From: Saccharicrinis fermentans DSM 9555 = JCM 21142
GTDB lineage: Bacteria > Bacteroidota > Bacteroidia > Bacteroidales > Marinilabiliaceae
NCBI RefSeq assembly: GCF_000517085.1
Contig: NZ_KI912107.1
Location: 1,550,398-1,614,397 of the forward strand
Direction: 5' to 3'
Length of the DNA stretch: 64,000 nucleotides
The notes under the pieces are model-generated. The model ran no database searches. It had not been told where the DNA came from and saw only the letters and a list, made by a program, of their open reading frames with translations. A program made the translations under genes and the position numbers. Below, piece by piece: positions 1 through 64,000 of this stretch (positions within the stretch are counted from its first letter, which is position 1; each line of letters opens with the position of its first letter).

Positions 1-50
1 TGACTAAGGTGACGAGTTTCATATAACCATTGAAAGATAAATTTAAACAG

Positions 51-2366
51 ATGAATAAATACATATTACTTTTTATTGCAGTATTCACCGCACAGTGTGT
101 GGTTTATGCCCAGGATCATTCACAAACAGTAAATATAGAAGAATTGACACTGGAGCAAATGAGAGGAATGACGCAAGAGGATTTATTACAGTTGCCTTTT
201 GAAGATTTAATACAATTGGTGAAAGAGTTAAAATTATCTTCCATCGAAGAATTATATAACCTGATATTAAACCCAACACAATCAACGGCCTCCAAAATGG
301 AGGAGGACATCTTTAATGCGCCATTGGCTACGACTGTTATAACGGCAGATGAGTTATCTAAATCAGGTGTACGCTCTATCCCCGAGGCTTTAAAGCTCGC
401 TCCTGGTATAATCGTTAGAGAAAAAACAAACGGAAATTACGATGTTCATATTCGGGGAAACGATTATATATCCCCTGGTTCCGATTTCGAAAATACGGTT
501 AACTCCACAACCTTGGTTATGATTGACAATAGACCAGTATATAATAATTTTTTGGGAGCTACTTTTTGGGAAAATCTTCCCATCAGTGTGAATGATGTTA
601 GTAAAATTGAGATTATCTATGGTCCTTCAGCGGCGCTCTATGGCCCCAATGCGGTATCTGGCGTAATTCATTTTATTACAAAAAAAAATAAGCAAGAAGG
701 TATTCATACCGATTTTGATATTCAGGAAGGAAGCCAGCATTCAACCATCACATCTGCATCTATGGTCTATGGAAAAAGTAACTGGGGAATTCGTTTATCC
801 GGTAATTATCAGAAAATGGATCGCTTTCAAGATACTTATTACATTCCTCAAGAGCAGAAATATATTAGTGGGGATGAAGTAGGCGAGCTAAATGCGATGA
901 TGGACACTACTTTTATTGCAGACGAATTTATGCGTGATTATGCTAAAGCAAAGGAACAAGGTGCCTTAAATTTAGGACTCAGCTTTTCGCCTTCTGAAAA
1001 GGCAAGTCTTGCCTATGATGCTTCTTTTCAGTCTTCTTCGGTACAAACGGCCTATATGGATATTGGATCAGTGCTTTCAACACGTAAATCATCATCCTTC
1101 AGTAATAGTTTGAATATCAACATTGGTAAATTTGAAGGGCATTTATCAAGTGTTTTTGGCAAATTAAATGCGGTACAAGGTCTTACAGGATATGAATACG
1201 ATTATAGAGAAGTGAATGCTAAAGTTGGATATCTTTTTAAATATAAAAAACTGAATATTCATCCGGGTTTTGATGCGAACTATGCTCATTATTCGGATGA
1301 AGACTATGTAGATGTGAATTCTAATACAGGTTTATTAAATGGCACAGCTGAGTTAGGGACTGTTCAAGGAAGCGTAAGATTAGACTACACGGCTTTTGGT
1401 AAATTACGCTTAGCAGGAGCTTGGATGCAAGGCTATTTTTATCAACCTCAACGTGGTTACAGTGCTTATCAATTTTCAACTTCGTATAAGGCGGGTGAAA
1501 ATACATTATTACGTATGGTCGCTTCTAAATCCAACTCCAGTCCTTTTGTTTTAAATACATATATGGATAAAACTATCCAAATACCAATGCCCACAGGTGT
1601 AGAAGAATCAACAGGAACCAATACCCTAAAAAAAATAGGTAACGAAGCGCTCGACCCACAAGAAATGAAAATGATTGAAATGGGGCTCAGGCATAAGTTC
1701 ATGCAAAACCTGCAAGTGGATGTATCTCTTTTTTATAATAAAACAAAAAATTACGCTGAATTAGTAAGTGAGCAGAAGCTTACTGCTGGGGAAGAAGTTA
1801 CTGAACCTACGCAAGCAGCCGAACAAACGGTTATCATTGAGTCCATGCAAAATATGGATCTAAAATCGCAGCAAATAGGACTTACCGCAAGTATAAAATA
1901 TGTGATGAATAAAAAATTTAATACCGCAGTTTTTGCTACTATTCAAAACACCTCGCTACATGATTACGAGGTAAGTAATGCAGACCAATACGAAGCACTA
2001 ACCGGAGAAAATATCGATCAGCAATCCCTGGCCGAAAATCCAAGTTATTTATCATTCGACCATGACTATACTCCCAAATGGTATGGAGGTGCACTCATCA
2101 ATTATGCCCCAACTCCAAAATGGAATTTTAATGTTTCGTTTTACGGATATAGTAAGCAAAAATCCTTTTATACCAAAGGAAATCAATTTTACAATATTGA
2201 AATAGATCCCAAACTGAGTGGTAACCTAAAAGCATCTTACCAATTAAATGATTGGATCAAACTATATGTGAATGCACGGAATATATCCCATAGCGATTCA
2301 CAGGAATTTTTATTTACTGATAAAACCGGAGCAACTTATTTGGGAGGGCTTCATATAAAATTTTAA
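51..2366 (+). CDS. TonB-dependent outer-membrane receptor
   Basis: A 771-residue outer-membrane receptor that would import an unknown ligand using energy from TonB. The first 20 or so residues (MNKYILLFIAVF...) form a signal peptide. A short helical region rich in Leu/Glu follows, then the plug domain from about residue 85 (PLATTVITADELSKSGV, later YGPNAVSGVIHFITKK), then a beta-barrel ending in Phe, as expected for barrel insertion. There is no CarboxypepD_reg-like repeat at the N-terminus, so it is not a SusC-type receptor, and no SusD partner lies downstream. An upstream in-frame TTG at position 30 would add seven charged residues before the signal peptide, so I chose the ATG at 51. The substrate is not evident. 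A strong terminator follows directly. Confidence 0.92.
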   Translation: MNKYILLFIAVFTAQCVVYAQDHSQTVNIEELTLEQMRGMTQEDLLQLPFEDLIQLVKELKLSSIEELYNLILNPTQSTASKMEEDIFNAPLATTVITADELSKSGVRSIPEALKLAPGIIVREKTNGNYDVHIRGNDYISPGSDFENTVNSTTLVMIDNRPVYNNFLGATFWENLPISVNDVSKIEIIYGPSAALYGPNAVSGVIHFITKKNKQEGIHTDFDIQEGSQHSTITSASMVYGKSNWGIRLSGNYQKMDRFQDTYYIPQEQKYISGDEVGELNAMMDTTFIADEFMRDYAKAKEQGALNLGLSFSPSEKASLAYDASFQSSSVQTAYMDIGSVLSTRKSSSFSNSLNINIGKFEGHLSSVFGKLNAVQGLTGYEYDYREVNAKVGYLFKYKKLNIHPGFDANYAHYSDEDYVDVNSNTGLLNGTAELGTVQGSVRLDYTAFGKLRLAGAWMQGYFYQPQRGYSAYQFSTSYKAGENTLLRMVASKSNSSPFVLNTYMDKTIQIPMPTGVEESTGTNTLKKIGNEALDPQEMKMIEMGLRHKFMQNLQVDVSLFYNKTKNYAELVSEQKLTAGEEVTEPTQAAEQTVIIESMQNMDLKSQQIGLTASIKYVMNKKFNTAVFATIQNTSLHDYEVSNADQYEALTGENIDQQSLAENPSYLSFDHDYTPKWYGGALINYAPTPKWNFNVSFYGYSKQKSFYTKGNQFYNIEIDPKLSGNLKASYQLNDWIKLYVNARNISHSDSQEFLFTDKTGATYLGGLHIKF

Positions 2367-2374
2367 AACTAAGC

Positions 2375-2416
2375 AGAGGCTGTTTAAAAAGAAGAAAAAC
2401 ATTTTAAGCAGCCTCT
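2375..2416 (+). terminator. Intrinsic terminator between TonB receptor and mazG
   Basis: Two 15-base arms, AGAGGCTGTTTAAAA and TTTTAAGCAGCCTCT, pair with a single G-T wobble around a 12-base loop. The A- and T-rich ends of the arms allow it to act in both directions. It sits 8 bases after the receptor stop codon and faces the convergent mazG gene. Confidence 0.75.
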
Positions 2417-2488
2417 CTGTAATATAGAATCTTATATAAAACATAATTATAGGGATGGTACAATAGTGAGCTATTCAATAAGCACTAA

Positions 2489-3262
2489 TTACTCCTGTTT
2501 TTTTGCTTCTTCCCAAATTTGATCCATTTCTTCCAGTGTCATCGTTTTTAAATCCCTACCTTGTTTTATTGTTTTATTTTCCAGAAAATTAAATCGTTGT
2601 ATAAACTTGCGATTGGTTCTTTCGAGTGCGTTTTCTGGATTTACACCATATAATCTGGCCGTATTAATGATTGAAAACAATAAATCACCAAATTCAGCTT
2701 CTATTTTATCTTGGTCACCGTTGTTGATTTCGTCTTTAACCTCATGTAGTTCCTCCTGCACTTTATCCCAGACTTGTTCGCGATTTTCCCAATCAAAGCC
2801 CACTCCTCGCGCTTTATCTTGAATTCGATGTGCTTTAATTAAGGCAGGTAAGGACTCGGGGACTCCTTCTAAAACAGATTTATTACCACCTTTTTCCTTC
2901 AATTTTAAGCGCTCCCAGTTTTCTTCTACTTCTTTGGCATTTTTTACTTTTGTATCACTAAATATATGAGGGTGACGATATATCAGTTTTTCATTGAGTG
3001 AGTCAATCACATCCTTAATACTAAACTGCTGGTTTTCCTCTCCAATTTTTGAATAAAACACAATATGCAATAATAAATCGCCCAATTCTTTTTTTATGAG
3101 TGTCGCATCATTTTTTATGATGGCATCGGCCAATTCGTAGGTTTCTTCAATCGTAAGAGTCCGCAGTGTTTCTTTGGTTTGTTTCTTATCCCAAGGACAT
3201 TTTTCTCGCAATTCATCCATTATATGGAGCAATTCTTCGAATGCTGTTAACTTATCTTGCAT
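2489..3262 (-). CDS. mazG: Nucleoside triphosphate pyrophosphohydrolase MazG
   Basis: A 257-residue all-alpha NTP pyrophosphohydrolase that hydrolyses (d)NTPs to monophosphates and pyrophosphate, probably for cleaning the nucleotide pool. Two MazG domains are visible. The N-terminal one carries CPWDKKQTKETL, the metal-binding IEETYELADAI and the partner KKELGDLLLHIVFY. The C-terminal one has EELHEVKDEI and EAEFGDLLFSIIN. Length and two-domain layout match the E. coli-type enzyme. It is monocistronic, divergent from phoH with about 105 bases between the two starts, and convergent with the TonB receptor. Confidence 0.95.
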   Translation of the reverse strand: MQDKLTAFEELLHIMDELREKCPWDKKQTKETLRTLTIEETYELADAIIKNDATLIKKELGDLLLHIVFYSKIGEENQQFSIKDVIDSLNEKLIYRHPHIFSDTKVKNAKEVEENWERLKLKEKGGNKSVLEGVPESLPALIKAHRIQDKARGVGFDWENREQVWDKVQEELHEVKDEINNGDQDKIEAEFGDLLFSIINTARLYGVNPENALERTNRKFIQRFNFLENKTIKQGRDLKTMTLEEMDQIWEEAKKQE

Positions 3263-3367
3263 CTGTTTAAATTTGAAAATGACATATTATTAAGTTCAAA
3301 TGTAATTATAAGCATCCACTTTATTAATAATTGTTGTTAATTTGTATTCTTTATTACCAGATTATAT

Positions 3368-4321
3368 ATGATAGAAAAATTAATATACCTTGATTCTGTT
3401 GACTTAATTGAATTTTTAGGCGTTCAGAATGTAAAACTAGATTTAATCAGAAACAAATATCCCAAATTACGTATTATTGCACGCGGTGATTGGCTCAAAG
3501 CGATGGGAGAAGAAGAAGAAGTTGCTTTTTTTGAAGAAAAAGTTCACTTATTACTTAATCACTATAATGAATATAATGTGTTGAGTGAACATTCCATTTT
3601 AGAGATTATTGAAAGTGGAACTGTTGGCAAGAGTAAAGAAAATGATGATGTAATCCTTTATGGCATAAATGGGAAACCTATTAAAGGTAGAACTGCCAAT
3701 CAACAACTTTTTGTGAGGGAATACGAGAAAAACGACCTTATTTTTGCAGTAGGACCAGCTGGATCGGGAAAAACATATACAGCCATTGCGTTGGCTGTTA
3801 GGGCATTAAAGAGGAGGGAGGTGCGCAAGATAATCTTAAGTAGACCAGCTGTTGAGGCCGGAGAAAAACTTGGTTTTTTGCCTGGAGACATGAAAGAAAA
3901 GATTGACCCGTATTTACAACCTTTATATGATGCCTTGCAGGATATGATTCCCGCAGCAAAGCTAAAGGACTATATGGAAAATGGTACCATTCAAATTGCA
4001 CCATTGGCTTTTATGCGTGGACGAACCTTGAACGAAGCCTTTGTTATTCTGGATGAAGCTCAGAATACCACTGTAAATCAAATCAAGATGTTTTTAACAC
4101 GTATGGGACAAAGCACCAAATATGTAATTACTGGTGATGTTACTCAAATTGATCTGCCAAGAAAATCCATGTCGGGTTTAGTGCAAGCCATGCGAATTCT
4201 AAATGATGTGGAAGGTATAAAAATAATAAACTTTGATGTCCGGGATATTGTTCGTCATCCCTTGGTGCAAAGAATTGTAGAGGCCTACGATAAAGAAAAA
4301 CCAGCAAAAAGGAAAGAATAG
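3368..4321 (+). CDS. phoH: PhoH-family ATPase
   Basis: A 317-residue cytoplasmic PhoH-like P-loop ATPase. The C-terminal two thirds carry Walker A (GPAGSGKTYTAIA), Walker B (AFVILDEAQN) and the conserved KYVITGDVTQIDLP stretch. The roughly 120-residue N-terminal part is the small RNA-binding-like domain usual for PhoH2/YbeZ-type proteins. The family is linked to RNA metabolism and ribosome maturation, but the exact reaction is not settled. No ybeY lies next to it here. A perfect-stem terminator follows 50 bases after the stop codon. Confidence 0.93.
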   Translation: MIEKLIYLDSVDLIEFLGVQNVKLDLIRNKYPKLRIIARGDWLKAMGEEEEVAFFEEKVHLLLNHYNEYNVLSEHSILEIIESGTVGKSKENDDVILYGINGKPIKGRTANQQLFVREYEKNDLIFAVGPAGSGKTYTAIALAVRALKRREVRKIILSRPAVEAGEKLGFLPGDMKEKIDPYLQPLYDALQDMIPAAKLKDYMENGTIQIAPLAFMRGRTLNEAFVILDEAQNTTVNQIKMFLTRMGQSTKYVITGDVTQIDLPRKSMSGLVQAMRILNDVEGIKIINFDVRDIVRHPLVQRIVEAYDKEKPAKRKE

Positions 4322-4370
4322 TCAGAATTGGAAGATCAAGGGTTTTGAGTTGTCTTATGTATAAAATAAA

Positions 4371-4409
4371 AAAAGGCTGTCCATTCATTTTATTGCCGGA
4401 CAGCCTTTT
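4371..4409. terminator. Bidirectional intrinsic terminator between phoH and clpC
   Basis: AAAAGGCTGTCC pairs perfectly with GGACAGCCTTTT around a 15-base loop. The A-run and T-run at the two ends suit both of the convergent genes phoH and clpC. Confidence 0.85.
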
Positions 4410-4444
4410 AATATATTTATTGCGAATAAATAGGTCGCAAATAA

Positions 4445-6976
4445 TTAATTTTCGCTCGTATTAGAATCTTTTAATGCTTTTATCTTCTTTTCAATGGATG
4501 TAAATATTTTTTCATCCTTTTCATTGAAGTCCACCTTTATAATATCTCCCTCCGTAACCGAAGCCTGAATAATAACCTCTGCCATTTCGTCTTCGAGATA
4601 TTTTTGAATTGCCCTTTTTAAAGGTCTAGCACCAAAGTTGGTATCAAATCCTTTCTTGGCAATAAAGTCTTTAGCCTTTTCGGTCAGTTCTAATTTATAA
4701 CCCAATGATTCAACACGCGTGTACAAACCTTTAAGTTCAATATCAATAATTTTGAAGATATGCTCCTTATCAAGGGTGTTAAATACAATAACGTCATCTA
4801 TACGATTAATAAACTCAGGGGCAAATGCCTTTTTAAGGGCTTTTTGAATTACATGGCGTGCATGATCTGAATCAGACTCTCTACTACTTGTTTGGAAACC
4901 AACCCCTCTACCAAAATCTTTTAACTCGCGACTACCAATATTGGATGTCATGATAATGATCGTATTTTTAAAGTCTACCTTGCGACCTAAACTATCGGTT
5001 AATCTACCTTCATCCAATACTTGCAGTAACAAATTAAACACATCAGGGTGTGCTTTTTCAATCTCATCTAACAGAATTACAGAATAAGGTCTTCTTCTTA
5101 CTTTCTCGGTCAACTGTCCACCCTCTTCGTATCCAACATATCCCGGAGGTGCACCAACCAATCTCGAAACAGAAAATTTCTCCATATATTCACTCATATC
5201 GATACGAATTAGAGCATCCGTAGAGTCAAATAAATACTTGGCCAGTACTTTAGCCAGGTGAGTTTTACCAACACCAGTTGGTCCCAGAAATACAAAAGAA
5301 CCAATAGGTCTGTTGGGATCCTTAAGTCCAGCACGGTTACGCTGTATGGCTTTTACAATTTTTTGAATAGCTTCTTCTTGGCCAATGACACTACCTTTCA
5401 ACTGGTCTCCCATTTGCAAAAGTCTGAAACCTTCGGCTTGCGCAACTCTTTGAACAGGAATGCCGGTCATCATGGCAACAACTTCAGCCACTTTTTCTAC
5501 ATCAACAATCTCACGATGCTGCTGGAGCTCTTGTTCCCATTTAAACTTAGCATTGTTCAAATCTTCCAGATAAGTTTTTTCCTTATCTCTAAAGCTCGCG
5601 GCCAGTTCAAAGTTCTGTGCTTTTACAGCTTTAATTTTGTTTTCTTTCGTTTCCTCTATTTGCTCTTCCAGCTTTAATATGGTTTCTGGAACAATGATAT
5701 TGGAAATATGTACGCGTGATCCGGCCTCGTCCAGAGCGTCAATAGCCTTGTCAGGCAGGTGGCGGTCTGTGATATATCGCTCGGTCAGTTTTACACAAGC
5801 CTCAATTGCTTCTTTGGTAAAAGTAACATTATGGTGATCCTCGTATTTCTCCTTGATATTATTTAGTATTTCTACGGTCTCTTCAATACTTGTTGGTTCC
5901 ACCATTACTTTTTGGAAACGTCTTTCCAGGGCACCATCTTTTTCTATATGCTGACGATACTCGTCTAATGTAGTAGCTCCAATACATTGGATTTCGCCAC
6001 GAGCCAGTGCAGGCTTCAGCATATTCGCTGCATCCAGAGAACCCGTAGCACCACCAGCACCTACAATAGTATGTATCTCATCAATAAATAAGATGATATT
6101 CGGATTCTTAGATAGTTCGTTTAAGATAGCTTTCATTCTTTCTTCGAACTGCCCCCTGTATTTAGTTCCCGCAACGATGGATGCCAGGTCAAGGGTTACC
6201 ACTCGTTTATCAAAAAGTACACGTGATACTTTCTTTTGGTGTATACGAATAGCCAAACCTTCTGCGATAGCCGATTTACCGACCCCTGGTTCTCCTATTA
6301 ATATGGGGTTATTCTTTTTTCTTCGACTTAAAATTTGTGCCAAACGCTCTATTTCACCTTCACGACCTACAATTGGGTCAAGCTTCCCTTCTTCGGCAGC
6401 CTGTGTCATATCGATACCAAAATTGTCCAGAACAGGTGTATCTGAACCTTTGGATCCTCCAGATGAGCGAGGTGCGTCGGCACCTCCTCCTGAGGAAAAT
6501 GGACTGTCTTGATCATCGTCCTCCGGCAAATCAGCCTTGGCCAATGGTTCGTTGTTAGCCATTAATCCTTTTACTTTTTCGTAGTTAATTTTTTCTTCTG
6601 TCATAAGTTCAGGTATAAATCCATTGTTGTCCTTTAATAAAGCCAAAAGTAAATGCCCCGTATTAATATTCTTACTTTTTAACGAACGAGCCTCCAAATA
6701 AATCAATCGCAATATTCTTTCCGATGATTTTAATAAAGGTATATGTTCTGTATGCTCCAATACTACATTTGTTTTTAACTTTGATTCAATGCTGCTTTTT
6801 AGGTTATGAAGATCAACCCTTAGTTGTTCCAATATCTCTATGGCCGTACCTTCACCTTCCCTTAAAAGACCCAGTAAAAGGTGTTCCGGAGAAATATAGG
6901 GGTTACCCAACCTTTCGGCTTCTTCTTTTGAAAAACCTATTACATCGTTAATTCTTTGGGTAAAATTCAAATTCAT
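4445..6976 (-). CDS. clpC: ClpC-type AAA+ protease ATPase subunit
   Basis: An 843-residue Hsp100 unfoldase that feeds substrates to ClpP and takes part in protein quality control. Domain order is: a double Clp N repeat (residues 1-150), an acidic/Gly-Ser linker, the first AAA+ module (Walker A GEPGVGKSA; Walker B ILFIDEIHT), a UVR-like coiled middle segment near residues 440-490 (FELAASFRDKEKTYLEDL), the second AAA+ module (GPTGVGKTHLAK; VILLDEIEKAHP) and a C-terminal ClpB D2-small domain (NFGARPLKRAIQKYLE). The UVR middle and short M-domain distinguish ClpC from ClpB. A TAAATTTG box upstream on this strand may drive it. It is monocistronic here and divergent from gyrA. Confidence 0.95.
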   Translation of the reverse strand: MNLNFTQRINDVIGFSKEEAERLGNPYISPEHLLLGLLREGEGTAIEILEQLRVDLHNLKSSIESKLKTNVVLEHTEHIPLLKSSERILRLIYLEARSLKSKNINTGHLLLALLKDNNGFIPELMTEEKINYEKVKGLMANNEPLAKADLPEDDDQDSPFSSGGGADAPRSSGGSKGSDTPVLDNFGIDMTQAAEEGKLDPIVGREGEIERLAQILSRRKKNNPILIGEPGVGKSAIAEGLAIRIHQKKVSRVLFDKRVVTLDLASIVAGTKYRGQFEERMKAILNELSKNPNIILFIDEIHTIVGAGGATGSLDAANMLKPALARGEIQCIGATTLDEYRQHIEKDGALERRFQKVMVEPTSIEETVEILNNIKEKYEDHHNVTFTKEAIEACVKLTERYITDRHLPDKAIDALDEAGSRVHISNIIVPETILKLEEQIEETKENKIKAVKAQNFELAASFRDKEKTYLEDLNNAKFKWEQELQQHREIVDVEKVAEVVAMMTGIPVQRVAQAEGFRLLQMGDQLKGSVIGQEEAIQKIVKAIQRNRAGLKDPNRPIGSFVFLGPTGVGKTHLAKVLAKYLFDSTDALIRIDMSEYMEKFSVSRLVGAPPGYVGYEEGGQLTEKVRRRPYSVILLDEIEKAHPDVFNLLLQVLDEGRLTDSLGRKVDFKNTIIIMTSNIGSRELKDFGRGVGFQTSSRESDSDHARHVIQKALKKAFAPEFINRIDDVIVFNTLDKEHIFKIIDIELKGLYTRVESLGYKLELTEKAKDFIAKKGFDTNFGARPLKRAIQKYLEDEMAEVIIQASVTEGDIIKVDFNEKDEKIFTSIEKKIKALKDSNTSEN

Positions 6977-7064
6977 TTAATATATCTTTTCTTGTTTTAC
7001 TACAATTACCGTACAATTAAGTTCAATCCTGACATTTCAACAGGTTCATTTAACGATCTCATGC

Positions 7065-7072
7065 CAAATTTA
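7065..7072 (-). promoter_or_regulatory. Candidate -7 element for clpC
   Basis: On the minus strand TAAATTTG matches the Bacteroidota -7 consensus TAnnTTTG, about 90 bases ahead of the clpC start. No good -33 TTTG was found at the usual spacing, so this is only a candidate. The surrounding 340-base clpC-gyrA intergenic region is AT-rich and contains no gene. Confidence 0.4.
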
Positions 7073-7258
7073 CCGTAATTGGTCTATAAAAGTAATATCT
7101 TGTTTATTTAAAATTACAATTTATTTTAATTTTTCCGCACAATTAACCCTAAAAATAACAATAATAATGCGAATTTCAGAATGTTTATTCCCTGTTAATA
7201 AATTGTATACTTTTTCGCTTTATTATTAGCACATAAATGACTAAATTAGGCCGTCCAA

Positions 7259-7284
7259 AAAACAGGCTTATATAGGCCTGTTTT
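7259..7284 (+). other. Stem-loop in the gyrA leader
   Basis: AAAACAGGC pairs with GCCTGTTTT around an 8-base loop and ends 34 bases before the gyrA start codon. It resembles an intrinsic terminator, but the T-run is only four long and is followed by CG. It may be a leader hairpin or attenuator of gyrA, or mark the end of a short transcript from this intergenic region. No reading frame precedes it. Confidence 0.5.
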
Positions 7285-7318
7285 CGTTTGTATATTCTAA
7301 TTCATAATTTTATATTAA

Positions 7319-9889
7319 ATGGCTGAAGGAGAGAAAATTATAAAAATAAATATTGAGGAAGAAATGAAATCGGCCTACATCGACTATTCGATGTCGGTTA
7401 TTGTTTCTAGAGCATTGCCTGATGTTAGGGACGGCTTTAAACCTGTACATAGGCGTGTTCTTTACGGAATGAGTGATTTAGGAGTTACTTCCTCCAAGCC
7501 ATATAAAAAATCTGCAAGAATCGTTGGGGAAGTACTGGGTAAGTACCATCCACACGGTGATACATCGGTTTATTATGCAATGGTACGTATGGCGCAAGAT
7601 TGGTCGCTACGCTACCCGCTAGTAGATGGGCAGGGTAACTTTGGTTCTGTTGATGGTGACAGTCCTGCAGCAATGCGTTACACTGAGGCACGTTTGAATA
7701 AGATAGCAGAAGAAACGCTGATCGATATAGATAAAAGAACTGTTGATTTTCAATTGAACTTTGATGACTCCATGCAGGAGCCAACCGTTTTACCTACCAG
7801 AATACCTAACCTCTTGGTTAACGGAGCTTCTGGAATCGCGGTTGGTATGGCAACCAATATGCCACCTCATAATTTAACTGAGATCATCAATGCTACCATT
7901 GCTTATATTGAAAACAATGATATTGATATAGATGGCCTTTTAGAATATGTAAAAGCGCCTGATTTTCCTACAGGTGGTATTATTTATGGTTATAAAGGTG
8001 TAAAAGATGCCTTTGAAACAGGTAGGGGTAAAGTAGTTGTTCGTGCCAAAGCAGAGGTTGAAAGTGATAAAAATGGCAGAGAAAAAATAGTTGTTACAGA
8101 AATTCCTTATTTGGTAAACAAAGCTGAGTTAATTATTAAAATAGCAGAGCTTGTCAATGAAAAGAAAATAGAAGGTATTTCCAATGTTAATGACGAGTCC
8201 GATAGAGATGGAATGCGTATCGTTGTTGATTTAAAACGGGATGCCATTGCCAATGTTGTTTTAAATAATCTCTACAAATTAACTGCTCTTCAATCGTCTT
8301 TCAGTGTTAATAATATTGCACTGGTAAAAGGTCGTCCACAAATGCTTAACCTTAAAGGTTTAATCAGTAATTTCGTGGAACACCGTCACGACGTAGTTAT
8401 CCGTCGTACACAATATGAGTTGGAACAAGCAGAAAAAAGAGCTCATATACTTGAAGGATTGATTATTGCAAGTGATAATATTGACGAAGTAATCAAAATT
8501 ATCAGAGCAGCTTCCAGTCCGGATATTGCACGTGAAAAATTAATTGAACGCTTTGAACTAACAGACATTCAGGCACGTGCCATTGTGGATATGCGCTTGC
8601 GCCAATTAACAGGACTTGAACAAGATAAATTACGCGGTGAATATGACGATTTATTAAAAGAAATTGCGGATTTGAAAGATATCTTGGCCAACGAACCCAG
8701 ACGAATGGAAATTATTACCGATGAACTAATCGTCATCAGGGAAAAATATGGAGATGATAGGAAAACGGAGATTGTTTACTCATCAGAAGAATTCAATCCA
8801 GAAGATTTTTATGCCGATGATGAAATGATTATTACTATTTCGCACATGGGTTATATAAAAAGAACTCCGTTGGCAGAATTTAGAACACAATCTAGGGGAG
8901 GAGTAGGCTCTAAAGGAAGTACAACACGTGACGAGGACTTTATTGAACATTTGTATCCTGCAACCATGCACAACACCATGCTGTTTTTCACTGCAAAAGG
9001 ACGTTGTTTCTGGCTGAAAGTATACGAAATTCCAGAGGGAGCCAAGAATACAAAAGGAAGAGCAATTCAAAACTTATTGAATATTGAACCTGATGATTGC
9101 GTAAAAGCATTTATAAAAGTCAAAAAATTAAACGATCAAGACTATATCAATAACCATTATATTATAATGGGAACCAAAAAAGGTATTATCAAAAAATCGT
9201 TGTTGGCTGACTATTCGCGTCCTCGTGTAAATGGAGTGAATGCCATCACCATTAAAGAAGATGATGAACTAATACAAGCCAGATTAACCAATGGGGTAAA
9301 CGAAATATTAATGGCAACTCGTTCGGGTCGGGCCATCCGATTTAACGAAAGTAAAGTTAGGTGTATCGGGCGTACAGGCCTAGGAGTGAGGGGTATAGCT
9401 TTGGATACAACTAAGGATGAAGTGGTTGGCATGATATGTGTAAAAGATATAACCCAAGAAGATGTTCTAGTAGTATCTGAAAAAGGATTTGGAAAAAGAT
9501 CTAAAATTGAAGATTACCGTATTACCAACCGAGGTGGTAAAGGTGTAAAAACAATGAAAATTACAGATAAGACCGGTGAACTTATATCCATTAAAAATGT
9601 AACCGATGATAATGATTTAATGATTATCAATAAATCGGGAATCACTATACGTTTGGCCTTGTCTGAATTAAGAACCACCGGGAGAGCTACCCAGGGAGTT
9701 AAAGTAATTAATTTGAGAAACAATGACCAGATTGCTTCTGTAGCAAAAGTTTCTGCTTTTAAAGAAGAGGAAGTTATAAGTGAAAATGTGGATGAAGAAA
9801 ATACAGGAGAGAATCCAATAAACGAAAACACAGATAACAAAGAAAACACAGATAATAACGACGAAACAATTAACAACGATCAAGAATAA
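7319..9889 (+). CDS. gyrA: DNA gyrase subunit A
   Basis: An 856-residue type II topoisomerase A subunit that breaks and rejoins DNA for negative supercoiling together with GyrB (not in this window). The winged-helix/tower region includes the active-site Tyr at residue 121 ([10 protein letters not shown]). The C-terminal beta-pinwheel follows, with a GyrA-box-like NRGGKG near residue 740 that supports gyrase rather than topoisomerase IV. In the quinolone-determining region, the residues aligned with E. coli Ser83 and Asp87 are Thr82 and Tyr86. The tail of about 40 residues is very rich in Asn, Glu and Asp. It is followed by a TPR gene 44 bases downstream. Confidence 0.97.
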
Positions 9890-9933
9890 AGTATATTATT
9901 TTTGAGGTGTAAATACACACATAAAAACTTAAT

Positions 9934-11100
9934 ATGATGAAAAAAACAGTTTTATTTTTAGCAGCTGTGCTTACATTTTCTGCGGCGATAGCTCAGAACG
10001 GAAAAATTACTACAGCTACTACCTTACTGGATCAAGGTGATGCGGTTAAAGCCAAAGAGGCTATAGATGCAGCAATGGTACACGAGAAAAGTAAAAACAA
10101 CCCTAAAACCTACATTGTGGCTGCAAAAGTTTATACAAAACTTGGTCAGGACGGTAAAGACGATAAAGGGATTATAAAAGCTTATGAGTATTACCAAAAA
10201 GCCATTGAATTGGATAAAAAAGGTGATGCCAAAGGAAAAAAAATAGGCAAGTACAAAAAAGAAATTGGACAAGCACTATTGTTTTTTGGTAATCAATTGA
10301 CCAATGCAGGTGTTGAGGCCTTTAATAAAGAAGATTTTGCCACAGCTGTTACTGCCTTTGACGGTTTGCTAAGACTGAACGAAAATGAATATATGGTAGA
10401 GATTCAGGGTGAAAAACTGGATACAGCCATCGTATTTAATACCGCTTTGGCAGCTTATAATGGTAAAAACTGGGAAATGGCAGAAAAATATTTTGATAAA
10501 GCCATCTCGGTAAAATATGGTGGTGGTGATGCAGTTTTGTTAATGCACCAAATGTATGCCGAAAAAGGGGATTCAGCCAAGATGGGTGATAACTTGATCA
10601 GAGGTTTTGAAACTTATCCTGAGGATAACCGAATTTTAACCCAGTTGATCAACTATTATCTTGAAACAAAGCAAAATGATAAAGCTTTAGATTATTTAAA
10701 TAAAGCCATTGAAAGTGACAAGAATAATCCGTCTTTTTACTATGCCAGGGCCGTATTGAATGATAATAGCAAAAATTTTGATGCAGCATTAGCAGACTAT
10801 AACAAATGCCTAGAAATTGATTCAGAGTATTTTAATGCGCTTTATAATTTAGGTGTTATGTACTTTAATAAAGGAGTTGAGCAAATGAACGTAGCGAATG
10901 CTGAAACTGACTTTAAAAAGTTTGAGGCCAAGAAAGCCATTGCTGAAGCAACGTTTAAAGAGTCATTGCCATTCTTTGAACGAGCTACAAGTATTAAACC
11001 AGATGAAGCGGCTGTATTGGAAAGTCTTAAAACATTATACTATCGTTTTGAAATGATGGATAAGTACAAGGAAGTAAATGAAAAATTGAAAGCATTATAA
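9934..11100 (+). CDS. Exported tetratricopeptide-repeat protein
   Basis: A 388-residue protein with a clear signal peptide (MMKKTVLFLAAVLTFSAAIAQ), followed by TPR units over most of its length. Recognisable units include AFNTALAAYNGKNWEMAEKYF-like, KALDYLNKAIESDKNNPSFYY-like and ALADYNKCLEIDSEYFNALY-like stretches. It is probably periplasmic or attached to the outer membrane and acts as a protein-binding scaffold. The partner is unknown. It begins 44 bases after gyrA, a pairing often seen in this phylum, so it may be co-transcribed with gyrA. A strong terminator follows. Confidence 0.88.
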   Translation: MMKKTVLFLAAVLTFSAAIAQNGKITTATTLLDQGDAVKAKEAIDAAMVHEKSKNNPKTYIVAAKVYTKLGQDGKDDKGIIKAYEYYQKAIELDKKGDAKGKKIGKYKKEIGQALLFFGNQLTNAGVEAFNKEDFATAVTAFDGLLRLNENEYMVEIQGEKLDTAIVFNTALAAYNGKNWEMAEKYFDKAISVKYGGGDAVLLMHQMYAEKGDSAKMGDNLIRGFETYPEDNRILTQLINYYLETKQNDKALDYLNKAIESDKNNPSFYYARAVLNDNSKNFDAALADYNKCLEIDSEYFNALYNLGVMYFNKGVEQMNVANAETDFKKFEAKKAIAEATFKESLPFFERATSIKPDEAAVLESLKTLYYRFEMMDKYKEVNEKLKAL

Positions 11101-11107
11101 AGTATAA

Positions 11108-11141
11108 AAATATATCCGGCTCAAATGGGTCGGATATATTT
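11108..11141 (+). terminator. Intrinsic terminator after the TPR gene
   Basis: AAATATATCCG pairs with CGGATATATTT around a 12-base loop and is followed by more Ts, seven bases after the stop codon. Confidence 0.8.
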
Positions 11142-11194
11142 TTATATATCAAAATAACATAATATCAACTATGAGACAAATGTATAAAAACAAA

Positions 11195-11217
11195 AAGCAC
11201 CAGTATTTCAGGTGCTT
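11195..11217 (-). terminator. Intrinsic terminator after the globin gene
   Basis: Read on the minus strand, AAGCACC pairs with GGTGCTT around a 9-base loop and ends in a T-run. It lies a few bases past the stop codon of the globin gene. Confidence 0.75.
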
Positions 11218-11222
11218 ATCCA

Positions 11223-11705
11223 TTATTTTTGAATATTAAAACCTAACTTAAAACTTGGTTCATCATGTTGATTTACCATCCAATTAGAAAACTCGTCCAG
11301 CCAGTGCCAGAATGATAAAATCAAATCATCAGGTACATTGTCTATTTTCGACAGCACCTGTCTATAGCAATCAAGCCAAACCAATCTTGTTTTAGGTGTT
11401 ATTTTAAAGGGTAAATGCCGACTAGCCAACATTGGGTTACCTCGAGTCATTTTATAATATTCAGGACCTCCAAAACGCTGGACAAAAAAGTCTGCGGATC
11501 TCTTTTTAGCCCCCTCGAGCATTTCACCGCGAGGTGGAAAAATATCTTTAATCTCGCTATCTACCAATAATTCGTAATGATCACTGACCATTTTCCGAAC
11601 ACCCTCTTCCTCTAAATACTGATAAATACTTATATCCGGTTTATGATTGGTTCTTCTTTCTCCAAAAGGTAATTGTGTTATTTTGAATTCTGTTATATCT
11701 ACCAT
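11223..11705 (-). CDS. Group II-like truncated haemoglobin
   Basis: A 160-residue cytoplasmic globin of the truncated (2-on-2) type. The pattern FFVQRFGGPEYYK, then RGNPMLASRHLPFKI with the proximal His, then RLVWLDCYRQVL with the Trp typical of position G8, fits group II (GlbO-like). An N-terminal extension of about 25 residues precedes the globin fold. Family members bind O2 or NO and are implicated in oxygen handling and protection from reactive nitrogen species. It is monocistronic between two convergent or co-directional units, with its own terminator. Confidence 0.85.
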   Translation of the reverse strand: MVDITEFKITQLPFGERRTNHKPDISIYQYLEEEGVRKMVSDHYELLVDSEIKDIFPPRGEMLEGAKKRSADFFVQRFGGPEYYKMTRGNPMLASRHLPFKITPKTRLVWLDCYRQVLSKIDNVPDDLILSFWHWLDEFSNWMVNQHDEPSFKLGFNIQK

Positions 11706-11780
11706 ATGATCTTATTTTACCCTATACAAAAAAACAAAAGCTTTTTGATGCATTGTAAACACCGAGAAGAATGAAAATGT

Positions 11781-13103
11781 TTAGAAGACAATGCTTTTGC
11801 GACGTGGTATTCCTTGATTTCTAAGATCAAATAAATTGTAGTCCGGCCATTCATTCACTTTGGCAAGTGTATGATCCATCATGTATTTTACATCATTGGC
11901 AAATTTCGGCCCTTTCCATGAATTGGTATTAAATACAATGGCATAAGACAAGCCATCGTCCTGACGAACTACCAAAGCAGATGTACCAGCCAAGGTTCCT
12001 GTTCTATACCAGTAATGTTTTTTTACACCGCGCCATCCAAGTGGACTACCACCAACAAGCTCTGTTGTGCTCATTTCATGAATACTATTACTGGATAATA
12101 TGTCACTAGGAGTATCAAATCCATCGATAGCAACAATCAGCCTGAGCAAATCCGTTGTTGAAGCTATCCAACCACCTGCAGCTCCGAGAGTTTTAATGTC
12201 GTTGCCTCCATAACATCTGGGTACTTTTTGGTCATTTCCCATGTGATCCTCAACCAAATAAGCATCCTCAGGCTCATAATATTTCACTTCCAAGTCACGA
12301 CGTTCCGAAGGATAACTTCCTCCAATTTGCATATCAAAAATTTCTAAAGGATACAACACATTGGTTTTCACAAAGCGTTCATAATCCATACCCGAAGTTT
12401 TTTCTATAACCTCCTCAAGGATAGCATAACCAAAATTGCTATAAGAAGACATTGTTCCTGGCGGGTAATGTAAACGTTTAGTCAGCATAAAACGAATAAT
12501 ATCTTCCTTTTGTACGGGAAAATCAATATTCATTTTTTTGGCAATAACTGTTGGAATAAACATTGGATCTCCATATCTATTGGTAAATCCAGCAGAATGA
12601 TTAAGCAATTGCCTAACTGTAATATGCTCCATCTTAGGGTCTTTATATCCCAGAAAAATAGAATCATTCAAAATGCCATTTTTTCCAAATACATAACTAT
12701 TTAGCGTTAACTTTTTATCTTCAACCAGTTTCATTACCGCCACAGCCGTCACTAATTTTGAAACACTAGCGATACGAAACAAATTATACGGTTGCACTTG
12801 AATCGATTTTTCCTTATCGGCATAGCCATACCCCTTGGTAAACACAAGTTTACCGTCTTTTACTACAGACACAGAGGCACCGGCCAATTGATTTTTTTTA
12901 AGAAAACGAGTGACATTATTATCAATGACCTCGAATCTTTCTTGATCAGAAAATGCATTTGGAATTCTGTGAGAAGCGACAGAAGGTGTCGGTGGAACAA
13001 AATCTCCACCGAAAGAATCACCAGAATTAAAAAATGTTAAATTAGCAATGCTTAATGAAATAACCCCTAATAGTGCAAGGTTAGCCTTATATATAAATTT
13101 CAT
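11781..13103 (-). CDS. Exported serine hydrolase of the beta-lactamase/DD-peptidase fold
   Basis: A 440-residue protein of the class C beta-lactamase-like family (PF00144). The start at 13103 gives a hydrophobic export segment (MKFIYKANLALLGVISLSI); an upstream in-frame ATG at 13157 would add 18 residues but spoil the signal peptide. Catalytic motifs are SVSK (S-x-x-K) in RIASVSKLVTAV and YSN (Y-x-N) in SSYSNFGYAILEE. The third motif is likely within WYRTGTLAGTSALV. This family mostly acts on peptidoglycan peptides or esters, and resistance to beta-lactams should not be inferred. No partner gene is evident. It is spaced 200 bases from the redoxin gene upstream. Confidence 0.88.
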   Translation of the reverse strand: MKFIYKANLALLGVISLSIANLTFFNSGDSFGGDFVPPTPSVASHRIPNAFSDQERFEVIDNNVTRFLKKNQLAGASVSVVKDGKLVFTKGYGYADKEKSIQVQPYNLFRIASVSKLVTAVAVMKLVEDKKLTLNSYVFGKNGILNDSIFLGYKDPKMEHITVRQLLNHSAGFTNRYGDPMFIPTVIAKKMNIDFPVQKEDIIRFMLTKRLHYPPGTMSSYSNFGYAILEEVIEKTSGMDYERFVKTNVLYPLEIFDMQIGGSYPSERRDLEVKYYEPEDAYLVEDHMGNDQKVPRCYGGNDIKTLGAAGGWIASTTDLLRLIVAIDGFDTPSDILSSNSIHEMSTTELVGGSPLGWRGVKKHYWYRTGTLAGTSALVVRQDDGLSYAIVFNTNSWKGPKFANDVKYMMDHTLAKVNEWPDYNLFDLRNQGIPRRKSIVF

Positions 13104-13303
13104 CCAATCTCCCCGTTTATTGAAGGCAAAAATAAGTAAAAGCAATCTAAACCACAAAATATCAATGCCTAAACATTACCAACAAATATTAATTTGTTCT
13201 ATATACGTAGCCTTCTCTGAAAAGTTATTTTAACAAGCAGAATTACAGGTTATTATCACTAATTTATGCATTGTTTTACCGAAAATCAAATTTGTTCAAT
13301 TTT

Positions 13304-13894
13304 TCAATATGCTTTAATACTACAACCTATGGCCTTTGTTTCTTTTACTTTAGGTTCTTTTCCTGAAAGTTCGGCATCTATGGCCTGAGCCAGGTATTTT
13401 TCTTTTACGCGCGAAGCATCTCTTGGAGAATCGTCGATGGCACCAATATAACTTACTTTAAATTTACCGGCATCATTCTTAAGTAAATAAATATGTGGTG
13501 TTTTTGTAGCACCATACTTGGCATATAATCCTTGATCATCCACCAGATACGGAAAAGTAAATCCTTTGTCTTTGGCTCTTTTTATCATATTTTCAAAAGA
13601 ATCTTCCTCAAATTCCTCAGGATTATTGGGATTAATAGCGATTACCGGAAAGCCCTTTGTTTTATATTCTTTATCTAAAGCAATAATCCTATCTTCGTAT
13701 AATTTAGCATAAGGACAATGATTACAGGTAAAAACCAATATAACACCTTTTTCAGCGCTATATTGCTTTAAAGAAACACTTTTGTTATCGGTACTTTTAA
13801 GTTTAAAATCAGGTGCAACATCACCAATACTTAACTGTGCATGGCCCATCATTACAACAAAGGCAAAAATGGCTAATAATACTAGTCTTTTCAT
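13304..13894 (-). CDS. Exported redoxin/thioredoxin-fold protein
   Basis: A 196-residue AhpC/TSA-redoxin type protein with a signal peptide (MKRLVLLAIFAFVVMMGHAQ). The fold shows GDVAPDFKLKSTDN, then VILVFTCNHCPYAKLYEDR with a CNHC motif in place of the usual thioredoxin WCGPC, then KGFTFPYLVDDQGLYAKYGA and the cis-Pro segment TKTPHIYLL. It is probably a periplasmic thiol-disulfide oxidoreductase or peroxidase-like protein. The partner reductant is unknown. It lies in a minus-strand group with another thioredoxin-like gene, 81 bases apart. Confidence 0.85.
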   Translation of the reverse strand: MKRLVLLAIFAFVVMMGHAQLSIGDVAPDFKLKSTDNKSVSLKQYSAEKGVILVFTCNHCPYAKLYEDRIIALDKEYKTKGFPVIAINPNNPEEFEEDSFENMIKRAKDKGFTFPYLVDDQGLYAKYGATKTPHIYLLKNDAGKFKVSYIGAIDDSPRDASRVKEKYLAQAIDAELSGKEPKVKETKAIGCSIKAY

Positions 13895-13975
13895 GTGTAC
13901 TACTTTTAGTGAATAGTGAAATTAATATACAGACATACTTATGGATCAAACCATAATAAACTAGCAGAAAAACAC

Positions 13976-14485
13976 CTAAAGCGATAAAGAGTTCAATGTA
14001 TCTTCAATAAATTCAAGGGTGACCTGTCCTTCATGAAAAATTCTTTTATTTTTATAAATAAATAAACAAGCCGGAATACCGCCACTCCACTTATCATCAA
14101 TTTCAGGAATCCAGTCATTGGGATTTCTTTCATCCAGCACAACTACTTCGCTTAGTATTACCTTTTTTTTCATAAAAGGAACCAACTTACTTTCAATTTT
14201 TTCAGGAAAGTCTAGACTAACCAATAAGACTTTAATAGGTACTTCTCCTTGCAAGGAGGTAATACTTTCAATAATAGGCATTTCTTCTACACAAGGCTTA
14301 CACCAAGTTGCCCAGAAGTTAACAACCAAAATTGAATCCTGACTAATGCCTTCAATCTTATGATTTAATTGTTTAAAGTCAATGACCGCAGGAGTATTAT
14401 TTTGTGCAAATGAATGAGTAACAGCTGCCAGAAAAATAAAAAATACGACAAGCCTTGTTTTTTCTCTTCTAAAATTTAAAATCAT
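13976..14485 (-). CDS. TlpA/ResA-like exported thioredoxin
   Basis: A 169-residue periplasmic thiol-disulfide oxidoreductase. It has a signal peptide (about residues 1-27, ending THSFAQ), the active site VVNFWATWCKPCVEEMP (CKPC), and the cis-Pro region GGIPACLFIY. The fold and the CKPC site match the TlpA/ResA group that reduces periplasmic disulfides, for example on apocytochromes. No cytochrome maturation genes are nearby. It starts two bases after the stop of the DUF4105 gene, so the two are almost certainly co-transcribed and translationally coupled. Confidence 0.88.
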   Translation of the reverse strand: MILNFRREKTRLVVFFIFLAAVTHSFAQNNTPAVIDFKQLNHKIEGISQDSILVVNFWATWCKPCVEEMPIIESITSLQGEVPIKVLLVSLDFPEKIESKLVPFMKKKVILSEVVVLDERNPNDWIPEIDDKWSGGIPACLFIYKNKRIFHEGQVTLEFIEDTLNSLSL

Positions 14486-14487
14486 TG

Positions 14488-15651
14488 TTATACAAATTTG
14501 GTGTTTCTATTCCGTTTTAAATACAATCTAAACACTAACAACAAAGCCATGGGAATTGTTGCCATCGGAAAAGCTTGCGGAATAAACTTCCACCCTAATA
14601 GAAAAACACAAAGACAAACTAAATGAATATATATCAGTATTTTTGAAAACTTTGAATTAAACTTAGAAAAGGCCAAATATACAAAGGTAGGCAATGCCCA
14701 AAGAATGTTTAAGTTATTGGCCGGTACACTATGGTCTGTAACAAACCAAAGATATGCAACCAGTATACCCACCAATCCGGTAATAAAAAATAAAAAACGA
14801 TCCAGATAAACTAGAATATTACTATTTAATACAAAGCTAAGCACCAGCACCACCAGTAAAATTACTGAGCAGATGAACATGGGAGTATAAAAGGTCTTGT
14901 GCAGACTAGAAGGTGTATTCAGACTCAATAGTTCCCTTTTTTCAATGACCAGTGCACTTGTGGCACTGTCACTTTTAATTACCGCATGATCAAAAGCTTG
15001 CAATAAAAAATCCGGAAGAAAAGTAGATTCTTTACGCGTTGCTATTTTATCCGCAGGTAGTCCTAATAATAAATTTAACCCCGTTTCAATCCAAGGAGAG
15101 TAACTCAAATAATGGTGCAGATAAGTTCTGAAAGATACCTCCTGCGCGCTGTTATTTTCAAATACAATTTCACCATCTATATGATCTCCAATTATATCCA
15201 CAATACGTGTAGCACAGTTATCAAAAAAGAAATCATACTTATAATAACGATTTTCAGGACGATAATTTTCCATCAAGGCATCAAAGACGCTTTGCTTATC
15301 CTCAAGCGATAAATTGAGAACCTGTTCCTTTACACTTCGATTCTCCTTAAAATATGCAGCTAAAAATCGTTTGAATTGGCTAACACTGAGTATGTAATCA
15401 AGTTTTCCATTGGCAAATTTTAGGTAAAAATTAGGTGTATTAAAATCGAAGGTCCCATAATTGAATACCAGATCCATATTATTTTCAGCATCATAAACCC
15501 TAAGTGCCGAATGTCCAAAAGCCGAATATAATTCATCACCTTGTGCACAAGTTAAGACAGATATCTTTGATTGTTGTGATAATTTAATTTGTCCATCAAC
15601 GCCATTCAAAATAAACGTTAGCAATAGGCACAGAAATACAATTTTTGTCAT
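14488..15651 (-). CDS. DUF4105 membrane protein (candidate lipoprotein N-acyltransferase-like)
   Basis: A 387-residue protein with a signal sequence (MTKIVFLCLLLTFILNG), a periplasmic DUF4105 domain and a C-terminal half of about five membrane helices. DUF4105 hallmarks are CAQGDELYSAFGHSALRVYD (possible Cys and His of a papain-like site), FNYGTFDFNTPNFYLKFANG and DFFFDNCATRI. DUF4105 proteins of Bacteroides have recently been connected to N-acylation of lipoproteins; assigning that role here is inference. The ATG at 15651 was chosen over a TTG nine bases upstream. It overlaps no gene but sits two bases from the TlpA-like gene. Confidence 0.82.
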   Translation of the reverse strand: MTKIVFLCLLLTFILNGVDGQIKLSQQSKISVLTCAQGDELYSAFGHSALRVYDAENNMDLVFNYGTFDFNTPNFYLKFANGKLDYILSVSQFKRFLAAYFKENRSVKEQVLNLSLEDKQSVFDALMENYRPENRYYKYDFFFDNCATRIVDIIGDHIDGEIVFENNSAQEVSFRTYLHHYLSYSPWIETGLNLLLGLPADKIATRKESTFLPDFLLQAFDHAVIKSDSATSALVIEKRELLSLNTPSSLHKTFYTPMFICSVILLVVLVLSFVLNSNILVYLDRFLFFITGLVGILVAYLWFVTDHSVPANNLNILWALPTFVYLAFSKFNSKFSKILIYIHLVCLCVFLLGWKFIPQAFPMATIPMALLLVFRLYLKRNRNTKFV

Positions 15652-15703
15652 TATTTTCAATTTGTCTCAAATATAGACAAATTGAATAGTGCAGAAAAGA
15701 AAT

Positions 15704-16111
15704 CTAAATATTAATGATTGAATACCTTATTAACCGAGCTTTTACAATTAGATCTCTAAACCCCAATAGTGTATTGAAACTTCGTAATAAATTTTTAAAT
15801 ACATTTCTCTGATCAAACATATTTCTTTTTGCAAGCAATGCAAATGCCAGGGAAAAGAAACGCTTTTTTCTGATTATAACAGGCTGAACTGTCTGCTCAA
15901 TCATTTCTTTGACACCTTTTTTAGCATGTACAATCTTAGCTGTTAAATCTGTTTTTTTAATATTTGCAACAGCACATTCACTTTTTTTGCTGGGATACGT
16001 TTCTTCTACCCAATAGTAATCCGGGTCGGCAAACAAATTCATAAACCAATCCACACAGAAAGTGGCCCACTTAACTAAAATCTCTTCCATACTTAATTTT
16101 AATGCTTCCAT
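15704..16111 (-). CDS. Small hypothetical protein
   Basis: A 135-residue protein that I do not recognise. The N-terminus has an amphipathic stretch (VKWATFCVDWFMNLFADPDYYWVEE). The rest is basic and ends with a Lys/Arg- and aromatic-rich segment (KNLLRSFNTLLGFRDLIVKARLI) that looks helical. No signal peptide, cysteine motif or clear transmembrane helix is evident. It lies 52 bases upstream of the DUF4105 gene on the same strand and could be the first gene of that operon. Codon use and composition fit a real gene, but no homologue came to mind. Confidence 0.6.
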   Translation of the reverse strand: MEALKLSMEEILVKWATFCVDWFMNLFADPDYYWVEETYPSKKSECAVANIKKTDLTAKIVHAKKGVKEMIEQTVQPVIIRKKRFFSLAFALLAKRNMFDQRNVFKNLLRSFNTLLGFRDLIVKARLIRYSIINI

Positions 16112-16276
16112 AACTTAATTAGTTTAGATGGTAAAAATATATTTTGCAAATCTATTGCCATTATGTATTGATATCTAATTTTTTAAGTATATTAAGTAAA
16201 ATATAAGTCAATCTATAGTCATTTACATTTGCTTAATTTTAACTTAATTACAAACTTAAATATTGCTTTAAAAATT

Positions 16277-16284
16277 TATATTTG
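16277..16284 (+). promoter_or_regulatory. Candidate -7 element for the 16.3-kb unknown gene
   Basis: TATATTTG matches the Bacteroidota -7 consensus TAnnTTTG and lies 18 bases before the start codon at 16303, implying a very short leader. No -33 box at the usual distance was recognised. Confidence 0.45.
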
Positions 16285-16302
16285 TACTATATTGTTTAGT
16301 TT

Positions 16303-17463
16303 ATGTCCAGAGATCTTCACATATTGTCAGAAGACATCATTTTTTCCATCATCAACCATATTACAGAGATGGTAGTAGGTGTGGAAAAAATAATTGGGAT
16401 TTATACACATCCTGAAACAGAAGAACTATGTGGCATTACCTTACAATACCGAAACAATCGGCTCCAAGAATATGAGCTTGACCTTTCAAATGTTCAGGAT
16501 CGACTACACGGACTCAGGCAAGAAAAAAATAAATACAGATGGCTAGACCATTCACAAATACCATTTGACACACACTTTGAAGGAAAATATCAGTTAAATA
16601 TATTTGACGAGTTAAACCATCTCATATTATTGATTACCATTCCCAATGAAAGCAAATCCGAAAAAGACGTATTACTGATTTATTTCAAAAACGACATCAA
16701 TGCCTTTGGCATACAACACCAAAAATCATCCCTAAGTACAGACAATAAATCTATTATTGGACATTTACTTGCTGGTTCAGTTCACTCATATTGTAAATTA
16801 TACTGGCAAGAAAAAGATAAATTCAACCGTTTCACAGAAAAAACAAGTAGAATATTAGCTCAACAACGTACTGTAGATAAAAGTGATACAAGAAAAAAAG
16901 AGCTTGAAGCATTTGTTCTGTCTTGGGCTAACCAATACATACGGAAATGCAGCGATTCTGATGGTATTCATTATGTTTATTCACAAGAAGCAGAGAAAAA
17001 AATAAAAGACTTTAAAGGAGAATTTATAACACTGCAAAAGGCCATTGAAGAAGCGGTAGAATATACGAAGCTAATAGTTACAGGAGTAAACAAAGAAATC
17101 CAAGCTGAATACATTGAATTAAATATAGATGTAAACACAATTGTTTCCAAAGAAAGTTTACAGGATGAAACACATCTTTCAATACGATTACAACGTGTAT
17201 CTGAATTTTTAAATCGCTTAGAAGCAGCCGCTATTCATGTGGATCGTATGGGAAATAATTTAACAGGAACGAATATAGGCAGTGCTATGGAAGACAAGCC
17301 TATAACAGCAGCAGCTATCTCTGACTACGTGGGTAAAAACAAAGAACGAATCAACAAACTATTTGAAAAATATCCCAATAAATGGTCTTTTATTCGTAAT
17401 AACTTTAAATCTATTATCAATGTTACATCCCGTTATAATAGCCAATCTGCCAGACTGATATAA
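16303..17463 (+). CDS. Unknown cytoplasmic protein, possible regulator
   Basis: A 386-residue protein without signal peptide or membrane helices. Residues 1-150 look like a mixed alpha/beta sensory domain (VEKIIGIYTHPETEELCGITLQY... LLITIPNE... VLLIYFKND), comparable to GAF-type folds but without a clear match. The middle is helical and charged. The last 60 residues (ITAAAISDYVGKNKERINKLF, then KWSFIRNNFKSIINVTSRYN) could form a DNA-binding helix-turn-helix-like unit; this is inference only. It stands alone between divergent and convergent neighbours under its own candidate promoter. Confidence 0.75.
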   Translation: MSRDLHILSEDIIFSIINHITEMVVGVEKIIGIYTHPETEELCGITLQYRNNRLQEYELDLSNVQDRLHGLRQEKNKYRWLDHSQIPFDTHFEGKYQLNIFDELNHLILLITIPNESKSEKDVLLIYFKNDINAFGIQHQKSSLSTDNKSIIGHLLAGSVHSYCKLYWQEKDKFNRFTEKTSRILAQQRTVDKSDTRKKELEAFVLSWANQYIRKCSDSDGIHYVYSQEAEKKIKDFKGEFITLQKAIEEAVEYTKLIVTGVNKEIQAEYIELNIDVNTIVSKESLQDETHLSIRLQRVSEFLNRLEAAAIHVDRMGNNLTGTNIGSAMEDKPITAAAISDYVGKNKERINKLFEKYPNKWSFIRNNFKSIINVTSRYNSQSARLI

Positions 17464-17543
17464 AGACTTAATATAGTTACAACATGAAACAAATTTATAT
17501 GGAATTATCCTTATAACGGAACAATTACAAATGTAATCAAATT

Positions 17544-18572
17544 CTATTTCAGTAGCGCTTTATTAATTCTCTTAATAAGTCCTGGTCCCTCGTAAATAAA
17601 ACCAGTATAAATCTGCACCAGGTCAGCGCCCGCCTTCATTTTTCTTAAAGCATCTTCTTCACTATGAATACCACCTACACCTATAATAGCAAATGCTTTT
17701 TGGGAATGATCTGCTAAATATTTAATAACCCTATTACTCCTGTCTGCAATGGGTTTTCCACTTAAACCACCATTTCCTATATTATTTAGTTTTTCGTTTG
17801 AAGTACTTAAGTTAGTTCTATTGGTAGATGTATTACAAGCTATCACACCATCAATTTTCGTTTCCCGCACCACTTCTATTATTTCATCCAATTGATGATC
17901 ATTAAGATCCGGAGATATTTTTAAAACGATTGGTTTTCTATTCTCACATTGAAGCTTATCGCTTTGTAGTTTGCTCAGCAACTCTATTAAATAAGCTTTG
18001 TCTTGTAATTTAGCGGTAACCCCCACATTAGGACAGCTAACATTTACAACAAAATAATCTACATAATCAAATAAAGTCCTAAAACATGTAAGATAATCAT
18101 CGGTGATTTGCTGTTCCGGTATGCCCGTGTTTTTTCCAATATTTCCGCCAATAATCACCTTTCCTTTATTCTTTTTTAATTTTTTAACCACCTTGAGCGC
18201 ACCACCATTATTAAATCCCATTCTATTAATAATAGCTTCATCTTCGATCAATCTGAATAAACGTTTGGGTGGATTCCCATCTTGCGCTTTAGGTGTCACC
18301 GTTCCAATTTCAATAAATCCAAAACCTAAGTCTGCAAATTCGTTGTATACATCTGCATTTTTGTCTAAACCAGCAGCTAAACCAACCGGATTTTTAAATT
18401 TTAATCCCATCACCACTCTCTCTAGTCTTTTATCTTCTACCTGCTGCAGACTGCGAATCATAGCACCTGCACCTGGTAAATTAAAAATCACTTTTATGGA
18501 GGAAACCATAAAATGATGTACTTTCTCTGGATCAAATTTAAAAAGAATGGGTCGGATAATATGTTTGTACAT
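17544..18572 (-). CDS. pyrD: Dihydroorotate dehydrogenase (quinone), class 2
   Basis: A 342-residue FMN enzyme that oxidises dihydroorotate to orotate in pyrimidine synthesis and passes electrons to the quinone pool at the inner membrane. The N-terminal helix pair ([22 protein letters not shown]) is typical of class 2. FMN and substrate motifs are [42 protein letters not shown] and the catalytic-Ser region [10 protein letters not shown]; the C-terminal barrel has [14 protein letters not shown] and [18 protein letters not shown]. It is monocistronic. Confidence 0.97.
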
Positions 18573-18788
18573 TATTTACGCTGTTAATTAAAAATCGCAC
18601 AAATGTAAGTAATTACAGGTGATATCCCAAGAGGCGCTTAGATGCAAGAAAGTTAATTATTCTTCTTTTTGTGAGGTAAAACAAGGCAACGATTACTCAT
18701 GTAAACATCTCTTATTGAATTCCTCCTCTTTACAGAAGTAAACAAATTATTTATCCATAGGAGCTCCTTTCAACGCTACATAAGGTCA

Positions 18789-18936
18789 GCAAGAAAACTA
18801 CTGTTTTTTCTGTCGTTGATAAGAAAGTTTCAAAGGCAAGGTTTTCTATTTTTTTGAAACCAAGGAGTTTACTGATTGTAAATGACTGTTTCAAAAATGA
18901 GAATAACGCAGTATTTGGAGTTTTCCTGCGAAGACT
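18789..18936 (+). repeat. Nested inverted-repeat element, copy A
   Basis: A 148-base intergenic element that aligns without gaps to copy C (53765-53912), with about a dozen mismatches by eye, and to the right 107 bases as copy B (21082-21188). The ends form a terminal inverted repeat, GCAAGAAAAC against GTTTTCCTGC (one mismatch). Inside is a perfect TTTTTGAAAC/GTTTCAAAAA stem enclosing TTTAC/GTAAA arms. The left internal hairpin seen in copy C is decayed in this copy. It lies in the 460-base gap between pyrD and the XRE gene, where no gene was found. Confidence 0.85.
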
Positions 18937-19031
18937 GCATACATCACTTACGTTTAACCCGTATGTTATATTATAACCTGATTGATAATAATTTATAATC
19001 GTAATGGATTTTCTAATACATTCTTTAAGGT

Positions 19032-19520
19032 TTAACGATTGGGTCTGTAAGTATCGAAAGTTCCATCGCTATAAAAAAATACAATCCGATCCAATTGCTG
19101 TTGAGATGATGATGGTGGGGTGACTTTTTTTTCATGCTGCATAGAATACGGCGCTCTTTCTTCAGGCTCTGTGGTGACAGGTACATGCTCATCCTTCTCT
19201 ATCACCTTTTCTGGCTTGCTAACTTCACTCTTTTCCTCATTTCTATCTACCTCTTTGTCTTCAAATAGATTTTTAGGAGGAAGCACTGTATTTGCCTTAT
19301 TGTCTTTGTTGTTTCTATACATACTACCTTGTCCCAGCAGTAACCAATCTGGATTAATATGGGGAAATTTTACCAATACCTTTTGTAAAAATTCTAAACT
19401 AGGGTTATTTCTGCCATTGAGTAAATGAGAAATACTGGATCTGTTGACTCCAACAATATCTGCAAATCTGGAAGATACTATTTTTTCGGTAGCCAATAAG
19501 GTTTGTAATCGTTGTTTCAT
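19032..19520 (-). CDS. XRE-family helix-turn-helix regulator
   Basis: A 162-residue DNA-binding protein. The N-terminal HTH_XRE domain (residues 1-70) reads SSRFADIVGVNRSSISHLLNGRNNPSLEFL, followed by a conserved PDWLLLGQGSMY end often seen in Bacteroidota regulators. The remainder is a charged linker rich in Glu/Lys/Pro, ending in a short conserved-looking RIVFFYSDGTFDTYRPNR tail. It acts in the cytoplasm as a repressor or activator with unknown targets. No phage genes accompany it. Gapped palindromes and two TACATTTG boxes upstream suggest autoregulation. Confidence 0.88.
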   Translation of the reverse strand: MKQRLQTLLATEKIVSSRFADIVGVNRSSISHLLNGRNNPSLEFLQKVLVKFPHINPDWLLLGQGSMYRNNKDNKANTVLPPKNLFEDKEVDRNEEKSEVSKPEKVIEKDEHVPVTTEPEERAPYSMQHEKKVTPPSSSQQQLDRIVFFYSDGTFDTYRPNR

Positions 19521-19598
19521 TTCACGTTTAATTGAAATTACAATTGTAAAGATTGGGTGTTGTAAACTTTTGATATCCGCATTCTAGACAAAAGACTA

Positions 19599-19646
19599 TA
19601 TACAAATGTATACAAACCCACTTATCTATTATTTGATACAAATGTA
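19599..19646 (-). promoter_or_regulatory. Candidate promoter/operator of the XRE gene
   Basis: On the minus strand, two TACATTTG boxes (19603-19610 and 19639-19646) match the Bacteroidota -7 consensus. The nearer one is inside a gapped inverted repeat, TATACA-AA-TGTATA (19599-19612). This arrangement would let the encoded HTH protein cover its own promoter. No clear -33 box was found. Confidence 0.4.
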
Positions 19647-20551
19647 ACAACAATTTATAAATTGAGAAACAATATGCATAAATATCTATGTTTCATAAAT
19701 CAATCAATTCTTTACAAAAAGCTATTTGGCTACCCAAGAAGCACTAAGTTTCTTTTATATAATTCAATAATTACTTTAATTAAGGTGATAATATACAACA
19801 AATACAATGTTTTATAAGATATAACACAATCTATTATTCTCCCCTATTCACTCAACCATAAGTGGAGTATATTATTTTTATAAGTGACTTATCTTATTGG
19901 TTATCTGTCTATAAAGCTACTATTTTTTAAATCATTAATTAATACTTTATATAATATATATAATATAATGGTTTATAATTAGTTATACTTATTTATTGGA
20001 CGATATTTAACCTATTACCCAATTGTTGTGCTCATTATAGGGTAATTTATTGTATCTGTAATTTAAGTAAATTGTATAAAATACTAATAATCTGATTTAT
20101 ACATATAATGTATAAATATGTTAACGAAACAATTATTGCATGTGTAATGGATGGTATTATGGGGTGAATAAAAGTTTACAACAAACATTATTTTGTTGCC
20201 TTATCTCATTTTTTGCTTAAATTATAGAAAAGAGAGGTATCCCATAAATGATAAGGAGAGATTATATATCTACTCGATAGTTTACATATGTAATTACAGG
20301 GAAGAAATATGGTTAGCGGAGTATAATTTATCCAATAGATATGGTGTGCTTACATATGTAACTAGCATACAACTGAGTTTTACACCTAATTTAATGGCTA
20401 TCTATGAATATTCACCTAGAGGGATAACTATATCTTCTATTTATCGATCATATGGTGCATTCTAATATGTGCAAGTATCATATCCAGCGTAGATAAATGT
20501 ATTATTTGAAAGAGTACACCAATGCTATTGATAAGAAAACCGTTGATGTTT
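19647..20551. other. AT-rich stretch without recognisable genes
   Basis: About 900 bases of very AT-rich sequence between the XRE promoter and the transposase remnant. The only long open frame (20193-20465, plus) has a composition unlike the genes around it and no recognisable feature. A gapped palindrome TATACAT-ATA-ATGTATA lies at 20098-20114, resembling the one in the XRE promoter. No RNA gene was recognised. Confidence 0.5.
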
Positions 20552-21077
20552 TCAAAACTGGTTACGATGGTATACATAGTCTTCTGGCTGAAACACTAAA
20601 CTTTCTTCTACTGGATTATTATGTATGTAGTTTATCTTCTCATCTATTACTATATTACTCCACCATTCAATAGGCTTGTTATCGTGACGCCAAAACTGAT
20701 AATGCTTTACATTGGATGATTGTTCCCCGCTACCGCACGTGTCCCAACTCCCAACGTGTGGTTTCTATTTAATTACTATCACTCTCTCTTGGGTTCTCTT
20801 GTATAGTTTTAACCAACACTCTACTTGTAAAACGCTTAAAATCACCCAATAGAAGCTCTGGTTTTAATCTATCCGTACTCCTAAATATTAAATGCATATG
20901 ATTACTCATGATACACCAAGCATAAATCTCCATACCTTTATGTTTCTGACAATAGCCTAAATTCTCAAGTAAAATATCTTTGTACTCGTTTCTGGTAAAA
21001 ACATCTAAGCACTCTACGACGGCAAAGCTTACAAAATATACCCCTTCTGGATTATGGAATTTATAATTTCGACTCAT
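20552..21077 (-). pseudogene. Broken REP-associated tyrosine transposase (RAYT)
   Basis: The 5' part (21077 to 20769) encodes 102 residues of a Y1/IS200-like RAYT. It starts MSRNYKFHNPEGVYFVSFAV and carries the metal-binding HUH signature in CIMSNHMHLIFRS (His60, His62). It then runs GDFKRFTSRVLVKTIQENPRES into a stop. In another frame, from about 20720 down to 20552, the family's C-terminal half is still readable: HYQFWRHDNKPIEWWSNIV, then INYIHNNPVEESLVF and QPEDYVY. The stretch between them, where intact relatives have roughly 16-18 residues, is replaced by about 55 bases containing a palindrome. The gene is therefore dead as a transposase. Repeat copy B lies directly upstream. Confidence 0.85.
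20732..20762. repeat. Palindromic insert within the RAYT remnant
   Basis: ACCGCACG and CGTGTGGT pair (one mismatch/wobble) around a 15-base loop rich in C. The stretch is clearly more GC-rich than its surroundings and lies exactly where the two halves of the RAYT reading frame fail to join. REP-like hairpins are the expected substrates of RAYT proteins, but no second copy of this one was noticed in the window. Confidence 0.5.
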
Positions 21078-21081
21078 GAGT

Positions 21082-21188
21082 TCAAAGACAAGGCTTTCGA
21101 TATTTTTGAAACCAAGGAGTTTACTGATGGTAAATGACTGTTTCAAAAATGAGAATAACGCAGTATTTGGAGTTTCCTTGCAAAGACT
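21082..21188 (+). repeat. Nested inverted-repeat element, copy B (right part)
   Basis: A 107-base sequence differing from the right part of copy C at only two positions by eye. It retains the perfect TTTTTGAAAC/GTTTCAAAAA stem with inner TTTAC/GTAAA arms and the right terminal arm. The left 40 bases present in copies A and C are missing. Instead the start codon of the RAYT remnant lies five bases away, on the opposite strand. This is the arrangement expected if A and C are deleted derivatives of a RAYT-bearing element. Confidence 0.85.
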
Positions 21189-21216
21189 AGTTAGTTACCA
21201 TGCACGGCACACCAAA

Positions 21217-21246
21217 AAAAGGCCTTGTGCATACACAAGGCCTTTT
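21217..21246 (-). terminator. Intrinsic terminator after the flavodoxin gene
   Basis: A perfect 13-base stem, AAAAGGCCTTGTG with CACAAGGCCTTTT, around a four-base loop, located 17 bases beyond the flavodoxin stop codon and ending the E2-E1-flavodoxin transcript. Confidence 0.88.
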
Positions 21247-21262
21247 AAAATTTTTCTTACGA

Positions 21263-21769
21263 TTACTTAAATTCCTTTTTGAGTTTTTCCACCCAATTTT
21301 TGATTCTATCATCAGAAAGCGCAGCTTGATTTTCAATATCCAGTGCCAATCCCACAAATTCATTTCCTCGTTGAGCCCTGGAACTTTCAAACTCATATCC
21401 TTCAGTAGAAGTAAATCCTACCACTTTTCCACCTCTTGCTTCAAGAAAATCAGCCATAATACCAATGCCATCTACAAAATTTTCAGAATAGCCTTTTTGA
21501 TCTCCACCTCCATATAATGCAAATGTCTTGCCTTTCAAAGAATCGTCCTCCACTGATGGCAAAAACTCATCCCAGTAGTTAGGCAATTCTCCATCAAACC
21601 AGGTTGGTACCGCTAATATATAATTTGAGAATTCCATAAATTTTTGTTGTGTAGCATCTTCTACATTTACTTTCTCCACATTATCTTCTCCCAATGCTTT
21701 ACACATTTTTTCAGCCTGCTGTCTTGTTTTAACTGAATTAAAACTATAAAATAATCCTATTTTCTTCAT
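21263..21769 (-). CDS. fldA: Flavodoxin, long-chain type
   Basis: A 168-residue FMN-binding electron carrier of the cytoplasm. The N-terminal strand and phosphate-binding loop (KKIGLFYSFNSVKTRQQAEKM) is somewhat divergent from the usual T-G-N-T pattern. Further motifs are ILAVPTWFDGELPNYWDEFLP, with the FMN-stacking Trp, and FALYGGGDQKGYSENFVDGIG. Length and the extra loop fit long-chain flavodoxin FldA, which replaces ferredoxin under iron limitation. It begins 15 bases after the E1 stop codon and is probably the last gene of the E2-E1-fldA operon. Lpd-type complexes do not need flavodoxin, so a functional link is unclear. Confidence 0.9.
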   Translation of the reverse strand: MKKIGLFYSFNSVKTRQQAEKMCKALGEDNVEKVNVEDATQQKFMEFSNYILAVPTWFDGELPNYWDEFLPSVEDDSLKGKTFALYGGGDQKGYSENFVDGIGIMADFLEARGGKVVGFTSTEGYEFESSRAQRGNEFVGLALDIENQAALSDDRIKNWVEKLKKEFK

Positions 21770-21784
21770 AAGTAGTCTGTTTGA

Positions 21785-23833
21785 TTAATAAGCCAATAAT
21801 TCTACTGCTGCATCTTTTATTTTCTGTGTATTAGGTAAGGTCGCAGCCTCTAAAATCCGATTAAAACCCACTGGTGTAAAAGTCGATCCAATACGTTTAA
21901 TCGGAGCATCCAGATACTGAAAACCTACTTCAGCAATTGTTGCAGCGACTTCACCTCCAAAACCACTAAACACTTTATCTTCATGCACAACCATTAATTT
22001 AGATGTCTTTTTAATAGACTCCAATATGGATTCTTTATCCAATGGAATTAATGATCTCAGATCGATTACTTCAATATTACCTTTACCTTCCTTATATAAT
22101 GCATCGGCAGCCTCCACACACATATGTGTGGTGTTTCCATAAGTAACAATGGTCAGGTCTGTTCCTTCGCGTCTTGTCCTTGCCTTACCATAAGGCACTT
22201 CAAATTCTTCTGGAATTGGAGTTGCTGCTTTAGGTGAATTATACAAAGCTTTAGGCTCAAGGAACAATGTCATACCTTCAGAGCGTATAGCCGTACGTAA
22301 TAAGCCCGCTGCATCATCTGCATAGGATGGATATACCACACGCACACCAGGAAAGGTTGTCAATGCACCTTCTATATTTTGTGAGTGATAGAGTCCCCCG
22401 CCTATATAACCTCCAGAAGCTAGTCGTACGGTAATATTAGGAGAATACTGTCCTTTGGTTCGCCAGTACTCATGCGTAGTTTCAACAAACTGTTCCATGG
22501 CTGGCCAAAAATAATCAGCAAATTCTGCCCCCTCCACAACGATACGAATATCTTTGTTAAAACGAGACATTCCGTTGGCAGTACCCATGATATAATCCTC
22601 GGCTATAGGAGCATTAAAAACACGTTGATGTCCAAACTCTTGTTGCATTCCCTTGGACACATTAAAAATACCTCCTTTATCTTTATTGGCCATATCTTGC
22701 CCCCAAATATAGGTATCCGGATTTCTCCGAAACTCTTCTTTTAGGGTACTATTTAAGGCTTCAATCAGTTTTTTGGGGTCACCTTGTTCATTATGTAAAC
22801 CATCGGGATATTTTTGAGGAACATAAGCAGGTGCATAAACAAAATCATAGATACTTTCCGGCGCTGGCTGTGCAGCAGCCAAACCAGCTTTATGGGCTTT
22901 TTTAACTTCTGCTTTTACTTCTTCATCAATCCCATTCAATTCTTCTTCAGTGGCGCGTTCGTACCGAATTAACATTCTTCTGAATTTGGCAATAGGATCA
23001 TATTCTTGCACATAATTTAATTCTGCCTTATCGCGATATAATTCGTGTCTGTCAGAATTAGAGTGTGAATGTATCCGTACACAATTGGCATGAACAATAA
23101 CTGGTTTTTGTTCTTCTGCTGCCCATTTTACAGCCTCTGCCATCGTATTCATAGAATCAAAAACATCCTTACCATTACAATAAAGAATTCTTAGATTTTT
23201 GAGGCCTTCAAAATTATGGGCTACCTTTCTATTAGCTGTCTGGTCTTTCTTTGGTACTGATATTCCATATCCATTATCCTGAAACACAAATACCACTGGC
23301 AGTTGTTCGTTCGAAGCTCCATTAATAGCCTCATATACATATCCTTCTGAAACAGAGGATTCGCCCTGCGAACTAATAGCTACTCCTTTTGATTTATAAT
23401 TTTTAATAGCCCGGGCGATTCCTGTTGCATGCAAGGTATGGTTACCTGTACATGATGAAACATTGTGGATATTCCATGCTGGCTTTGCAAAGTGGTTTGA
23501 CATATGACGACCTCCGCCTGCCACATCCGCATCTTTGGATATACCATTGTAAATAATTTCCTCAGCAGTCATTCCCGCAGAAACACAGGTTTGTAAATCA
23601 CGATAATACGGAAAAAGATGGTCCTTACTCCTATCAAAATTCTGACCGATGGCCAATTGTATAGCATCATGTCCTGCTGCAGGCGCATGGTACGACCAGC
23701 CTATTGCTTGTTTAAGGTAGTTAGGAGCTCTATCATCAAGACTCCTGCCTAACTTTAGCAAGTAGTACCACTTTAACAGTGTATCCTTTTCTGCTGTTTT
23801 TATCTTATATATCTCTTTTACATTTGATTTCAT
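21785..23833 (-). CDS. 2-oxoacid dehydrogenase E1, alpha-beta fusion
   Basis: A 682-residue thiamine-diphosphate decarboxylase in which the alpha and beta subunits are joined in one chain. Alpha part (about 1-330): GHDAIQLAIG, GGGRHMSNHF, the ThDP/Mg motif SSQGESSVSEGYVYEAING with FQDNGYGIS. Beta part (about 345-682): EFRRNPDTYIWGQDM, GMSRFNKDIRIVVEGAEFADYFWP, VRVVYPSYADDAAGLLR and VVHEDKVFSGFGGEVA. It oxidatively decarboxylates a 2-oxoacid and transfers the acyl group to the E2 lipoyl arm. Sequence best suits the branched-chain/2-oxoacid group of Bacteroidota. The precise substrate cannot be read from the sequence. It lies 35 bases after E2 in one operon. Confidence 0.92.
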   Translation of the reverse strand: MKSNVKEIYKIKTAEKDTLLKWYYLLKLGRSLDDRAPNYLKQAIGWSYHAPAAGHDAIQLAIGQNFDRSKDHLFPYYRDLQTCVSAGMTAEEIIYNGISKDADVAGGGRHMSNHFAKPAWNIHNVSSCTGNHTLHATGIARAIKNYKSKGVAISSQGESSVSEGYVYEAINGASNEQLPVVFVFQDNGYGISVPKKDQTANRKVAHNFEGLKNLRILYCNGKDVFDSMNTMAEAVKWAAEEQKPVIVHANCVRIHSHSNSDRHELYRDKAELNYVQEYDPIAKFRRMLIRYERATEEELNGIDEEVKAEVKKAHKAGLAAAQPAPESIYDFVYAPAYVPQKYPDGLHNEQGDPKKLIEALNSTLKEEFRRNPDTYIWGQDMANKDKGGIFNVSKGMQQEFGHQRVFNAPIAEDYIMGTANGMSRFNKDIRIVVEGAEFADYFWPAMEQFVETTHEYWRTKGQYSPNITVRLASGGYIGGGLYHSQNIEGALTTFPGVRVVYPSYADDAAGLLRTAIRSEGMTLFLEPKALYNSPKAATPIPEEFEVPYGKARTRREGTDLTIVTYGNTTHMCVEAADALYKEGKGNIEVIDLRSLIPLDKESILESIKKTSKLMVVHEDKVFSGFGGEVAATIAEVGFQYLDAPIKRIGSTFTPVGFNRILEAATLPNTQKIKDAAVELLAY

Positions 23834-23868
23834 ACTGAATTACTTTTTGTTATACGTCTGTCTGGGAA

Positions 23869-25527
23869 TTAAATTGCTCTATCTATATCAAACTGCTCCA
23901 AGTAATCACCTATTCTACGAAGGAAGTTGCCTCCTAAGGCACCATCAACTATTCGATGATCATACGACAGTGATAAGAACATTTTATGTCTGATACCAAT
24001 TACATCACCTGTTGGTGTTTCAATAACAGCTGGTTTCTTTTCGATTGCTCCTACAGCCAGAATAGCCACTTGAGGTTGATTTATAATGGGTGTACCTATG
24101 ATATTTTTAAATGAACCAAAATTGGTAATGGTAAATGTTCCACCTTGTATATCATCTGGAGAAAGTTTATTGTTTCTAGCCAGACTGGCCATTCTATTCA
24201 CATCAGAGGTTAGTCCCGCTAGATTTTTATGGTCGGCCTGCTTAATCACTGGAACAATAAGGTTACCACTAGGAAGTGCTACTGCCATTCCTATATTTAC
24301 ATTTTTTCGATAGATAATATTCTGACCATCCACCGAGGCATTTACTCCAGGGAAGTCTCGAAGTGCTCTTGCTGTAGCTTCAAAGAAAATAGGTGTAAAT
24401 GTAATTTTCTCACCATATTTATCCAGATATGCTGCTTTACTTTTATTACGCCACAACACAATATTTGTCATGTCTACTTCTATAACTGCAGTTACGTGGG
24501 GTGATACTTGTTTAGACATCACCATATGATCAGCAATTAACTTACGCATACGGTCCATCTCTACTATTTCGTCTTCAGCATTAACTGAAACCGGTGGACG
24601 CTGTATTGCTTCTTTTGCTTTAGGAGCAGAGGAAGCAGCAGGTGAAGATGCAGGTTTACTTGAAGATTTTGCAGGAGAACTTGCATTTCTATTTTTTACA
24701 TAATCTAGAATATCAACTTTGGTAACTCTATTATTTTGCCCGGTTCCTTTTATGGAGTCCAGTTCCTGGACAGAAACACCCTCTGCTTTGGCAATGCTTT
24801 TAACCAATGGCGAATAAAATTTATCAGATGTACTAAAATCTTGTGCTGCAGCAGATACTTGAGATGCACTTTCGACACTTTTCTCAACTTCTTTCACGGC
24901 AGCAGGTTGCGACGTAGCATTTGATGTTCCTTCAGCGCCTTCCATTGTAATTATCGCCACGGCTTTTCCAACTGGAACCAAGGCATCTGTTTCATATAAA
25001 ATTTCACTTACAGTTCCAGCAACAGGAGAAGGAATCTCTGAGTCCACCTTGTCTGTCGCTATCTCCAATAATACATCATCCTCTTCTATTTTATCTCCTA
25101 CCGACACAAACCATTTTGTAATTGTTGCCTCTTCCACACTCTCTCCCATTTTGGGCATAATAATTTCGAATGTGGATGCTACTGTAGCAGATGAATCAGA
25201 TGCTTGTACTTGCGTACCGGCGACTTCTTTCTTCTTGTCTTTAACTTCAACGGCTTCCGTTTTTTCCTCTTCAGCCGAATCACTGCCTTCCAGCTCAATA
25301 ATTGCAACTGCTTTGCCTACGGGTACCAAGGCATCCGTTTCATAAAGTAGTTCTTTAACGATTCCGGTAACCGGAGAAGGAATTTCAGAATCCACTTTAT
25401 CTGTGGCTATTTCCAATAGTACATCATCCTCCTCTATTTTATCTCCTACCGACACGAACCATTTTGTAATTGTTGCTTCCTCAACGCTCTCGCCCATTTT
25501 GGGCATAAGAATTTCAAATGTTGACAT
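23869..25527 (-). CDS. Dihydrolipoyl acyltransferase E2 with two lipoyl domains
   Basis: A 552-residue core subunit of a 2-oxoacid dehydrogenase complex. Two lipoyl domains lie at residues 1-80 and about 118-196, with lipoylation lysines K44 and K160 in TDKVDSEIPSPV. They are nearly identical in protein and very similar in DNA. A peripheral-subunit-binding domain follows (SPLVKSIAKAEGVSVQELDSI), then an Ala/Ser/Pro linker and the catalytic domain ending SLSYDHRIVDGALGG (His524, Asp528). It is the first gene of the operon with E1 and flavodoxin, under the promoter at 25565-25596. No E3 (lpd) gene is present nearby, so E3 must come from elsewhere. Confidence 0.94.
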   Translation of the reverse strand: MSTFEILMPKMGESVEEATITKWFVSVGDKIEEDDVLLEIATDKVDSEIPSPVTGIVKELLYETDALVPVGKAVAIIELEGSDSAEEEKTEAVEVKDKKKEVAGTQVQASDSSATVASTFEIIMPKMGESVEEATITKWFVSVGDKIEEDDVLLEIATDKVDSEIPSPVAGTVSEILYETDALVPVGKAVAIITMEGAEGTSNATSQPAAVKEVEKSVESASQVSAAAQDFSTSDKFYSPLVKSIAKAEGVSVQELDSIKGTGQNNRVTKVDILDYVKNRNASSPAKSSSKPASSPAASSAPKAKEAIQRPPVSVNAEDEIVEMDRMRKLIADHMVMSKQVSPHVTAVIEVDMTNIVLWRNKSKAAYLDKYGEKITFTPIFFEATARALRDFPGVNASVDGQNIIYRKNVNIGMAVALPSGNLIVPVIKQADHKNLAGLTSDVNRMASLARNNKLSPDDIQGGTFTITNFGSFKNIIGTPIINQPQVAILAVGAIEKKPAVIETPTGDVIGIRHKMFLSLSYDHRIVDGALGGNFLRRIGDYLEQFDIDRAI

Positions 25528-25564
25528 ATTGCTTTATTTATATTTGTTCTAAATAAGAATCGGT

Positions 25565-25596
25565 CAAATGTATGTATTGTTTTAATTTGAACCAAA
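25565..25596 (-). promoter_or_regulatory. Promoter of the E2-E1-fldA operon
   Basis: On the minus strand, TTTG (25596-25593), a 20-base spacer and TACATTTG (25572-25565) fit the Bacteroidota -33/-7 consensus closely. Transcription would start near 25558, leaving a leader of about 30 bases before the E2 start codon. This is the best complete promoter match seen in the window. Confidence 0.7.
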
Positions 25597-25915
25597 TCTA
25601 TATAAGTAATGTATTTTGTTTAAGTATTGAAGGAATAATCAAACACTTCTGGTTATCATATAACTTTTTGTTTAGCTTATTCGATACATAAACAAGCAAT
25701 TGTAAAAATGGTTCTAAGATTGTGAAATATCTTTTGAGTAGGATGCTGCTCTATTCCCCAATCGAGCCGGATTTCTTTGTTAGGTCATACCATCCCATTC
25801 AGACAAAGCTATATTAAAGTTAATTATTTTGTTTATCTCTTAACTATAAGGGATTGACAAAATTAAGACATTAAATGAATTGATTTACAAGAAGGTATTC
25901 AGCATAAGTCATTTT

Positions 25916-25955
25916 ACGAATATGTATTGAAACCATAACATACATACATATTCGT
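25916..25955. repeat. Perfect 12-base inverted repeat after the OmpA/PD40 gene
   Basis: ACGAATATGTAT and ATACATATTCGT are perfectly complementary around a 16-base loop, 27 bases past the stop codon of the minus-strand OmpA/PD40 gene. No T-run follows on either strand, so it is not a standard intrinsic terminator. The rest of the 450-base gap up to the E2 start shows only the E2 promoter. Confidence 0.5.
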
Positions 25956-25981
25956 ACTCCAATAAGTTAGTATAAAAAAAA

Positions 25982-27982
25982 CTACTCAACAATTTTCATT
26001 TCAGTCCTACGATTCTTCGCTCGTCCTTCTTCTGTGTCATTATTATCTATAGGATGGTTCATGCCTTCACCTTTGTAGGATAATCTTTGGGCATCCACAC
26101 CTTCATCCACAAGATATTGGTATACTTGTTTAGCTCTAAGCATACTCAGTTTTTGATTATAGCTAATAGCACCTACATTATCGGTATAGCCTAATATCTG
26201 AATTTTGGTATGACTATTTTCTTCTAGAAACAGCAAGAGTTTTTTTAGTTCAACTTCCGATTCTGATTTCAGTTCATAAGAATCTGTTTCATAGAAAATA
26301 TTATTAAGCACCACCTGTTCTCCTATTTCCAAAGGCTTTAAATAAATATCAAGAATTTGAGGGTCTTGGACTGTAGAGGTTGAGTCCATCTGAAAATGAT
26401 CGGAATAAAAAAGATATCCTTTTTTAGAGACACTAAGGGCATAGGATCCATTTGCCGGAAGACAAACCAAAAACTCACCAGTGAATCCCGAAGATAGTGT
26501 ATGAACGACCATTTGGCCTTTGTTCAGGTCTGACAATTCCAAGGAGGCTTTTAATTTTTCTTTGGTTCTGATATCGAATATCCTTCCTTTTACATAAGAC
26601 ACAGGTAAAGGTCTAATTTTCTCCGGCATTTCAAAACTATAAATATCCCTTCCTCCAAAGGAATCTCCTAGTCTATCGGAAGAAAAATATGCTGTTTTTC
26701 CGCTGGCTGTGACTATGAGGCCTACTTCATCATCCTCAGTGTTAATGGGAACTCCTAAATTCACAGGATCTGTATCAAAAATACCATTGTTCATTCGCGA
26801 CATAAATAAATCAGCCTTTCCCATACCAGGCCATCCCTCTGAAGCAAAATATAAGGTTCTATTATCAGGATGAATAAAAGGAGATATTTCATTTGATGGA
26901 GTATTAATTTTGTTACCCAGATTTTCTGGTTTACCAAAAAAGGGTGTCCCATCCGATTTAATTCCCAACAAAGAAGCCCGCCAAATATCATTACCTCCTT
27001 TGCCTCCAGAGCGGTTACTCGTATAATACAAGGTTCTTCCATCGGATGAAAAGGAAGGCTGAGATTCCCAATACGGAGTATTAACAGGCGCACCTATATT
27101 TTTAGGGGCACTCCAACCTGTGGCAGTTCGTTGACTAAAATAAATATCACAAGAGCCTTTACTGTCTCCTCTCCCACAAGCCGTAAAAAACATCCAGTTC
27201 CCATCTGACGATAATGTTTGTGCCCCTTCATTACTCATTGTATTTAGAGGAGCCGACAATTGGGTTCTGTTACTCCATTCACCAGATTCATCCTTAACAG
27301 ACCTAAAAAAGTCTTCATGATAAAGATTAGCCATGGCATTGGCATAAGGTACTTTATCAAGCACAGAATCACGTTTTACCATGACTGTATATACCAAAAC
27401 TTGTTCATCGGCAGTGATACTTGGCCAATACTCGTTATTTGGAGTATTAACAGCTGAACCTAGATTCTTAGCATTCATTATCACTGGTTTTTGTATTGCT
27501 TTATGGGCAAACTCAACCCTAGTTAGCCATTCCTCCACTTTCTTTTTTTGCCCATCATCTCTTGTGTGATTATAATACTTTTTAAACCAGCTTTCGGCTT
27601 TTTTAAAGTTTTTGATATGAAAATGAGCAACGCCTAAATTATAATAGCTGAATATAAAAAAGGTAGAATCCAAATTCACAACATTTTCTAAATATTCTAT
27701 TTGTTTTACAAAATTCTTTTGTTCAAAATGAACCTCCGACATAAGCAAATGAGCCTCAATAAACTGAGAATCCTTTTCCAAAGCTTGGGCCAGCGGTATC
27801 TTGGCCGAATTATAATTTCCTGACTTGTAAAATGACAAACCTTTATGATAGAGCGTTGCTGCTTTTTTCGATCGGGTAGATAATTTTTGGGCATTGGTTA
27901 TCACTGTACCAGCCATAACAATGATCAAAACCATACTAATAAAAGGTTTTGTTATAGGATATTGATTCACTCTTGATTGCAT
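25982..27982 (-). CDS. TPR-PD40-OmpA outer-membrane anchored protein
   Basis: A 666-residue envelope protein with a signal segment (ISMVLIIVMAGTVITNAQ). TPR repeats (about residues 40-150) are followed by WD40-like PD40 blades at about 160-450 (EYWPSITADEQVLVYT, SNEGAQTLSSDGNWMFFTACG, ESQPSFSSDGRTLYYTSNRSGG, EISPFIHPDNRTLYFASEG). Next comes a carboxypeptidase-regulatory-like beta domain (YVKGRIFDIRTKEKLKASL), and a C-terminal OmpA domain at about 555-666 with the peptidoglycan-binding TDNVGAISYNQKLSMLRAKQV and GRAKNRRTEMKI. This order matches OmpA-family proteins common in Bacteroidota, some related to gliding/type IX secretion PorE. It is monocistronic. Confidence 0.92.
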   Translation of the reverse strand: MQSRVNQYPITKPFISMVLIIVMAGTVITNAQKLSTRSKKAATLYHKGLSFYKSGNYNSAKIPLAQALEKDSQFIEAHLLMSEVHFEQKNFVKQIEYLENVVNLDSTFFIFSYYNLGVAHFHIKNFKKAESWFKKYYNHTRDDGQKKKVEEWLTRVEFAHKAIQKPVIMNAKNLGSAVNTPNNEYWPSITADEQVLVYTVMVKRDSVLDKVPYANAMANLYHEDFFRSVKDESGEWSNRTQLSAPLNTMSNEGAQTLSSDGNWMFFTACGRGDSKGSCDIYFSQRTATGWSAPKNIGAPVNTPYWESQPSFSSDGRTLYYTSNRSGGKGGNDIWRASLLGIKSDGTPFFGKPENLGNKINTPSNEISPFIHPDNRTLYFASEGWPGMGKADLFMSRMNNGIFDTDPVNLGVPINTEDDEVGLIVTASGKTAYFSSDRLGDSFGGRDIYSFEMPEKIRPLPVSYVKGRIFDIRTKEKLKASLELSDLNKGQMVVHTLSSGFTGEFLVCLPANGSYALSVSKKGYLFYSDHFQMDSTSTVQDPQILDIYLKPLEIGEQVVLNNIFYETDSYELKSESEVELKKLLLFLEENSHTKIQILGYTDNVGAISYNQKLSMLRAKQVYQYLVDEGVDAQRLSYKGEGMNHPIDNNDTEEGRAKNRRTEMKIVE

Positions 27983-28181
27983 CTCATGATCAGTTTAACA
28001 TTGCAGGGCATGCGAAGGAATACGCTTATATTATGTATTCTTTGATATCTTGTTTCACACACTCTGTTCTAAGCTAATTTGTTTAAGCAAAAATAGCATA
28101 AAAGACCAAATTCTATCATTGGTTAACGAATATAAATAATGGATAAACGGATTATTTTTTATTTATACGATTATCAAAAAA

Positions 28182-28203
28182 GGGTGTCTCAAAATGGACA
28201 CCC
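28182..28203 (-). terminator. Intrinsic terminator after sodN
   Basis: Read on the minus strand, GGGTGTC pairs with GACACCC around an 8-base loop and is followed by six Ts. It ends about 70 bases past the sodN stop codon. A second small hairpin (TTTGCC/GGCAAA) lies between the two but lacks a T-run. Confidence 0.75.
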
Positions 28204-28251
28204 AGAATATTTTTTTTGCCAGACAGGCAAATGAAGTATTTTTACACTTTC

Positions 28252-28725
28252 TCAATGACCACCAAAATAGGCATGTTCAAAATCGTGTAATGCCTCCCTA
28301 AGCAAGCGAATATTCTTCAAATCAGTCCCCTGCTTTGTTTTCATGGCATACACCTGTATTTTATGCATTAAGGTTAACTGCTTAATGTATTGGGCATATG
28401 CTTCTGTATCTGAAGGATCTTTTACTTTGATTCTTTGATACATAAAATACTGACTGGCAATATCCTGAATCTTTGTAGCATGCTCCTCTTTGTTCACAAC
28501 CCAACGAACCATTTGGTTATAATCAACATCTCCTTTTGCAGATAATTCCACGATCTCTTTCATCGACTTTTCGATGGTTGCAATATGTTCATACATAAGA
28601 ACAATGCGTGTAGAATCACCATAAATACCACAAGGAATTTCACAATGAGCCTTGGCCTCATTCGAAAAACTAAGAAGGGCTATTGTTAGCACACATCCAC
28701 TGAAAAATTTACTTATTAAATTCAT
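28252..28725 (-). CDS. sodN: Exported nickel superoxide dismutase
   Basis: A 157-residue protein whose predicted mature N-terminus is HCEIPCGIY, the nickel-hook signature of NiSOD: His1, Cys2 and Cys6 bind Ni, with Tyr9 near the site. The family dismutates superoxide to O2 and H2O2. The preceding 26 residues form an ordinary signal peptide (K-F-F start, VLTIALLSF core, AKA before the cut), so signal peptidase would both export the protein and free His1. Known NiSODs mostly carry a short propeptide removed by SodX, and no sodX is nearby. The helical remainder (MYEHIATIEKSMKEIVELS... LHDFEHAYFGGH) fits the four-helix fold in length. It lies downstream of the broken msrA gene. Confidence 0.9.
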   Translation of the reverse strand: MNLISKFFSGCVLTIALLSFSNEAKAHCEIPCGIYGDSTRIVLMYEHIATIEKSMKEIVELSAKGDVDYNQMVRWVVNKEEHATKIQDIASQYFMYQRIKVKDPSDTEAYAQYIKQLTLMHKIQVYAMKTKQGTDLKNIRLLREALHDFEHAYFGGH

Positions 28726-28861
28726 TATATCTCTTTTATGATTAATAAATACAAAACCGACGCAATAACCATTTGTTCATATAATAGCTACAAATTATGA
28801 ACTTATAATATGTTTCGGTTTATGGAACACTATTCCCTTATAAATGTTGATTAAGCACTTA

Positions 28862-29456
28862 TTATTTCTTTAATTGATCTGTAAAGAGCTTTTGAAATTT
28901 TTCAACCTTAGGACCAACAACCATTCTGCAATAACCTTGATTAGGATTATTGGCAAAATACTCTTGGTGATAATCCTCTGCCACAAAAAAGTTTGCAAAA
29001 GCAGTTACTTCTGTAACGATAGGATCCTTATAAAGCTTTTGTTCATTCACCACCTTTATTTGTTCTTCTGCAATACGTTTTTGATCTTCGTTATGATAAA
29101 AAATTACAGAACGATACTGTGTACCAACATCAGCTCCTTGTCTATTCAATGTTGTTGGATCGTGAACCGACCAAAATACGGTCAGCAACTCTCCGAATGA
29201 TATTATATCCGCATCATATGTGATCTGGCACACTTCGGCATGCCCAGTATTGCCATTACACACTTGTTTGTAGCTGGGCTTGTCAACATGTCCCCCCCGA
29301 ATAGCCTGACTCTACCGAAATAACACCTTCTAATTGATCATAAATAGCTTCTACGCACCAAAAACATCCCGCTCCCAGCGTGGCTTTTTCTGTATTTTTT
29401 GCTTCTGAACTCATAAATAAAAATAATCCTATGAAAATTAAAAATAATTCTTTCAT
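28862..29456 (-). pseudogene. msrA: Peptide methionine sulfoxide reductase A, frameshifted
   Basis: MsrA reduces methionine-S-sulfoxide in proteins. From the ATG at 29456 the frame reads a signal peptide ([19 protein letters not shown]), then the catalytic [18 protein letters not shown] and VESGYSGG, and hits a stop. Dropping one base from a run of seven Gs (minus strand; Cs at 29292-29298) restores [20 protein letters not shown]. That frame continues through HDPTTLNRQGADVGTQYRSVIFY and NPNQGYCRMVVGPKVEKF to the stop at 28862. The restored protein would be 197 residues, normal for MsrA, and exported. A real inactivation, a phase-variable tract or a sequencing error would all look like this. 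Confidence 0.9.
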
Positions 29457-29809
29457 GTGTTTATCATTTTTCTCTTAATGGTCAAGTGTTGCTCACTAAA
29501 ATTAATCATATTCCTATATGAGAATTACTTTATCAAGATTTGTTGTATCGCCTATTAAATAACAAACGATTTAATGATTCCCACAAAATTAAGAAAATAC
29601 AATAGTACGCTTTCGTTTAAAAAATTAAAACTTTTTTACTCCTTTTAAACAAACAACTTTATGGACGAAGAGTTCATCGTCTGATAATTCTCTCCCATAT
29701 TCACACAGATATACAACAACAATTTTCCGGAGTTAATATTACATTTAAAGTTGTAAGAAAGAATTGCATGATAATTTTACAAAAGCGTAGACAAATCAGC
29801 ATGTATTAT

Positions 29810-29817
29810 TAAATTTG
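29810..29817 (+). promoter_or_regulatory. Candidate -7 element for rarA
   Basis: TAAATTTG fits the Bacteroidota -7 consensus and lies 20 bases before the rarA start codon. No -33 box was found. The rest of the 380-base gap between msrA and rarA shows no gene or repeat. Confidence 0.45.
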
Positions 29818-29837
29818 TTCCGCAAAAAGTAATAAAT

Positions 29838-31121
29838 ATGAGTAACGGACATCCACCATTGGCTGAGCGTCAGCGCCCCAAGTCATTAGAAGATTATATT
29901 GGACAAAAACATCTTGTGGGCGAAGGCGCCGTATTACGCAAGATGATTGATTCAGGTGTGATATCTTCTATTATTTTATGGGGTCCTCCTGGTGTTGGAA
30001 AAACAACCCTTGCTAAAATCATATCACAACAACTTAACCGTCCTTTTTATATTTTATCTGCCATTAATTCGGGAGTCAAAGATGTTAGAGAAGTAATAGA
30101 AAAAGCAAAAAAAAACAAATTTTTCAACAGTCCGAATCCTATTTTATTTATTGATGAAATTCACCGTTTTAGTAAGTCGCAGCAAGATTCTCTTTTGGGT
30201 GCTGTGGAGCAAGGTGTTGTTACATTAATTGGTGCTACCACAGAGAACCCCTCATTTGAAGTTATATCGCCACTACTATCTCGCAGCCAAGTTTACGTTT
30301 TAAAATCACTAGAAATAGATGATTTAAGAGAATTGGTAAATAAAGCGCTTACTACGGACGAAATATTGAAAAACAAAAATATTCTAGTCAAAGAGGAAGA
30401 GGCTTTATTTCGTTTTTCGGGAGGTGATGCCCGTAAACTGCTTAATATTTTAGAATTGGTGGTGAATGCCAATGCTGAAAGTAAGGTAGAAATAACCAAT
30501 GAGAAAGTAAGTGAATGTCTTCAATCAAACCCCACTGCCTATGACAAAAATGGAGAAATACATTATGATATTATTTCTGCATTTATCAAATCCATCAGGG
30601 GCAGTGATCCAGATGCTGCGGTATATTGGTTGGCACGCATGGTAGAAGGAGGCGAAGATCCTAAATTTATTGCTCGTAGACTTGTTATTTCGGCAGCTGA
30701 AGACATTGGAATGGCCAATCCCAACGCCTTATTATTGGCAAATCAATGCTTTGAAGCCATTAAAATGGTGGGGTGGCCCGAAGGTAGAATCATATTATCG
30801 CAGACCACCATTTACTTGGCCACAAGTCCTAAAAGCAATGCATCCTATCTGGCCATAAAAAAAGCACAGGAATTGGTTAGACAAACTGGCAATTTACCTG
30901 TTCCTTTACATTTACGCAATGCACCGACCAAATTGATGAAAGAATTGGGATATGGGAAAGAATACAAATATTCCCATGACTACCCAGAAAATTTTGTAGA
31001 ACAAGATTTTATGCCAGACGAAATAAAAAATGCAAGATTATACTTACCTCAAAACAATGCCCAAGAAAATAAAATTGCAGAAAGATTAAAAAAATGGTGG
31101 AAAAGAAAATACAATCATTAG
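29838..31121 (+). CDS. rarA: Replication-associated recombination protein A
   Basis: A 427-residue AAA+ ATPase (RarA/MgsA) that acts at stalled replication forks. Features: PLAERQRPKSLEDYIGQKHL at the N-terminus, Walker A GPPGVGKTTLAK, Walker B NPILFIDEIHRF, sensor 1 VTLIGATTENPSFE, the arginine region LLSRSQVYVL, and the C-terminal tetramerisation domain (SDPDAAVYWLARMVEGGEDP, AAEDIGMANPNAL, LRNAPTKLMKELGYG). Length matches the family. It is monocistronic with a strong terminator downstream. Confidence 0.96.
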   Translation: MSNGHPPLAERQRPKSLEDYIGQKHLVGEGAVLRKMIDSGVISSIILWGPPGVGKTTLAKIISQQLNRPFYILSAINSGVKDVREVIEKAKKNKFFNSPNPILFIDEIHRFSKSQQDSLLGAVEQGVVTLIGATTENPSFEVISPLLSRSQVYVLKSLEIDDLRELVNKALTTDEILKNKNILVKEEEALFRFSGGDARKLLNILELVVNANAESKVEITNEKVSECLQSNPTAYDKNGEIHYDIISAFIKSIRGSDPDAAVYWLARMVEGGEDPKFIARRLVISAAEDIGMANPNALLLANQCFEAIKMVGWPEGRIILSQTTIYLATSPKSNASYLAIKKAQELVRQTGNLPVPLHLRNAPTKLMKELGYGKEYKYSHDYPENFVEQDFMPDEIKNARLYLPQNNAQENKIAERLKKWWKRKYNH

Positions 31122-31151
31122 ACTCGAAACTGCATTAGAAAATCTAAAAAC

Positions 31152-31199
31152 AAAAAGAGCTTATGCAATTGTGGCTAAACAAATGCATAAGCTCTTTTT
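31152..31199. terminator. Bidirectional intrinsic terminator after rarA
   Basis: A perfect 16-base stem, AAAAAGAGCTTATGCA with TGCATAAGCTCTTTTT, around a 16-base loop. It lies between the convergent rarA gene and the outer-membrane protein gene and suits both. Confidence 0.88.
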
Positions 31200-31221
31200 A
31201 TAAGCCCTTTAACTATATTAT

Positions 31222-32460
31222 TTAATCAAATTTTCTCTTTCTAAACCAAGCTTCAAGAATGGACATACTAACACTCATTCCATAATAGTTTTCAGTAATA
31301 AGCGAATTGCTGGCAGTACCCCTCTGTCCATAATTTATACTAATATTCAAGTATGAATGAGGAGAACGCATGGGTACACCAATTCCTGCAGTGATACCGC
31401 GATCTAAAAGAGATTTACCTTTAACCTCCAAATAAGAATCCTCATAATATCCTCCAAGCCTCCAGGTAAAAGGATTAACTCTTCTACTTTTACGACTTTG
31501 ATATTCCACACCACCACTAAAACGATGGCTATCCTTATATTCTGACAAGTTATTGGTATAATCAACGCCGGCCCAATTTTGGAATTTATAATCAAATCCA
31601 ATTTTAATACCATGCTCGTCTATCCATCCCAATCCTGCACCATAACCCATTGGAATATTATATGGCTCTCTGTCCAAATCCTCATAAATTCCAGCACCAC
31701 TAGAACTAGATGTTTCTACCTCACGACTTGTTTTGAAATCGATTTCCGGGCTATAAACAGCCCCCACAAATAAATTGCTTTGTCCCACTGGTATTTTATA
31801 TTGAAAACCAGCCTGAAGACATACTTGTTGTAAGAAGTCGGAATATTGTACATTTAATTCACCACCAATAATACTGGATGCATAATTTTCTTGTTTAATC
31901 AACTTACCAAAGATATAAGATAATTCTAGTCCTAGCGACAGATTTTTACCTAATACCAATGCATTACTCATAGCCACCTTATTCAAGCCACCATTTCCTT
32001 CATAATTTTTTGCAATTTGTGTACTTGTTCCCTCAATGTAATCAGAAGATGCAACATTATATCCGATAGAAGAATACTGAACAATATTAAATGAAGTAAC
32101 CAATCTTTTACCTGATCGAAAAGCCAAGCTAATATTATTCAAGCCACCCGATAAGCCATTTCCAGATTCGGTATTATGCTCATAAGTGGTAAAACTGGAA
32201 CGAATTCCCAGATCAATTAACATCTGCTCTCCCTCAACGCTCCCCAAGGATGCGGGATTCAGTGTATTGATTGAATAGTACGTAGGCAAGGCAACTCCGA
32301 CGCCTCCCATACCTTGGTACTTAATGGTAGATGCACTTTCAATTCGTCCCACACCAAAAGTAGTATATGCGGACGAAGCTCCATTTTGTGCATTAGAGCT
32401 TATTGCGAGTAACAGTAAAATACAAATAATTGATATCGCGTGTAATATGCGTTGTTTCAT
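31222..32460 (-). CDS. Outer-membrane beta-barrel protein, FadL/OMPP1-like
   Basis: A 412-residue protein with a signal peptide (MKQRILHAISIICILLLLAI... SNAQ). The N-terminal YTTFGVGRIESASTIKYQGMGG and NTLNPASLGSVEGEQMLIDLG pattern, including the conserved N-P-A segment, resembles OMPP1/FadL/TodX transport barrels. The rest is made of alternating amphipathic strands (KIGFDYKFQNWAGVDY, YLNISINYGQRG). It is probably a barrel for hydrophobic compounds, though many Bacteroidota paralogues are uncharacterised. It follows the DUF4270 lipoprotein gene by 64 bases on the same strand and is probably co-transcribed with it. Confidence 0.82.
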   Translation of the reverse strand: MKQRILHAISIICILLLLAISSNAQNGASSAYTTFGVGRIESASTIKYQGMGGVGVALPTYYSINTLNPASLGSVEGEQMLIDLGIRSSFTTYEHNTESGNGLSGGLNNISLAFRSGKRLVTSFNIVQYSSIGYNVASSDYIEGTSTQIAKNYEGNGGLNKVAMSNALVLGKNLSLGLELSYIFGKLIKQENYASSIIGGELNVQYSDFLQQVCLQAGFQYKIPVGQSNLFVGAVYSPEIDFKTSREVETSSSSGAGIYEDLDREPYNIPMGYGAGLGWIDEHGIKIGFDYKFQNWAGVDYTNNLSEYKDSHRFSGGVEYQSRKSRRVNPFTWRLGGYYEDSYLEVKGKSLLDRGITAGIGVPMRSPHSYLNISINYGQRGTASNSLITENYYGMSVSMSILEAWFRKRKFD

Positions 32461-32524
32461 GAATTGAATATTTATTAAAGCCCAATAAACAAATTAATTT
32501 GAACAATTGATGCCTGTATCAATT

Positions 32525-33859
32525 TTAATAATAATAAGTATAGATGTTTAACTTAGGCTCATACTCCCGATTCTTTTCTCCTCCAAATATAATGGTAGAA
32601 AAAGTTTGGTTTTCATAGTCTGTTGGCAATCCAACTAAAATTGAATTATCAGTGTCAAAGTCTCCTCCTATTAGATTCTTTATCATATAATCTGTGATAT
32701 CAGCACTATAATAAGGATGACTTTCATAATTATCAATAGATTGATTAAATGAAAGATAAACTACATTATTAGAATTATCTGCATATACTGATGAAAGTTG
32801 ATTAACCCTATTGGATTCATACATCAAAAGCTCCGTAGGCAAATCATTTATATCATCAGCTTCGTCAGTAGGTACTAGAATTAACTCTATCTTAATAATC
32901 TGATCTAACTCAACCAACTGAAATATTTTATTAAGACTAGGGAACCTAACTTTGGTCATCAAACCACTACTCCCCTGAACAAGCGTAACATCATCAGTAC
33001 TTGTAGATCTTATATGCTTCTTTTGTTCAACCAATGGTGCAAAAAGAGTTCCACTCCTATCTGCTTTAATTTGATTAAACATATAAGTAGAATTTTCAAT
33101 ACTAAAAGTAGCTTCCAATTCCTCTTTTTTAATACCATCTCTATGATAATACATGTTTAAACACAAAGATGTGTCATTATAAGCAAATCCCAATGCAGCT
33201 TTATTTTCACTTCTTCCTTGCAGAGCAAGCCCATAAAAGTAATCCTGAAAATCATCCGTCGACTGAATTTCATCAGCATCATCAATGAATAAATCAAAAA
33301 TTCTTTGTCCAAAAACATCACTTAAACGACTTTCTAATTTTTGACCTTTATTAGGACGTGGCGAAAATTTTACCTGTCCCAAGCTATCCTCCTTCACATC
33401 CAGTTCTGTAACATTATAAAAGCTTGTTTGATCCAAGTCTTCCCAATTGGTAGCCAATTCCATGACATTCATACTAAATACCTCAGTTGTATCTCCAATA
33501 TAGTAATTGTTATAATACATACTAATAGTAACAGAATCAAAAATATCATCTTCATCAAAACTATTTCTATCAGGTATTTTTAATCGATAAGCAGGCTCCG
33601 ATGATATTTTACCAAATACTTCATCAGAAAAATTACCTACTAGAACTGAAGAAAGTTCTGATGTCTGGATGGAGTCAACAACAACCGTGCTTAATTCCAG
33701 AGAAAAGGTATCAATTAGCACAACTCCGGATTCATCATCCACGTATCCTTGTCCCATTTTAAGTTCATCAACACTTTGATCGTCGCAGGAATAGATTCCA
33801 AAGGCAATAACAACAAATAACAGCAATGATATTTTATACATTTTATACATTTTAAACAC
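32525..33859 (-). CDS. DUF4270 lipoprotein
   Basis: A 444-residue lipoprotein with signal peptide and lipobox ending GIYSC (Cys25), followed by Asp-Asp. The body matches DUF4270, a Bacteroidota-specific family of unknown function: VDSIQTSELSSVLVGNFSDEVFG, then SVTISMYYNNYYIGDT, NVTELDVKEDSLGQVKF, FYGLALQGRSENKAALGF and the C-terminal STIIFGGEKNREYEPKLNIYT. Three in-frame ATGs occur within a repeated ATGTATAAA at the 5' end (33859, 33850, 33841); the last gives the neatest signal peptide, so the true start is uncertain by up to six residues. It is divergent from the Kelch lipoprotein gene; the 320-base gap between them holds only promoter-like sequence. Confidence 0.88.
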   Translation of the reverse strand: MFKMYKMYKISLLLFVVIAFGIYSCDDQSVDELKMGQGYVDDESGVVLIDTFSLELSTVVVDSIQTSELSSVLVGNFSDEVFGKISSEPAYRLKIPDRNSFDEDDIFDSVTISMYYNNYYIGDTTEVFSMNVMELATNWEDLDQTSFYNVTELDVKEDSLGQVKFSPRPNKGQKLESRLSDVFGQRIFDLFIDDADEIQSTDDFQDYFYGLALQGRSENKAALGFAYNDTSLCLNMYYHRDGIKKEELEATFSIENSTYMFNQIKADRSGTLFAPLVEQKKHIRSTSTDDVTLVQGSSGLMTKVRFPSLNKIFQLVELDQIIKIELILVPTDEADDINDLPTELLMYESNRVNQLSSVYADNSNNVVYLSFNQSIDNYESHPYYSADITDYMIKNLIGGDFDTDNSILVGLPTDYENQTFSTIIFGGEKNREYEPKLNIYTYYY

Positions 33860-34139
33860 AAAAAAAAGGATAGATAGCCTAAAATACGAACAAGTAAGGC
33901 TAACTGGACTAATTTATAGACGAAAACAAGGTTTTCTTCGTTCATTTATATTTCGACATAAAATTAATTTTAAAGTAAATCACATAAACATTAGTTTTTC
34001 TGTACATTACTCTACCTTAAACTGAATTATATTTTTCAAAGAAAATAATTACTCTACATTTCATAGAAGAAATTATATGATTCGTCGATAATATTACGTC
34101 TCGTGTCTAAGCTATGACACATTCTGAAGATGGGTAGTG

Positions 34140-34147
34140 TAAGTTTG
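34140..34147 (+). promoter_or_regulatory. Candidate -7 element for the Kelch/DUF4907 operon
   Basis: TAAGTTTG followed by C matches the full Bacteroidota -7 consensus, 36 bases before the Kelch gene start. No -33 TTTG at the usual spacing was identified. Confidence 0.45.
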
Positions 34148-34183
34148 CAGTATAACTAAATAAAATTATAAAATCAATATTTA

Positions 34184-35227
34184 ATGGCGATGATAAAACA
34201 TTCACTGATTATACTGTCGGCTATGATACTTTGTGGTATTTCATTTGTGAGTTGTAGTAACGACGATGACGACGATTATCTGGGAAACTGGGTTGAAATG
34301 GGAGATGTCGGGAAAGTGCCAAGAACAGAAGCTGTATGTTTTACGATTGAAAACACAGCCTATGTTGGTACTGGATATTATTTAGATGAAGAAATAAGAT
34401 TAAAAGATTTTTGGAGCTATAGCGCAGAGAGCGGTTATTGGAAACAAATAGCCAGTTTACCTGGTGTAGCCAGAAACGGTGCGGTTGCTTTTAGTTCCAG
34501 CACCAAAGGTTATGTTGGTACGGGTTATGATGGAGAGAATAAATTGAAAGATTTTTACGAATACGATCCAAGTAACAATACCTGGACTCAGAAAAATGAT
34601 TTTGCAGGTGAAGGACGGTATGGAGCCACTGCTTTTTATGTGAATGGTAAAGGTTTTATCGGAACAGGATATGGAGATGTTGAAGTTGATTCTGATGAAA
34701 CAATCCCTAACAATTTAAGTGATTTCTGGAGTTACGATATTGCAACAGATAGTTGGGAACAAGTATCTTCTTTTAATGGATCTAAGCGAAGAAATGCCAT
34801 GAGTTTCGTGTTGAACGATGTAGCATATGTACTCAGCGGATACGACAATGAATATCTGGATGATATGTACAAGTATGACGCAGTAAACGACCAGTGGACT
34901 GAATTGGCACATATTAGTGATTATGAAGATGACAGTTATGATGATGATTATACCATTGCCAGATACAGTGCTGTTACCTTTGTAGCTGGAGGAAAAGGCT
35001 ATGTTACTACAGGGATACAAGGAGGTAATAGCATTGAAACATGGGAATATGAACCTTCAACAGATAGATGGGAACAAAAGACTGATTTTGAAGGCACTTC
35101 TCGTTATGGTGCAGTTGCGTTTACCATTAATGATATAGGTTATGTTGCCACTGGGGGTAATGGTAATTATTCTTTAGATGATGTTTGGCAATTCAATCCA
35201 TTTGAAGAATATGAAAGTAAAGATTAA
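34184..35227 (+). CDS. Kelch-repeat lipoprotein, probably surface exposed
   Basis: A 347-residue lipoprotein. The signal peptide ends in FVSC (Cys24), and the lipid-bearing Cys is followed by SNDDDDD, an acidic stretch like the signal that sends Bacteroidota lipoproteins to the cell surface. Six Kelch motifs follow, each with the pattern R-x-G/N-A-x-x-F ... GYVGTGY ... DFWSYD ... W. This gives a complete six-bladed beta-propeller related to galactose-oxidase-like and sialate mutarotase-like domains. No catalytic residues can be assigned; a binding role is equally likely. Its last 17 bases overlap the next gene (DUF4907), indicating coupled translation. Confidence 0.88.
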   Translation: MAMIKHSLIILSAMILCGISFVSCSNDDDDDYLGNWVEMGDVGKVPRTEAVCFTIENTAYVGTGYYLDEEIRLKDFWSYSAESGYWKQIASLPGVARNGAVAFSSSTKGYVGTGYDGENKLKDFYEYDPSNNTWTQKNDFAGEGRYGATAFYVNGKGFIGTGYGDVEVDSDETIPNNLSDFWSYDIATDSWEQVSSFNGSKRRNAMSFVLNDVAYVLSGYDNEYLDDMYKYDAVNDQWTELAHISDYEDDSYDDDYTIARYSAVTFVAGGKGYVTTGIQGGNSIETWEYEPSTDRWEQKTDFEGTSRYGAVAFTINDIGYVATGGNGNYSLDDVWQFNPFEEYESKD

Positions 35228-35522
35228 ATACTATTTGTTATTTATTATATTAACAACCCTTGTTTCTTGTCAGTCACCCAAAAACAAAGTTAAAGTAAAA
35301 ACTTTTAAAGAAAACGGAGTTTGGGTTTACGAAATAACCGTAAATGATAAAATATTTATCCATCAGGATTGTGTACCTACACTGGAAGGTAACAAACCTT
35401 TTGCCAATAAAAAGGAAGCTGAATTAGTTGGTAATTTAATAAAACAAAAAATTTTAAATAAAGAAACGCCGGCTGTCAACACTGGGGAGTTGCGACAGCT
35501 GGGGATTAAAGGTACTTCTTAA
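35211..35522 (+). CDS. DUF4907 lipoprotein
   Basis: A 103-residue lipoprotein with signal peptide MKVKIKYYLLFIILTTLVSC (Cys20). The mature part (WVYEITVNDKIFIHQDCVPT, then KPFANKKEAELVGNLIKQKI) matches DUF4907, a small Bacteroidota family of unknown function often found beside Kelch lipoproteins. The start at 35211 lies inside the end of the Kelch gene; an upstream ATG at 35178 would place eleven charged or polar residues before the signal peptide and was rejected. A strong terminator follows about 20 bases after the stop. Confidence 0.82.
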   Translation: MKVKIKYYLLFIILTTLVSCQSPKNKVKVKTFKENGVWVYEITVNDKIFIHQDCVPTLEGNKPFANKKEAELVGNLIKQKILNKETPAVNTGELRQLGIKGTS

Positions 35523-35541
35523 CTGAAGTGTGGGATATGGT

Positions 35542-35573
35542 AAGCCGGTTCGTATAAGATACGTAACCGGCTT
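35542..35573 (+). terminator. Intrinsic terminator after the DUF4907 gene
   Basis: AAGCCGGTT and AACCGGCTT form the outer stem, with an inner CGTAT/ATACG stem closing a three-base loop and one bulged T. Seven Ts follow. Confidence 0.9.
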
Positions 35574-35668
35574 TTTTTGTATCTTAGAATAGGCGGCCAA
35601 CAATATCAGGAGAATACAGATATTATACATATTTTATAGCTTGACAACAAGCGATTAGTAACTGGTAA

Positions 35669-35900
35669 ATGGAGGATTTAATAACATATGGACTCACCAT
35701 TTCTACTGGCGAAAAAGCTGATTTTATCATTAAGGATACTGGAGTTATATTTGACCAATTCTTTTTGTGGCAATGACAATAACGAAGTTATCATGAGGGC
35801 CTTTGGAAATATGCCTCCCCGAGTAAAAAGAAGATTAACGGAAGTTTTAAAAGCAAAGAAAATATCATATAAGGTAGAAACATTGCTCTCAATTAGATAA
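35669..35900 (+). pseudogene. Decayed coding remnant of unknown family
   Basis: Two protein-like pieces lie in different frames: a 35-codon frame from 35669 (GLTISTGEKADFIIKDTGVI, ending at 35776) and, in another frame, EVIMRAFGNMPPRVKRRLTE with KKISYKVETLL ending at 35900. Neither is long enough to be a convincing gene. Together with the pirin remnant that follows, they suggest a degenerating stretch. I do not recognise the family. Confidence 0.35.
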
Positions 35901-36016
35901 CGAAAGTACCAATGCTGCAACAGAATCTTTCAATACAAAAGTATAGGACCTCAGAAGACAATTCAGAGGTGTTGTTGATGTAAAGTTCTTCTTTTCAGAT
36001 TAACAAAAATATTTGC

Positions 36017-36545
36017 ATGACAACTATAAACAACATTTACACCCAACTTTTGGCACTGACCCACAGTATGGGCAATGAATCTCTAATCAAAGCGGGAGAT
36101 ATACAGGTAATGAGTGCTGGTTCAAGCATATTTCACTGCCGAATATAAAAACAGTACAAAAGAAGAACTACGTTTATTTCAGATATGGCTTTTCCCCATA
36201 CCAAAACGTAGAGCCCCACTATGATCAAATCTTACTAAAAAACCTACAAAATAAGAATGTTTTTTTTTTCAAATATTAAGTCCTGATAAAAATGATGCAG
36301 GTGTGTGGATATATCAGGATGCCTGGTTTAATCAGGGATACTTTGACAAAGGTGTGAAAATAAATTATTTGACACATAAACAGAACAATGGTGTATACCT
36401 TATGGTTATAGAAGGTAGTATTCAAATTGCAGGTGAAGTTCTGTATAAACGAGACGCTATTGGCATAACGCAAGCACAAAATATACAAATAAAAGCCCAA
36501 AGTGAATGTAGGCTATTATTGATGGAGACACCAATGAATTGGTAA
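36017..36545 (+). pseudogene. Decayed pirin-family gene
   Basis: Pieces of a pirin-like bicupin are readable in order but in changing frames: HSMGNESLIKAGDIQVMSAG, then EYKNSTKEELRLFQIWLFP, then VEPHYDQILLKNLQNKN. The long last piece includes GVWIYQDAWFNQGYFDKG, GVYLMVIEGSIQIAGEV and the C-terminal KRDAIGITQAQNIQIKAQ. At least three frameshifts separate them, and the first 60 or so residues of a normal pirin are missing. Pirin relatives act as iron cupins or quercetinases. A YceI gene begins 21 bases later, the usual partner of pirin in this phylum, so the loss is probably recent. Confidence 0.85.
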
Positions 36546-36566
36546 TAAACAAAAACAAATATAAAA

Positions 36567-37145
36567 ATGAAGATGATGAAAACACTGAAATTATTATTCG
36601 CTGTTGCGATTTTATTGGCAACAACCCATACTTATTCGCAAACCAACCAAGTAGATACCGACAAGAGTAGTGTAAAATGGGAAGGTAAAAAGATAGGCGG
36701 TTCTCACAATGGAGCCATACTATTAAAAGAAGGTTCATTTACCTTAAAGGGAAGTAAAATTACCGAAGGCACCTTTATTATTGATATGGCCAGCATAAGC
36801 AATGCCGACATTGAAGATAAAGACTATAAAGCAAAATTAATAGGACATTTAAAATCAGATGATTTTTTTAGCGTAGAAAAATATCCCACAGCAACATTAA
36901 AAGTTACTGGCAGCACTGCTTTTAAAAACGATATAGCTAAAGTAACAGGTGACTTAACAATCAAGGGACAAACACATCCCATTGACTTTGAAGTAAGCAA
37001 AAATGGTCATATTTTCACCACCCAACTTACCGTAGATCGTGCACAATATGATATTAGATATGGTTCAAAATCATTCTTTGATAATCTGGGTGACAAAGTT
37101 ATTTATGATGATTTCACTTTAGATATTAGCATCGTTACCAAATAA
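36567..37145 (+). CDS. YceI-family periplasmic protein
   Basis: A 192-residue protein with signal peptide (MKMMKTLKLLFAVAILLATT) and a YceI lipocalin-like barrel: QVDTDKSSVKWEGKKIGGSHNG, SFTLKGSKITEGTFIIDMAS, HLKSDDFFSVEKYPTATLKV, GDLTIKGQTHPIDFEV and FTLDISIVTK. Family members bind long polyisoprenoid chains in the periplasm. It follows the decayed pirin gene and probably shared an operon with it. A perfect-stem terminator lies downstream. Confidence 0.92.
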   Translation: MKMMKTLKLLFAVAILLATTHTYSQTNQVDTDKSSVKWEGKKIGGSHNGAILLKEGSFTLKGSKITEGTFIIDMASISNADIEDKDYKAKLIGHLKSDDFFSVEKYPTATLKVTGSTAFKNDIAKVTGDLTIKGQTHPIDFEVSKNGHIFTTQLTVDRAQYDIRYGSKSFFDNLGDKVIYDDFTLDISIVTK

Positions 37146-37165
37146 CAAAAAGCGATCATTTTTTT

Positions 37166-37205
37166 AACAAAAAAGGCTACCTCTACTGAGATAGCCTTTT
37201 TTGTT
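37166..37205. terminator. Bidirectional intrinsic terminator after yceI
   Basis: A perfect 14-base stem, AACAAAAAAGGCTA with TAGCCTTTTTTGTT, around a 12-base loop, between the convergent YceI and HD-PycTM genes. Confidence 0.88.
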
Positions 37206-37225
37206 AAATATTTAATTTAAAGTTG

Positions 37226-38442
37226 TTATAATATATCATTAATCCCGAGCACAAAAAAGAAGATGGATGAAATTAGGCCCACCACAAAAATTATATAAGC
37301 CCACCTTAAAAAAGTATATTTTTTAGTAAGTACTTTCCCTAAAAAATACAAATCCCGGCTCATGCTATTATACAGATATTCTCTATCTTTCATCAATTCA
37401 CCTATACCCCATTCGAAATCCTCTAGACTCATTTTATGAAAATTACCAAAAAAAGTAAGATTGCCACGTTTATGGCTAATATCCTCCTTTGATATAAATC
37501 CATGTGTAGTGCGAGGTATGGTCGATATAATACAAATAATAATGGTAATAATACTAAAGGCCACAAGATTTAATGCGGGCCAAATTAAAAAAGCATTGTT
37601 ATCTAATTTAGGAAAAAGAGTTGACAGAACGATGGAAATAATAATACCATTTACACTAATTAAAGTATTGGCTTTATCATCTGCAATACGGCTTAAATTA
37701 CATGATTACGAAGATTAACTCTAAACATCGTTTCTATCCCTTTATCTGGCTTTTTATTTCCATCTTCCTTTTTCTTCTTTTTTTTACCAGCTGTTTTTTC
37801 CAGTAGCTCATCCTCAGTCTTTATGTCCATCTTTAATAGATCAGTCAGTTTTTCTTTGTTTTTTTCCTTTTGTTTGTTTAAAATTTGCTTCGCAAAATTG
37901 GTATAAAATGGATGTTGTTCAAAAAAAACAATGCAATCGTTTATCCACTGATTGGGTGTTTTTTTCCTAAAACAATTTATTTCCTTAAACAGATTAATAA
38001 AAGGATTTCTTAGATAATCTTTATACCCCACGTGGGCTATATCCGCATCCCTAATAATTTCCTCCAATATATCTGTAGGTTCATATGCCAATCGAGTAGC
38101 CATAATAATACGTTCTACAGTAATGATATCACGATTGTCCATATTTCTTGACTCCAGAAATTCACGGGCAAAATCAGCCGATTTTTTCTCATGCCCCATT
38201 ACACCTTTATAAAAGCAGACATCATGAAAAATCGCTGCGATTTGCAATAACTCCATTTCTCGGGGAGATACCTCTGGGATGTTTATTGCAAAAGTAGATA
38301 CAACCTCTAACACATTAATGGTATGTTCTAGATTATGATGATATAATTTTTCATTTTTATTGGCTGTAATTTCCTCCCTGGCAATGGTTAAACAGTCATT
38401 AACCAATTTACTATATACCGTATCTGTCATACTCTCTATCAT
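37226..38442 (-). pseudogene. HD hydrolase-PycTM fusion split by a one-base frameshift
   Basis: The 5' frame (38442-37693, 249 codons) encodes an HD-domain phosphohydrolase with LYHHNLEHTINVLE, AAIFHDVCFYKG and DADIAHVGY, then a Lys-rich linker, and stops after MFRVNLRNHVI. A second frame takes over at 37699 with NLSRIADDKANTLISVNGII, two membrane helices (IIISIVLSTLF... NLVAFSIITIIICII), a GNFHKMSLEDFEWGI segment and a last helix (FLRWAYIIFVVGLISSIFFF). This second part is the PycTM/DUF5706 domain known from Pycsar effectors. One missing base at about 37700-37701 separates the frames; restored, the protein is about 405 residues. Its start overlaps the ppk1 stop (TAATG), so it belongs to the GAF-ppk1 operon. 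It may be damaged or a sequencing error. Confidence 0.82.
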
Positions 38443-40454
38443 TAATACCTCACATATTTTTTAACCAAATCGAACATAAGCTGCTGTGATGTTCTTTTGT
38501 TTTTACCATCTACATAAGCATTTTTTGCATCCTGCGTAAGATAACGTCCTTTTAACGAATCCGACAACTGGCAATATATTTCTTCCACTAATAACTGCTG
38601 ATTTTCTTTATCAAAAACAGGAAAAGCAACTTCAATTCGGTTGGAAAGGTTGCGTGTCATCCAATCAGCAGAAGCTAAATAAGTAATAGGAGATCCATTG
38701 TGATGAAAATGATAAATCCTGGTATGTTCAAGAAACTGGTCAACTATACTAACGATTTTAATATTGTTTTGTTGCTGTTTTGTGAGCGGAAAATAACAAC
38801 AAATTCCTCTAACGACCATGTTTATAGTTACTCCTTCATCGGCAGCCTGTCTGATTTTATGAATCATTTTAGGATCCTCAAAGCTGTTAAGCTTAATATT
38901 CATTTCAGCTTTTTTTCCCGACTTGGCCCATTCAATTTCCTGATCTATCAAATCATATATCCCTTTTCGTAGAACGAAAGGTGCCACCAATAAATATTTA
39001 AATTCTGGTCTATAAGTCTCATCTTTTAAAAAAGAAAACACTTCATCCAGGTCATGGGTATATCTTTTATCTACGGTTAAGATACCATGATCAGCATATA
39101 TTTTTGCTGTCTTTTCGTTCAGGTTACCTGTCCCCAGATAAGCATAAGTTATAATTTCCTTATCTTCTTTGCGTTTAATGGTAAATATTTTGGCGTGTAC
39201 CTTCAATTCTTTCACTCCATATTTAACAGAAGCACCAGCTTTTTCAAGCCTTTCTCCCCAATAAATATTTGATTCTTCATCAAATCGAGCCAATACTTCA
39301 ACCAACACAAATACCTTTTTCCCCTTATGTGCGGCTTTCTCAAGCGCCTTGCATATTTCTGATGTTTTATTGACCCTGTAAAGGGTAATATTTATCTCTT
39401 GCACTTGGGCATCCAACGCTGCCTTATGTAGCACATTTGCGACATAGCTAAAATCTTGATATGGATAACTTAAAAACACATCAGATATTTTAAGTTGTTC
39501 AAAATAATCTGCTGCATTGTCGAGTTTTGAACAGGCAACTGTACTGAATTTTTTATTATACAAATGAGGTTTATGACTAAAAAACGGGAATTTAAAAAAG
39601 TCATAGTAATTATGATACTTTCCTCCAGGCAATAGTCCAGTCATGTCCACATCAATTTTCTTTCTCAGATAATTAATATGTTTAAAAGGGATATCTTCGT
39701 TAAACAATAATCGACTAGGGAGTCCAGTCTCTCTCTTTTTAAGGCTTCTTTTAATTTTTCTTACAATACTATCTTCCTGTTCTTCATCAATATACAATTC
39801 TGCATCTCTTGATATTTTTACAGCATATACTTCTGTTTCTTTGCTAAGGTATTTCTCCACATTGTATCTAAAAATATCGTCTAGTTGAATTATCCTTGTT
39901 TCCTTCTCATCATGATATAGGGTAATAAATCTACCCCACTTATCATAGTCCAGTTCCAACAGGTATTTACCTTTTAATGAAATAAAATAGAGATAAACAG
40001 TTTGATGCACCAGATCGATGCTGGCATCATCATCAATCTTTCGTAATACAAAATTATTTTTTAAATGTTGATCAAAATAATCAGAGACCAGTTTTAGGTT
40101 TTCTTTATCGATGTTCTCATACAGAAAGTGAATTCCTTCACGAGCCATAGCAGGAACTAACTCGTGATAAAACAATTGTCCCAGTTTTTCCTGCTGTTCA
40201 CTTACAATCGCATTAATTTGCTGTAAAATATAGGAAGGTCGGAATCCGAACTTATTTTTTTTATCCCCGTTATATTTTTGTTCAAACCGGTGGCCAGCGA
40301 CTCTAACTTTATAAAATTCTTCCAAATTAGAAGAGTAAATAGCTACAAACTTCAGCCTTTCTAACAAGGGTACCGTTTCACTTTCAACTTCCTGAAGAAC
40401 ACGGGCATTAAAAGATAACCAACTCAGATCTCGGTCGATATATTTCATATTCAT
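38442..40454 (-). CDS. ppk1: Polyphosphate kinase 1
   Basis: A 670-residue enzyme that polymerises the gamma-phosphate of ATP into polyphosphate at the inner membrane. The N-terminal domain reads YIDRDLSWLSFNARVLQE, SSNLEEFYKVRVAGHRF. The catalytic PLD-like domains show ISDVFLSYPYQDF, the region of the autophosphorylated His (KELKVHAKIFTI), AYLGTGNLNEKTAKIYADHG and the second His region FLEHTRIYHFHH. Length fits the family. Both ends overlap neighbours by TAATG: the GAF gene upstream and the HD-PycTM gene downstream. This indicates one operon with coupled translation. Confidence 0.95.
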   Translation of the reverse strand: MNMKYIDRDLSWLSFNARVLQEVESETVPLLERLKFVAIYSSNLEEFYKVRVAGHRFEQKYNGDKKNKFGFRPSYILQQINAIVSEQQEKLGQLFYHELVPAMAREGIHFLYENIDKENLKLVSDYFDQHLKNNFVLRKIDDDASIDLVHQTVYLYFISLKGKYLLELDYDKWGRFITLYHDEKETRIIQLDDIFRYNVEKYLSKETEVYAVKISRDAELYIDEEQEDSIVRKIKRSLKKRETGLPSRLLFNEDIPFKHINYLRKKIDVDMTGLLPGGKYHNYYDFFKFPFFSHKPHLYNKKFSTVACSKLDNAADYFEQLKISDVFLSYPYQDFSYVANVLHKAALDAQVQEINITLYRVNKTSEICKALEKAAHKGKKVFVLVEVLARFDEESNIYWGERLEKAGASVKYGVKELKVHAKIFTIKRKEDKEIITYAYLGTGNLNEKTAKIYADHGILTVDKRYTHDLDEVFSFLKDETYRPEFKYLLVAPFVLRKGIYDLIDQEIEWAKSGKKAEMNIKLNSFEDPKMIHKIRQAADEGVTINMVVRGICCYFPLTKQQQNNIKIVSIVDQFLEHTRIYHFHHNGSPITYLASADWMTRNLSNRIEVAFPVFDKENQQLLVEEIYCQLSDSLKGRYLTQDAKNAYVDGKNKRTSQQLMFDLVKKYVRY

Positions 40455-42835
40455 TATTCGTCAGTCACTTCTTGAAGTACTTGCTGGTTTATATGGCAGC
40501 TTTTCTCATTTTTAAAATTCACTTGCACACGCAGAGCCTTTAAACCGGATGCTCCTTTTAGATCTTCCAGTTCAAGCTCTTCCAAGTCGCCGGTAAGATA
40601 ACCTTGGGCCATCATGTAATCAATATACCTTTTATATTCGGCAATTTCTTCGACATAAGAATAAATTATAGCGATTTTACCTACTTGTGTTACTCTTTCG
40701 TTGGTTCCTTTAACCAGAGCCTTATCAATACGTTTTTTTGTTATTTCATAGCGTATATTATAAGCTCCCGCCACATCAAATTTCTTCTCGTCTTGTCTAA
40801 ATTCGATACTTAAGGGATTGGAATGAACCAATATCAATTGTGTAATATCCAATTTAGTCCTCAGCTCGGACTGTATCTGGTTAATTTTACGAGCTATCTT
40901 CACTTTCACCAACAACTGCCACAGACGAATATTTTTCAAGTACATTTCATTGTACTTTAAATCCTTTACCAACGATTGCCCCAGATAACCATTATATTCA
41001 ATTCCATCGGTACGGTATTTTTCAAAATAATGTGGAAAAACATCCTGTGCTTTCTCCTGTTCCTTATCAATAATGTCGCTTACATGATCATTGATGAGTG
41101 TAAGGCTGTCTTCAAAATCTTTTCTCTTCTTATAAAGCACCCCCAATTCAGGGTCAAGCATTTCAAAATATTTATCTACAGGTCCGGTCAATTCCGGATC
41201 TCTATCCTTTATCAAGCGTAAAAAAGGATCAATTTCATTTTTCAAAAACTCCACGATACTCACCTCGTCACCCGCTTTCAGTCCTAACTTTAACGTTCTT
41301 AAATGTTTCTGAATTTTATAGCTAACATCACTTAATAGGGGAATATCCCGAATAACTTTTTCTATTTTCAGTATTTCATAGGCCCACTCCAATTGTTCGC
41401 TTAAATCAGCCTGAATAGCATGATTACGCGCCAATGATGAGCCCCTAATATCGGAAGCCCCATAAATAGGAACAATATCAGAAAATACAATACGATCAAC
41501 ACTGGCCGTATCTTCTCTACTATTTAAAATTTTTGAAGCAGCCTCTTTAAAACGCCACTCTACCGTTGGATGTATGGCTGTAAACTTTTCCTGAATCAGT
41601 GCCCTCACCTTGTCGTTCCATTCCTCTTGAGAACGTTTAATGGCCAAAGCAAAAACAGGAAACAAATCGTATAACATTTTAACTTGTATCAAGGTTAAGG
41701 AATTTAGTAAAGGACAGCCAAATTCAAGCATACCCACGACTTTGTCATCAATAATTAACGGAACCACAGCATGGCTACTGATACCATTGTCCAACAACTC
41801 CTTTTTTACGCTGGTTTGTTTTCCTTCCTTTAAATCTCGCGTTAAAATAATACGTTTTTCCTCAAACGCTTGTTGATATATAGATCCCTCATAGTCTTTG
41901 TACCTCAGTTTAGAATCCGCAACGATTGGTTTCCATAAATAACTTTTTTTTCCACCACTTTCAATATCATTAGAAAAAGACACAAGTCCAAACCTGACCA
42001 GGGGATTGTCCATCAGCGATCGTATTTTTTCTTGAATGCGCTTATACCCCTCCACAGAAACGATTGTATTTTTATCCAGCAAGTCCGATTTCAGTTCCGA
42101 TACAACATGTTCACGTGTGATATTGTTGTATTTAAAACGCATAAAACCTCTAAACTCAAATTTATCCAAAGGAATTATTTCATTCCAAAAATCCAAATCA
42201 TGATCTCTATCAAAAAGAGCGGTAATATCTTCATGTTTCAACTCCTTTAGCTTAGCGATGGGTTTAACCTGCAGATAACTAATATCAAAATTTTTATTAT
42301 AATATTTCACCGATTGATTCTGGCTATCGGTTAGCTTAAAGGTAAATGGAATCTCTACCGGTAGTTTGTAATTGTAAACCTTATCTAATATGATGCAATA
42401 AGCCTGGTATATAATAGGGATTATATTGGCATTGCTCGTATCTTCACCCAGTATGTCTACTCTTTTATTTTCGGCTCCTATCGTTTTTTTATAACGCTGA
42501 GAACTAAAAAAAGGTTCCATTTCAAAAGGCTTAAAAGCTGCCGTAATTTCTTCCTTGCAGTTCAGTGGATTAAATACAAAAGACATCAACTGTTTCAGCA
42601 GGGTGTCATGTTTCTCCATGACAGAATTATCTTTTATCTCGCCTCTAAGCTCTGGAACATCTTCCAGTTTTTTGAGCAAGTCCTTTGCCGAGCTATTCAA
42701 TATACTATTGGCATCCTCAGCTATATTTTCAATATCACGAATCAGATATTCAAAACTCAAGGTTTTTTTGAATGGAATATCACAAAAATGACATTTTATT
42801 TCTTTTTTCACATTGGATTGCTCCACACTTCCCAT
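40454..42835 (-). CDS. Large GAF-domain protein linked to ppk1
   Basis: A protein of about 793 residues with no export signal. A GAF-like sensory domain is visible in the middle (LVRFGLVSFSNDIESGGKKS... KKELLDNGISSHAVVPLIID, then DKVVGMLEFGCPLLNSL). The flanks are long helical regions without known catalytic motifs, and the C-terminus reads RYIDYMMAQGYLTGDLEELE. Homologous GAF proteins adjoin ppk1 in other Bacteroidota, suggesting a regulator of polyphosphate synthesis (inference). The longest frame starts at 42928, but the ATG at 42835 follows a TACATTTG promoter box and gives a more typical N-terminus (MGSVEQSNVKKEIKCHF), so I prefer it. The stop codon overlaps the ppk1 start. Confidence 0.8.
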   Translation of the reverse strand: MGSVEQSNVKKEIKCHFCDIPFKKTLSFEYLIRDIENIAEDANSILNSSAKDLLKKLEDVPELRGEIKDNSVMEKHDTLLKQLMSFVFNPLNCKEEITAAFKPFEMEPFFSSQRYKKTIGAENKRVDILGEDTSNANIIPIIYQAYCIILDKVYNYKLPVEIPFTFKLTDSQNQSVKYYNKNFDISYLQVKPIAKLKELKHEDITALFDRDHDLDFWNEIIPLDKFEFRGFMRFKYNNITREHVVSELKSDLLDKNTIVSVEGYKRIQEKIRSLMDNPLVRFGLVSFSNDIESGGKKSYLWKPIVADSKLRYKDYEGSIYQQAFEEKRIILTRDLKEGKQTSVKKELLDNGISSHAVVPLIIDDKVVGMLEFGCPLLNSLTLIQVKMLYDLFPVFALAIKRSQEEWNDKVRALIQEKFTAIHPTVEWRFKEAASKILNSREDTASVDRIVFSDIVPIYGASDIRGSSLARNHAIQADLSEQLEWAYEILKIEKVIRDIPLLSDVSYKIQKHLRTLKLGLKAGDEVSIVEFLKNEIDPFLRLIKDRDPELTGPVDKYFEMLDPELGVLYKKRKDFEDSLTLINDHVSDIIDKEQEKAQDVFPHYFEKYRTDGIEYNGYLGQSLVKDLKYNEMYLKNIRLWQLLVKVKIARKINQIQSELRTKLDITQLILVHSNPLSIEFRQDEKKFDVAGAYNIRYEITKKRIDKALVKGTNERVTQVGKIAIIYSYVEEIAEYKRYIDYMMAQGYLTGDLEELELEDLKGASGLKALRVQVNFKNEKSCHINQQVLQEVTDE

Positions 42836-42852
42836 GGCAAAACGATTTGGTA

Positions 42853-42860
42853 CAAATGTA
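42853..42860 (-). promoter_or_regulatory. Candidate -7 element of the GAF-ppk1-HD operon
   Basis: TACATTTG on the minus strand matches the Bacteroidota -7 consensus and lies 17 bases upstream of the preferred GAF gene start at 42835. No matching -33 TTTG was seen. Confidence 0.45.
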
Positions 42861-43013
42861 TTAAATAGATCAATATTTTTTTCAGTATATACGACAAACC
42901 TTAATAAATAGTTAATGAAACGCAACAAAGCGTATTTTAGATGAATATACCAATTTTATATAATGTAAATGTTACTTTTACCACTTCAATTGAAAAAAAA
43001 TAAAAATACGATC

Positions 43014-43631
43014 ATGAACAAACTATCACTATTAGTAGCTATCACAATTATTGCAAGCATTGTATACAGTTGTGATACTAAAACAAAGAAAACAACTGAT
43101 ACCTCCGAGATTTCAACAAAAAAACCTACGACTGTAGATTCTAATAAATCTTTTGATATTGACTTATTAAATCAAAGTGCATTGGATGGAAAAATAGAAA
43201 CCATAAAAAATGCTTTAGAAAACGGTTTCGACGCCAATTCAACCGATGCCAACAAGCGCACAACGCTAATGATGGCAGCGTTTAATGGACACACAGAAAT
43301 TGTTTCATTATTATTAAATAACGGAGCTGATGTTAACTTAACGGATAACATTAACAGAACTGCATTAATGTATGCTTCTACCGGTCCATTTACTACAACG
43401 GTGCTCACACTATTACAAGCAGGAGCTCAACCTAACCTAATTGATAATGAGGAAAATTGGACTGCTGTGATGATGGCAGCTGCAGAAGGTCAGCTGGAAG
43501 TCGTAAAAACATTAGTTGCCCATGGTGCGGATTTAACCATGGTGGATGTAGATGGTGAATCCTCATTGGATTTTGCTAATTCTAAAGGACATACACAGGT
43601 AGCTGAGTACATAAAAACGCAGATCAAATAA
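43014..43631 (+). CDS. Ankyrin-repeat lipoprotein
   Basis: A 205-residue lipoprotein starting MNKLSLLVAITIIASIVYSC (Cys20 is the lipid anchor). A Thr/Ser/Lys-rich linker is followed by about four ankyrin repeats: NQSALDGKIETIKNALENG, TTLMMAAFNGHTEIVSLLLN, TALMYASTGPFTTTVLTLLQ and TAVMMAAAEGQLEVVKTLVA, with a capping repeat. It probably binds a protein partner in the periplasm or at the outer membrane. An in-frame ATG 45 bases upstream gives a poor signal peptide and was rejected. Codon use is ordinary. Confidence 0.85.
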   Translation: MNKLSLLVAITIIASIVYSCDTKTKKTTDTSEISTKKPTTVDSNKSFDIDLLNQSALDGKIETIKNALENGFDANSTDANKRTTLMMAAFNGHTEIVSLLLNNGADVNLTDNINRTALMYASTGPFTTTVLTLLQAGAQPNLIDNEENWTAVMMAAAEGQLEVVKTLVAHGADLTMVDVDGESSLDFANSKGHTQVAEYIKTQIK

Positions 43632-43642
43632 ATTTTACACAT

Positions 43643-43684
43643 AAGATTAGTCAATGAGCACAAGCAATGCTATTGGCTAATCTT
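43643..43684. other. Inverted repeat between convergent genes
   Basis: AAGATTAGTCAAT pairs with ATTGGCTAATCTT (one wobble) around a 16-base loop. The right arm covers the stop codon of the helicase gene. No T-run follows on either strand, so function as a terminator is only possible. Confidence 0.4.
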
Positions 43685-45683
43685 GATAACCCAAGTTATC
43701 TGATATATTTCTAAAGCGTTCTGCTTCATCTTTCTCACCCAATTTATCACACACCTTAGATAAATAAAAATAAGCATCCGCATGATCATCCTTTAGTTGG
43801 ATAGCCTTTTTAAAATCATTATAAGCTCCATTGAAATTTCTTAGCAACATACGAGTTCTACCTCTGTTATAATAGACCTTAAAAAGACGTGGTTTTAACT
43901 TTCGTGCCAACGAATAATCAGCCTCTGCCCCATCCAGATCATCTACTTCAACCTTTAACCCTGCTCGTTTAAAAATAGCATCAAAGAAATCTGGATTTAA
44001 CAAAATGGCCTTGTTTAAATTGGCAATGGCAGCACGCTTATCCTTTGCTTTTACCAAGCATTCGTTGGCCATCAAGAAATATTCTCTGGCAAACTCCTCC
44101 AGTTGTTTATTTCTTTTGCGATCACGATTTTCCAGAAGTCTTATCTTCTTTTTTAATTGATGAATTATATTTAACTGACGTGAAATATAACGAAGTATTA
44201 TCGGCTTAGTCAGGTCATTTCTTTTGCTCATTGCCTGCCCTAATAACTCCATTGACTTCTGAAACTCATTTTTCCGAAAGGCGGTCAAGGCTTTTTTGTA
44301 ATAATCATCGGCCTTTGCAGAATCAAGACTTTCCTTTATTTGCAGTTTATTATTGGATCTACGGGAGAAATCAACACATTCTCGTTTTACAATTACATCA
44401 CGAGGAGTAATTTGCGATTTCATAATAATTCCTTGCAACGAACGACAACGACTCAAGGCCACATACAACTGTCCACCCGCAAATGCACCACCAGAAAAAT
44501 CGATCATGACTTTATCGAATGTTAAGCCTTGACTTTTATGTACTGTAATTGCCCAAGCTAACTTTAGGGGATATTGTTGGTAAGATCCTATCTCTTCTTC
44601 TACGATACGGTTATTCTTTTCATCATATTTATATCGTACATTTCGCCACACTTCTTTTTCAACCAGATGTACCTCTTCATTCTCAAGCCGAACATATATT
44701 CCTTCCTCATTGATTTCGTCGATTCTTCCAAGACTACCATTATACCATCTACGCTCAGGCGAATCATTTTTAATAAACATTACCTGCGCATTTTCTTTTA
44801 AAATTAAATGCTGTGGAGTTGGCAAAGCCGATTCCGGAAACTCACCTGAAATATATCCTTCAAAGGCAATTTCTTCCTCTTGCAATTCCTTTAGCTTATG
44901 ATCATTAATATAATCGACAGTATCTCTACGTGTTGCCAGGGTGATAAAGAGTTCATCCAAAGGAGCATTATAAGTGGGATTAAAGCGATGATTGATAGTT
45001 TTGATATCCTCCTGTTTAACCGCATTCACCCTAACCCTATCCAATAGGTTCACAAACTCAGGATTACTTTGACGATATACTTTTTTAAGTTCGATTTGAA
45101 TCATAGGTAAATTACGGAACACCCTGGCCGAAAAAAAGAACGGCGTTTGATAAAAGCGTTTTAGAATTCCCCATTCTTCTCTTTTGACCACCGGCTCCAA
45201 CTGAAATACATCACCCACCATCAAAAGCTGTTTTCCTCCAAATGGTACCTGCATATTACCCGAAAACACGCGAAGTACACGATCTATAAAATCCAGTATA
45301 TCTACCCGTAACATAGAAACCTCGTCAATAATTAGGAGTTCCATTTCTTTGATCAGTTTCTGGTGATTTTTTCTGTACTTTAAGAAATCATAAATACGAC
45401 CATTTTGGGTACTTAAATCCGGGTCGTCAGGCAATATCGGTCTAAAGGGTATTTTAAAAAAAGAATGCATCGTTTGACCACCTGCATTAATAGCAGCAAT
45501 ACCTGTTGGAGCCACCACTACATGCTTTTTATTTGTTTTAGCACAAATATATTTCAAAAACGTACTTTTTCCCGTTCCGGCCTTTCCCGTTAAAAATACC
45601 GAACGATTGGTATATTCTACCAGCTTTAATGCATCCTGAAATTCACTATTGTCTGTATCAATATGTTCAAGCCAATGCTCCAT
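43677..45683 (-). CDS. Pif1/RecD2-like helicase fused to TPR repeats
   Basis: A 668-residue protein. Residues 1-440 form a superfamily 1B helicase of the Pif1-like group: Walker A VFLTGKAGTGKSTFLKYI, PTGIAAINAGGQTMHSFF (motif Ia), Walker B LLIIDEVSMLRVDILDFID, GKQLLMVGDVFQLEPV (motif III) and WAITVHKSQGLTFDKV with YVALSRCRSLQGI (motifs V and VI). Residues about 470-668 are TPR repeats (YKKALTAFRKNEFQKSMELLG, AIANLNKAILLNPDFFDAIF, YNDFKKAIQLKDDHADAYFY). The TPR tail suggests a protein partner. The next upstream gene, another TPR protein, ends immediately before its ATG (TAA then ATG), so the two are coupled. Confidence 0.9.
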   Translation of the reverse strand: MEHWLEHIDTDNSEFQDALKLVEYTNRSVFLTGKAGTGKSTFLKYICAKTNKKHVVVAPTGIAAINAGGQTMHSFFKIPFRPILPDDPDLSTQNGRIYDFLKYRKNHQKLIKEMELLIIDEVSMLRVDILDFIDRVLRVFSGNMQVPFGGKQLLMVGDVFQLEPVVKREEWGILKRFYQTPFFFSARVFRNLPMIQIELKKVYRQSNPEFVNLLDRVRVNAVKQEDIKTINHRFNPTYNAPLDELFITLATRRDTVDYINDHKLKELQEEEIAFEGYISGEFPESALPTPQHLILKENAQVMFIKNDSPERRWYNGSLGRIDEINEEGIYVRLENEEVHLVEKEVWRNVRYKYDEKNNRIVEEEIGSYQQYPLKLAWAITVHKSQGLTFDKVMIDFSGGAFAGGQLYVALSRCRSLQGIIMKSQITPRDVIVKRECVDFSRRSNNKLQIKESLDSAKADDYYKKALTAFRKNEFQKSMELLGQAMSKRNDLTKPIILRYISRQLNIIHQLKKKIRLLENRDRKRNKQLEEFAREYFLMANECLVKAKDKRAAIANLNKAILLNPDFFDAIFKRAGLKVEVDDLDGAEADYSLARKLKPRLFKVYYNRGRTRMLLRNFNGAYNDFKKAIQLKDDHADAYFYLSKVCDKLGEKDEAERFRNISDNLGYQD

Positions 45684-47798
45684 TTATTTATCTTTCTCCT
45701 CCTCATTTTGTTCCGTATTCTTTAATATCCGTTGCATTCCATAGCGCTTAATCACATTATATGCTTTATATAAACCTAGTTCACCAGCCTTACTAAGATC
45801 TAAAGTACCCTGCTCATCATTTTTAAGATAAATTTGTGTCAGACCGCGATTAAAGTATGCTTCTGCAAAGAAAGGATTTAATTCAATTGCTTTGTTAAAG
45901 TTAAGAATCGCTGCCTCATAGTCTTTACGTATACATTGCAAGATACCCAAGTTATAATAAGCAAATTCAAAACCAGGATCTATCTCCAGTACTTTTCGCA
46001 AATCACGTTCAATCAATTGATAATCGAGCATTTGTTTAACAACAGCTCCACTTTTTACCCCATCATCTTTTTTAAGTCCTGCACTTGTATTTTGGCTTAA
46101 CAGATTCACAGGAAGCTCTTCTTCATTAAATTGCTGCATCATTTCAACCATTTTATAACGAATATAAGCGCGGTTAAAATAAGGGAATAAATTAAAGTTT
46201 TCATCCTTACTGTTTTCGATGATATAATCATATTCTCCGATGGCACTTGTGTAATTAAGTACCACTCCATACAATATAGCTCTGGTAAAACGCAAATCAT
46301 TATTATCGGGCGTTTTTTGGAGCTCATCTCCTATTTTTTTAATACTAGTAAAGTATTCTATTTCCTTATCACCATCTGTTTCCGCTTCCCTATTGGAGAA
46401 GATAAGTGGTCTACCGAATTTTATTCGTTGGTTAAACTGAGTCACTTCGGGTTTAAAATACCGTGTTCTATTGATCAAAGAATCCACCGAGAAAAAAGTA
46501 AGGCCATACACCGTTTCCAAGTCAATAATGATATTTCTATTTTGAATTTTACCCCTTAGGTTATCAATTTCTTCCACCTCATTTTCATCAATTCCAAAGT
46601 CATCCAGGACAGCAATTTTGTCATGATTTCTGATGTCATCATCTTTCTCAGCTCTTGTTTCTTTGGGTTTATTGTCTGCCGTATTTCTTTCTGCTTTTTT
46701 ACGATTATCTTGTTCTAACTTATAGGCCATATTATAATCTTTACCGGCTGCAGCACTATTATTTATGCCACTATAAGCCTGTGCTCTAGCCATGTAAGCA
46801 CCTGAATATTCAGGATAATGATCAATAATAAGATTTAAATCGGCGATGGCATCATGATATTCACCAATACGGATATAAAGTAAGGATCTATTAAAAAGTG
46901 TCAACAGGTCGTTGGGGTTTAAAGCCAATACTCTAGAAAAATCGTCAATTGCATTATTTACATCTCCCACTTCTACCCTTAACAATCCGCGGTTCGCATA
47001 AGCCATTGTATTTTTGGGTTCCAGTTCAATCACCTTATCAAAGTCTTGCATGGTACCTGTTAAATTATCCATTTGGTAACGGATAACGCCCCGCATCATA
47101 TAGTAAGAGGCCTCATGACTATCCAATTTAATCGCCTCATTAATACGAGCGATGGCCTTTTCAAAATCATTGATATCGTAATAAATAAAAGCACTAAAGC
47201 GATAAGCATCAGCTACCAGAGGATTCACTTCGATGGCCTCGTCCATATCTTGAACAGCTCCAATAGTATCTTTTAAATTAAGTTTTGAAATAGCCCGATT
47301 AATATAAGCTCCATACTGTGCGTTATCTATTTTTAATACCGATGTAAAATCATCAATACTTTTTTTATAATCTTTTATATTCATATATACCAAGCCCCTA
47401 TTGAAATATATACCTTGGTCTTGTGGACTTATTTCCAATCCTTTGGCATAATCTTCCAAGGCTTTTTCATAAGATCCAAATTTATTTCTGATGTCTGCCC
47501 TAAAACGATAATAACTGGCATGAAAGGGATTTATTTCGATGGCTTTATCCATATCTTTCTCCGCACCCTTGAGGTCATCAAGACTATATTTTGCATATGC
47601 TCTGAAATAATAGGGATCGGCCAGATAAGGTTTTACACGTATTACCTTATTAAAGTATGAAATAGCCAATACGTAATCTTCGTAGTATAAGGCGTTTCTA
47701 CCAATGATCAATACTCGGTCTGTATCTATTTGGGCATAACTACTGGTTGTAACAGCAAATAAAAAGAATATATGAAGCGAAAAAAATATCTTTCTCAT
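45684..47798 (-). CDS. Large exported TPR protein
   Basis: A 704-residue protein with signal peptide MRKIFFSLHIFFLFAVTTSS ending at YAQ. Residues 30-375 hold about ten TPR units (DVAISYFNKVIRVKPYLADPYY-like, KALEDYAKGLEISPQDQGIYF and others). A charged spacer (about 375-420) follows, then a non-TPR segment (IDLETVYGLTFFSVDSLINR), then further TPRs near 600-690. It is probably periplasmic. It sits directly before the TPR-tailed helicase with no gap, although one product is exported and the other cytoplasmic. Confidence 0.88.
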   Translation of the reverse strand: MRKIFFSLHIFFLFAVTTSSYAQIDTDRVLIIGRNALYYEDYVLAISYFNKVIRVKPYLADPYYFRAYAKYSLDDLKGAEKDMDKAIEINPFHASYYRFRADIRNKFGSYEKALEDYAKGLEISPQDQGIYFNRGLVYMNIKDYKKSIDDFTSVLKIDNAQYGAYINRAISKLNLKDTIGAVQDMDEAIEVNPLVADAYRFSAFIYYDINDFEKAIARINEAIKLDSHEASYYMMRGVIRYQMDNLTGTMQDFDKVIELEPKNTMAYANRGLLRVEVGDVNNAIDDFSRVLALNPNDLLTLFNRSLLYIRIGEYHDAIADLNLIIDHYPEYSGAYMARAQAYSGINNSAAAGKDYNMAYKLEQDNRKKAERNTADNKPKETRAEKDDDIRNHDKIAVLDDFGIDENEVEEIDNLRGKIQNRNIIIDLETVYGLTFFSVDSLINRTRYFKPEVTQFNQRIKFGRPLIFSNREAETDGDKEIEYFTSIKKIGDELQKTPDNNDLRFTRAILYGVVLNYTSAIGEYDYIIENSKDENFNLFPYFNRAYIRYKMVEMMQQFNEEELPVNLLSQNTSAGLKKDDGVKSGAVVKQMLDYQLIERDLRKVLEIDPGFEFAYYNLGILQCIRKDYEAAILNFNKAIELNPFFAEAYFNRGLTQIYLKNDEQGTLDLSKAGELGLYKAYNVIKRYGMQRILKNTEQNEEEKDK

Positions 47799-47930
47799 AA
47801 ATAATAACTAGTACGGTAATAAATGAATCTACCCAAATCAATCAGACAAATATAATAAGTTTAAGGGATTCATCTAAAACTGTACCATACTTTCACAAAA
47901 TTAGCAGATAGTTGGGTGTAAATACCCGTG

Positions 47931-48935
47931 TTACTTTTTATTATAAAAGAGTTTTCGTAAAAAAACGGGCTTTTTTTGTACAAAAATCATATTCTCCCTA
48001 TCTACCTCCTTTTCCCCTTTCCATCTATAGGCGCACAACGCCCCCCCACTAGCGATACAAGAATCTACACAACACACATTTTTCCGAGGAGTCATATTTG
48101 TTTTATTCATACAATAATGACCAAAAAACACCAATGGTTTATCTTCGGTATAAGGCTGATAAGGAAAAAGTAACTCTTTAGGAATGGTATAATTAGGTAA
48201 TTTAAATTTATTACCATAACTCAATTTGTAAAAGGTTTTATTTTCAGCTTCCTCCCACCATTTAATTCTAAAGTTACTTCTTCTGTTATTATTTGAATCC
48301 TTTATAATCAAGTCATCGGGCAATTTAAACTCAATACCTTTGGTAGACTTAATAACTGCATTACCAAGCACATGGTTAGGATCGGTCATAAATTTTAAAA
48401 CAGATTTACGGAAGCGTCCTTTGTCTCTATATTGCTCAACTATATCAGCATATTCATCATTCCAATAGGCATGCACTACCTTGAAAGCACCAAAATCCAA
48501 ATGTAAAGGTAAGGTCCTTAACCATTTCACATAGCCCTTCAAGAGTTTTTCTTCACCATAAAACTCTTGTTTTACCTGTTCGATAAGCTTTTTGGATGAG
48601 TCAGAAAGCTTTTTAAAAGGTTTCCCATCTCCATTTTTTGTTAAATAATAGATCGCATTCAACTCATGATTACCCAATACAGCATAGGCAAATCCATACT
48701 CAACCATCCCCCGCACTATTTCCAAAACTTTACGGGAATTTGGTCCTCTGTCGATAAAATCTCCAACAAATATTGCCTTCCGATTTGTATGACGCCAAAC
48801 TCCGTACATTTTTGTATAGTCAAGCTTTAAGAGCAATTCTTCCAATTCATCGGCATTACCGTGAACATCTCCGATTATGTCGTAGAAACAACTTTCTACA
48901 ATTATATTTCTTTTTTCGCCTCTTAGCTGCTCCAA
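47931..48935 (-). CDS. Calcineurin-like metallophosphatase
   Basis: A protein of about 334 residues with the di-metal phosphoesterase motifs DIIGDVHGNADELEELLLKL, FVGDFIDRGPNSRKVLEI, YAVLGNHELNAI and, near the C-terminus, LVFFGHYC. This set matches the ApaH/PrpE/Ser-Thr phosphatase-like group; the substrate is unknown. The open frame reaches 49094, but that would overlap the divergent oxidoreductase gene and lacks a credible start. A TATTTTTG promoter box at 48973-48966 argues for a start after it; the TTG at 48935 is my best guess and is uncertain. A G7 run near the C-terminus (plus-strand Cs at 48041-48047) stays in frame here. Confidence 0.82.
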   Translation of the reverse strand: MEQLRGEKRNIIVESCFYDIIGDVHGNADELEELLLKLDYTKMYGVWRHTNRKAIFVGDFIDRGPNSRKVLEIVRGMVEYGFAYAVLGNHELNAIYYLTKNGDGKPFKKLSDSSKKLIEQVKQEFYGEEKLLKGYVKWLRTLPLHLDFGAFKVVHAYWNDEYADIVEQYRDKGRFRKSVLKFMTDPNHVLGNAVIKSTKGIEFKLPDDLIIKDSNNNRRSNFRIKWWEEAENKTFYKLSYGNKFKLPNYTIPKELLFPYQPYTEDKPLVFFGHYCMNKTNMTPRKNVCCVDSCIASGGALCAYRWKGEKEVDRENMIFVQKKPVFLRKLFYNKK

Positions 48936-48965
48936 AATTCGATATATTTGATGATTGTTAGCGTT

Positions 48966-48973
48966 CAAAAATA
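48966..48973 (-). promoter_or_regulatory. Candidate -7 element for the metallophosphatase gene
   Basis: TATTTTTG on the minus strand fits TAnnTTTG and lies 30 bases before the proposed TTG start. A -33 TTTG exists but at a longer than usual distance. Confidence 0.4.
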
Positions 48974-49007
48974 GGACATTTGAATTTATTATAAAAACAA
49001 AATCTGC

Positions 49008-49982
49008 ATGACAAAAATAATTAATTGGGGAATCATAGGTTGCGGCGATGTTACAGAGAAAAAAAGCGGACCTGCATTTAATAAAGTTGACCACTCTAAA
49101 TTAATAGCGGTCATGAGGCGTAATTTACTAAAAGCCAAGGATTATGCGCTACGACACCATGTCCCCTATTATTACAACGACGCAGCCTCTTTAATAGCAT
49201 CTCCCGAAGTGGATGCCATATATATTGCTACCCCACCCTCTACCCATGCCTATTATGCAATTCAAGCTATGATGGCCGGAAAACCCGTATATGTTGAAAA
49301 ACCGATGGCCTCTTCATATAAAGAGTGTCAGGAAATGAATCGTGTTTCAAAGGAAACAGGCGTTCCGCTATTTGTTGCCTACTACAGGAGAACACTACCA
49401 GGCTTTTTAAAAGTAAAAGAACTAATTGAAAGTGACAGTATTGGTAAACCACTGGCGGTTAACATCCGACTAACCCGCCCCGCCAATATTGATGAGCAAA
49501 ATAAAGGCTGGAGAGTTGATAGATCCATTGCAGGTGGTGGTATTTTTCATGATCTGGCATCACATCAATTTGATTTTCTGGATTTTCTTTTTGGACCTAT
49601 CGTAGAGGCTCAAGGATGCTCATCCAATAACAACCATTGGTATGAAGTTGAAGATACGGTAAGTGCCTGCTATAAATTTTCTAATGGCTTAGTAGGAAAC
49701 GGACTTTGGAGTTTTGTGGCAGCCAACGAAGCCAAAGAGGATACCATGGAAATAATAGGATCAAATGGAGTGGTCAAATTTAGCGGTTTTGATCACCAAG
49801 CCATTGAGCTCCATACACAAGGAGGAGTACTTGAATTCCCCTATCTAAATCCTGAAAACATACAATATAATTTGATAAAGCAAGTTACAGAGAGCCTACT
49901 TTTTGGAAAAGACTGTGTCAGTACAGGACTAAGCGCTGCACGAACCAATAAAATACTAGAAGAAATTACACGCAATGGATAA
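49008..49982 (+). CDS. Gfo/Idh/MocA-family oxidoreductase
   Basis: A 324-residue NAD(P)-dependent oxidoreductase. The N-terminal Rossmann fold has INWGIIGCGDVTEKKSGPAF, and the family signature VYVEKPMASSYKEC contains the catalytic-site E-K-P. The C-terminal domain shows GGGIFHDLASHQFDFLDFLFG with the His used in catalysis and DTVSACYKFSNGLVGNGLWSF. It probably oxidises or reduces a sugar or inositol-like substrate in the cytoplasm; the exact substrate cannot be told. It is alone, divergent from the metallophosphatase gene. Confidence 0.9.
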   Translation: MTKIINWGIIGCGDVTEKKSGPAFNKVDHSKLIAVMRRNLLKAKDYALRHHVPYYYNDAASLIASPEVDAIYIATPPSTHAYYAIQAMMAGKPVYVEKPMASSYKECQEMNRVSKETGVPLFVAYYRRTLPGFLKVKELIESDSIGKPLAVNIRLTRPANIDEQNKGWRVDRSIAGGGIFHDLASHQFDFLDFLFGPIVEAQGCSSNNNHWYEVEDTVSACYKFSNGLVGNGLWSFVAANEAKEDTMEIIGSNGVVKFSGFDHQAIELHTQGGVLEFPYLNPENIQYNLIKQVTESLLFGKDCVSTGLSAARTNKILEEITRNG

Positions 49983-50099
49983 TACATATAAAATAATTAT
50001 GGTCATTACCTTATTTATTTACTATCTTGCGCAAAGAAAAAAAAGTTTGCAAATAGTACACCTCTCTAATTATTTATTGCGAACTATTAAAGTCTCAAA

Positions 50100-53000
50100 A
50101 TGAATTTAAAATTAGACATTATATTATTACTGACACTTTCAATAGCTCCACAGTTATTGATTTCGCAAAATATTCCTTATCAAGGAACGCCATATATTGA
50201 AAATTTCAACCCTAACAGTCAAAATACAAGAGGACAAATTTTAACAATAGCTCAAGACCAAAGAGGGATAATGTATTTTGGAGGAAAAAATGGTTTGTAT
50301 GAATTTGATGGAGCAAGCTGGAGAAACTATCCCATTTCTAACAAAACATCTATTAAATCGTTGGCCATAGATTCTTTAGGTATTATTTATGCAGGAGGAA
50401 ACAATGACTTTGGTGTTTTTATGCCAAACGCAACAGGTTCACTTGAATACCACTCTCTATATCTACCTGCACCTAAAGGTGCTCCATTTTTTCAAAGTAT
50501 CATGAAAACCTTTATTACCGATCAAGGTGTCTACTTCATTTCAAAAAAAAGAATTTTCAGATACAAAAACAATTCAATAGAAGTCATACATGTTAACTTA
50601 CAAGCCCCATGTGCATTTTTCGTGAATGGAACCATTTATGTAAAAGATTTAGCAAAAGGACTTTGTAAAATTGATGAAACGCAAATAATTCCATTAGAAG
50701 GTTGTGAAGAATTCAATGCTTTGACCAAAAGCTATTTTTTCATTAATTCATACTCCGATAACGAATTATTGTTTTCCTTAATTAAGGAAAATTTATTTTT
50801 CACTTATAATACAGTAAGCCATGTATTAAAACCTTTTACAATTTCAGATGATACCAAAAGGTATCTCGAAGAAAACTTTCAATTTACCAGCACCCAAACG
50901 GCCAGAGGTGATTTTGCGATAGGCACTGCTAAAGGTGGTATTTTATTAATGAACAAAAAGGGAGAAACAATCAGGATCATTAACACCAACAGAGGCCTCT
51001 CTACTAATCTTATTTACTCTGTATTTTCTGATGCAGAAGACAATCTTTGGGCTTCCTCCTTCAAGGGTGTATCTCGCATTGACATTAGTCATCCCGCCAT
51101 TTTTTACAATAAAAATCAAGGGCTTGAGTCCAATGTTGTATGCTCAAAGTACCATAACAACACACAATATATTGGAACAAACACAAATTTTTACTACTTG
51201 CCTGAGCATAATTTTAGTGTATCAAATGATAATCATGTTATAAAACGCATCAAGCCCCCCCCATGAACCAAATCAAATTTTTGATGTAAATGGGCATTTA
51301 TTGGTAGCCAATTGGTATGGTGTTGATGAAGTAATCAAAGATAAAGTAAATCACTTTTACAGAGGGTTAAGAGTATTTTGTGCCGCCTATGATAAGCAAT
51401 ATCCTAACAAGATAGCATTGGGACAAAAACTGGCAGTTGTAATCTGTTCATTTAAAGAAACAGATTCTGGTAGGTACCTGCAACTAACCGACACTTTGAA
51501 TATTCAGAATAATAATATTAGTCAGATTGTATCCATGGCATTTGATAAAGATGGCAATTTATGGTTAGCTTCCTATAATGAAGGGATATTTCTGATTCGA
51601 TTCAAAGATAAGGATCTAAAAGAATATCAAATCACGCGCTTCACCGAAAAAAATGGTTTACCAAAAGAAATACAAGAACCATTTATAACCAATTTTAATC
51701 AAAAAATAAATATTGGCACACAAAAGGGAATATACAAAGTGGTATTACCCCCTATGGGCGGCTCTGATTCACTCATTCATTTTACACATGACAGTTTTTG
51801 GGGTGACACATTTACCAAGGATTCAAGTGCTGTTAGCATGATCAAACAAATTGATAGCACTTCTTATTTTATTACTGGGAATAAAACAGGGGTATTGAGT
51901 GTTGACAATAACAAAGCGTATTTTGACTGGAAACCGTTTTTAAAACTAGGAGCCATCAGCTCTATTTCGGTAGAAAATAAAAGATATTTAAACATCGGAC
52001 AATTTGAATCCTTTTGCATATTTGATCGGCAAATCGAAAAAGATTACAATCGCCCATTCAATGTACTTATACGTAAAGTGGTTATTTCTTCCAATGATTC
52101 TCTTTTATTTGATGGAACTTTTTTCAAAAAGGAAGAGCATAAGATATTTAATAGCCAACCCCAAACATTAGTACCAACTTTGGATAACAAATACAACTCC
52201 CTAAAGATAAATTTTAGCGCTTGCTATTTCGAATCTTCCTCCCAAAACCAATATAGCTATATGATGGAAGGTTTCGATAACGATTGGAGCCCTTGGTCTT
52301 CAGAACCGTCAGCAGTTTATACAAATATTCCGCATGGCAAACTAAAATTTAAAGTAAAGGCAAAAAATGTATTTGGTACAATTAGCAATATCGAAACCTA
52401 TTCATTTATTGTTAAGCCGGCATGGTATCAAACCAAATGGGCCTATATCTCATATTGCTTACTTAGTATATTAATCATTGCACTTATCACTAAATTGTAC
52501 AGTCATCATTTGATGATAAAAAATATGAGATTAGAAACCGTAGTCAAAAAACGAACACATGAGTTGGAAGAAACGATTGAAAAATTAAAAGAAACCCAAT
52601 CAACTTTAATTCAGCAGGAAAAAATGGCTTCCCTTGGTATTCTCACGGCCGGTGTGGCACATGAAATTAACAATCCTTTAAATTATATTTTAGGAGGATA
52701 TACAGGGCTTGATTTTTATTTTCAGGAAAATAAAATTGAAGATGAAGATGTTCAATTACTAATGGATAGCATTAAAACAGGCGTTGACAGGGCTGCCGAT
52801 ATTGTATCAGGATTGAATCAGTTTAGCAGAACTCAAAATACTTTCGATGAAAAATGCGATCTTCATTCCATATTAGACAATAGTATATTAATGATCAAGC
52901 ACTTGCTCAAAAACCGCATTGAGATGGTGAAAAACTACACCGCAGAATCGTCTATTGTTTCAGGAAATGTAGGAAAACTGCATCAGGTATTTATCAATAT

Positions 53001-53310
53001 TCTTACCAATGCATGTCAAGCTATAAAAAAAGATGGTATAATAACTGTTACCACAACAACACTTGATCAATCATTAATCATCGAAATTAAAGACAATGGT
53101 GAAGGGATACAAAGTGATATTTTAGATAAAATTACAGATCCGTTTTTCACCACTAAAGAACCAGGTCAAGGATCAGGACTTGGTTTATCCATCACCTATC
53201 GAATAATTGAAGAACACAAAGGAAAATTACAGTTTAAATCAGAATTAAAGAAAGGCACTACAGCTATTATAACATTACCACTAATTCCCACAAAAAATGC
53301 CAAAAATTAA
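50100..53310 (+). pseudogene. Reg_prop/Y_Y_Y sensor histidine kinase split at a C8 run
   Basis: Restored by removing one C from the eight Cs at 51255-51262, this is one kinase of about 1069 residues. A signal peptide (MNLKLDIILLLTLSIAPQLLISQ) leads into a periplasmic two-propeller sensor of Reg_prop type (GIMYFGGKNGLYEFDGASWRN, GNLWLASYNEGIFLIRF). Then come a Y_Y_Y domain (YSYMMEGFDNDWSPWSSEPS), a membrane helix (AYISYCLLSILIIALI), HisKA (KMASLGILTAGVAHEINNPLN, His autophosphorylated) and HATPase (FINILTNACQAI, DNGEGI, FFTTKEPGQGSGLGLS). As given, the first frame stops after IKPPP at 51266, and the second opens at 51301. No output domain is fused; the response regulator is the next gene. Confidence 0.9.
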
Positions 53311-53665
53311 GATTTTATACATAGACGATGAAGATATTAATCTTCGATTATTTAAAATTAATTTGGAAAAAAAATACCAAATTTTCACTGCACAAAACGG
53401 TGTACAAGGCTTAGAAATTTTAGCCCAAGAGAGTGATATACAAATTGTGGTTAGCGATATGAGAATGCCATATATGAATGGAGAGGAATTCATAAGTAAA
53501 GCCAAAGAAATATACCCGAATATCGTTTATTATATTTTGTCAGGCTTTGATATCACTGATAAAATTCAAGAGTTTATAGAAAAAGGAACCATAAAAAAGC
53601 ACTTCAGAAAGCCATTTAACTTAAAAGAAATAGGTTTAGAATTGGAAAAAGCAGTATCGCATTAA
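53297..53665 (+). CDS. Single-domain response regulator
   Basis: A 122-residue CheY-like receiver. Acidic pocket ILYIDDEDIN (Asp10, Asp11), phospho-acceptor Asp54 in VVSDMRMPYMNGEEF, and the conserved Lys in KKHFRKPFNL. There is no output domain, so it must act through a protein partner or relay phosphate. It overlaps the kinase stop by 14 bases, which marks the pair as cognate and translationally coupled. If the kinase frameshift is real, expression of this gene may also be affected. Confidence 0.92.
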   Translation: MPKIKILYIDDEDINLRLFKINLEKKYQIFTAQNGVQGLEILAQESDIQIVVSDMRMPYMNGEEFISKAKEIYPNIVYYILSGFDITDKIQEFIEKGTIKKHFRKPFNLKEIGLELEKAVSH

Positions 53666-53764
53666 AGGGATTTCTCCTATCAAGAAACCCCTCTCGCATA
53701 TTCTATTAGCTAAAAAAACTGTTTGTTTAAATAAAGTATGAATATTATTCAGTAATTAGTGGCT

Positions 53765-53912
53765 GCAAGAAAACGACTGTTTTTTCTGTCTTTGATAAGA
53801 AAGCATCAAAGACAAGGCTTTCGATATTTTTGAAACCAAGGAGTTTACTGATGGTAAATGACTGTTTCAAAATTGAGAATAACGCAGTATTTGGAGTTTT
53901 CTTGCAAAGACT
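53765..53912 (+). repeat. Nested inverted-repeat element, copy C (best preserved)
   Basis: A 148-base element with TGCAAGAAAAC (53764-53774) and GTTTTCTTGCA (53896-53906) as perfect 11-base terminal inverted repeats. Inside are two hairpins: GTCTTTGAT/ATCAAAGAC (53788-53796, 53805-53813) and TTTTGAAAC/GTTTCAAAA (53828-53836, 53864-53872), the latter enclosing TTTAC/GTAAA. Folded, this gives a branched cruciform. It fills most of the gap between the response regulator and ald. Homologous copies are at 18789-18936 and 21082-21188. Confidence 0.88.
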
Positions 53913-53939
53913 AATTATAAATTCAAACATGTTTTTTTA

Positions 53940-55052
53940 CTACAATACTTCTTCTACCGGACGGTATGGTAAATCAAATGCACTTGAAACACCTTCATAA
54001 ACCACATCTCCTTTCACAATATTCAGCCCTAATTTTAATGCTGAATTGTCTTGGCAAGCTTTTTTCCAACCTTTATTTGCAAGTTCTATAGCATAAGGCA
54101 ATGTGGCATTGGTTAATGCTAAAGTAGATGTTAAAGGAACGGCCCCTGGCATATTAGCCACAGTATAATGAATTATATCATCAATAATATAAGTGGGTTC
54201 ACTATGGGTGGTAGGTTTTGATGTCTCAAAACATCCCCCTTGATCGATGGCAACATCCACCAATACACAACCTTGTTTCATAGTAGGTAACATATCACGT
54301 GTAACCAGTTTAGGAGCCTTTGCTCCGGGAATCAATACGGCGCCTATAATCAAATCTACTTTCCGAACCATTTCTCGAACCAACATTTCATTGGCAGCAA
54401 GTGTTTTGACATTAGCAGGCATCACATCATCCAAATAACGCAGACGTTCTAAGTTTTTATCCATTATTGTAACATCAGCTCCCATACCTGCGGCTATTTT
54501 AGCCGCTTGCGTACCAACAACTCCACCTCCAATAACAAGTACTTTTGCCGGACGAACTCCAGGAACACCACCTAGCAATAATCCACGTCCTTTATAGGTT
54601 CTTTCCAGGTATTTAGCTCCCTCTTGAGTAGCCATCCTACCTGCTACCTCCGACATCGGTATCAATAATGGCAATTTCTTATCCGCTGTTTCAACAGTTT
54701 CATAGCTTAAACAGATGGCTTTCTGATTAATCATGGCCTTTGTTAATGGCTCACACGACGCAAAATGAAAATAAGTGAACAATAACTGATTTTCTTTGAT
54801 CAATTTATACTCTTGTTCAATAGGCTCTTTAACCTTAACGATCATCTCTGCAATAGCATATACCTCTTCTATTGTGGGTAAAATAGTAGCTCCTGCCTTT
54901 ACGTAATCATCATCATAAAAATCAGTACCTTCTCCCGCCGTTGCTTGAACATACACGGTATGACCTACTTTAACACACTCCAACACCCCAGCTGGAGTCA
55001 TACCTACCCTATTTTCAGCAGGTTTAATTTCCTTTGGAACACCTATAATCAT
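53940..55052 (-). CDS. ald: Alanine dehydrogenase
   Basis: A 370-residue NAD-dependent enzyme interconverting L-alanine and pyruvate plus ammonia. Motifs: MIIGVPKEIKPAENRVGMTP with the substrate-binding Arg and Lys region, FTYFHFASCEPLTKAMI with the catalytic His, PMSEVAGRMATQEGAKYLE, the NAD-binding VLVIGGGVVGTQAAKIAAGMGADV and VDVAIDQGGCFETSKPT with the catalytic Asp. Length and motifs fit alanine dehydrogenase rather than the longer transhydrogenase alpha subunit. It is monocistronic. The 235 bases upstream show no other feature. Confidence 0.95.
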   Translation of the reverse strand: MIIGVPKEIKPAENRVGMTPAGVLECVKVGHTVYVQATAGEGTDFYDDDYVKAGATILPTIEEVYAIAEMIVKVKEPIEQEYKLIKENQLLFTYFHFASCEPLTKAMINQKAICLSYETVETADKKLPLLIPMSEVAGRMATQEGAKYLERTYKGRGLLLGGVPGVRPAKVLVIGGGVVGTQAAKIAAGMGADVTIMDKNLERLRYLDDVMPANVKTLAANEMLVREMVRKVDLIIGAVLIPGAKAPKLVTRDMLPTMKQGCVLVDVAIDQGGCFETSKPTTHSEPTYIIDDIIHYTVANMPGAVPLTSTLALTNATLPYAIELANKGWKKACQDNSALKLGLNIVKGDVVYEGVSSAFDLPYRPVEEVL

Positions 55053-55287
55053 CGCTTTTGACTTTAAAATATTATTAATAGATTTATGTACTTTTGTATT
55101 TTCAAAATAAGGGATTACTTTGTTTTCTCACAATGAATATTGTCACGCATAAATACTGTTTATTGTCATGTTTTTACAAAACATACAAACAAAAGAAGAA
55201 CAACACCCCTTATTTTCTAGTATCAACATTAAAAAAATAGTACTTTTTAACAGCAACACCCCATTAAAAACATAGGACTATATATTT

Positions 55288-56499
55288 ATGTCAGATATTT
55301 TTATTTATAACCCAACAGGGGAAATAGCCATTGCCAATGGTATGATTAGTTACATGCCTCCTAAAAAACTAAGAAGTTTTGAAAGTGACTTGGCTTTTCT
55401 TACTTCATTTTTTGCTTCCGATAATGATATAATCCTAAGCCCCCAATTGCCTAATCCACAATTCCTAGAACTATGGCATTCTCTAGGACTTGAAAAGATG
55501 CGCTATATTAGTTCTCTCAATCAAAAAATTAATAATATCAACTATGTCAAACCTTGGAGTTGGAATCCAGTTATACATCATAAAACAAAACACCTAAAAG
55601 AACAAAGCGCAACAGACTTCAAAGCATCACCCAACTATAGCTGGAAAGAAGGCAGTAAAGCCTTTTTTAGTAGAAATACGACGAATAAAGTACAATCAAT
55701 TATTAGCCAAAACAATGGAATACATCCTTTCATTGAAATACCACACCCTGCCATATCCATTAGCACACTGGAAGATTTTAAGCAGTGGATGCGTACACAA
55801 ACATCAGCGATTTTAAAGATGCCCTGGAGTTCATCAGGAAGAGGAATCCATGTCATCGATCCTCAAAAGCAACTGCCTCTTAACTACCCTTGGATACAAG
55901 GCGCACTTCAACGACAAGGCTTTATAACGGCAGAGCCATTACTGAACAAGGTATTCGATTTCTCTTTTCAACTGACAATTAGGAAAGGTGGAGAAATTAA
56001 CTTTGAAGGCATCTCCTATTTTATTAATGACAAAAAGGGGCATTTTATTGGCGGACACATTCATTGGCCTCACAAAGAAGATGACATCAGTCGTTTTCTC
56101 AAAAGGGCCGATCTTAATAAAGCTTCCTCTATCCTTATAGAAGCATTAAAATGCCTATCTCCTCACTCCTATTATGAAGGACCGATAGGTATTGATGCCA
56201 TCGTTTTTAAAAATACGGATGGACAATTAAAAATTCATCCCTGTATTGATATCAATTGGCGATATAATATGGGATTAGTCAATATTTCACTACCAAAATT
56301 TATAGATAAAAGTTCCATTGGTTTTTGGAATGTATCATCTTTTTCCATAGGCGAATGGAATCACTTTATTGACGACAATAGTCAAAAAAAACCACTCATT
56401 ATCAACCAACAACACGAAATAAAAAAAGGTTTTATCAATCTTACTCCGCCTAACGAACAAGCTATTTTTGGAGTATGGATGGAAGTATGGCCACGATAA
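55288..56499 (+). CDS. ATP-grasp-like protein of unknown function
   Basis: A 403-residue cytoplasmic protein. The second half looks like an ATP-grasp fold. The nucleotide-binding loop is SAILKMPWSSSGRGIHVID, and a central strand pair reads FQLTIRKGGEINFEGISYF. The metal-binding end is GPIGIDAIVFKNTDGQLKIH followed by PCIDINWRYNMG, with Asp and Asn in the expected places. Such enzymes ligate a carboxylate to an amine or thiol using ATP; the substrates here are unknown. The N-terminal part (IYNPTGEIAIANGMISYMPP) is conserved-looking but unassigned. It precedes a glycosyltransferase and a Wzi-like barrel on the same strand. Confidence 0.72.
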   Translation: MSDIFIYNPTGEIAIANGMISYMPPKKLRSFESDLAFLTSFFASDNDIILSPQLPNPQFLELWHSLGLEKMRYISSLNQKINNINYVKPWSWNPVIHHKTKHLKEQSATDFKASPNYSWKEGSKAFFSRNTTNKVQSIISQNNGIHPFIEIPHPAISISTLEDFKQWMRTQTSAILKMPWSSSGRGIHVIDPQKQLPLNYPWIQGALQRQGFITAEPLLNKVFDFSFQLTIRKGGEINFEGISYFINDKKGHFIGGHIHWPHKEDDISRFLKRADLNKASSILIEALKCLSPHSYYEGPIGIDAIVFKNTDGQLKIHPCIDINWRYNMGLVNISLPKFIDKSSIGFWNVSSFSIGEWNHFIDDNSQKKPLIINQQHEIKKGFINLTPPNEQAIFGVWMEVWPR

Positions 56500-56658
56500 A
56501 TATACACACATTAAAACAACAAACTGTGATCATTTATATTTAACTCCATCCCAAAGAAAGAATTAGCAAGCACGCGAAATTCGAATATAAGATTTACAAA
56601 AAAGTTGTATTTATTAATTAAAGCACTCATTTTTGTGCACTGTAATTAAAACCTTGCA

Positions 56659-57420
56659 ATGACCATTTCTATCATAACAGCTACCTACAATGCCGGGAAA
56701 ACGCTTGAAAGCGCCATTCTATCGGTGATTAATCAAACCTATCCACATATTGAGTTTATTGTTGTGGATGGAAAATCAAGTGATGAAACGGTTGATATTA
56801 TTAATCAATATCGTCCATTTATTCATCAGTTTGTTTCGGAGCCCGACAAGGGAATATATGACGCTCTCAACAAAGGAATACAAATGTCCACTGGTGATAT
56901 CGTTGGTTTTTTGCATGCAGATGACCTTTTTGACGATGACACAACTATTGAGACAATGGTAGGTGCACTGAAAAACAACAACGCGGATGTGATATATGGA
57001 GACTTAGAATACGTTCAAGTAAATGATCCGACCAAAGTGATAAGGTATTGGCAAAGCAAATCGTTTAAACCATCTCTTTTAAAAATGGGCTGGATGCCCC
57101 CTCACCCCACACTGTTCATAAAAAGACAAATTTACAATGAAATAGGCTCATTTAATTTGAATTATAAGATTGCTGCCGATTACGATTTTATCCTACGTTT
57201 ATTCTCCAACTCCAAATACAGGACAACATACACCCCCATGGTTATTACACGTATGCGCGTGGGAGGCACCAGTAATAAAAACATTAAAAACATACTTTTA
57301 AAAACAAAAGAAGATATTCGTGCATTAAGAAAAAACAAAGCAGGTAATATATTTTCTGTAATATGGAAAAATATTTCTAAATTACCTCAATTCATATATA
57401 ACAACCGAAGTCCAAAATAA
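56659..57420 (+). CDS. Family 2 glycosyltransferase
   Basis: A 253-residue GT-A fold transferase. Motifs: MTISIITATYNAGKTLESAI, EFIVVDGKSSDETVDII, SEPDKGIYDALNKGIQMSTG and the DXD-like GFLHADDLFDDDTT, then HPTLFIKRQIYNEIGSFN and the acceptor-side AADYDFILRLF. It transfers a sugar from a nucleotide donor during surface polysaccharide synthesis; donor and acceptor are unknown. It is similar to WcaA/colanic-type GT2 enzymes. It lies 25 bases before the Wzi-like gene, so the two are co-transcribed. Confidence 0.9.
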   Translation: MTISIITATYNAGKTLESAILSVINQTYPHIEFIVVDGKSSDETVDIINQYRPFIHQFVSEPDKGIYDALNKGIQMSTGDIVGFLHADDLFDDDTTIETMVGALKNNNADVIYGDLEYVQVNDPTKVIRYWQSKSFKPSLLKMGWMPPHPTLFIKRQIYNEIGSFNLNYKIAADYDFILRLFSNSKYRTTYTPMVITRMRVGGTSNKNIKNILLKTKEDIRALRKNKAGNIFSVIWKNISKLPQFIYNNRSPK

Positions 57421-57444
57421 GTAGTGCATCAAAGATAATAAATA

Positions 57445-59064
57445 ATGAAGCTTATATACACATTAGTCATGGTCGCTATAATTATGCACATGCACCCATT
57501 ATCGGCCCAGGAAATAAGTCACTATAACAATACCTATTTCAATCCCCTTGAACGCGAAATTTATCGCCCAGGAACACATATCCACACATCAGTACGTTCC
57601 TTTAATATGGACGCCTTAAACACAATGCTGAATGTTGACTCCTTGCTAAAGGACGGATTAGCAACACCAAGTGGAGATTTGAATTTTTGGCAACGCATTT
57701 TTCACGATGATTTATTAGCATGGGAGAATAAAGATGTATCCATTAAAATAAATCCCCTATTTAATTTCAGTATTGGAAATGAAATGAATGAGGGAAAAGG
57801 CACCTGGAACAATACCAGAGGCGTTTTTATTGAAGGCACATTGGGAAATAAATTTTACTTTTACACCGATTTTGTAGAAAACCAAAGTGTTTTCCCCAAT
57901 TACATAGATGATTTTGTGGAACAAAGAAAAGTAGTCCCCGGACAAGGAAAAAGTAAGAGCTATGGAAACAATGCACATGACTATGCTCAGTCCACTGGTT
58001 TTATTTCATTCAATCCGGAAAAATGGTTCAATATACAATTAGGTCAAGGCAAGCATTTTATTGGCGATGGTCATCGTTCATTACTGCTTTCCGACAATTC
58101 ATTTAGCTATCCATATCTTAAATTTTCCGCAGATTTCAACAAGGTTCATTATCATGTTATGTGGGCTCAACACCGTGATTTAAATAATATAAGCAAGGAG
58201 TTAGAAAGCAACGACGCCAGATATCTTGACAAATATTCTGCCTCACACTATCTTACGATGAATATTGGAAATCGTATTTCTGTAGGTATGTTTGAAAGTG
58301 TTGTTTGGGCTGCACAAGATACCATGGGACAACGAAACTTCGATTTATCATACCTTAATCCCATTATCTTTTTTCGACCCCTGGAATATTCATTGGGATC
58401 GCCAGACAACATGACTATGGGAATAAACGCTAAATATATACTAGGTAATAGCAGTGCATTCTATGGTCAGTTTGTAATGGGCGAATTTAAATTTGATGAA
58501 GTTTTTAACGGTAGCAAATGGTGGGCTAACAAACAAGGTTTTCAGTTAGGTTTTAAAAGTTACAATTTTTTAGGTATTAATAAGCTTGATTTTTTGACAG
58601 AATACAATCAAGTGAGACCCTACACCTATTCCCATCGTGAAACCATCACCAATTACGCGCATTATAATCAAGAATTAGCACATCCCTTGGGCGCCAATTT
58701 TAGAGAAAGTGTATCCAAGGTAAAATATCAATACCGACGGTTTATTTTTAATGGAGAACTAATGGTTGCTATGTATGGCAAAGATTTTTCGGATACTGAG
58801 AATAGCGTTAGTTATGGACAAAATATATTTAAAGACAATGACTACCGTCCAGGTGATTACAATCACACTATTGGACAGGGATTAAAAACCAATTTAATAT
58901 ATTTAGAAGGAAGCATTAGCTACTTGATCAATCCTCAAAACAACTTCAATATTGCTGCTGGGTTAAGAATAAGAAAAGAAACAAATGACATGGAAACTAA
59001 AAACACCCAGATGTTATGGTTTGCAGTCAGAACATCTATCAGAAGTATTTATACCGATTTCTAA
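57445..59064 (+). CDS. Wzi/RemB-like outer-membrane barrel protein
   Basis: A 539-residue protein with signal peptide (MKLIYTLVMVAIIMHMHPLSAQ). Barrel-like strands include FYFYTDFVENQSVFPNYID and WFNIQLGQGKHFIGDGHRSL, followed by LLSDNSFSYPYLKFSADF. The G-D-G-x-R-S-L-x-L-S-D-N-x-x-x-Y-P-Y-L signature is shared by capsule-anchoring Wzi barrels and gliding-motility RemB-like proteins of Bacteroidota. With the adjacent glycosyltransferase this favours attachment or export of a surface polysaccharide, but the choice between Wzi and RemB roles cannot be made here. Confidence 0.8.
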   Translation: MKLIYTLVMVAIIMHMHPLSAQEISHYNNTYFNPLEREIYRPGTHIHTSVRSFNMDALNTMLNVDSLLKDGLATPSGDLNFWQRIFHDDLLAWENKDVSIKINPLFNFSIGNEMNEGKGTWNNTRGVFIEGTLGNKFYFYTDFVENQSVFPNYIDDFVEQRKVVPGQGKSKSYGNNAHDYAQSTGFISFNPEKWFNIQLGQGKHFIGDGHRSLLLSDNSFSYPYLKFSADFNKVHYHVMWAQHRDLNNISKELESNDARYLDKYSASHYLTMNIGNRISVGMFESVVWAAQDTMGQRNFDLSYLNPIIFFRPLEYSLGSPDNMTMGINAKYILGNSSAFYGQFVMGEFKFDEVFNGSKWWANKQGFQLGFKSYNFLGINKLDFLTEYNQVRPYTYSHRETITNYAHYNQELAHPLGANFRESVSKVKYQYRRFIFNGELMVAMYGKDFSDTENSVSYGQNIFKDNDYRPGDYNHTIGQGLKTNLIYLEGSISYLINPQNNFNIAAGLRIRKETNDMETKNTQMLWFAVRTSIRSIYTDF

Positions 59065-59169
59065 AAAGATCCATACCTAAAGATTGATGTCTTACACATA
59101 AACAACTCTAAACCAAACACATACGCTAATTAAAATTCATTAAAAAAACAATATCGTTAGATTATCATA

Positions 59170-60174
59170 TTAATATGCGTTCACAATTTCAGCTAGTCCC
59201 TCTACCCAGATCTCAGAATCATTCAGACTTTCTACCAATTGAAGTTTTTCACCTCCATTTTCCATAAATTCTTTATGGTATTCATAAGCTATTTCCACTT
59301 CCGTTTCTAAACAATCAGTCACAAATGCTGGAGATACGACTAATACCTTCTTATTTCCCTGGCGTAAAAGATCTCGCAAAACATGATCAGTAAAAGGCAT
59401 CAGCCAATTTTTACTCAGTCGACTTTGAAATGAAACCGTATATCTAGCTTTCTCAAGCCCCAATTCCTTTGCCATAAGTCTCGTTGTTTGATAACAAGTA
59501 GCCTTATAGCAATTACCACCATGCGTTGGCATAGCAATATGACAGGAACAATCTACACTCTTAACACCCGGATGCAGCTTATTTACCTGACGATCAGGCA
59601 ATCCATGATATGAAAACACAACATGATCATAAGCATCAACATTATATTTTTTAATATTATGAACAAAAGCATTAATAAAAGCTGGATGATCATAAAACTG
59701 CTTTACATATTTTACATCTGGCTTACTTTTCCAACTCTTAAGTTCCATTTTTACTTTATTAATTGTGGATAGTGTTGTAGATGTAGCATATTGCGGATAA
59801 TGTGGCAAAACAATCAATTCTTCATAATTTTTTTTCCGTATTTCCTTCAATACAGATTTCATAGAAGGATTTCCATATCGCATAGCCGAATACACATCAA
59901 ACTCACCTTTAAGTTGATTGTTGAGTTTATTAACCAAGCTAGATTGGTAATACAATAAAGGAGAACCTTTTTTAGTCCAAAGGCGCTGATATAACTGCGT
60001 AGAATTATTTAAACGAAAGGGTATGATAACCAAATTAACCAATATTTTTTGTAGAAGCCACGGAATATCAATCACCAATCTATCGTTTAAAAACTCAAAT
60101 AAGAACCTTCGCACAGCTTTTTTTTCAGGCTTATCAGGTGTACCAATATTAATTATTAACAACGCTCGTTTCAT
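59170..60174 (-). CDS. hemH: Ferrochelatase
   Basis: A 334-residue enzyme that inserts Fe2+ into protoporphyrin IX, the last step of haem synthesis. Motifs: ALLIINIGTPDKPEKKAVRR, AMRYGNPSMKSVL, VLPHYPQYATSTTLSTI, the metal-binding His in VVFSYHGLPDRQV and the acidic ETEVEI region after SPAFVTDCLE. CDCSCH-like cysteines (SVDCSCHIAMP, GGNCYKATCYQT) occur in the middle, as in many bacterial HemH proteins. It lies on the same strand as hemN and hemG, but 290 bases beyond hemG. That gap holds no gene. Confidence 0.95.
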   Translation of the reverse strand: MKRALLIINIGTPDKPEKKAVRRFLFEFLNDRLVIDIPWLLQKILVNLVIIPFRLNNSTQLYQRLWTKKGSPLLYYQSSLVNKLNNQLKGEFDVYSAMRYGNPSMKSVLKEIRKKNYEELIVLPHYPQYATSTTLSTINKVKMELKSWKSKPDVKYVKQFYDHPAFINAFVHNIKKYNVDAYDHVVFSYHGLPDRQVNKLHPGVKSVDCSCHIAMPTHGGNCYKATCYQTTRLMAKELGLEKARYTVSFQSRLSKNWLMPFTDHVLRDLLRQGNKKVLVVSPAFVTDCLETEVEIAYEYHKEFMENGGEKLQLVESLNDSEIWVEGLAEIVNAY

Positions 60175-60467
60175 ATACTCTAATTAATTAAAAATTAGCA
60201 AAACTTCGCTACCAGTGCAAATTTTAATCATTCACCTGTGTGTTCAATTATTTGCGCTGGCCATGCCAGTTTCATCTGTTTAAATTTATTTTTCAATGGT
60301 CATATGGAGTTTGCCGATACTAACCATCCGCCCTACGTGTGTGTAAAATAATTCTTATAGCTCGTTTCCACCTATAATTTAGTAAAAGTCTGTCTAGTTG
60401 TCCACATTGTAAGCAAAATCACAAAAAAAAGATCTATTCCGCGACCATACCTATTAATAATATTATT

Positions 60468-61835
60468 TTACAACAACCTATCAGAAAGTTCTCTGGCTTG
60501 TTTCACCCTATCTGCCATTCCTATACCATCCTTAATATTACCAGATAAAAACAAACCTTCAAACTCATTTTCAATTTGCGATATAGCCTCATATCGTTCT
60601 TTTGTTGTTATATCATACTGAGGAATTGCATTCTCATACCGGAACACTTTAAACAAGTCAGGTTGATCTTCAGATTCTAAGGTAGAGCTAATTTCATCTA
60701 GAACCATACTTCGAATTTCATCATCCGATTTTTCAATCATCTCAGGTTTTTTCACTCCTCCAACAAAGACCGACAATATTGCTCCTTGTTCAGGATTTCG
60801 CCCATCAAACAATGCACCAGGAAACAGCACCCCCAAAATATTTCTTTTTTCTACACTTGGTACCAATCCGCCAAAAGCATTTATTTTTTTTCCATTCCAT
60901 TTTTTATAACCCAGTACCACCTGCACCACTTTTGCATATGTAATATTTGCCACGGGGTTTAAGCATTTTTTCTGAACAAAGGGCAAAATATCCAACAATC
61001 CTTTTCCTCCAAAAGTAGTCACCACGCTAGAAGAACTCACCCTGAATTGTTCTCCCTCCCTACTATGAAACTCTGTTGTAAAGCCAAGTTCCTCTTTCTT
61101 CACTTTAATCTGTTGACACCCACAAAAAATAGCGTCATCCGAAATACTTTGTTCCAGTGCAGAAATAAGTTTATTCAACCCTCCTTTAGCTGAGAATATC
61201 TCTCGACTCACACGCTTCTGTAAAGCTGTCTTGGATTCTTTTTTCTTTTTGATGGATCCCTTTACAAAACTCCCATAATTTTGCTCTAAATTATAAAGTT
61301 TTGGCATGGCATACCGCGTAATTAACTTTGTGGCATCGCCAGCATATATACCTGAAATAAAAGGATCAACAGCATAATCTAAGAAGCTTTTTCCCATTCT
61401 ACGTTTCACAAGTTCAGCCAATGATTCGTCAGGATTGGTACCTTTTTTTCTCCAAGGCTCACCAAGTATCTTCACCTTATCTCTCCACCTAAATAATGGT
61501 GTAGTAATAGCTTGTATCAGGCCTGATGATATAGGCTCCCACTTACCATTTTTCAAGATCCACCTCTCCTTTGCCTGGGGTTTGGGCGTTACCAGTTCAC
61601 ATTTTTCTTTTAAATCATCAAATAACTGAACAATGGCTTCGGAACTAATTACGCCAGTATTAGGTCCCTTTTCATATACAAAACCATCTTCTTCTTCTGT
61701 ATGGATAACACCACCTACCCGCTCGTTTTTCTCCAGCAGAATCACTTTCTTACCTGCTTTCTCTAAATAAAAAGCCAGCGTTAATCCAGTTAACCCGGCT
61801 CCTATAACAACAATATCAACTTTTTTATCCGTCAT
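60468..61835 (-). CDS. hemG: Protoporphyrinogen oxidase, HemY/HemG FAD type
   Basis: A 455-residue FAD enzyme oxidising protoporphyrinogen IX to protoporphyrin IX. The N-terminal dinucleotide-binding fold reads VDIVVIGAGLTGLTLAFYLE, followed by VILLEKNERVGGVIHTEEED and KGPNTG. Membrane-binding and substrate-domain stretches include FVEPFISGIYAGDA-like (DPFISGIYAGDATKLITRYA) and the C-terminal FAD segment GLFLSGNIKDGIGMADRVKQ. This is the oxygen-dependent HemY-type enzyme, often labelled hemG. It starts two bases after hemN ends, so both are on one transcript. Use of an oxygen-dependent enzyme with oxygen-independent HemN is common in this phylum. Confidence 0.94.
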   Translation of the reverse strand: MTDKKVDIVVIGAGLTGLTLAFYLEKAGKKVILLEKNERVGGVIHTEEEDGFVYEKGPNTGVISSEAIVQLFDDLKEKCELVTPKPQAKERWILKNGKWEPISSGLIQAITTPLFRWRDKVKILGEPWRKKGTNPDESLAELVKRRMGKSFLDYAVDPFISGIYAGDATKLITRYAMPKLYNLEQNYGSFVKGSIKKKKESKTALQKRVSREIFSAKGGLNKLISALEQSISDDAIFCGCQQIKVKKEELGFTTEFHSREGEQFRVSSSSVVTTFGGKGLLDILPFVQKKCLNPVANITYAKVVQVVLGYKKWNGKKINAFGGLVPSVEKRNILGVLFPGALFDGRNPEQGAILSVFVGGVKKPEMIEKSDDEIRSMVLDEISSTLESEDQPDLFKVFRYENAIPQYDITTKERYEAISQIENEFEGLFLSGNIKDGIGMADRVKQARELSDRLL

Positions 61836-61837
61836 TC

Positions 61838-63217
61838 TTAAAGTGAATTTGAATATCTTTTATTACCTGTACGCAGAGCTGGATCAAATGAAGCAACTAT
61901 ATTTCGAATAAACATAGTACCTAATTCAGTGATTCCTATAGACTGTTCGGTATAATCTATGAATCCATCCTCTTTAAACTGCTCTAAAAGAGACTGGTCA
62001 TAAGCAATTAGTTTTTTAATACTGGCAACATTAGTCCGAAGATTTTCTGCAACAATATTCCAATCAATAAATTTATTACACATTAGTTCATTGATCACCG
62101 TTCTAATTATTTTTTGCTCATTACTAACCAGCACTCCCTTTTCTACTGGAATAATATTTTCATTGATCAATCGAACATACTCCTTCACACTTTTGGTATT
62201 TTGGGCATATCCTCCAGAGAGTTGACTAATGGACGAAACACCTACTGCATAAACTTGTCCGGTGGTTCGCTTTGTACAATACCCTTGAAAGTTTCTATGC
62301 AACTGATGTTTATTAAGAGCCAAACAAAGTTCATCTTCAGGTAAGGCATAATGATCGAGACCAATAGACACATAACCAGCCTTCAAAAGTAAGTCATAGG
62401 CAGACAAAAACATATCCAACTTATCATCTGCCGTAGGCAATCCTTTTGCATCCAATATTTTCTGATGTTCCTTAAACCAAGGCACATGTGCATAGGAAAA
62501 GGTCACCAATCTATCCGGTCTTATTTCAATGGCCTGTTGTATCGACTTACAAAAACTCTCTGCTGTTTGACCTGGCAAACCATAGATAAAATCTAGATTC
62601 ACTGCAAAACCCTTATTTTTAGTCTTGACATACCTAACCAGATCACCAACAGGCAACGCAGACGGTTTGCGATTAACATCCTTCAAAACACATTCATCAA
62701 AATCCTGTATTCCAAAACTAAAACGATTAAAACCTGCTTCAAACAGCTCATCGAGATACGAATAAGACAAATGAGCAGGGTTACATTCTATCGCGATTTC
62801 CGCATTATCAATTACATCAAAAGCTTCGAATAAAATATCATTAATCTCTTTTAAATAATTGGCCTTTATGGCATTAGGAGTGCCTCCACCATAATGAATC
62901 TGAGAAATCTTACGATCCTTATTAATATGGCTGATAATAAGAGAAATCTCCTTTTTTAGTGCGGCGATATAATTTTTTATTTCTTCAGCTCTACCCATTT
63001 TTAATGCATTACATCCACAATAATGGCAAATTTGCGCACAAAAAGGTATATGTATATAAAAGGCTATATTATGAGGATGCTCTTCATTTGACTTTACCAG
63101 AAGATGCTTAAAATCACTCTCCTTAAAATCATCTGTAAAATGATTCGCAGGAGGATAACTGGTATACCGAGGAACAGGAACATTATATTTATTGAGTAAT
63201 TGCTTATCTACTTTCAT
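61838..63217 (-). CDS. hemN: Oxygen-independent coproporphyrinogen III oxidase
   Basis: A 459-residue radical-SAM enzyme converting coproporphyrinogen III to protoporphyrinogen IX. The 4Fe-4S site is FCAQICHYCGC (C-x3-C-x2-C), preceded by YIHIPF. Further motifs are QIHYGGGTPNAIKANYL, AIECNPAHLSYSYLDEL, RFSFGIQDFDECVLKDVNR and NLDFIYGLPGQTAESF. The length and the C-terminal HemN domain (YCTKRTTGQVYAVGVSSIS... NKFIDWN) indicate true HemN and not a HemW/chaperone paralogue. It heads the hemN-hemG operon. A GAACCTT/AAGGTTC hairpin lies in its leader at about 63234-63262. Confidence 0.95.
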   Translation of the reverse strand: MKVDKQLLNKYNVPVPRYTSYPPANHFTDDFKESDFKHLLVKSNEEHPHNIAFYIHIPFCAQICHYCGCNALKMGRAEEIKNYIAALKKEISLIISHINKDRKISQIHYGGGTPNAIKANYLKEINDILFEAFDVIDNAEIAIECNPAHLSYSYLDELFEAGFNRFSFGIQDFDECVLKDVNRKPSALPVGDLVRYVKTKNKGFAVNLDFIYGLPGQTAESFCKSIQQAIEIRPDRLVTFSYAHVPWFKEHQKILDAKGLPTADDKLDMFLSAYDLLLKAGYVSIGLDHYALPEDELCLALNKHQLHRNFQGYCTKRTTGQVYAVGVSSISQLSGGYAQNTKSVKEYVRLINENIIPVEKGVLVSNEQKIIRTVINELMCNKFIDWNIVAENLRTNVASIKKLIAYDQSLLEQFKEDGFIDYTEQSIGITELGTMFIRNIVASFDPALRTGNKRYSNSL

Positions 63218-63439
63218 TTTGTAAAGGACTTATGAACCTTCAGATACGAAGTTATAAGGTTCAAATTAGTATAACTACATTCATTTCACTTAGATAGGAT
63301 AGATTGGTACATTACATTCGTTCATGCAAGAACACCCAACAGACAAAAATAGTAATATTTGTTCGCAGTTTCATAGTATCGCTTATTATTTTCTTTATAT
63401 ATTAGTGTTGCCTACAATAACAAAAAAAATATTTTTACT

Positions 63440-64000
63440 TTGGGAAAACTCAATACATATTCACATTATTTTTTTTACAGTAAAAGATTATTTTTATTGG
63501 CAGCATTTGGTCTTTTTTTACCATATCACAAAATTAAATCACAAAACACCAGCACCAAAAAAGACACAAGCGCACAAAAAGAGATTTCGATTCAAAAATA
63601 TCTAAAACAACAATCCAACAATAGCTTCATACATAAGAAACTCTACGAATGGCTTGTTGTATCAAAGGATTCAAACATATCCAAAAATGAAATTTTTGCG
63701 GCTTTAGAAAAAGAAAATGAAAAGTATACTAATAAAATAATACGATCCATTAAAATAAAACAGATATCTCCATTTGCCAAGAGTATTCTTGATACCATTG
63801 GAATTTCAACCAGCAAAGTTGGCAAGCATTTGGATGATTTACGCTTTGAGACAAAACCCAGTATCATTAAAAGTAATTTAACTTTCAAAAGAGGTGAATT
63901 TGTTAATATGAGGAAACTCAAGGATAGCGAACGTATTTTACGTTCACTAAATTTTATTACAGATGCCTTAATAATTGTGGAGCCAGCCATTATTGATACT
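63440..64000 (+). CDS. BamA-like outer-membrane protein, 5' part only
   Basis: An open frame that runs off the right edge of the window; no stop is reached. From a possible TTG start at 63440 it reads MGKLNTYSHYFF, then a hydrophobic export segment (RLFLLAAFGLFLPY). A charged helical region follows, and then LTFKRGEFVNMRKLKDSERI with LRSLNFITDALIIVEP. The latter looks like a POTRA-type module as in BamA/D15-related barrel proteins of Bacteroidota (N-x-L-x-F-x-x-G-D/E ... L-x-x-S-E-R-x-L-R-x-L). The start codon is uncertain. The full product cannot be judged from this fragment. Confidence 0.6.
   Translation, partial: MGKLNTYSHYFFYSKRLFLLAAFGLFLPYHKIKSQNTSTKKDTSAQKEISIQKYLKQQSNNSFIHKKLYEWLVVSKDSNISKNEIFAALEKENEKYTNKIIRSIKIKQISPFAKSILDTIGISTSKVGKHLDDLRFETKPSIIKSNLTFKRGEFVNMRKLKDSERILRSLNFITDALIIVEPAIIDT

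Follow-up and report, generated by a model that had tools for sequence, protein, structure and literature searches.

A multicopy MITE of Saccharicrinis fermentans with ISNCY-type ends, and the probably mobile start-codon module that it carries

Results

Three copies of one MITE in the window

The window, a 64-kb stretch of the Saccharicrinis fermentans genome, holds three copies (A, B, and C) of a single MITE and a pseudogene for a REP-associated tyrosine transposase (RAYT).

18777..18941, + strand: copy A, a diverged copy of the MITE (18783-18935), with duplications TACATA (18777-18782) and TGCATA (18936-18941)
20571..21077, - strand: RAYT pseudogene in two frames, adjoining copy B and outside the MITE (Pfam, NCBIfam, tblastn)
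20729..20760, no strand assigned: REP-like palindrome near the RAYT 3' end, unlike the MITE (by eye it resembles palindromes that flank an intact RAYT at L336, in a relative)
21082..21193, + strand: copy B, the MITE's right 106 bp (ending at 21187), with one flanking hexamer, TAGTTA (21188-21193)
53753..53917, + strand: copy C, the full 153-bp MITE (53759-53911), with exact duplications TAATTA (53753-53758 and 53912-53917)

The 153-bp unit, GTGGCTGCAAGAAAAC...GTTTTCTTGCAAAGAC, has 16-bp imperfect inverted ends (GTGGCTGCAAG/CTTGCAAAGAC) and two internal hairpins. A preliminary description of this DNA had given about 12 mismatches in 148 bases between A and C, and 2 in 107 between B and the right part of C; both counts were reproduced (12/148 and 2/107). 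The elements that it outlined are genuine, but A and C are slightly longer than drawn, at 153 bp each, and the terminal inverted repeat of C, described as perfect over 11 bases, is perfect over 10 bp (GCAAGAAAAC). Across the true ends of C, 13 of 16 bp match. The flanking 6-bp duplications are identical in C (TAATTA/TAATTA) and differ at one position in A (TACATA/TGCATA), while copy B is missing its left arm. The right-end pattern occurs four times in the window, against 0.02 expected from shuffles.

The branched fold proposed for the element scores better than shuffles as DNA (z = -3.89, equalled by 0 of 200 shuffles), and so does the RNA of the other strand (z = -3.55). An 11-base match at 20528-20538, previously tied to the element, is at chance level, since 27 of 109 other window segments of equal size share an 11-mer with C. 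No frame of at least 100 aa is listed in C, and no Rfam 15 family matches the window at the curated score.

The MITE is a multicopy family

The host genome carries no fewer than 80 copies with both ends, and another 35 ends lack a partner; these copy numbers are lower bounds. A first nucleotide search of the genome had returned at least 40 copies, those listed being 95-100% identical, and a reversed-pattern control gave 0 and 0 matches. Among the 80 listed two-ended copies, 64 measure 150-156 bp, 8 measure 254-255 bp, 2 measure 344-345 bp, and 6 measure 38-100 bp; the short ones may have arisen by deletion between short internal direct repeats. One copy, L013, has GTCTTTGCAAGAAAAC at both termini.

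Target duplications were assessed in 38 copies picked on similarity alone. Exact 6-bp duplications flank 30 of the 38 and duplications with at most one mismatch flank 36, with TANNTA on both flanks in 35. When the flanks were paired at random, the mean number of exact duplications was 5.1 and the maximum 13 in 2000 shuffles, against the 30 observed. All 80 pairs, which were chosen partly by the TANNTA pattern, show 0 mismatches in 59 cases, 1 in 17, and 2 in 4.

Copies lie mostly between genes, with 53 of the 55 that have enough flank falling outside any frame of at least 100 aa, at unrelated sites. This placement speaks against a structured RNA with a fixed context, an alternative that the preliminary description had raised. 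Its reading of the repeat as a MITE stands, given the terminal inverted repeats, the 6-bp target duplications, and a count of two-ended copies that reaches at least 80. The family is a new one within an established class of element. As a separate observation, 4 of 81 copies sit within an inverted repeat of at least 8 bp, compared with 0.38 in shuffles, which may hint at a preference for terminator hairpins.

The MITE is matched in eight of the nine genomes of the genus, its own included. At seven relatives' loci that were viewed, ends were paired (at most 4 mismatches) in three, and an exact TANNTA duplication was seen at L034 only. Neither MITE nor module (described below) was detected in phages, plasmids, or viral contigs with a 345-bp copy as query or, in a further search, with exact patterns only.

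The ends of the MITE resemble those of ISNCY-family insertion sequences

The same genome contains ISNCY-family insertion sequences of 1841-1842 bp that encode a DDE transposase and are flanked by TANNTA 6-bp duplications like those of the MITE. The transposase scores 406.8 bits against the NCBIfam model NF033593 (ISNCY), above the cut-off of 325. Six copies are two-ended, one of them internally deleted to 1122 bp; their duplications are identical in five and have one mismatch in the sixth. A programmed frameshift in the transposase, suspected from L040, was dropped because three of the seven places hold a single open 513-aa frame.

Only the ends are common to the MITE and the insertion sequence. 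A few of the 16 terminal positions differ and the inner 10 bp are the same, and ISNCY elements with MITE-like ends were found at L040, L041, L044, and L046. Since both carry the same kind of ends and duplications, the MITE most likely uses the ISNCY transposase in trans, which on this sequence evidence is the best explanation. The ISNCY transposase would recognize the shared ends and move the MITE.

The mobilizing enzyme might instead be another DDE transposase, not seen here, from an element with similar ends. The left ends differ at several positions (GTGGCT in the MITE, GTCTCG in the insertion sequence) and the interiors are unrelated, as that reading would have it. We nevertheless think it improbable. 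No other gene-bearing element with MITE-like ends appeared among 88 end pairs or among the long unpaired ends viewed within the retrieved stretches, the TANNTA duplication and the inner 10 bp are the same in both elements, and one hybrid copy (C3:3042446) joins a MITE interior to an IS-type right end.

Some MITE copies carry a module that also occurs at start codons

One or two modules of about 100 bp are present in ten of the 80 listed two-ended copies, namely those of 254-255 and 344-345 bp. The modules lie in the loop of hairpin 1, between AAGAAA and GC, a site away from any gene start. The module would be a passenger here, having perhaps entered the MITE in a single insertion and afterwards spread with it. 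A lax Rfam search with one 345-bp copy returned rliE only, at E 3.6. Free-standing modules also occur in the window.

1..56, + strand: start-codon module of which only the 3' part lies within the window (covariance model R1, 31.4 bits, E 0.0011)
29451..29548, - strand: diverged start-codon module (model R1, 40.9 bits, E 1.8e-5)
60169..60275, - strand: second unit, belonging to a third type of sequence (ATGAAACTGGCATGG...TATATGAAA), recognized by eye and not by model R1
60270..60370, - strand: CGAGC-type start-codon module lying upstream of a ferrochelatase-like gene (model R1, 57.1 bits, E 1.9e-8)

In the partial module at the window edge, the ATG at 51-53 (ATGAAT) starts a TonB-dependent-receptor-like protein. 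The module at 29451..29548 ends in an ATGAAA that opens an MsrA-like frame, which is disrupted after 56 codons, and the terminal ATG of the second unit (60174-60172) is the start of gene 59170-60174.

Modules of about 100 bp were found in all nine genomes of the genus and in 48 of 149 genomes of the order. The left neighbor is GAAA in 174 of 178 units, usually as the ATGAAA of a start codon, and 125 of 175 units lie at gene starts. The gene keeps its start codon because the module terminates at its 3' end in a fresh ATGAAA. Each end would thereby renew the target, which would account for the tandem stacking of modules. Filled and empty sites were seen for coaD and lpxB, and are compatible with an IS200/IS605-like single-strand insertion 3' of GAAA or, equally, with a 4-bp GAAA duplication. 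In the host genome (G000), a weak, decayed match (29.2 bits) lies some 108 bp before coaD rather than at its start codon. These observations suggest that the module is an independent mobile repeat inserting 3' of GAAA. It would be tolerated mainly at ATGAAA start codons since it ends in a fresh ATGAAA, and would enclose the gene's start codon in a hairpin. No transposase for it was found in this analysis.

The new start codon sits in a covarying hairpin, stem P3. In pair counting with the named structure, about 93% of the cells of P3, the stem that includes the start codon, were paired, compared with 73.5% for P1 and 71.4% for P2; that structure was derived from the same sequences, so that it should beat slid versions to some degree. 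A scan of named genomes (at least 120 rows) was left out of the P3 counts because its pattern fixes part of P3. RNAalifold on alignment A2 returned no structure (energy 0), which argues against a strong common fold. No Rfam match at the curated score was obtained in 15 loci with modules, and no published description of such a start-codon repeat was found in the open-licence literature.

Covarying stems and the gene-start position of 125 of the 175 units would also be expected of a non-mobile, inherited cis-regulatory RNA, a riboswitch or attenuator at certain genes. That reading is unlikely given how the modules are distributed. The lpxB module is present in three of the nine genus genomes and the coaD-start module in one, seven giving no match at E 1 in a covariance model search. 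Near-identical copies stand at many unrelated genes of one genome, the downstream genes look functionally unrelated by eye, and the module also resides in the MITE, away from gene starts. We also considered a conserved leader peptide (MKRAMRxxSHxGE), encoded by the module and acting by translational attenuation, because by eye many CGAGCC-type host units open with ATGAAACGAGCCATG and stop after 13 codons. This is quite improbable. The other two unit types do not encode the peptide, and the reading was dropped because, by eye, the length of this stretch varies across the named genomes (41, 42, or 43 nt) and the frame is not kept.

The neighboring RAYT remnant

The preliminary description had copy B abutting a RAYT gene, and took A and C for deletion derivatives of a RAYT-bearing element. 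The gene is genuine, with its ATG (21075-21077) 4 bases from the truncated end of B, but its frame is broken. It matches Pfam Y1_Tnp (E 9e-9, profile positions 20-87 of 121), reaches 51.3 bits against NCBIfam REP_Tyr_transpos, below the cut-off of 80, and is covered in two frames by residues 1-99 and 71-164 of the 184 in an intact RAYT of a relative (tblastn). The proposed derivation finds no support, the ends and duplications of A and C matching those of the ISNCY elements instead.

Mobilization by RAYT, with the repeat as a REPIN-like element or MITE and copy B as a relic of the parent, is highly improbable for several reasons, even though copy B abuts the RAYT start codon and a second MITE (C3:4747483) lies about 60 bp from another RAYT remnant. 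The MITE makes 6-bp target duplications, and to our knowledge single-strand HUH insertion does not. Against at least 80 MITE copies, the host genome has four Y1_Tnp places, all degraded or partial and two with internal stops, so that none offers an intact RAYT flanked by both element ends, the arrangement that had been proposed as a check. Among 27 RAYT loci of relatives, none has a MITE end with a TANNTA duplication, and the RAYT loci read by eye (12 loci, then 7) are flanked by other palindromes. Two of the four host remnants do have a MITE within about 100 bp, on one side only. Since copy B and the C3:4747483 copy lie at opposite ends of their remnants, we regard the neighborhood as probably chance in intergenic scrap. 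The start-codon module is no closer an associate. Significant units occurred in 3 of 31 RAYT loci (L333, L038, and L320), with an additional looser motif scan of 29 loci, and none was at the RAYT start; by a rough comparison, the rate is about that in other host DNA.

Discussion

We conclude that A, B, and C are very probably one non-autonomous MITE moved by ISNCY transposase, that B lies beside the RAYT remnant by chance, and that the module is an independently mobile passenger. What is unexpected is the passenger, as a mobile element that would keep the host gene alive by bringing in a fresh start codon where it inserts. Because it supplies a start codon, it could colonize essential-looking genes such as lpxB, coaD, and the ferrochelatase-like gene in the window. 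We consider it likely that these modules represent a widespread Bacteroidales class of structured mobile elements of about 95 nt, which land at a start codon 3' of (ATG)AAA and provide a replacement ATGAAA, its start paired in a short hairpin whose loop is AT-rich. Such elements would stack in tandem, ride inside MITEs, and perhaps retune the translation of hundreds of genes; in the species richest in them, their number is estimated at a few hundred per genome.

Bacteroidota largely do not rely on Shine-Dalgarno pairing. If our reading is correct, the modules are a natural genome-wide experiment on start-codon structure and translation in this phylum, and the annotation of start codons and 5' regions would need re-reading in many of these genomes with the module in mind. 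It also directs attention to the enzyme that would move an element of 95 nt to a target of this kind.

The closest known relatives of the MITE are the ISNCY-family insertion sequences (NF033593) of the same genome, which have the same inner 10-bp ends and TANNTA duplications; the MITE differs in its unrelated interior with two hairpins. No MITE family tied to ISNCY in Bacteroidetes was found in the portions of the open-licence literature that were available. BrickBuilt of Porphyromonas gingivalis is reported to have ends matching IS5-family ISPg elements, 19 copies per strain, duplications of varying length, and a minisatellite as its internal repeat (PMC4596501). It resembles the present family in being a MITE of Bacteroidetes whose internal repeats vary and whose ends are like those of resident insertion sequences, but its minisatellite is not an independent mobile repeat, unlike the module. 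BOX elements of Streptococcus pneumoniae are likewise small modular repeats, in which two fixed end modules enclose zero, one, or several internal hairpin modules (PMC3049150). In the present case the internal module is also free-standing, at start codons and across an order of Bacteroidota.

RAYT/REP systems share the presence of palindromic repeats near Y1 transposase genes in the same genomes, whereas the MITE has 6-bp duplications and its RAYT link consists of two neighbors only. REPs are described as 20-40 bp long (PMC3733652), and the start-codon module is longer. The TAACTGA repeats of Beggiatoaceae, as described (PMC4679880), are also numerous short repeats directly upstream of start codons, some of them in Bacteroidetes, but are heptamer direct repeats with no structured insertion supplying a start codon. 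Rickettsia palindromic elements offer a parallel, being small, mobile, and palindromic and tolerated within or next to genes. They are described as inserting in frame within open reading frames (PMC10969869), whereas the present module sits at the start codon and renews it.

The MITE family and its boundaries

The preliminary description placed three related repeats in the window, and its similarity figures held on recounting. Copies A and C mismatch at 12 of 148 positions, and copies B and C at 2 of 107. Alignment of the copies with their flanks puts the true ends a few bases beyond the earlier limits. The repeat runs from a left end, GTGGCTGCAAGAAAAC, to a right end, GTTTTCTTGCAAAGAC, has a total length of 153 bp, and carries a duplicated hexamer, TANNTA, on either side.

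MITE copies in the window
53759-53911, copy C, hexamers TAATTA / TAATTA
18783-18935, copy A, hexamers TACATA / TGCATA
Copy B, of which the right 106 bp and a single hexamer remain

The right-end pattern occurs four times in the window (0.02 expected), and a search of the host genome with the repeat gave at least 40 matches at 95-100% identity. Allowing three mismatches, the right-end pattern falls at 174 places in this genome, a count that takes in left ends because these differ by 3. The left-end pattern falls at 94 places with up to two mismatches, and the reversed patterns, used as controls, gave 0 matches each. Ends were then paired by script in stretches around the matches listed. Among these matches at least 88 pairs were found, made up of 6 insertion sequences, 80 two-ended MITE copies, and two wrong pairings of 641 and 172 bp, which were discarded; at least 35 ends have no partner. 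The two-ended copies, at least 80 in number, measure 150-156 bp (64), 254-255 bp (8), 344-345 bp (2), or 38-100 bp (6). The short forms look like products of deletion between short direct repeats, by eye for instance GACTGTTT for the 68-bp form, CAGT for the 54-bp form, and GGAGTTT for the 100-bp form.

Duplications were scored in 38 copies picked on similarity alone, with one shorter row of the 40 excluded and the plasmid copy also outside the set. The 6-bp duplication is exact in 30 and within one mismatch in 36, and TANNTA stands at both sides in 35. Shuffled pairing gave a mean of 5.1 exact duplications and a maximum of 13. Where at least 300 bp of flank was available per side, 53 of 55 copies interrupt no frame of 100 aa or more. 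Four of 81 copies lie in stems of at least 8 bp, versus 0.38 in shuffles; at one locus (G000:C3:4989468) an 18-bp terminator-like inverted repeat has a MITE within its loop. At another (G000:C3:3220000-3227500) a 370-aa frame is repeated three times in tandem with a period of 1591 bp, and a MITE follows each at the identical place. A relative's MITE (G005:C45, locus L034, about 1590-1795) holds a different insert of about 190 bp, placed in hairpin 2. By eye this insert has inverted ends and 8-bp duplications (ATTGTAAA) and appears to be another MITE nested within the first.

Candidate mobilisers

The origin from a RAYT (REP-associated tyrosine transposase, Pfam Y1_Tnp) proposed in the preliminary description is not supported. 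Across 27 RAYT loci of relatives, no MITE end with TANNTA after it turned up; three of these loci hold end look-alikes with 3 mismatches and no TANNTA. Y1_Tnp matches four places in the host genome, each partial. The RAYT adjoining copy B is a pseudogene split over two frames, and it has its own REP-like palindrome near 20729-20760, resembling by eye those that flank a relative's intact RAYT. However, two of the four remnants have a MITE close by, at a distance of up to about 100 bp: copy B and C3:4747483, the latter about 60 bp past its remnant and outside it. This proximity is probably due to chance.

An ISNCY-family element is the stronger candidate. The six two-ended insertion sequences, with ends GTCTCGGCAAGAAAAC/GTTTTCTTGCAAGGAC, have TANNTA duplications like those of the MITE, five identical and one with a single mismatch. 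Five measure 1841-1842 bp; the sixth is a shortened form of 1122 bp. The encoded protein is an ISNCY-family transposase (NF033593, 406.8 bits; cut-off 325), and a 513-aa frame is open at three of seven places in the host genome, two of the three on the 50-kb contig C4. The MITE and these elements have their ends alone in common; one hybrid copy, C3:3042446, joins an IS-type right end to a MITE interior. The shared ends, the TANNTA duplications, and this hybrid make mobilisation in trans by the ISNCY transposase the best inference. The enzyme would move the MITE by cut and paste or by copying, into intergenic TANNTA sites.

A probable passenger module at start codons

The ten longer MITE copies (254-345 bp) all contain an insert at one identical point, the loop of hairpin 1, so that GATAAGAAA|GCTTC of the 153-bp form becomes GATAAGAAA[CGAAC...CATATGAAA]GCTTC. 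Two copies have a second unit behind the first. The insert is a repeat in its own right, at no fewer than 43 places in the host genome (264 first-look candidates), with matches in all nine genus genomes, the host counted. At 20 loci examined, this module stands at gene starts, singly or in tandem, and its terminal ATGAAA is the start of the next reading frame. Gene names below are from sequence reading.

Start-codon modules in the window
60169-60370, minus strand, upstream of a ferrochelatase-like gene
29451-29548, minus strand, upstream of an MsrA-like gene
1-56, plus strand, upstream of a TonB-dependent-receptor-like gene

The MsrA-like frame (28862-29455, minus strand) is broken past codon 56, beside a G run; a pseudogene and a sequencing error are both possible readings.

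We counted start codons in 175 units (26 from the host genome, 15 from genus relatives, 134 from named genomes). A frame of at least 60 codons begins at the terminal ATG in 125; 22 run into another unit, 25 have no such frame, and 3 are cut. As a reference, a frame this long starts at 74 of the 313 ATGAAA sites in MITE loci. AAA is the second codon in 68 of 74 units picked without the pattern of P3, the stem that holds the start codon, and in 7 of 41 window frames of at least 150 aa. GAAA directly precedes 174 of 178 units and ATGAAA 162 of 178, a count that leaves out 21 more units without a CGANC start. One RAYT fragment (residues 12-47 of a relative), at G000:C3:4736000-4737300, continues in frame into a module.

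Structure was counted in an alignment of 55 units picked without the P3 pattern. A three-stem structure pairs 81.2% of cells; slid versions reach at most 47.1% and shuffled ones 71.7%. Its covariation score is 0.237, versus at most 0.114 for the slid and 0.094 for the shuffled versions. RNAalifold gave no structure on this alignment. P3 joins CANNTG, 35-40 bases upstream, to the hexamer containing the start codon. Pairing is seen in about 93% of P3 cells (central pair AU 30, GC 10, CG 7); P1 and P2 are weaker, at 73.5% and 71.4%. The start hexamer is fully complementary in 38 of the 47 units that open 60 codons, via four different pairs.

Filled and empty sites

Three sites, coaD, lpxB, and the MITE, occur both with and without the module, and its borders there are precise. 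At the coaD start, G008 has two units (102.9 and 27.1 bits), whereas G007, a close relative of it, lacks them. The sequence is TTATTAGAGTATATGAAACGTATTGC in G007 and TTTTTAGAGTGTATGAAA[two units]CGTATCGC in G008. Six of the seven other genus genomes gave no match at E 1; the host genome has a weak match (29.2 bits) about 108 bp upstream of coaD, away from the start. Units precede lpxB in G002 (88.8 and 34.4 bits), G004 (94.8), and, decayed, G006 (26.7). The remaining six genus genomes have no unit there, and the neighbour upstream is the same one where an alignment is possible.

Distribution

The exact module pattern was found in at least 120 stretches of named genomes. Among the matches listed are Carboxylicivirga, Labilibacter, Labilibaculum, Plebeiobacterium, Natronoflexus, Geofilum, Saccharicrinis, Prolixibacteraceae, and others, with single cases in Melioribacteraceae, Cyclobacteriaceae, Flavobacteriaceae, Chitinophaga, and Niabella, per record titles. 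R1, a covariance model of the module, matches 48 of 149 genomes sampled from the order, the host included. A search of 243,788 bases of the host genome with R1 yielded 26 matches at E 0.01, of which about half lie within MITEs. This density and the insert search suggest a few hundred units in the host genome, a rough estimate because the stretches had been chosen around MITEs. A third sequence type, ATGAAACTGGCATGG..., which R1 does not cover, lies likewise at starts (loci L164, L166, L185, and window 60269-60169). By eye, GC-rich palindromes such as CTGCCCCGACCCTTCGGGG lie within some relatives' modules (L151, L159, L161, and others). The exact patterns were absent from viral contigs, and blastn of the 345-bp copy found nothing in plasmids or phages.

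Proposed mechanism and known systems

The module would insert 3' of GAAA, either by IS200/IS605-like single-strand insertion in which GAAA forms the right border, or by a route that duplicates the 4-bp GAAA. Both are equally compatible with the data, and no enzyme for the movement was found. A gene hit at an ATGAAA start would keep its start codon because the module's 3' end is ATGAAA; insertions inside genes would disrupt them and would not persist. P3 pairs the new start, which makes an influence on translation plausible. The module has no match in Rfam and is, as far as the open papers searched show, undescribed; the MITE family that carries it is real and of a known kind.
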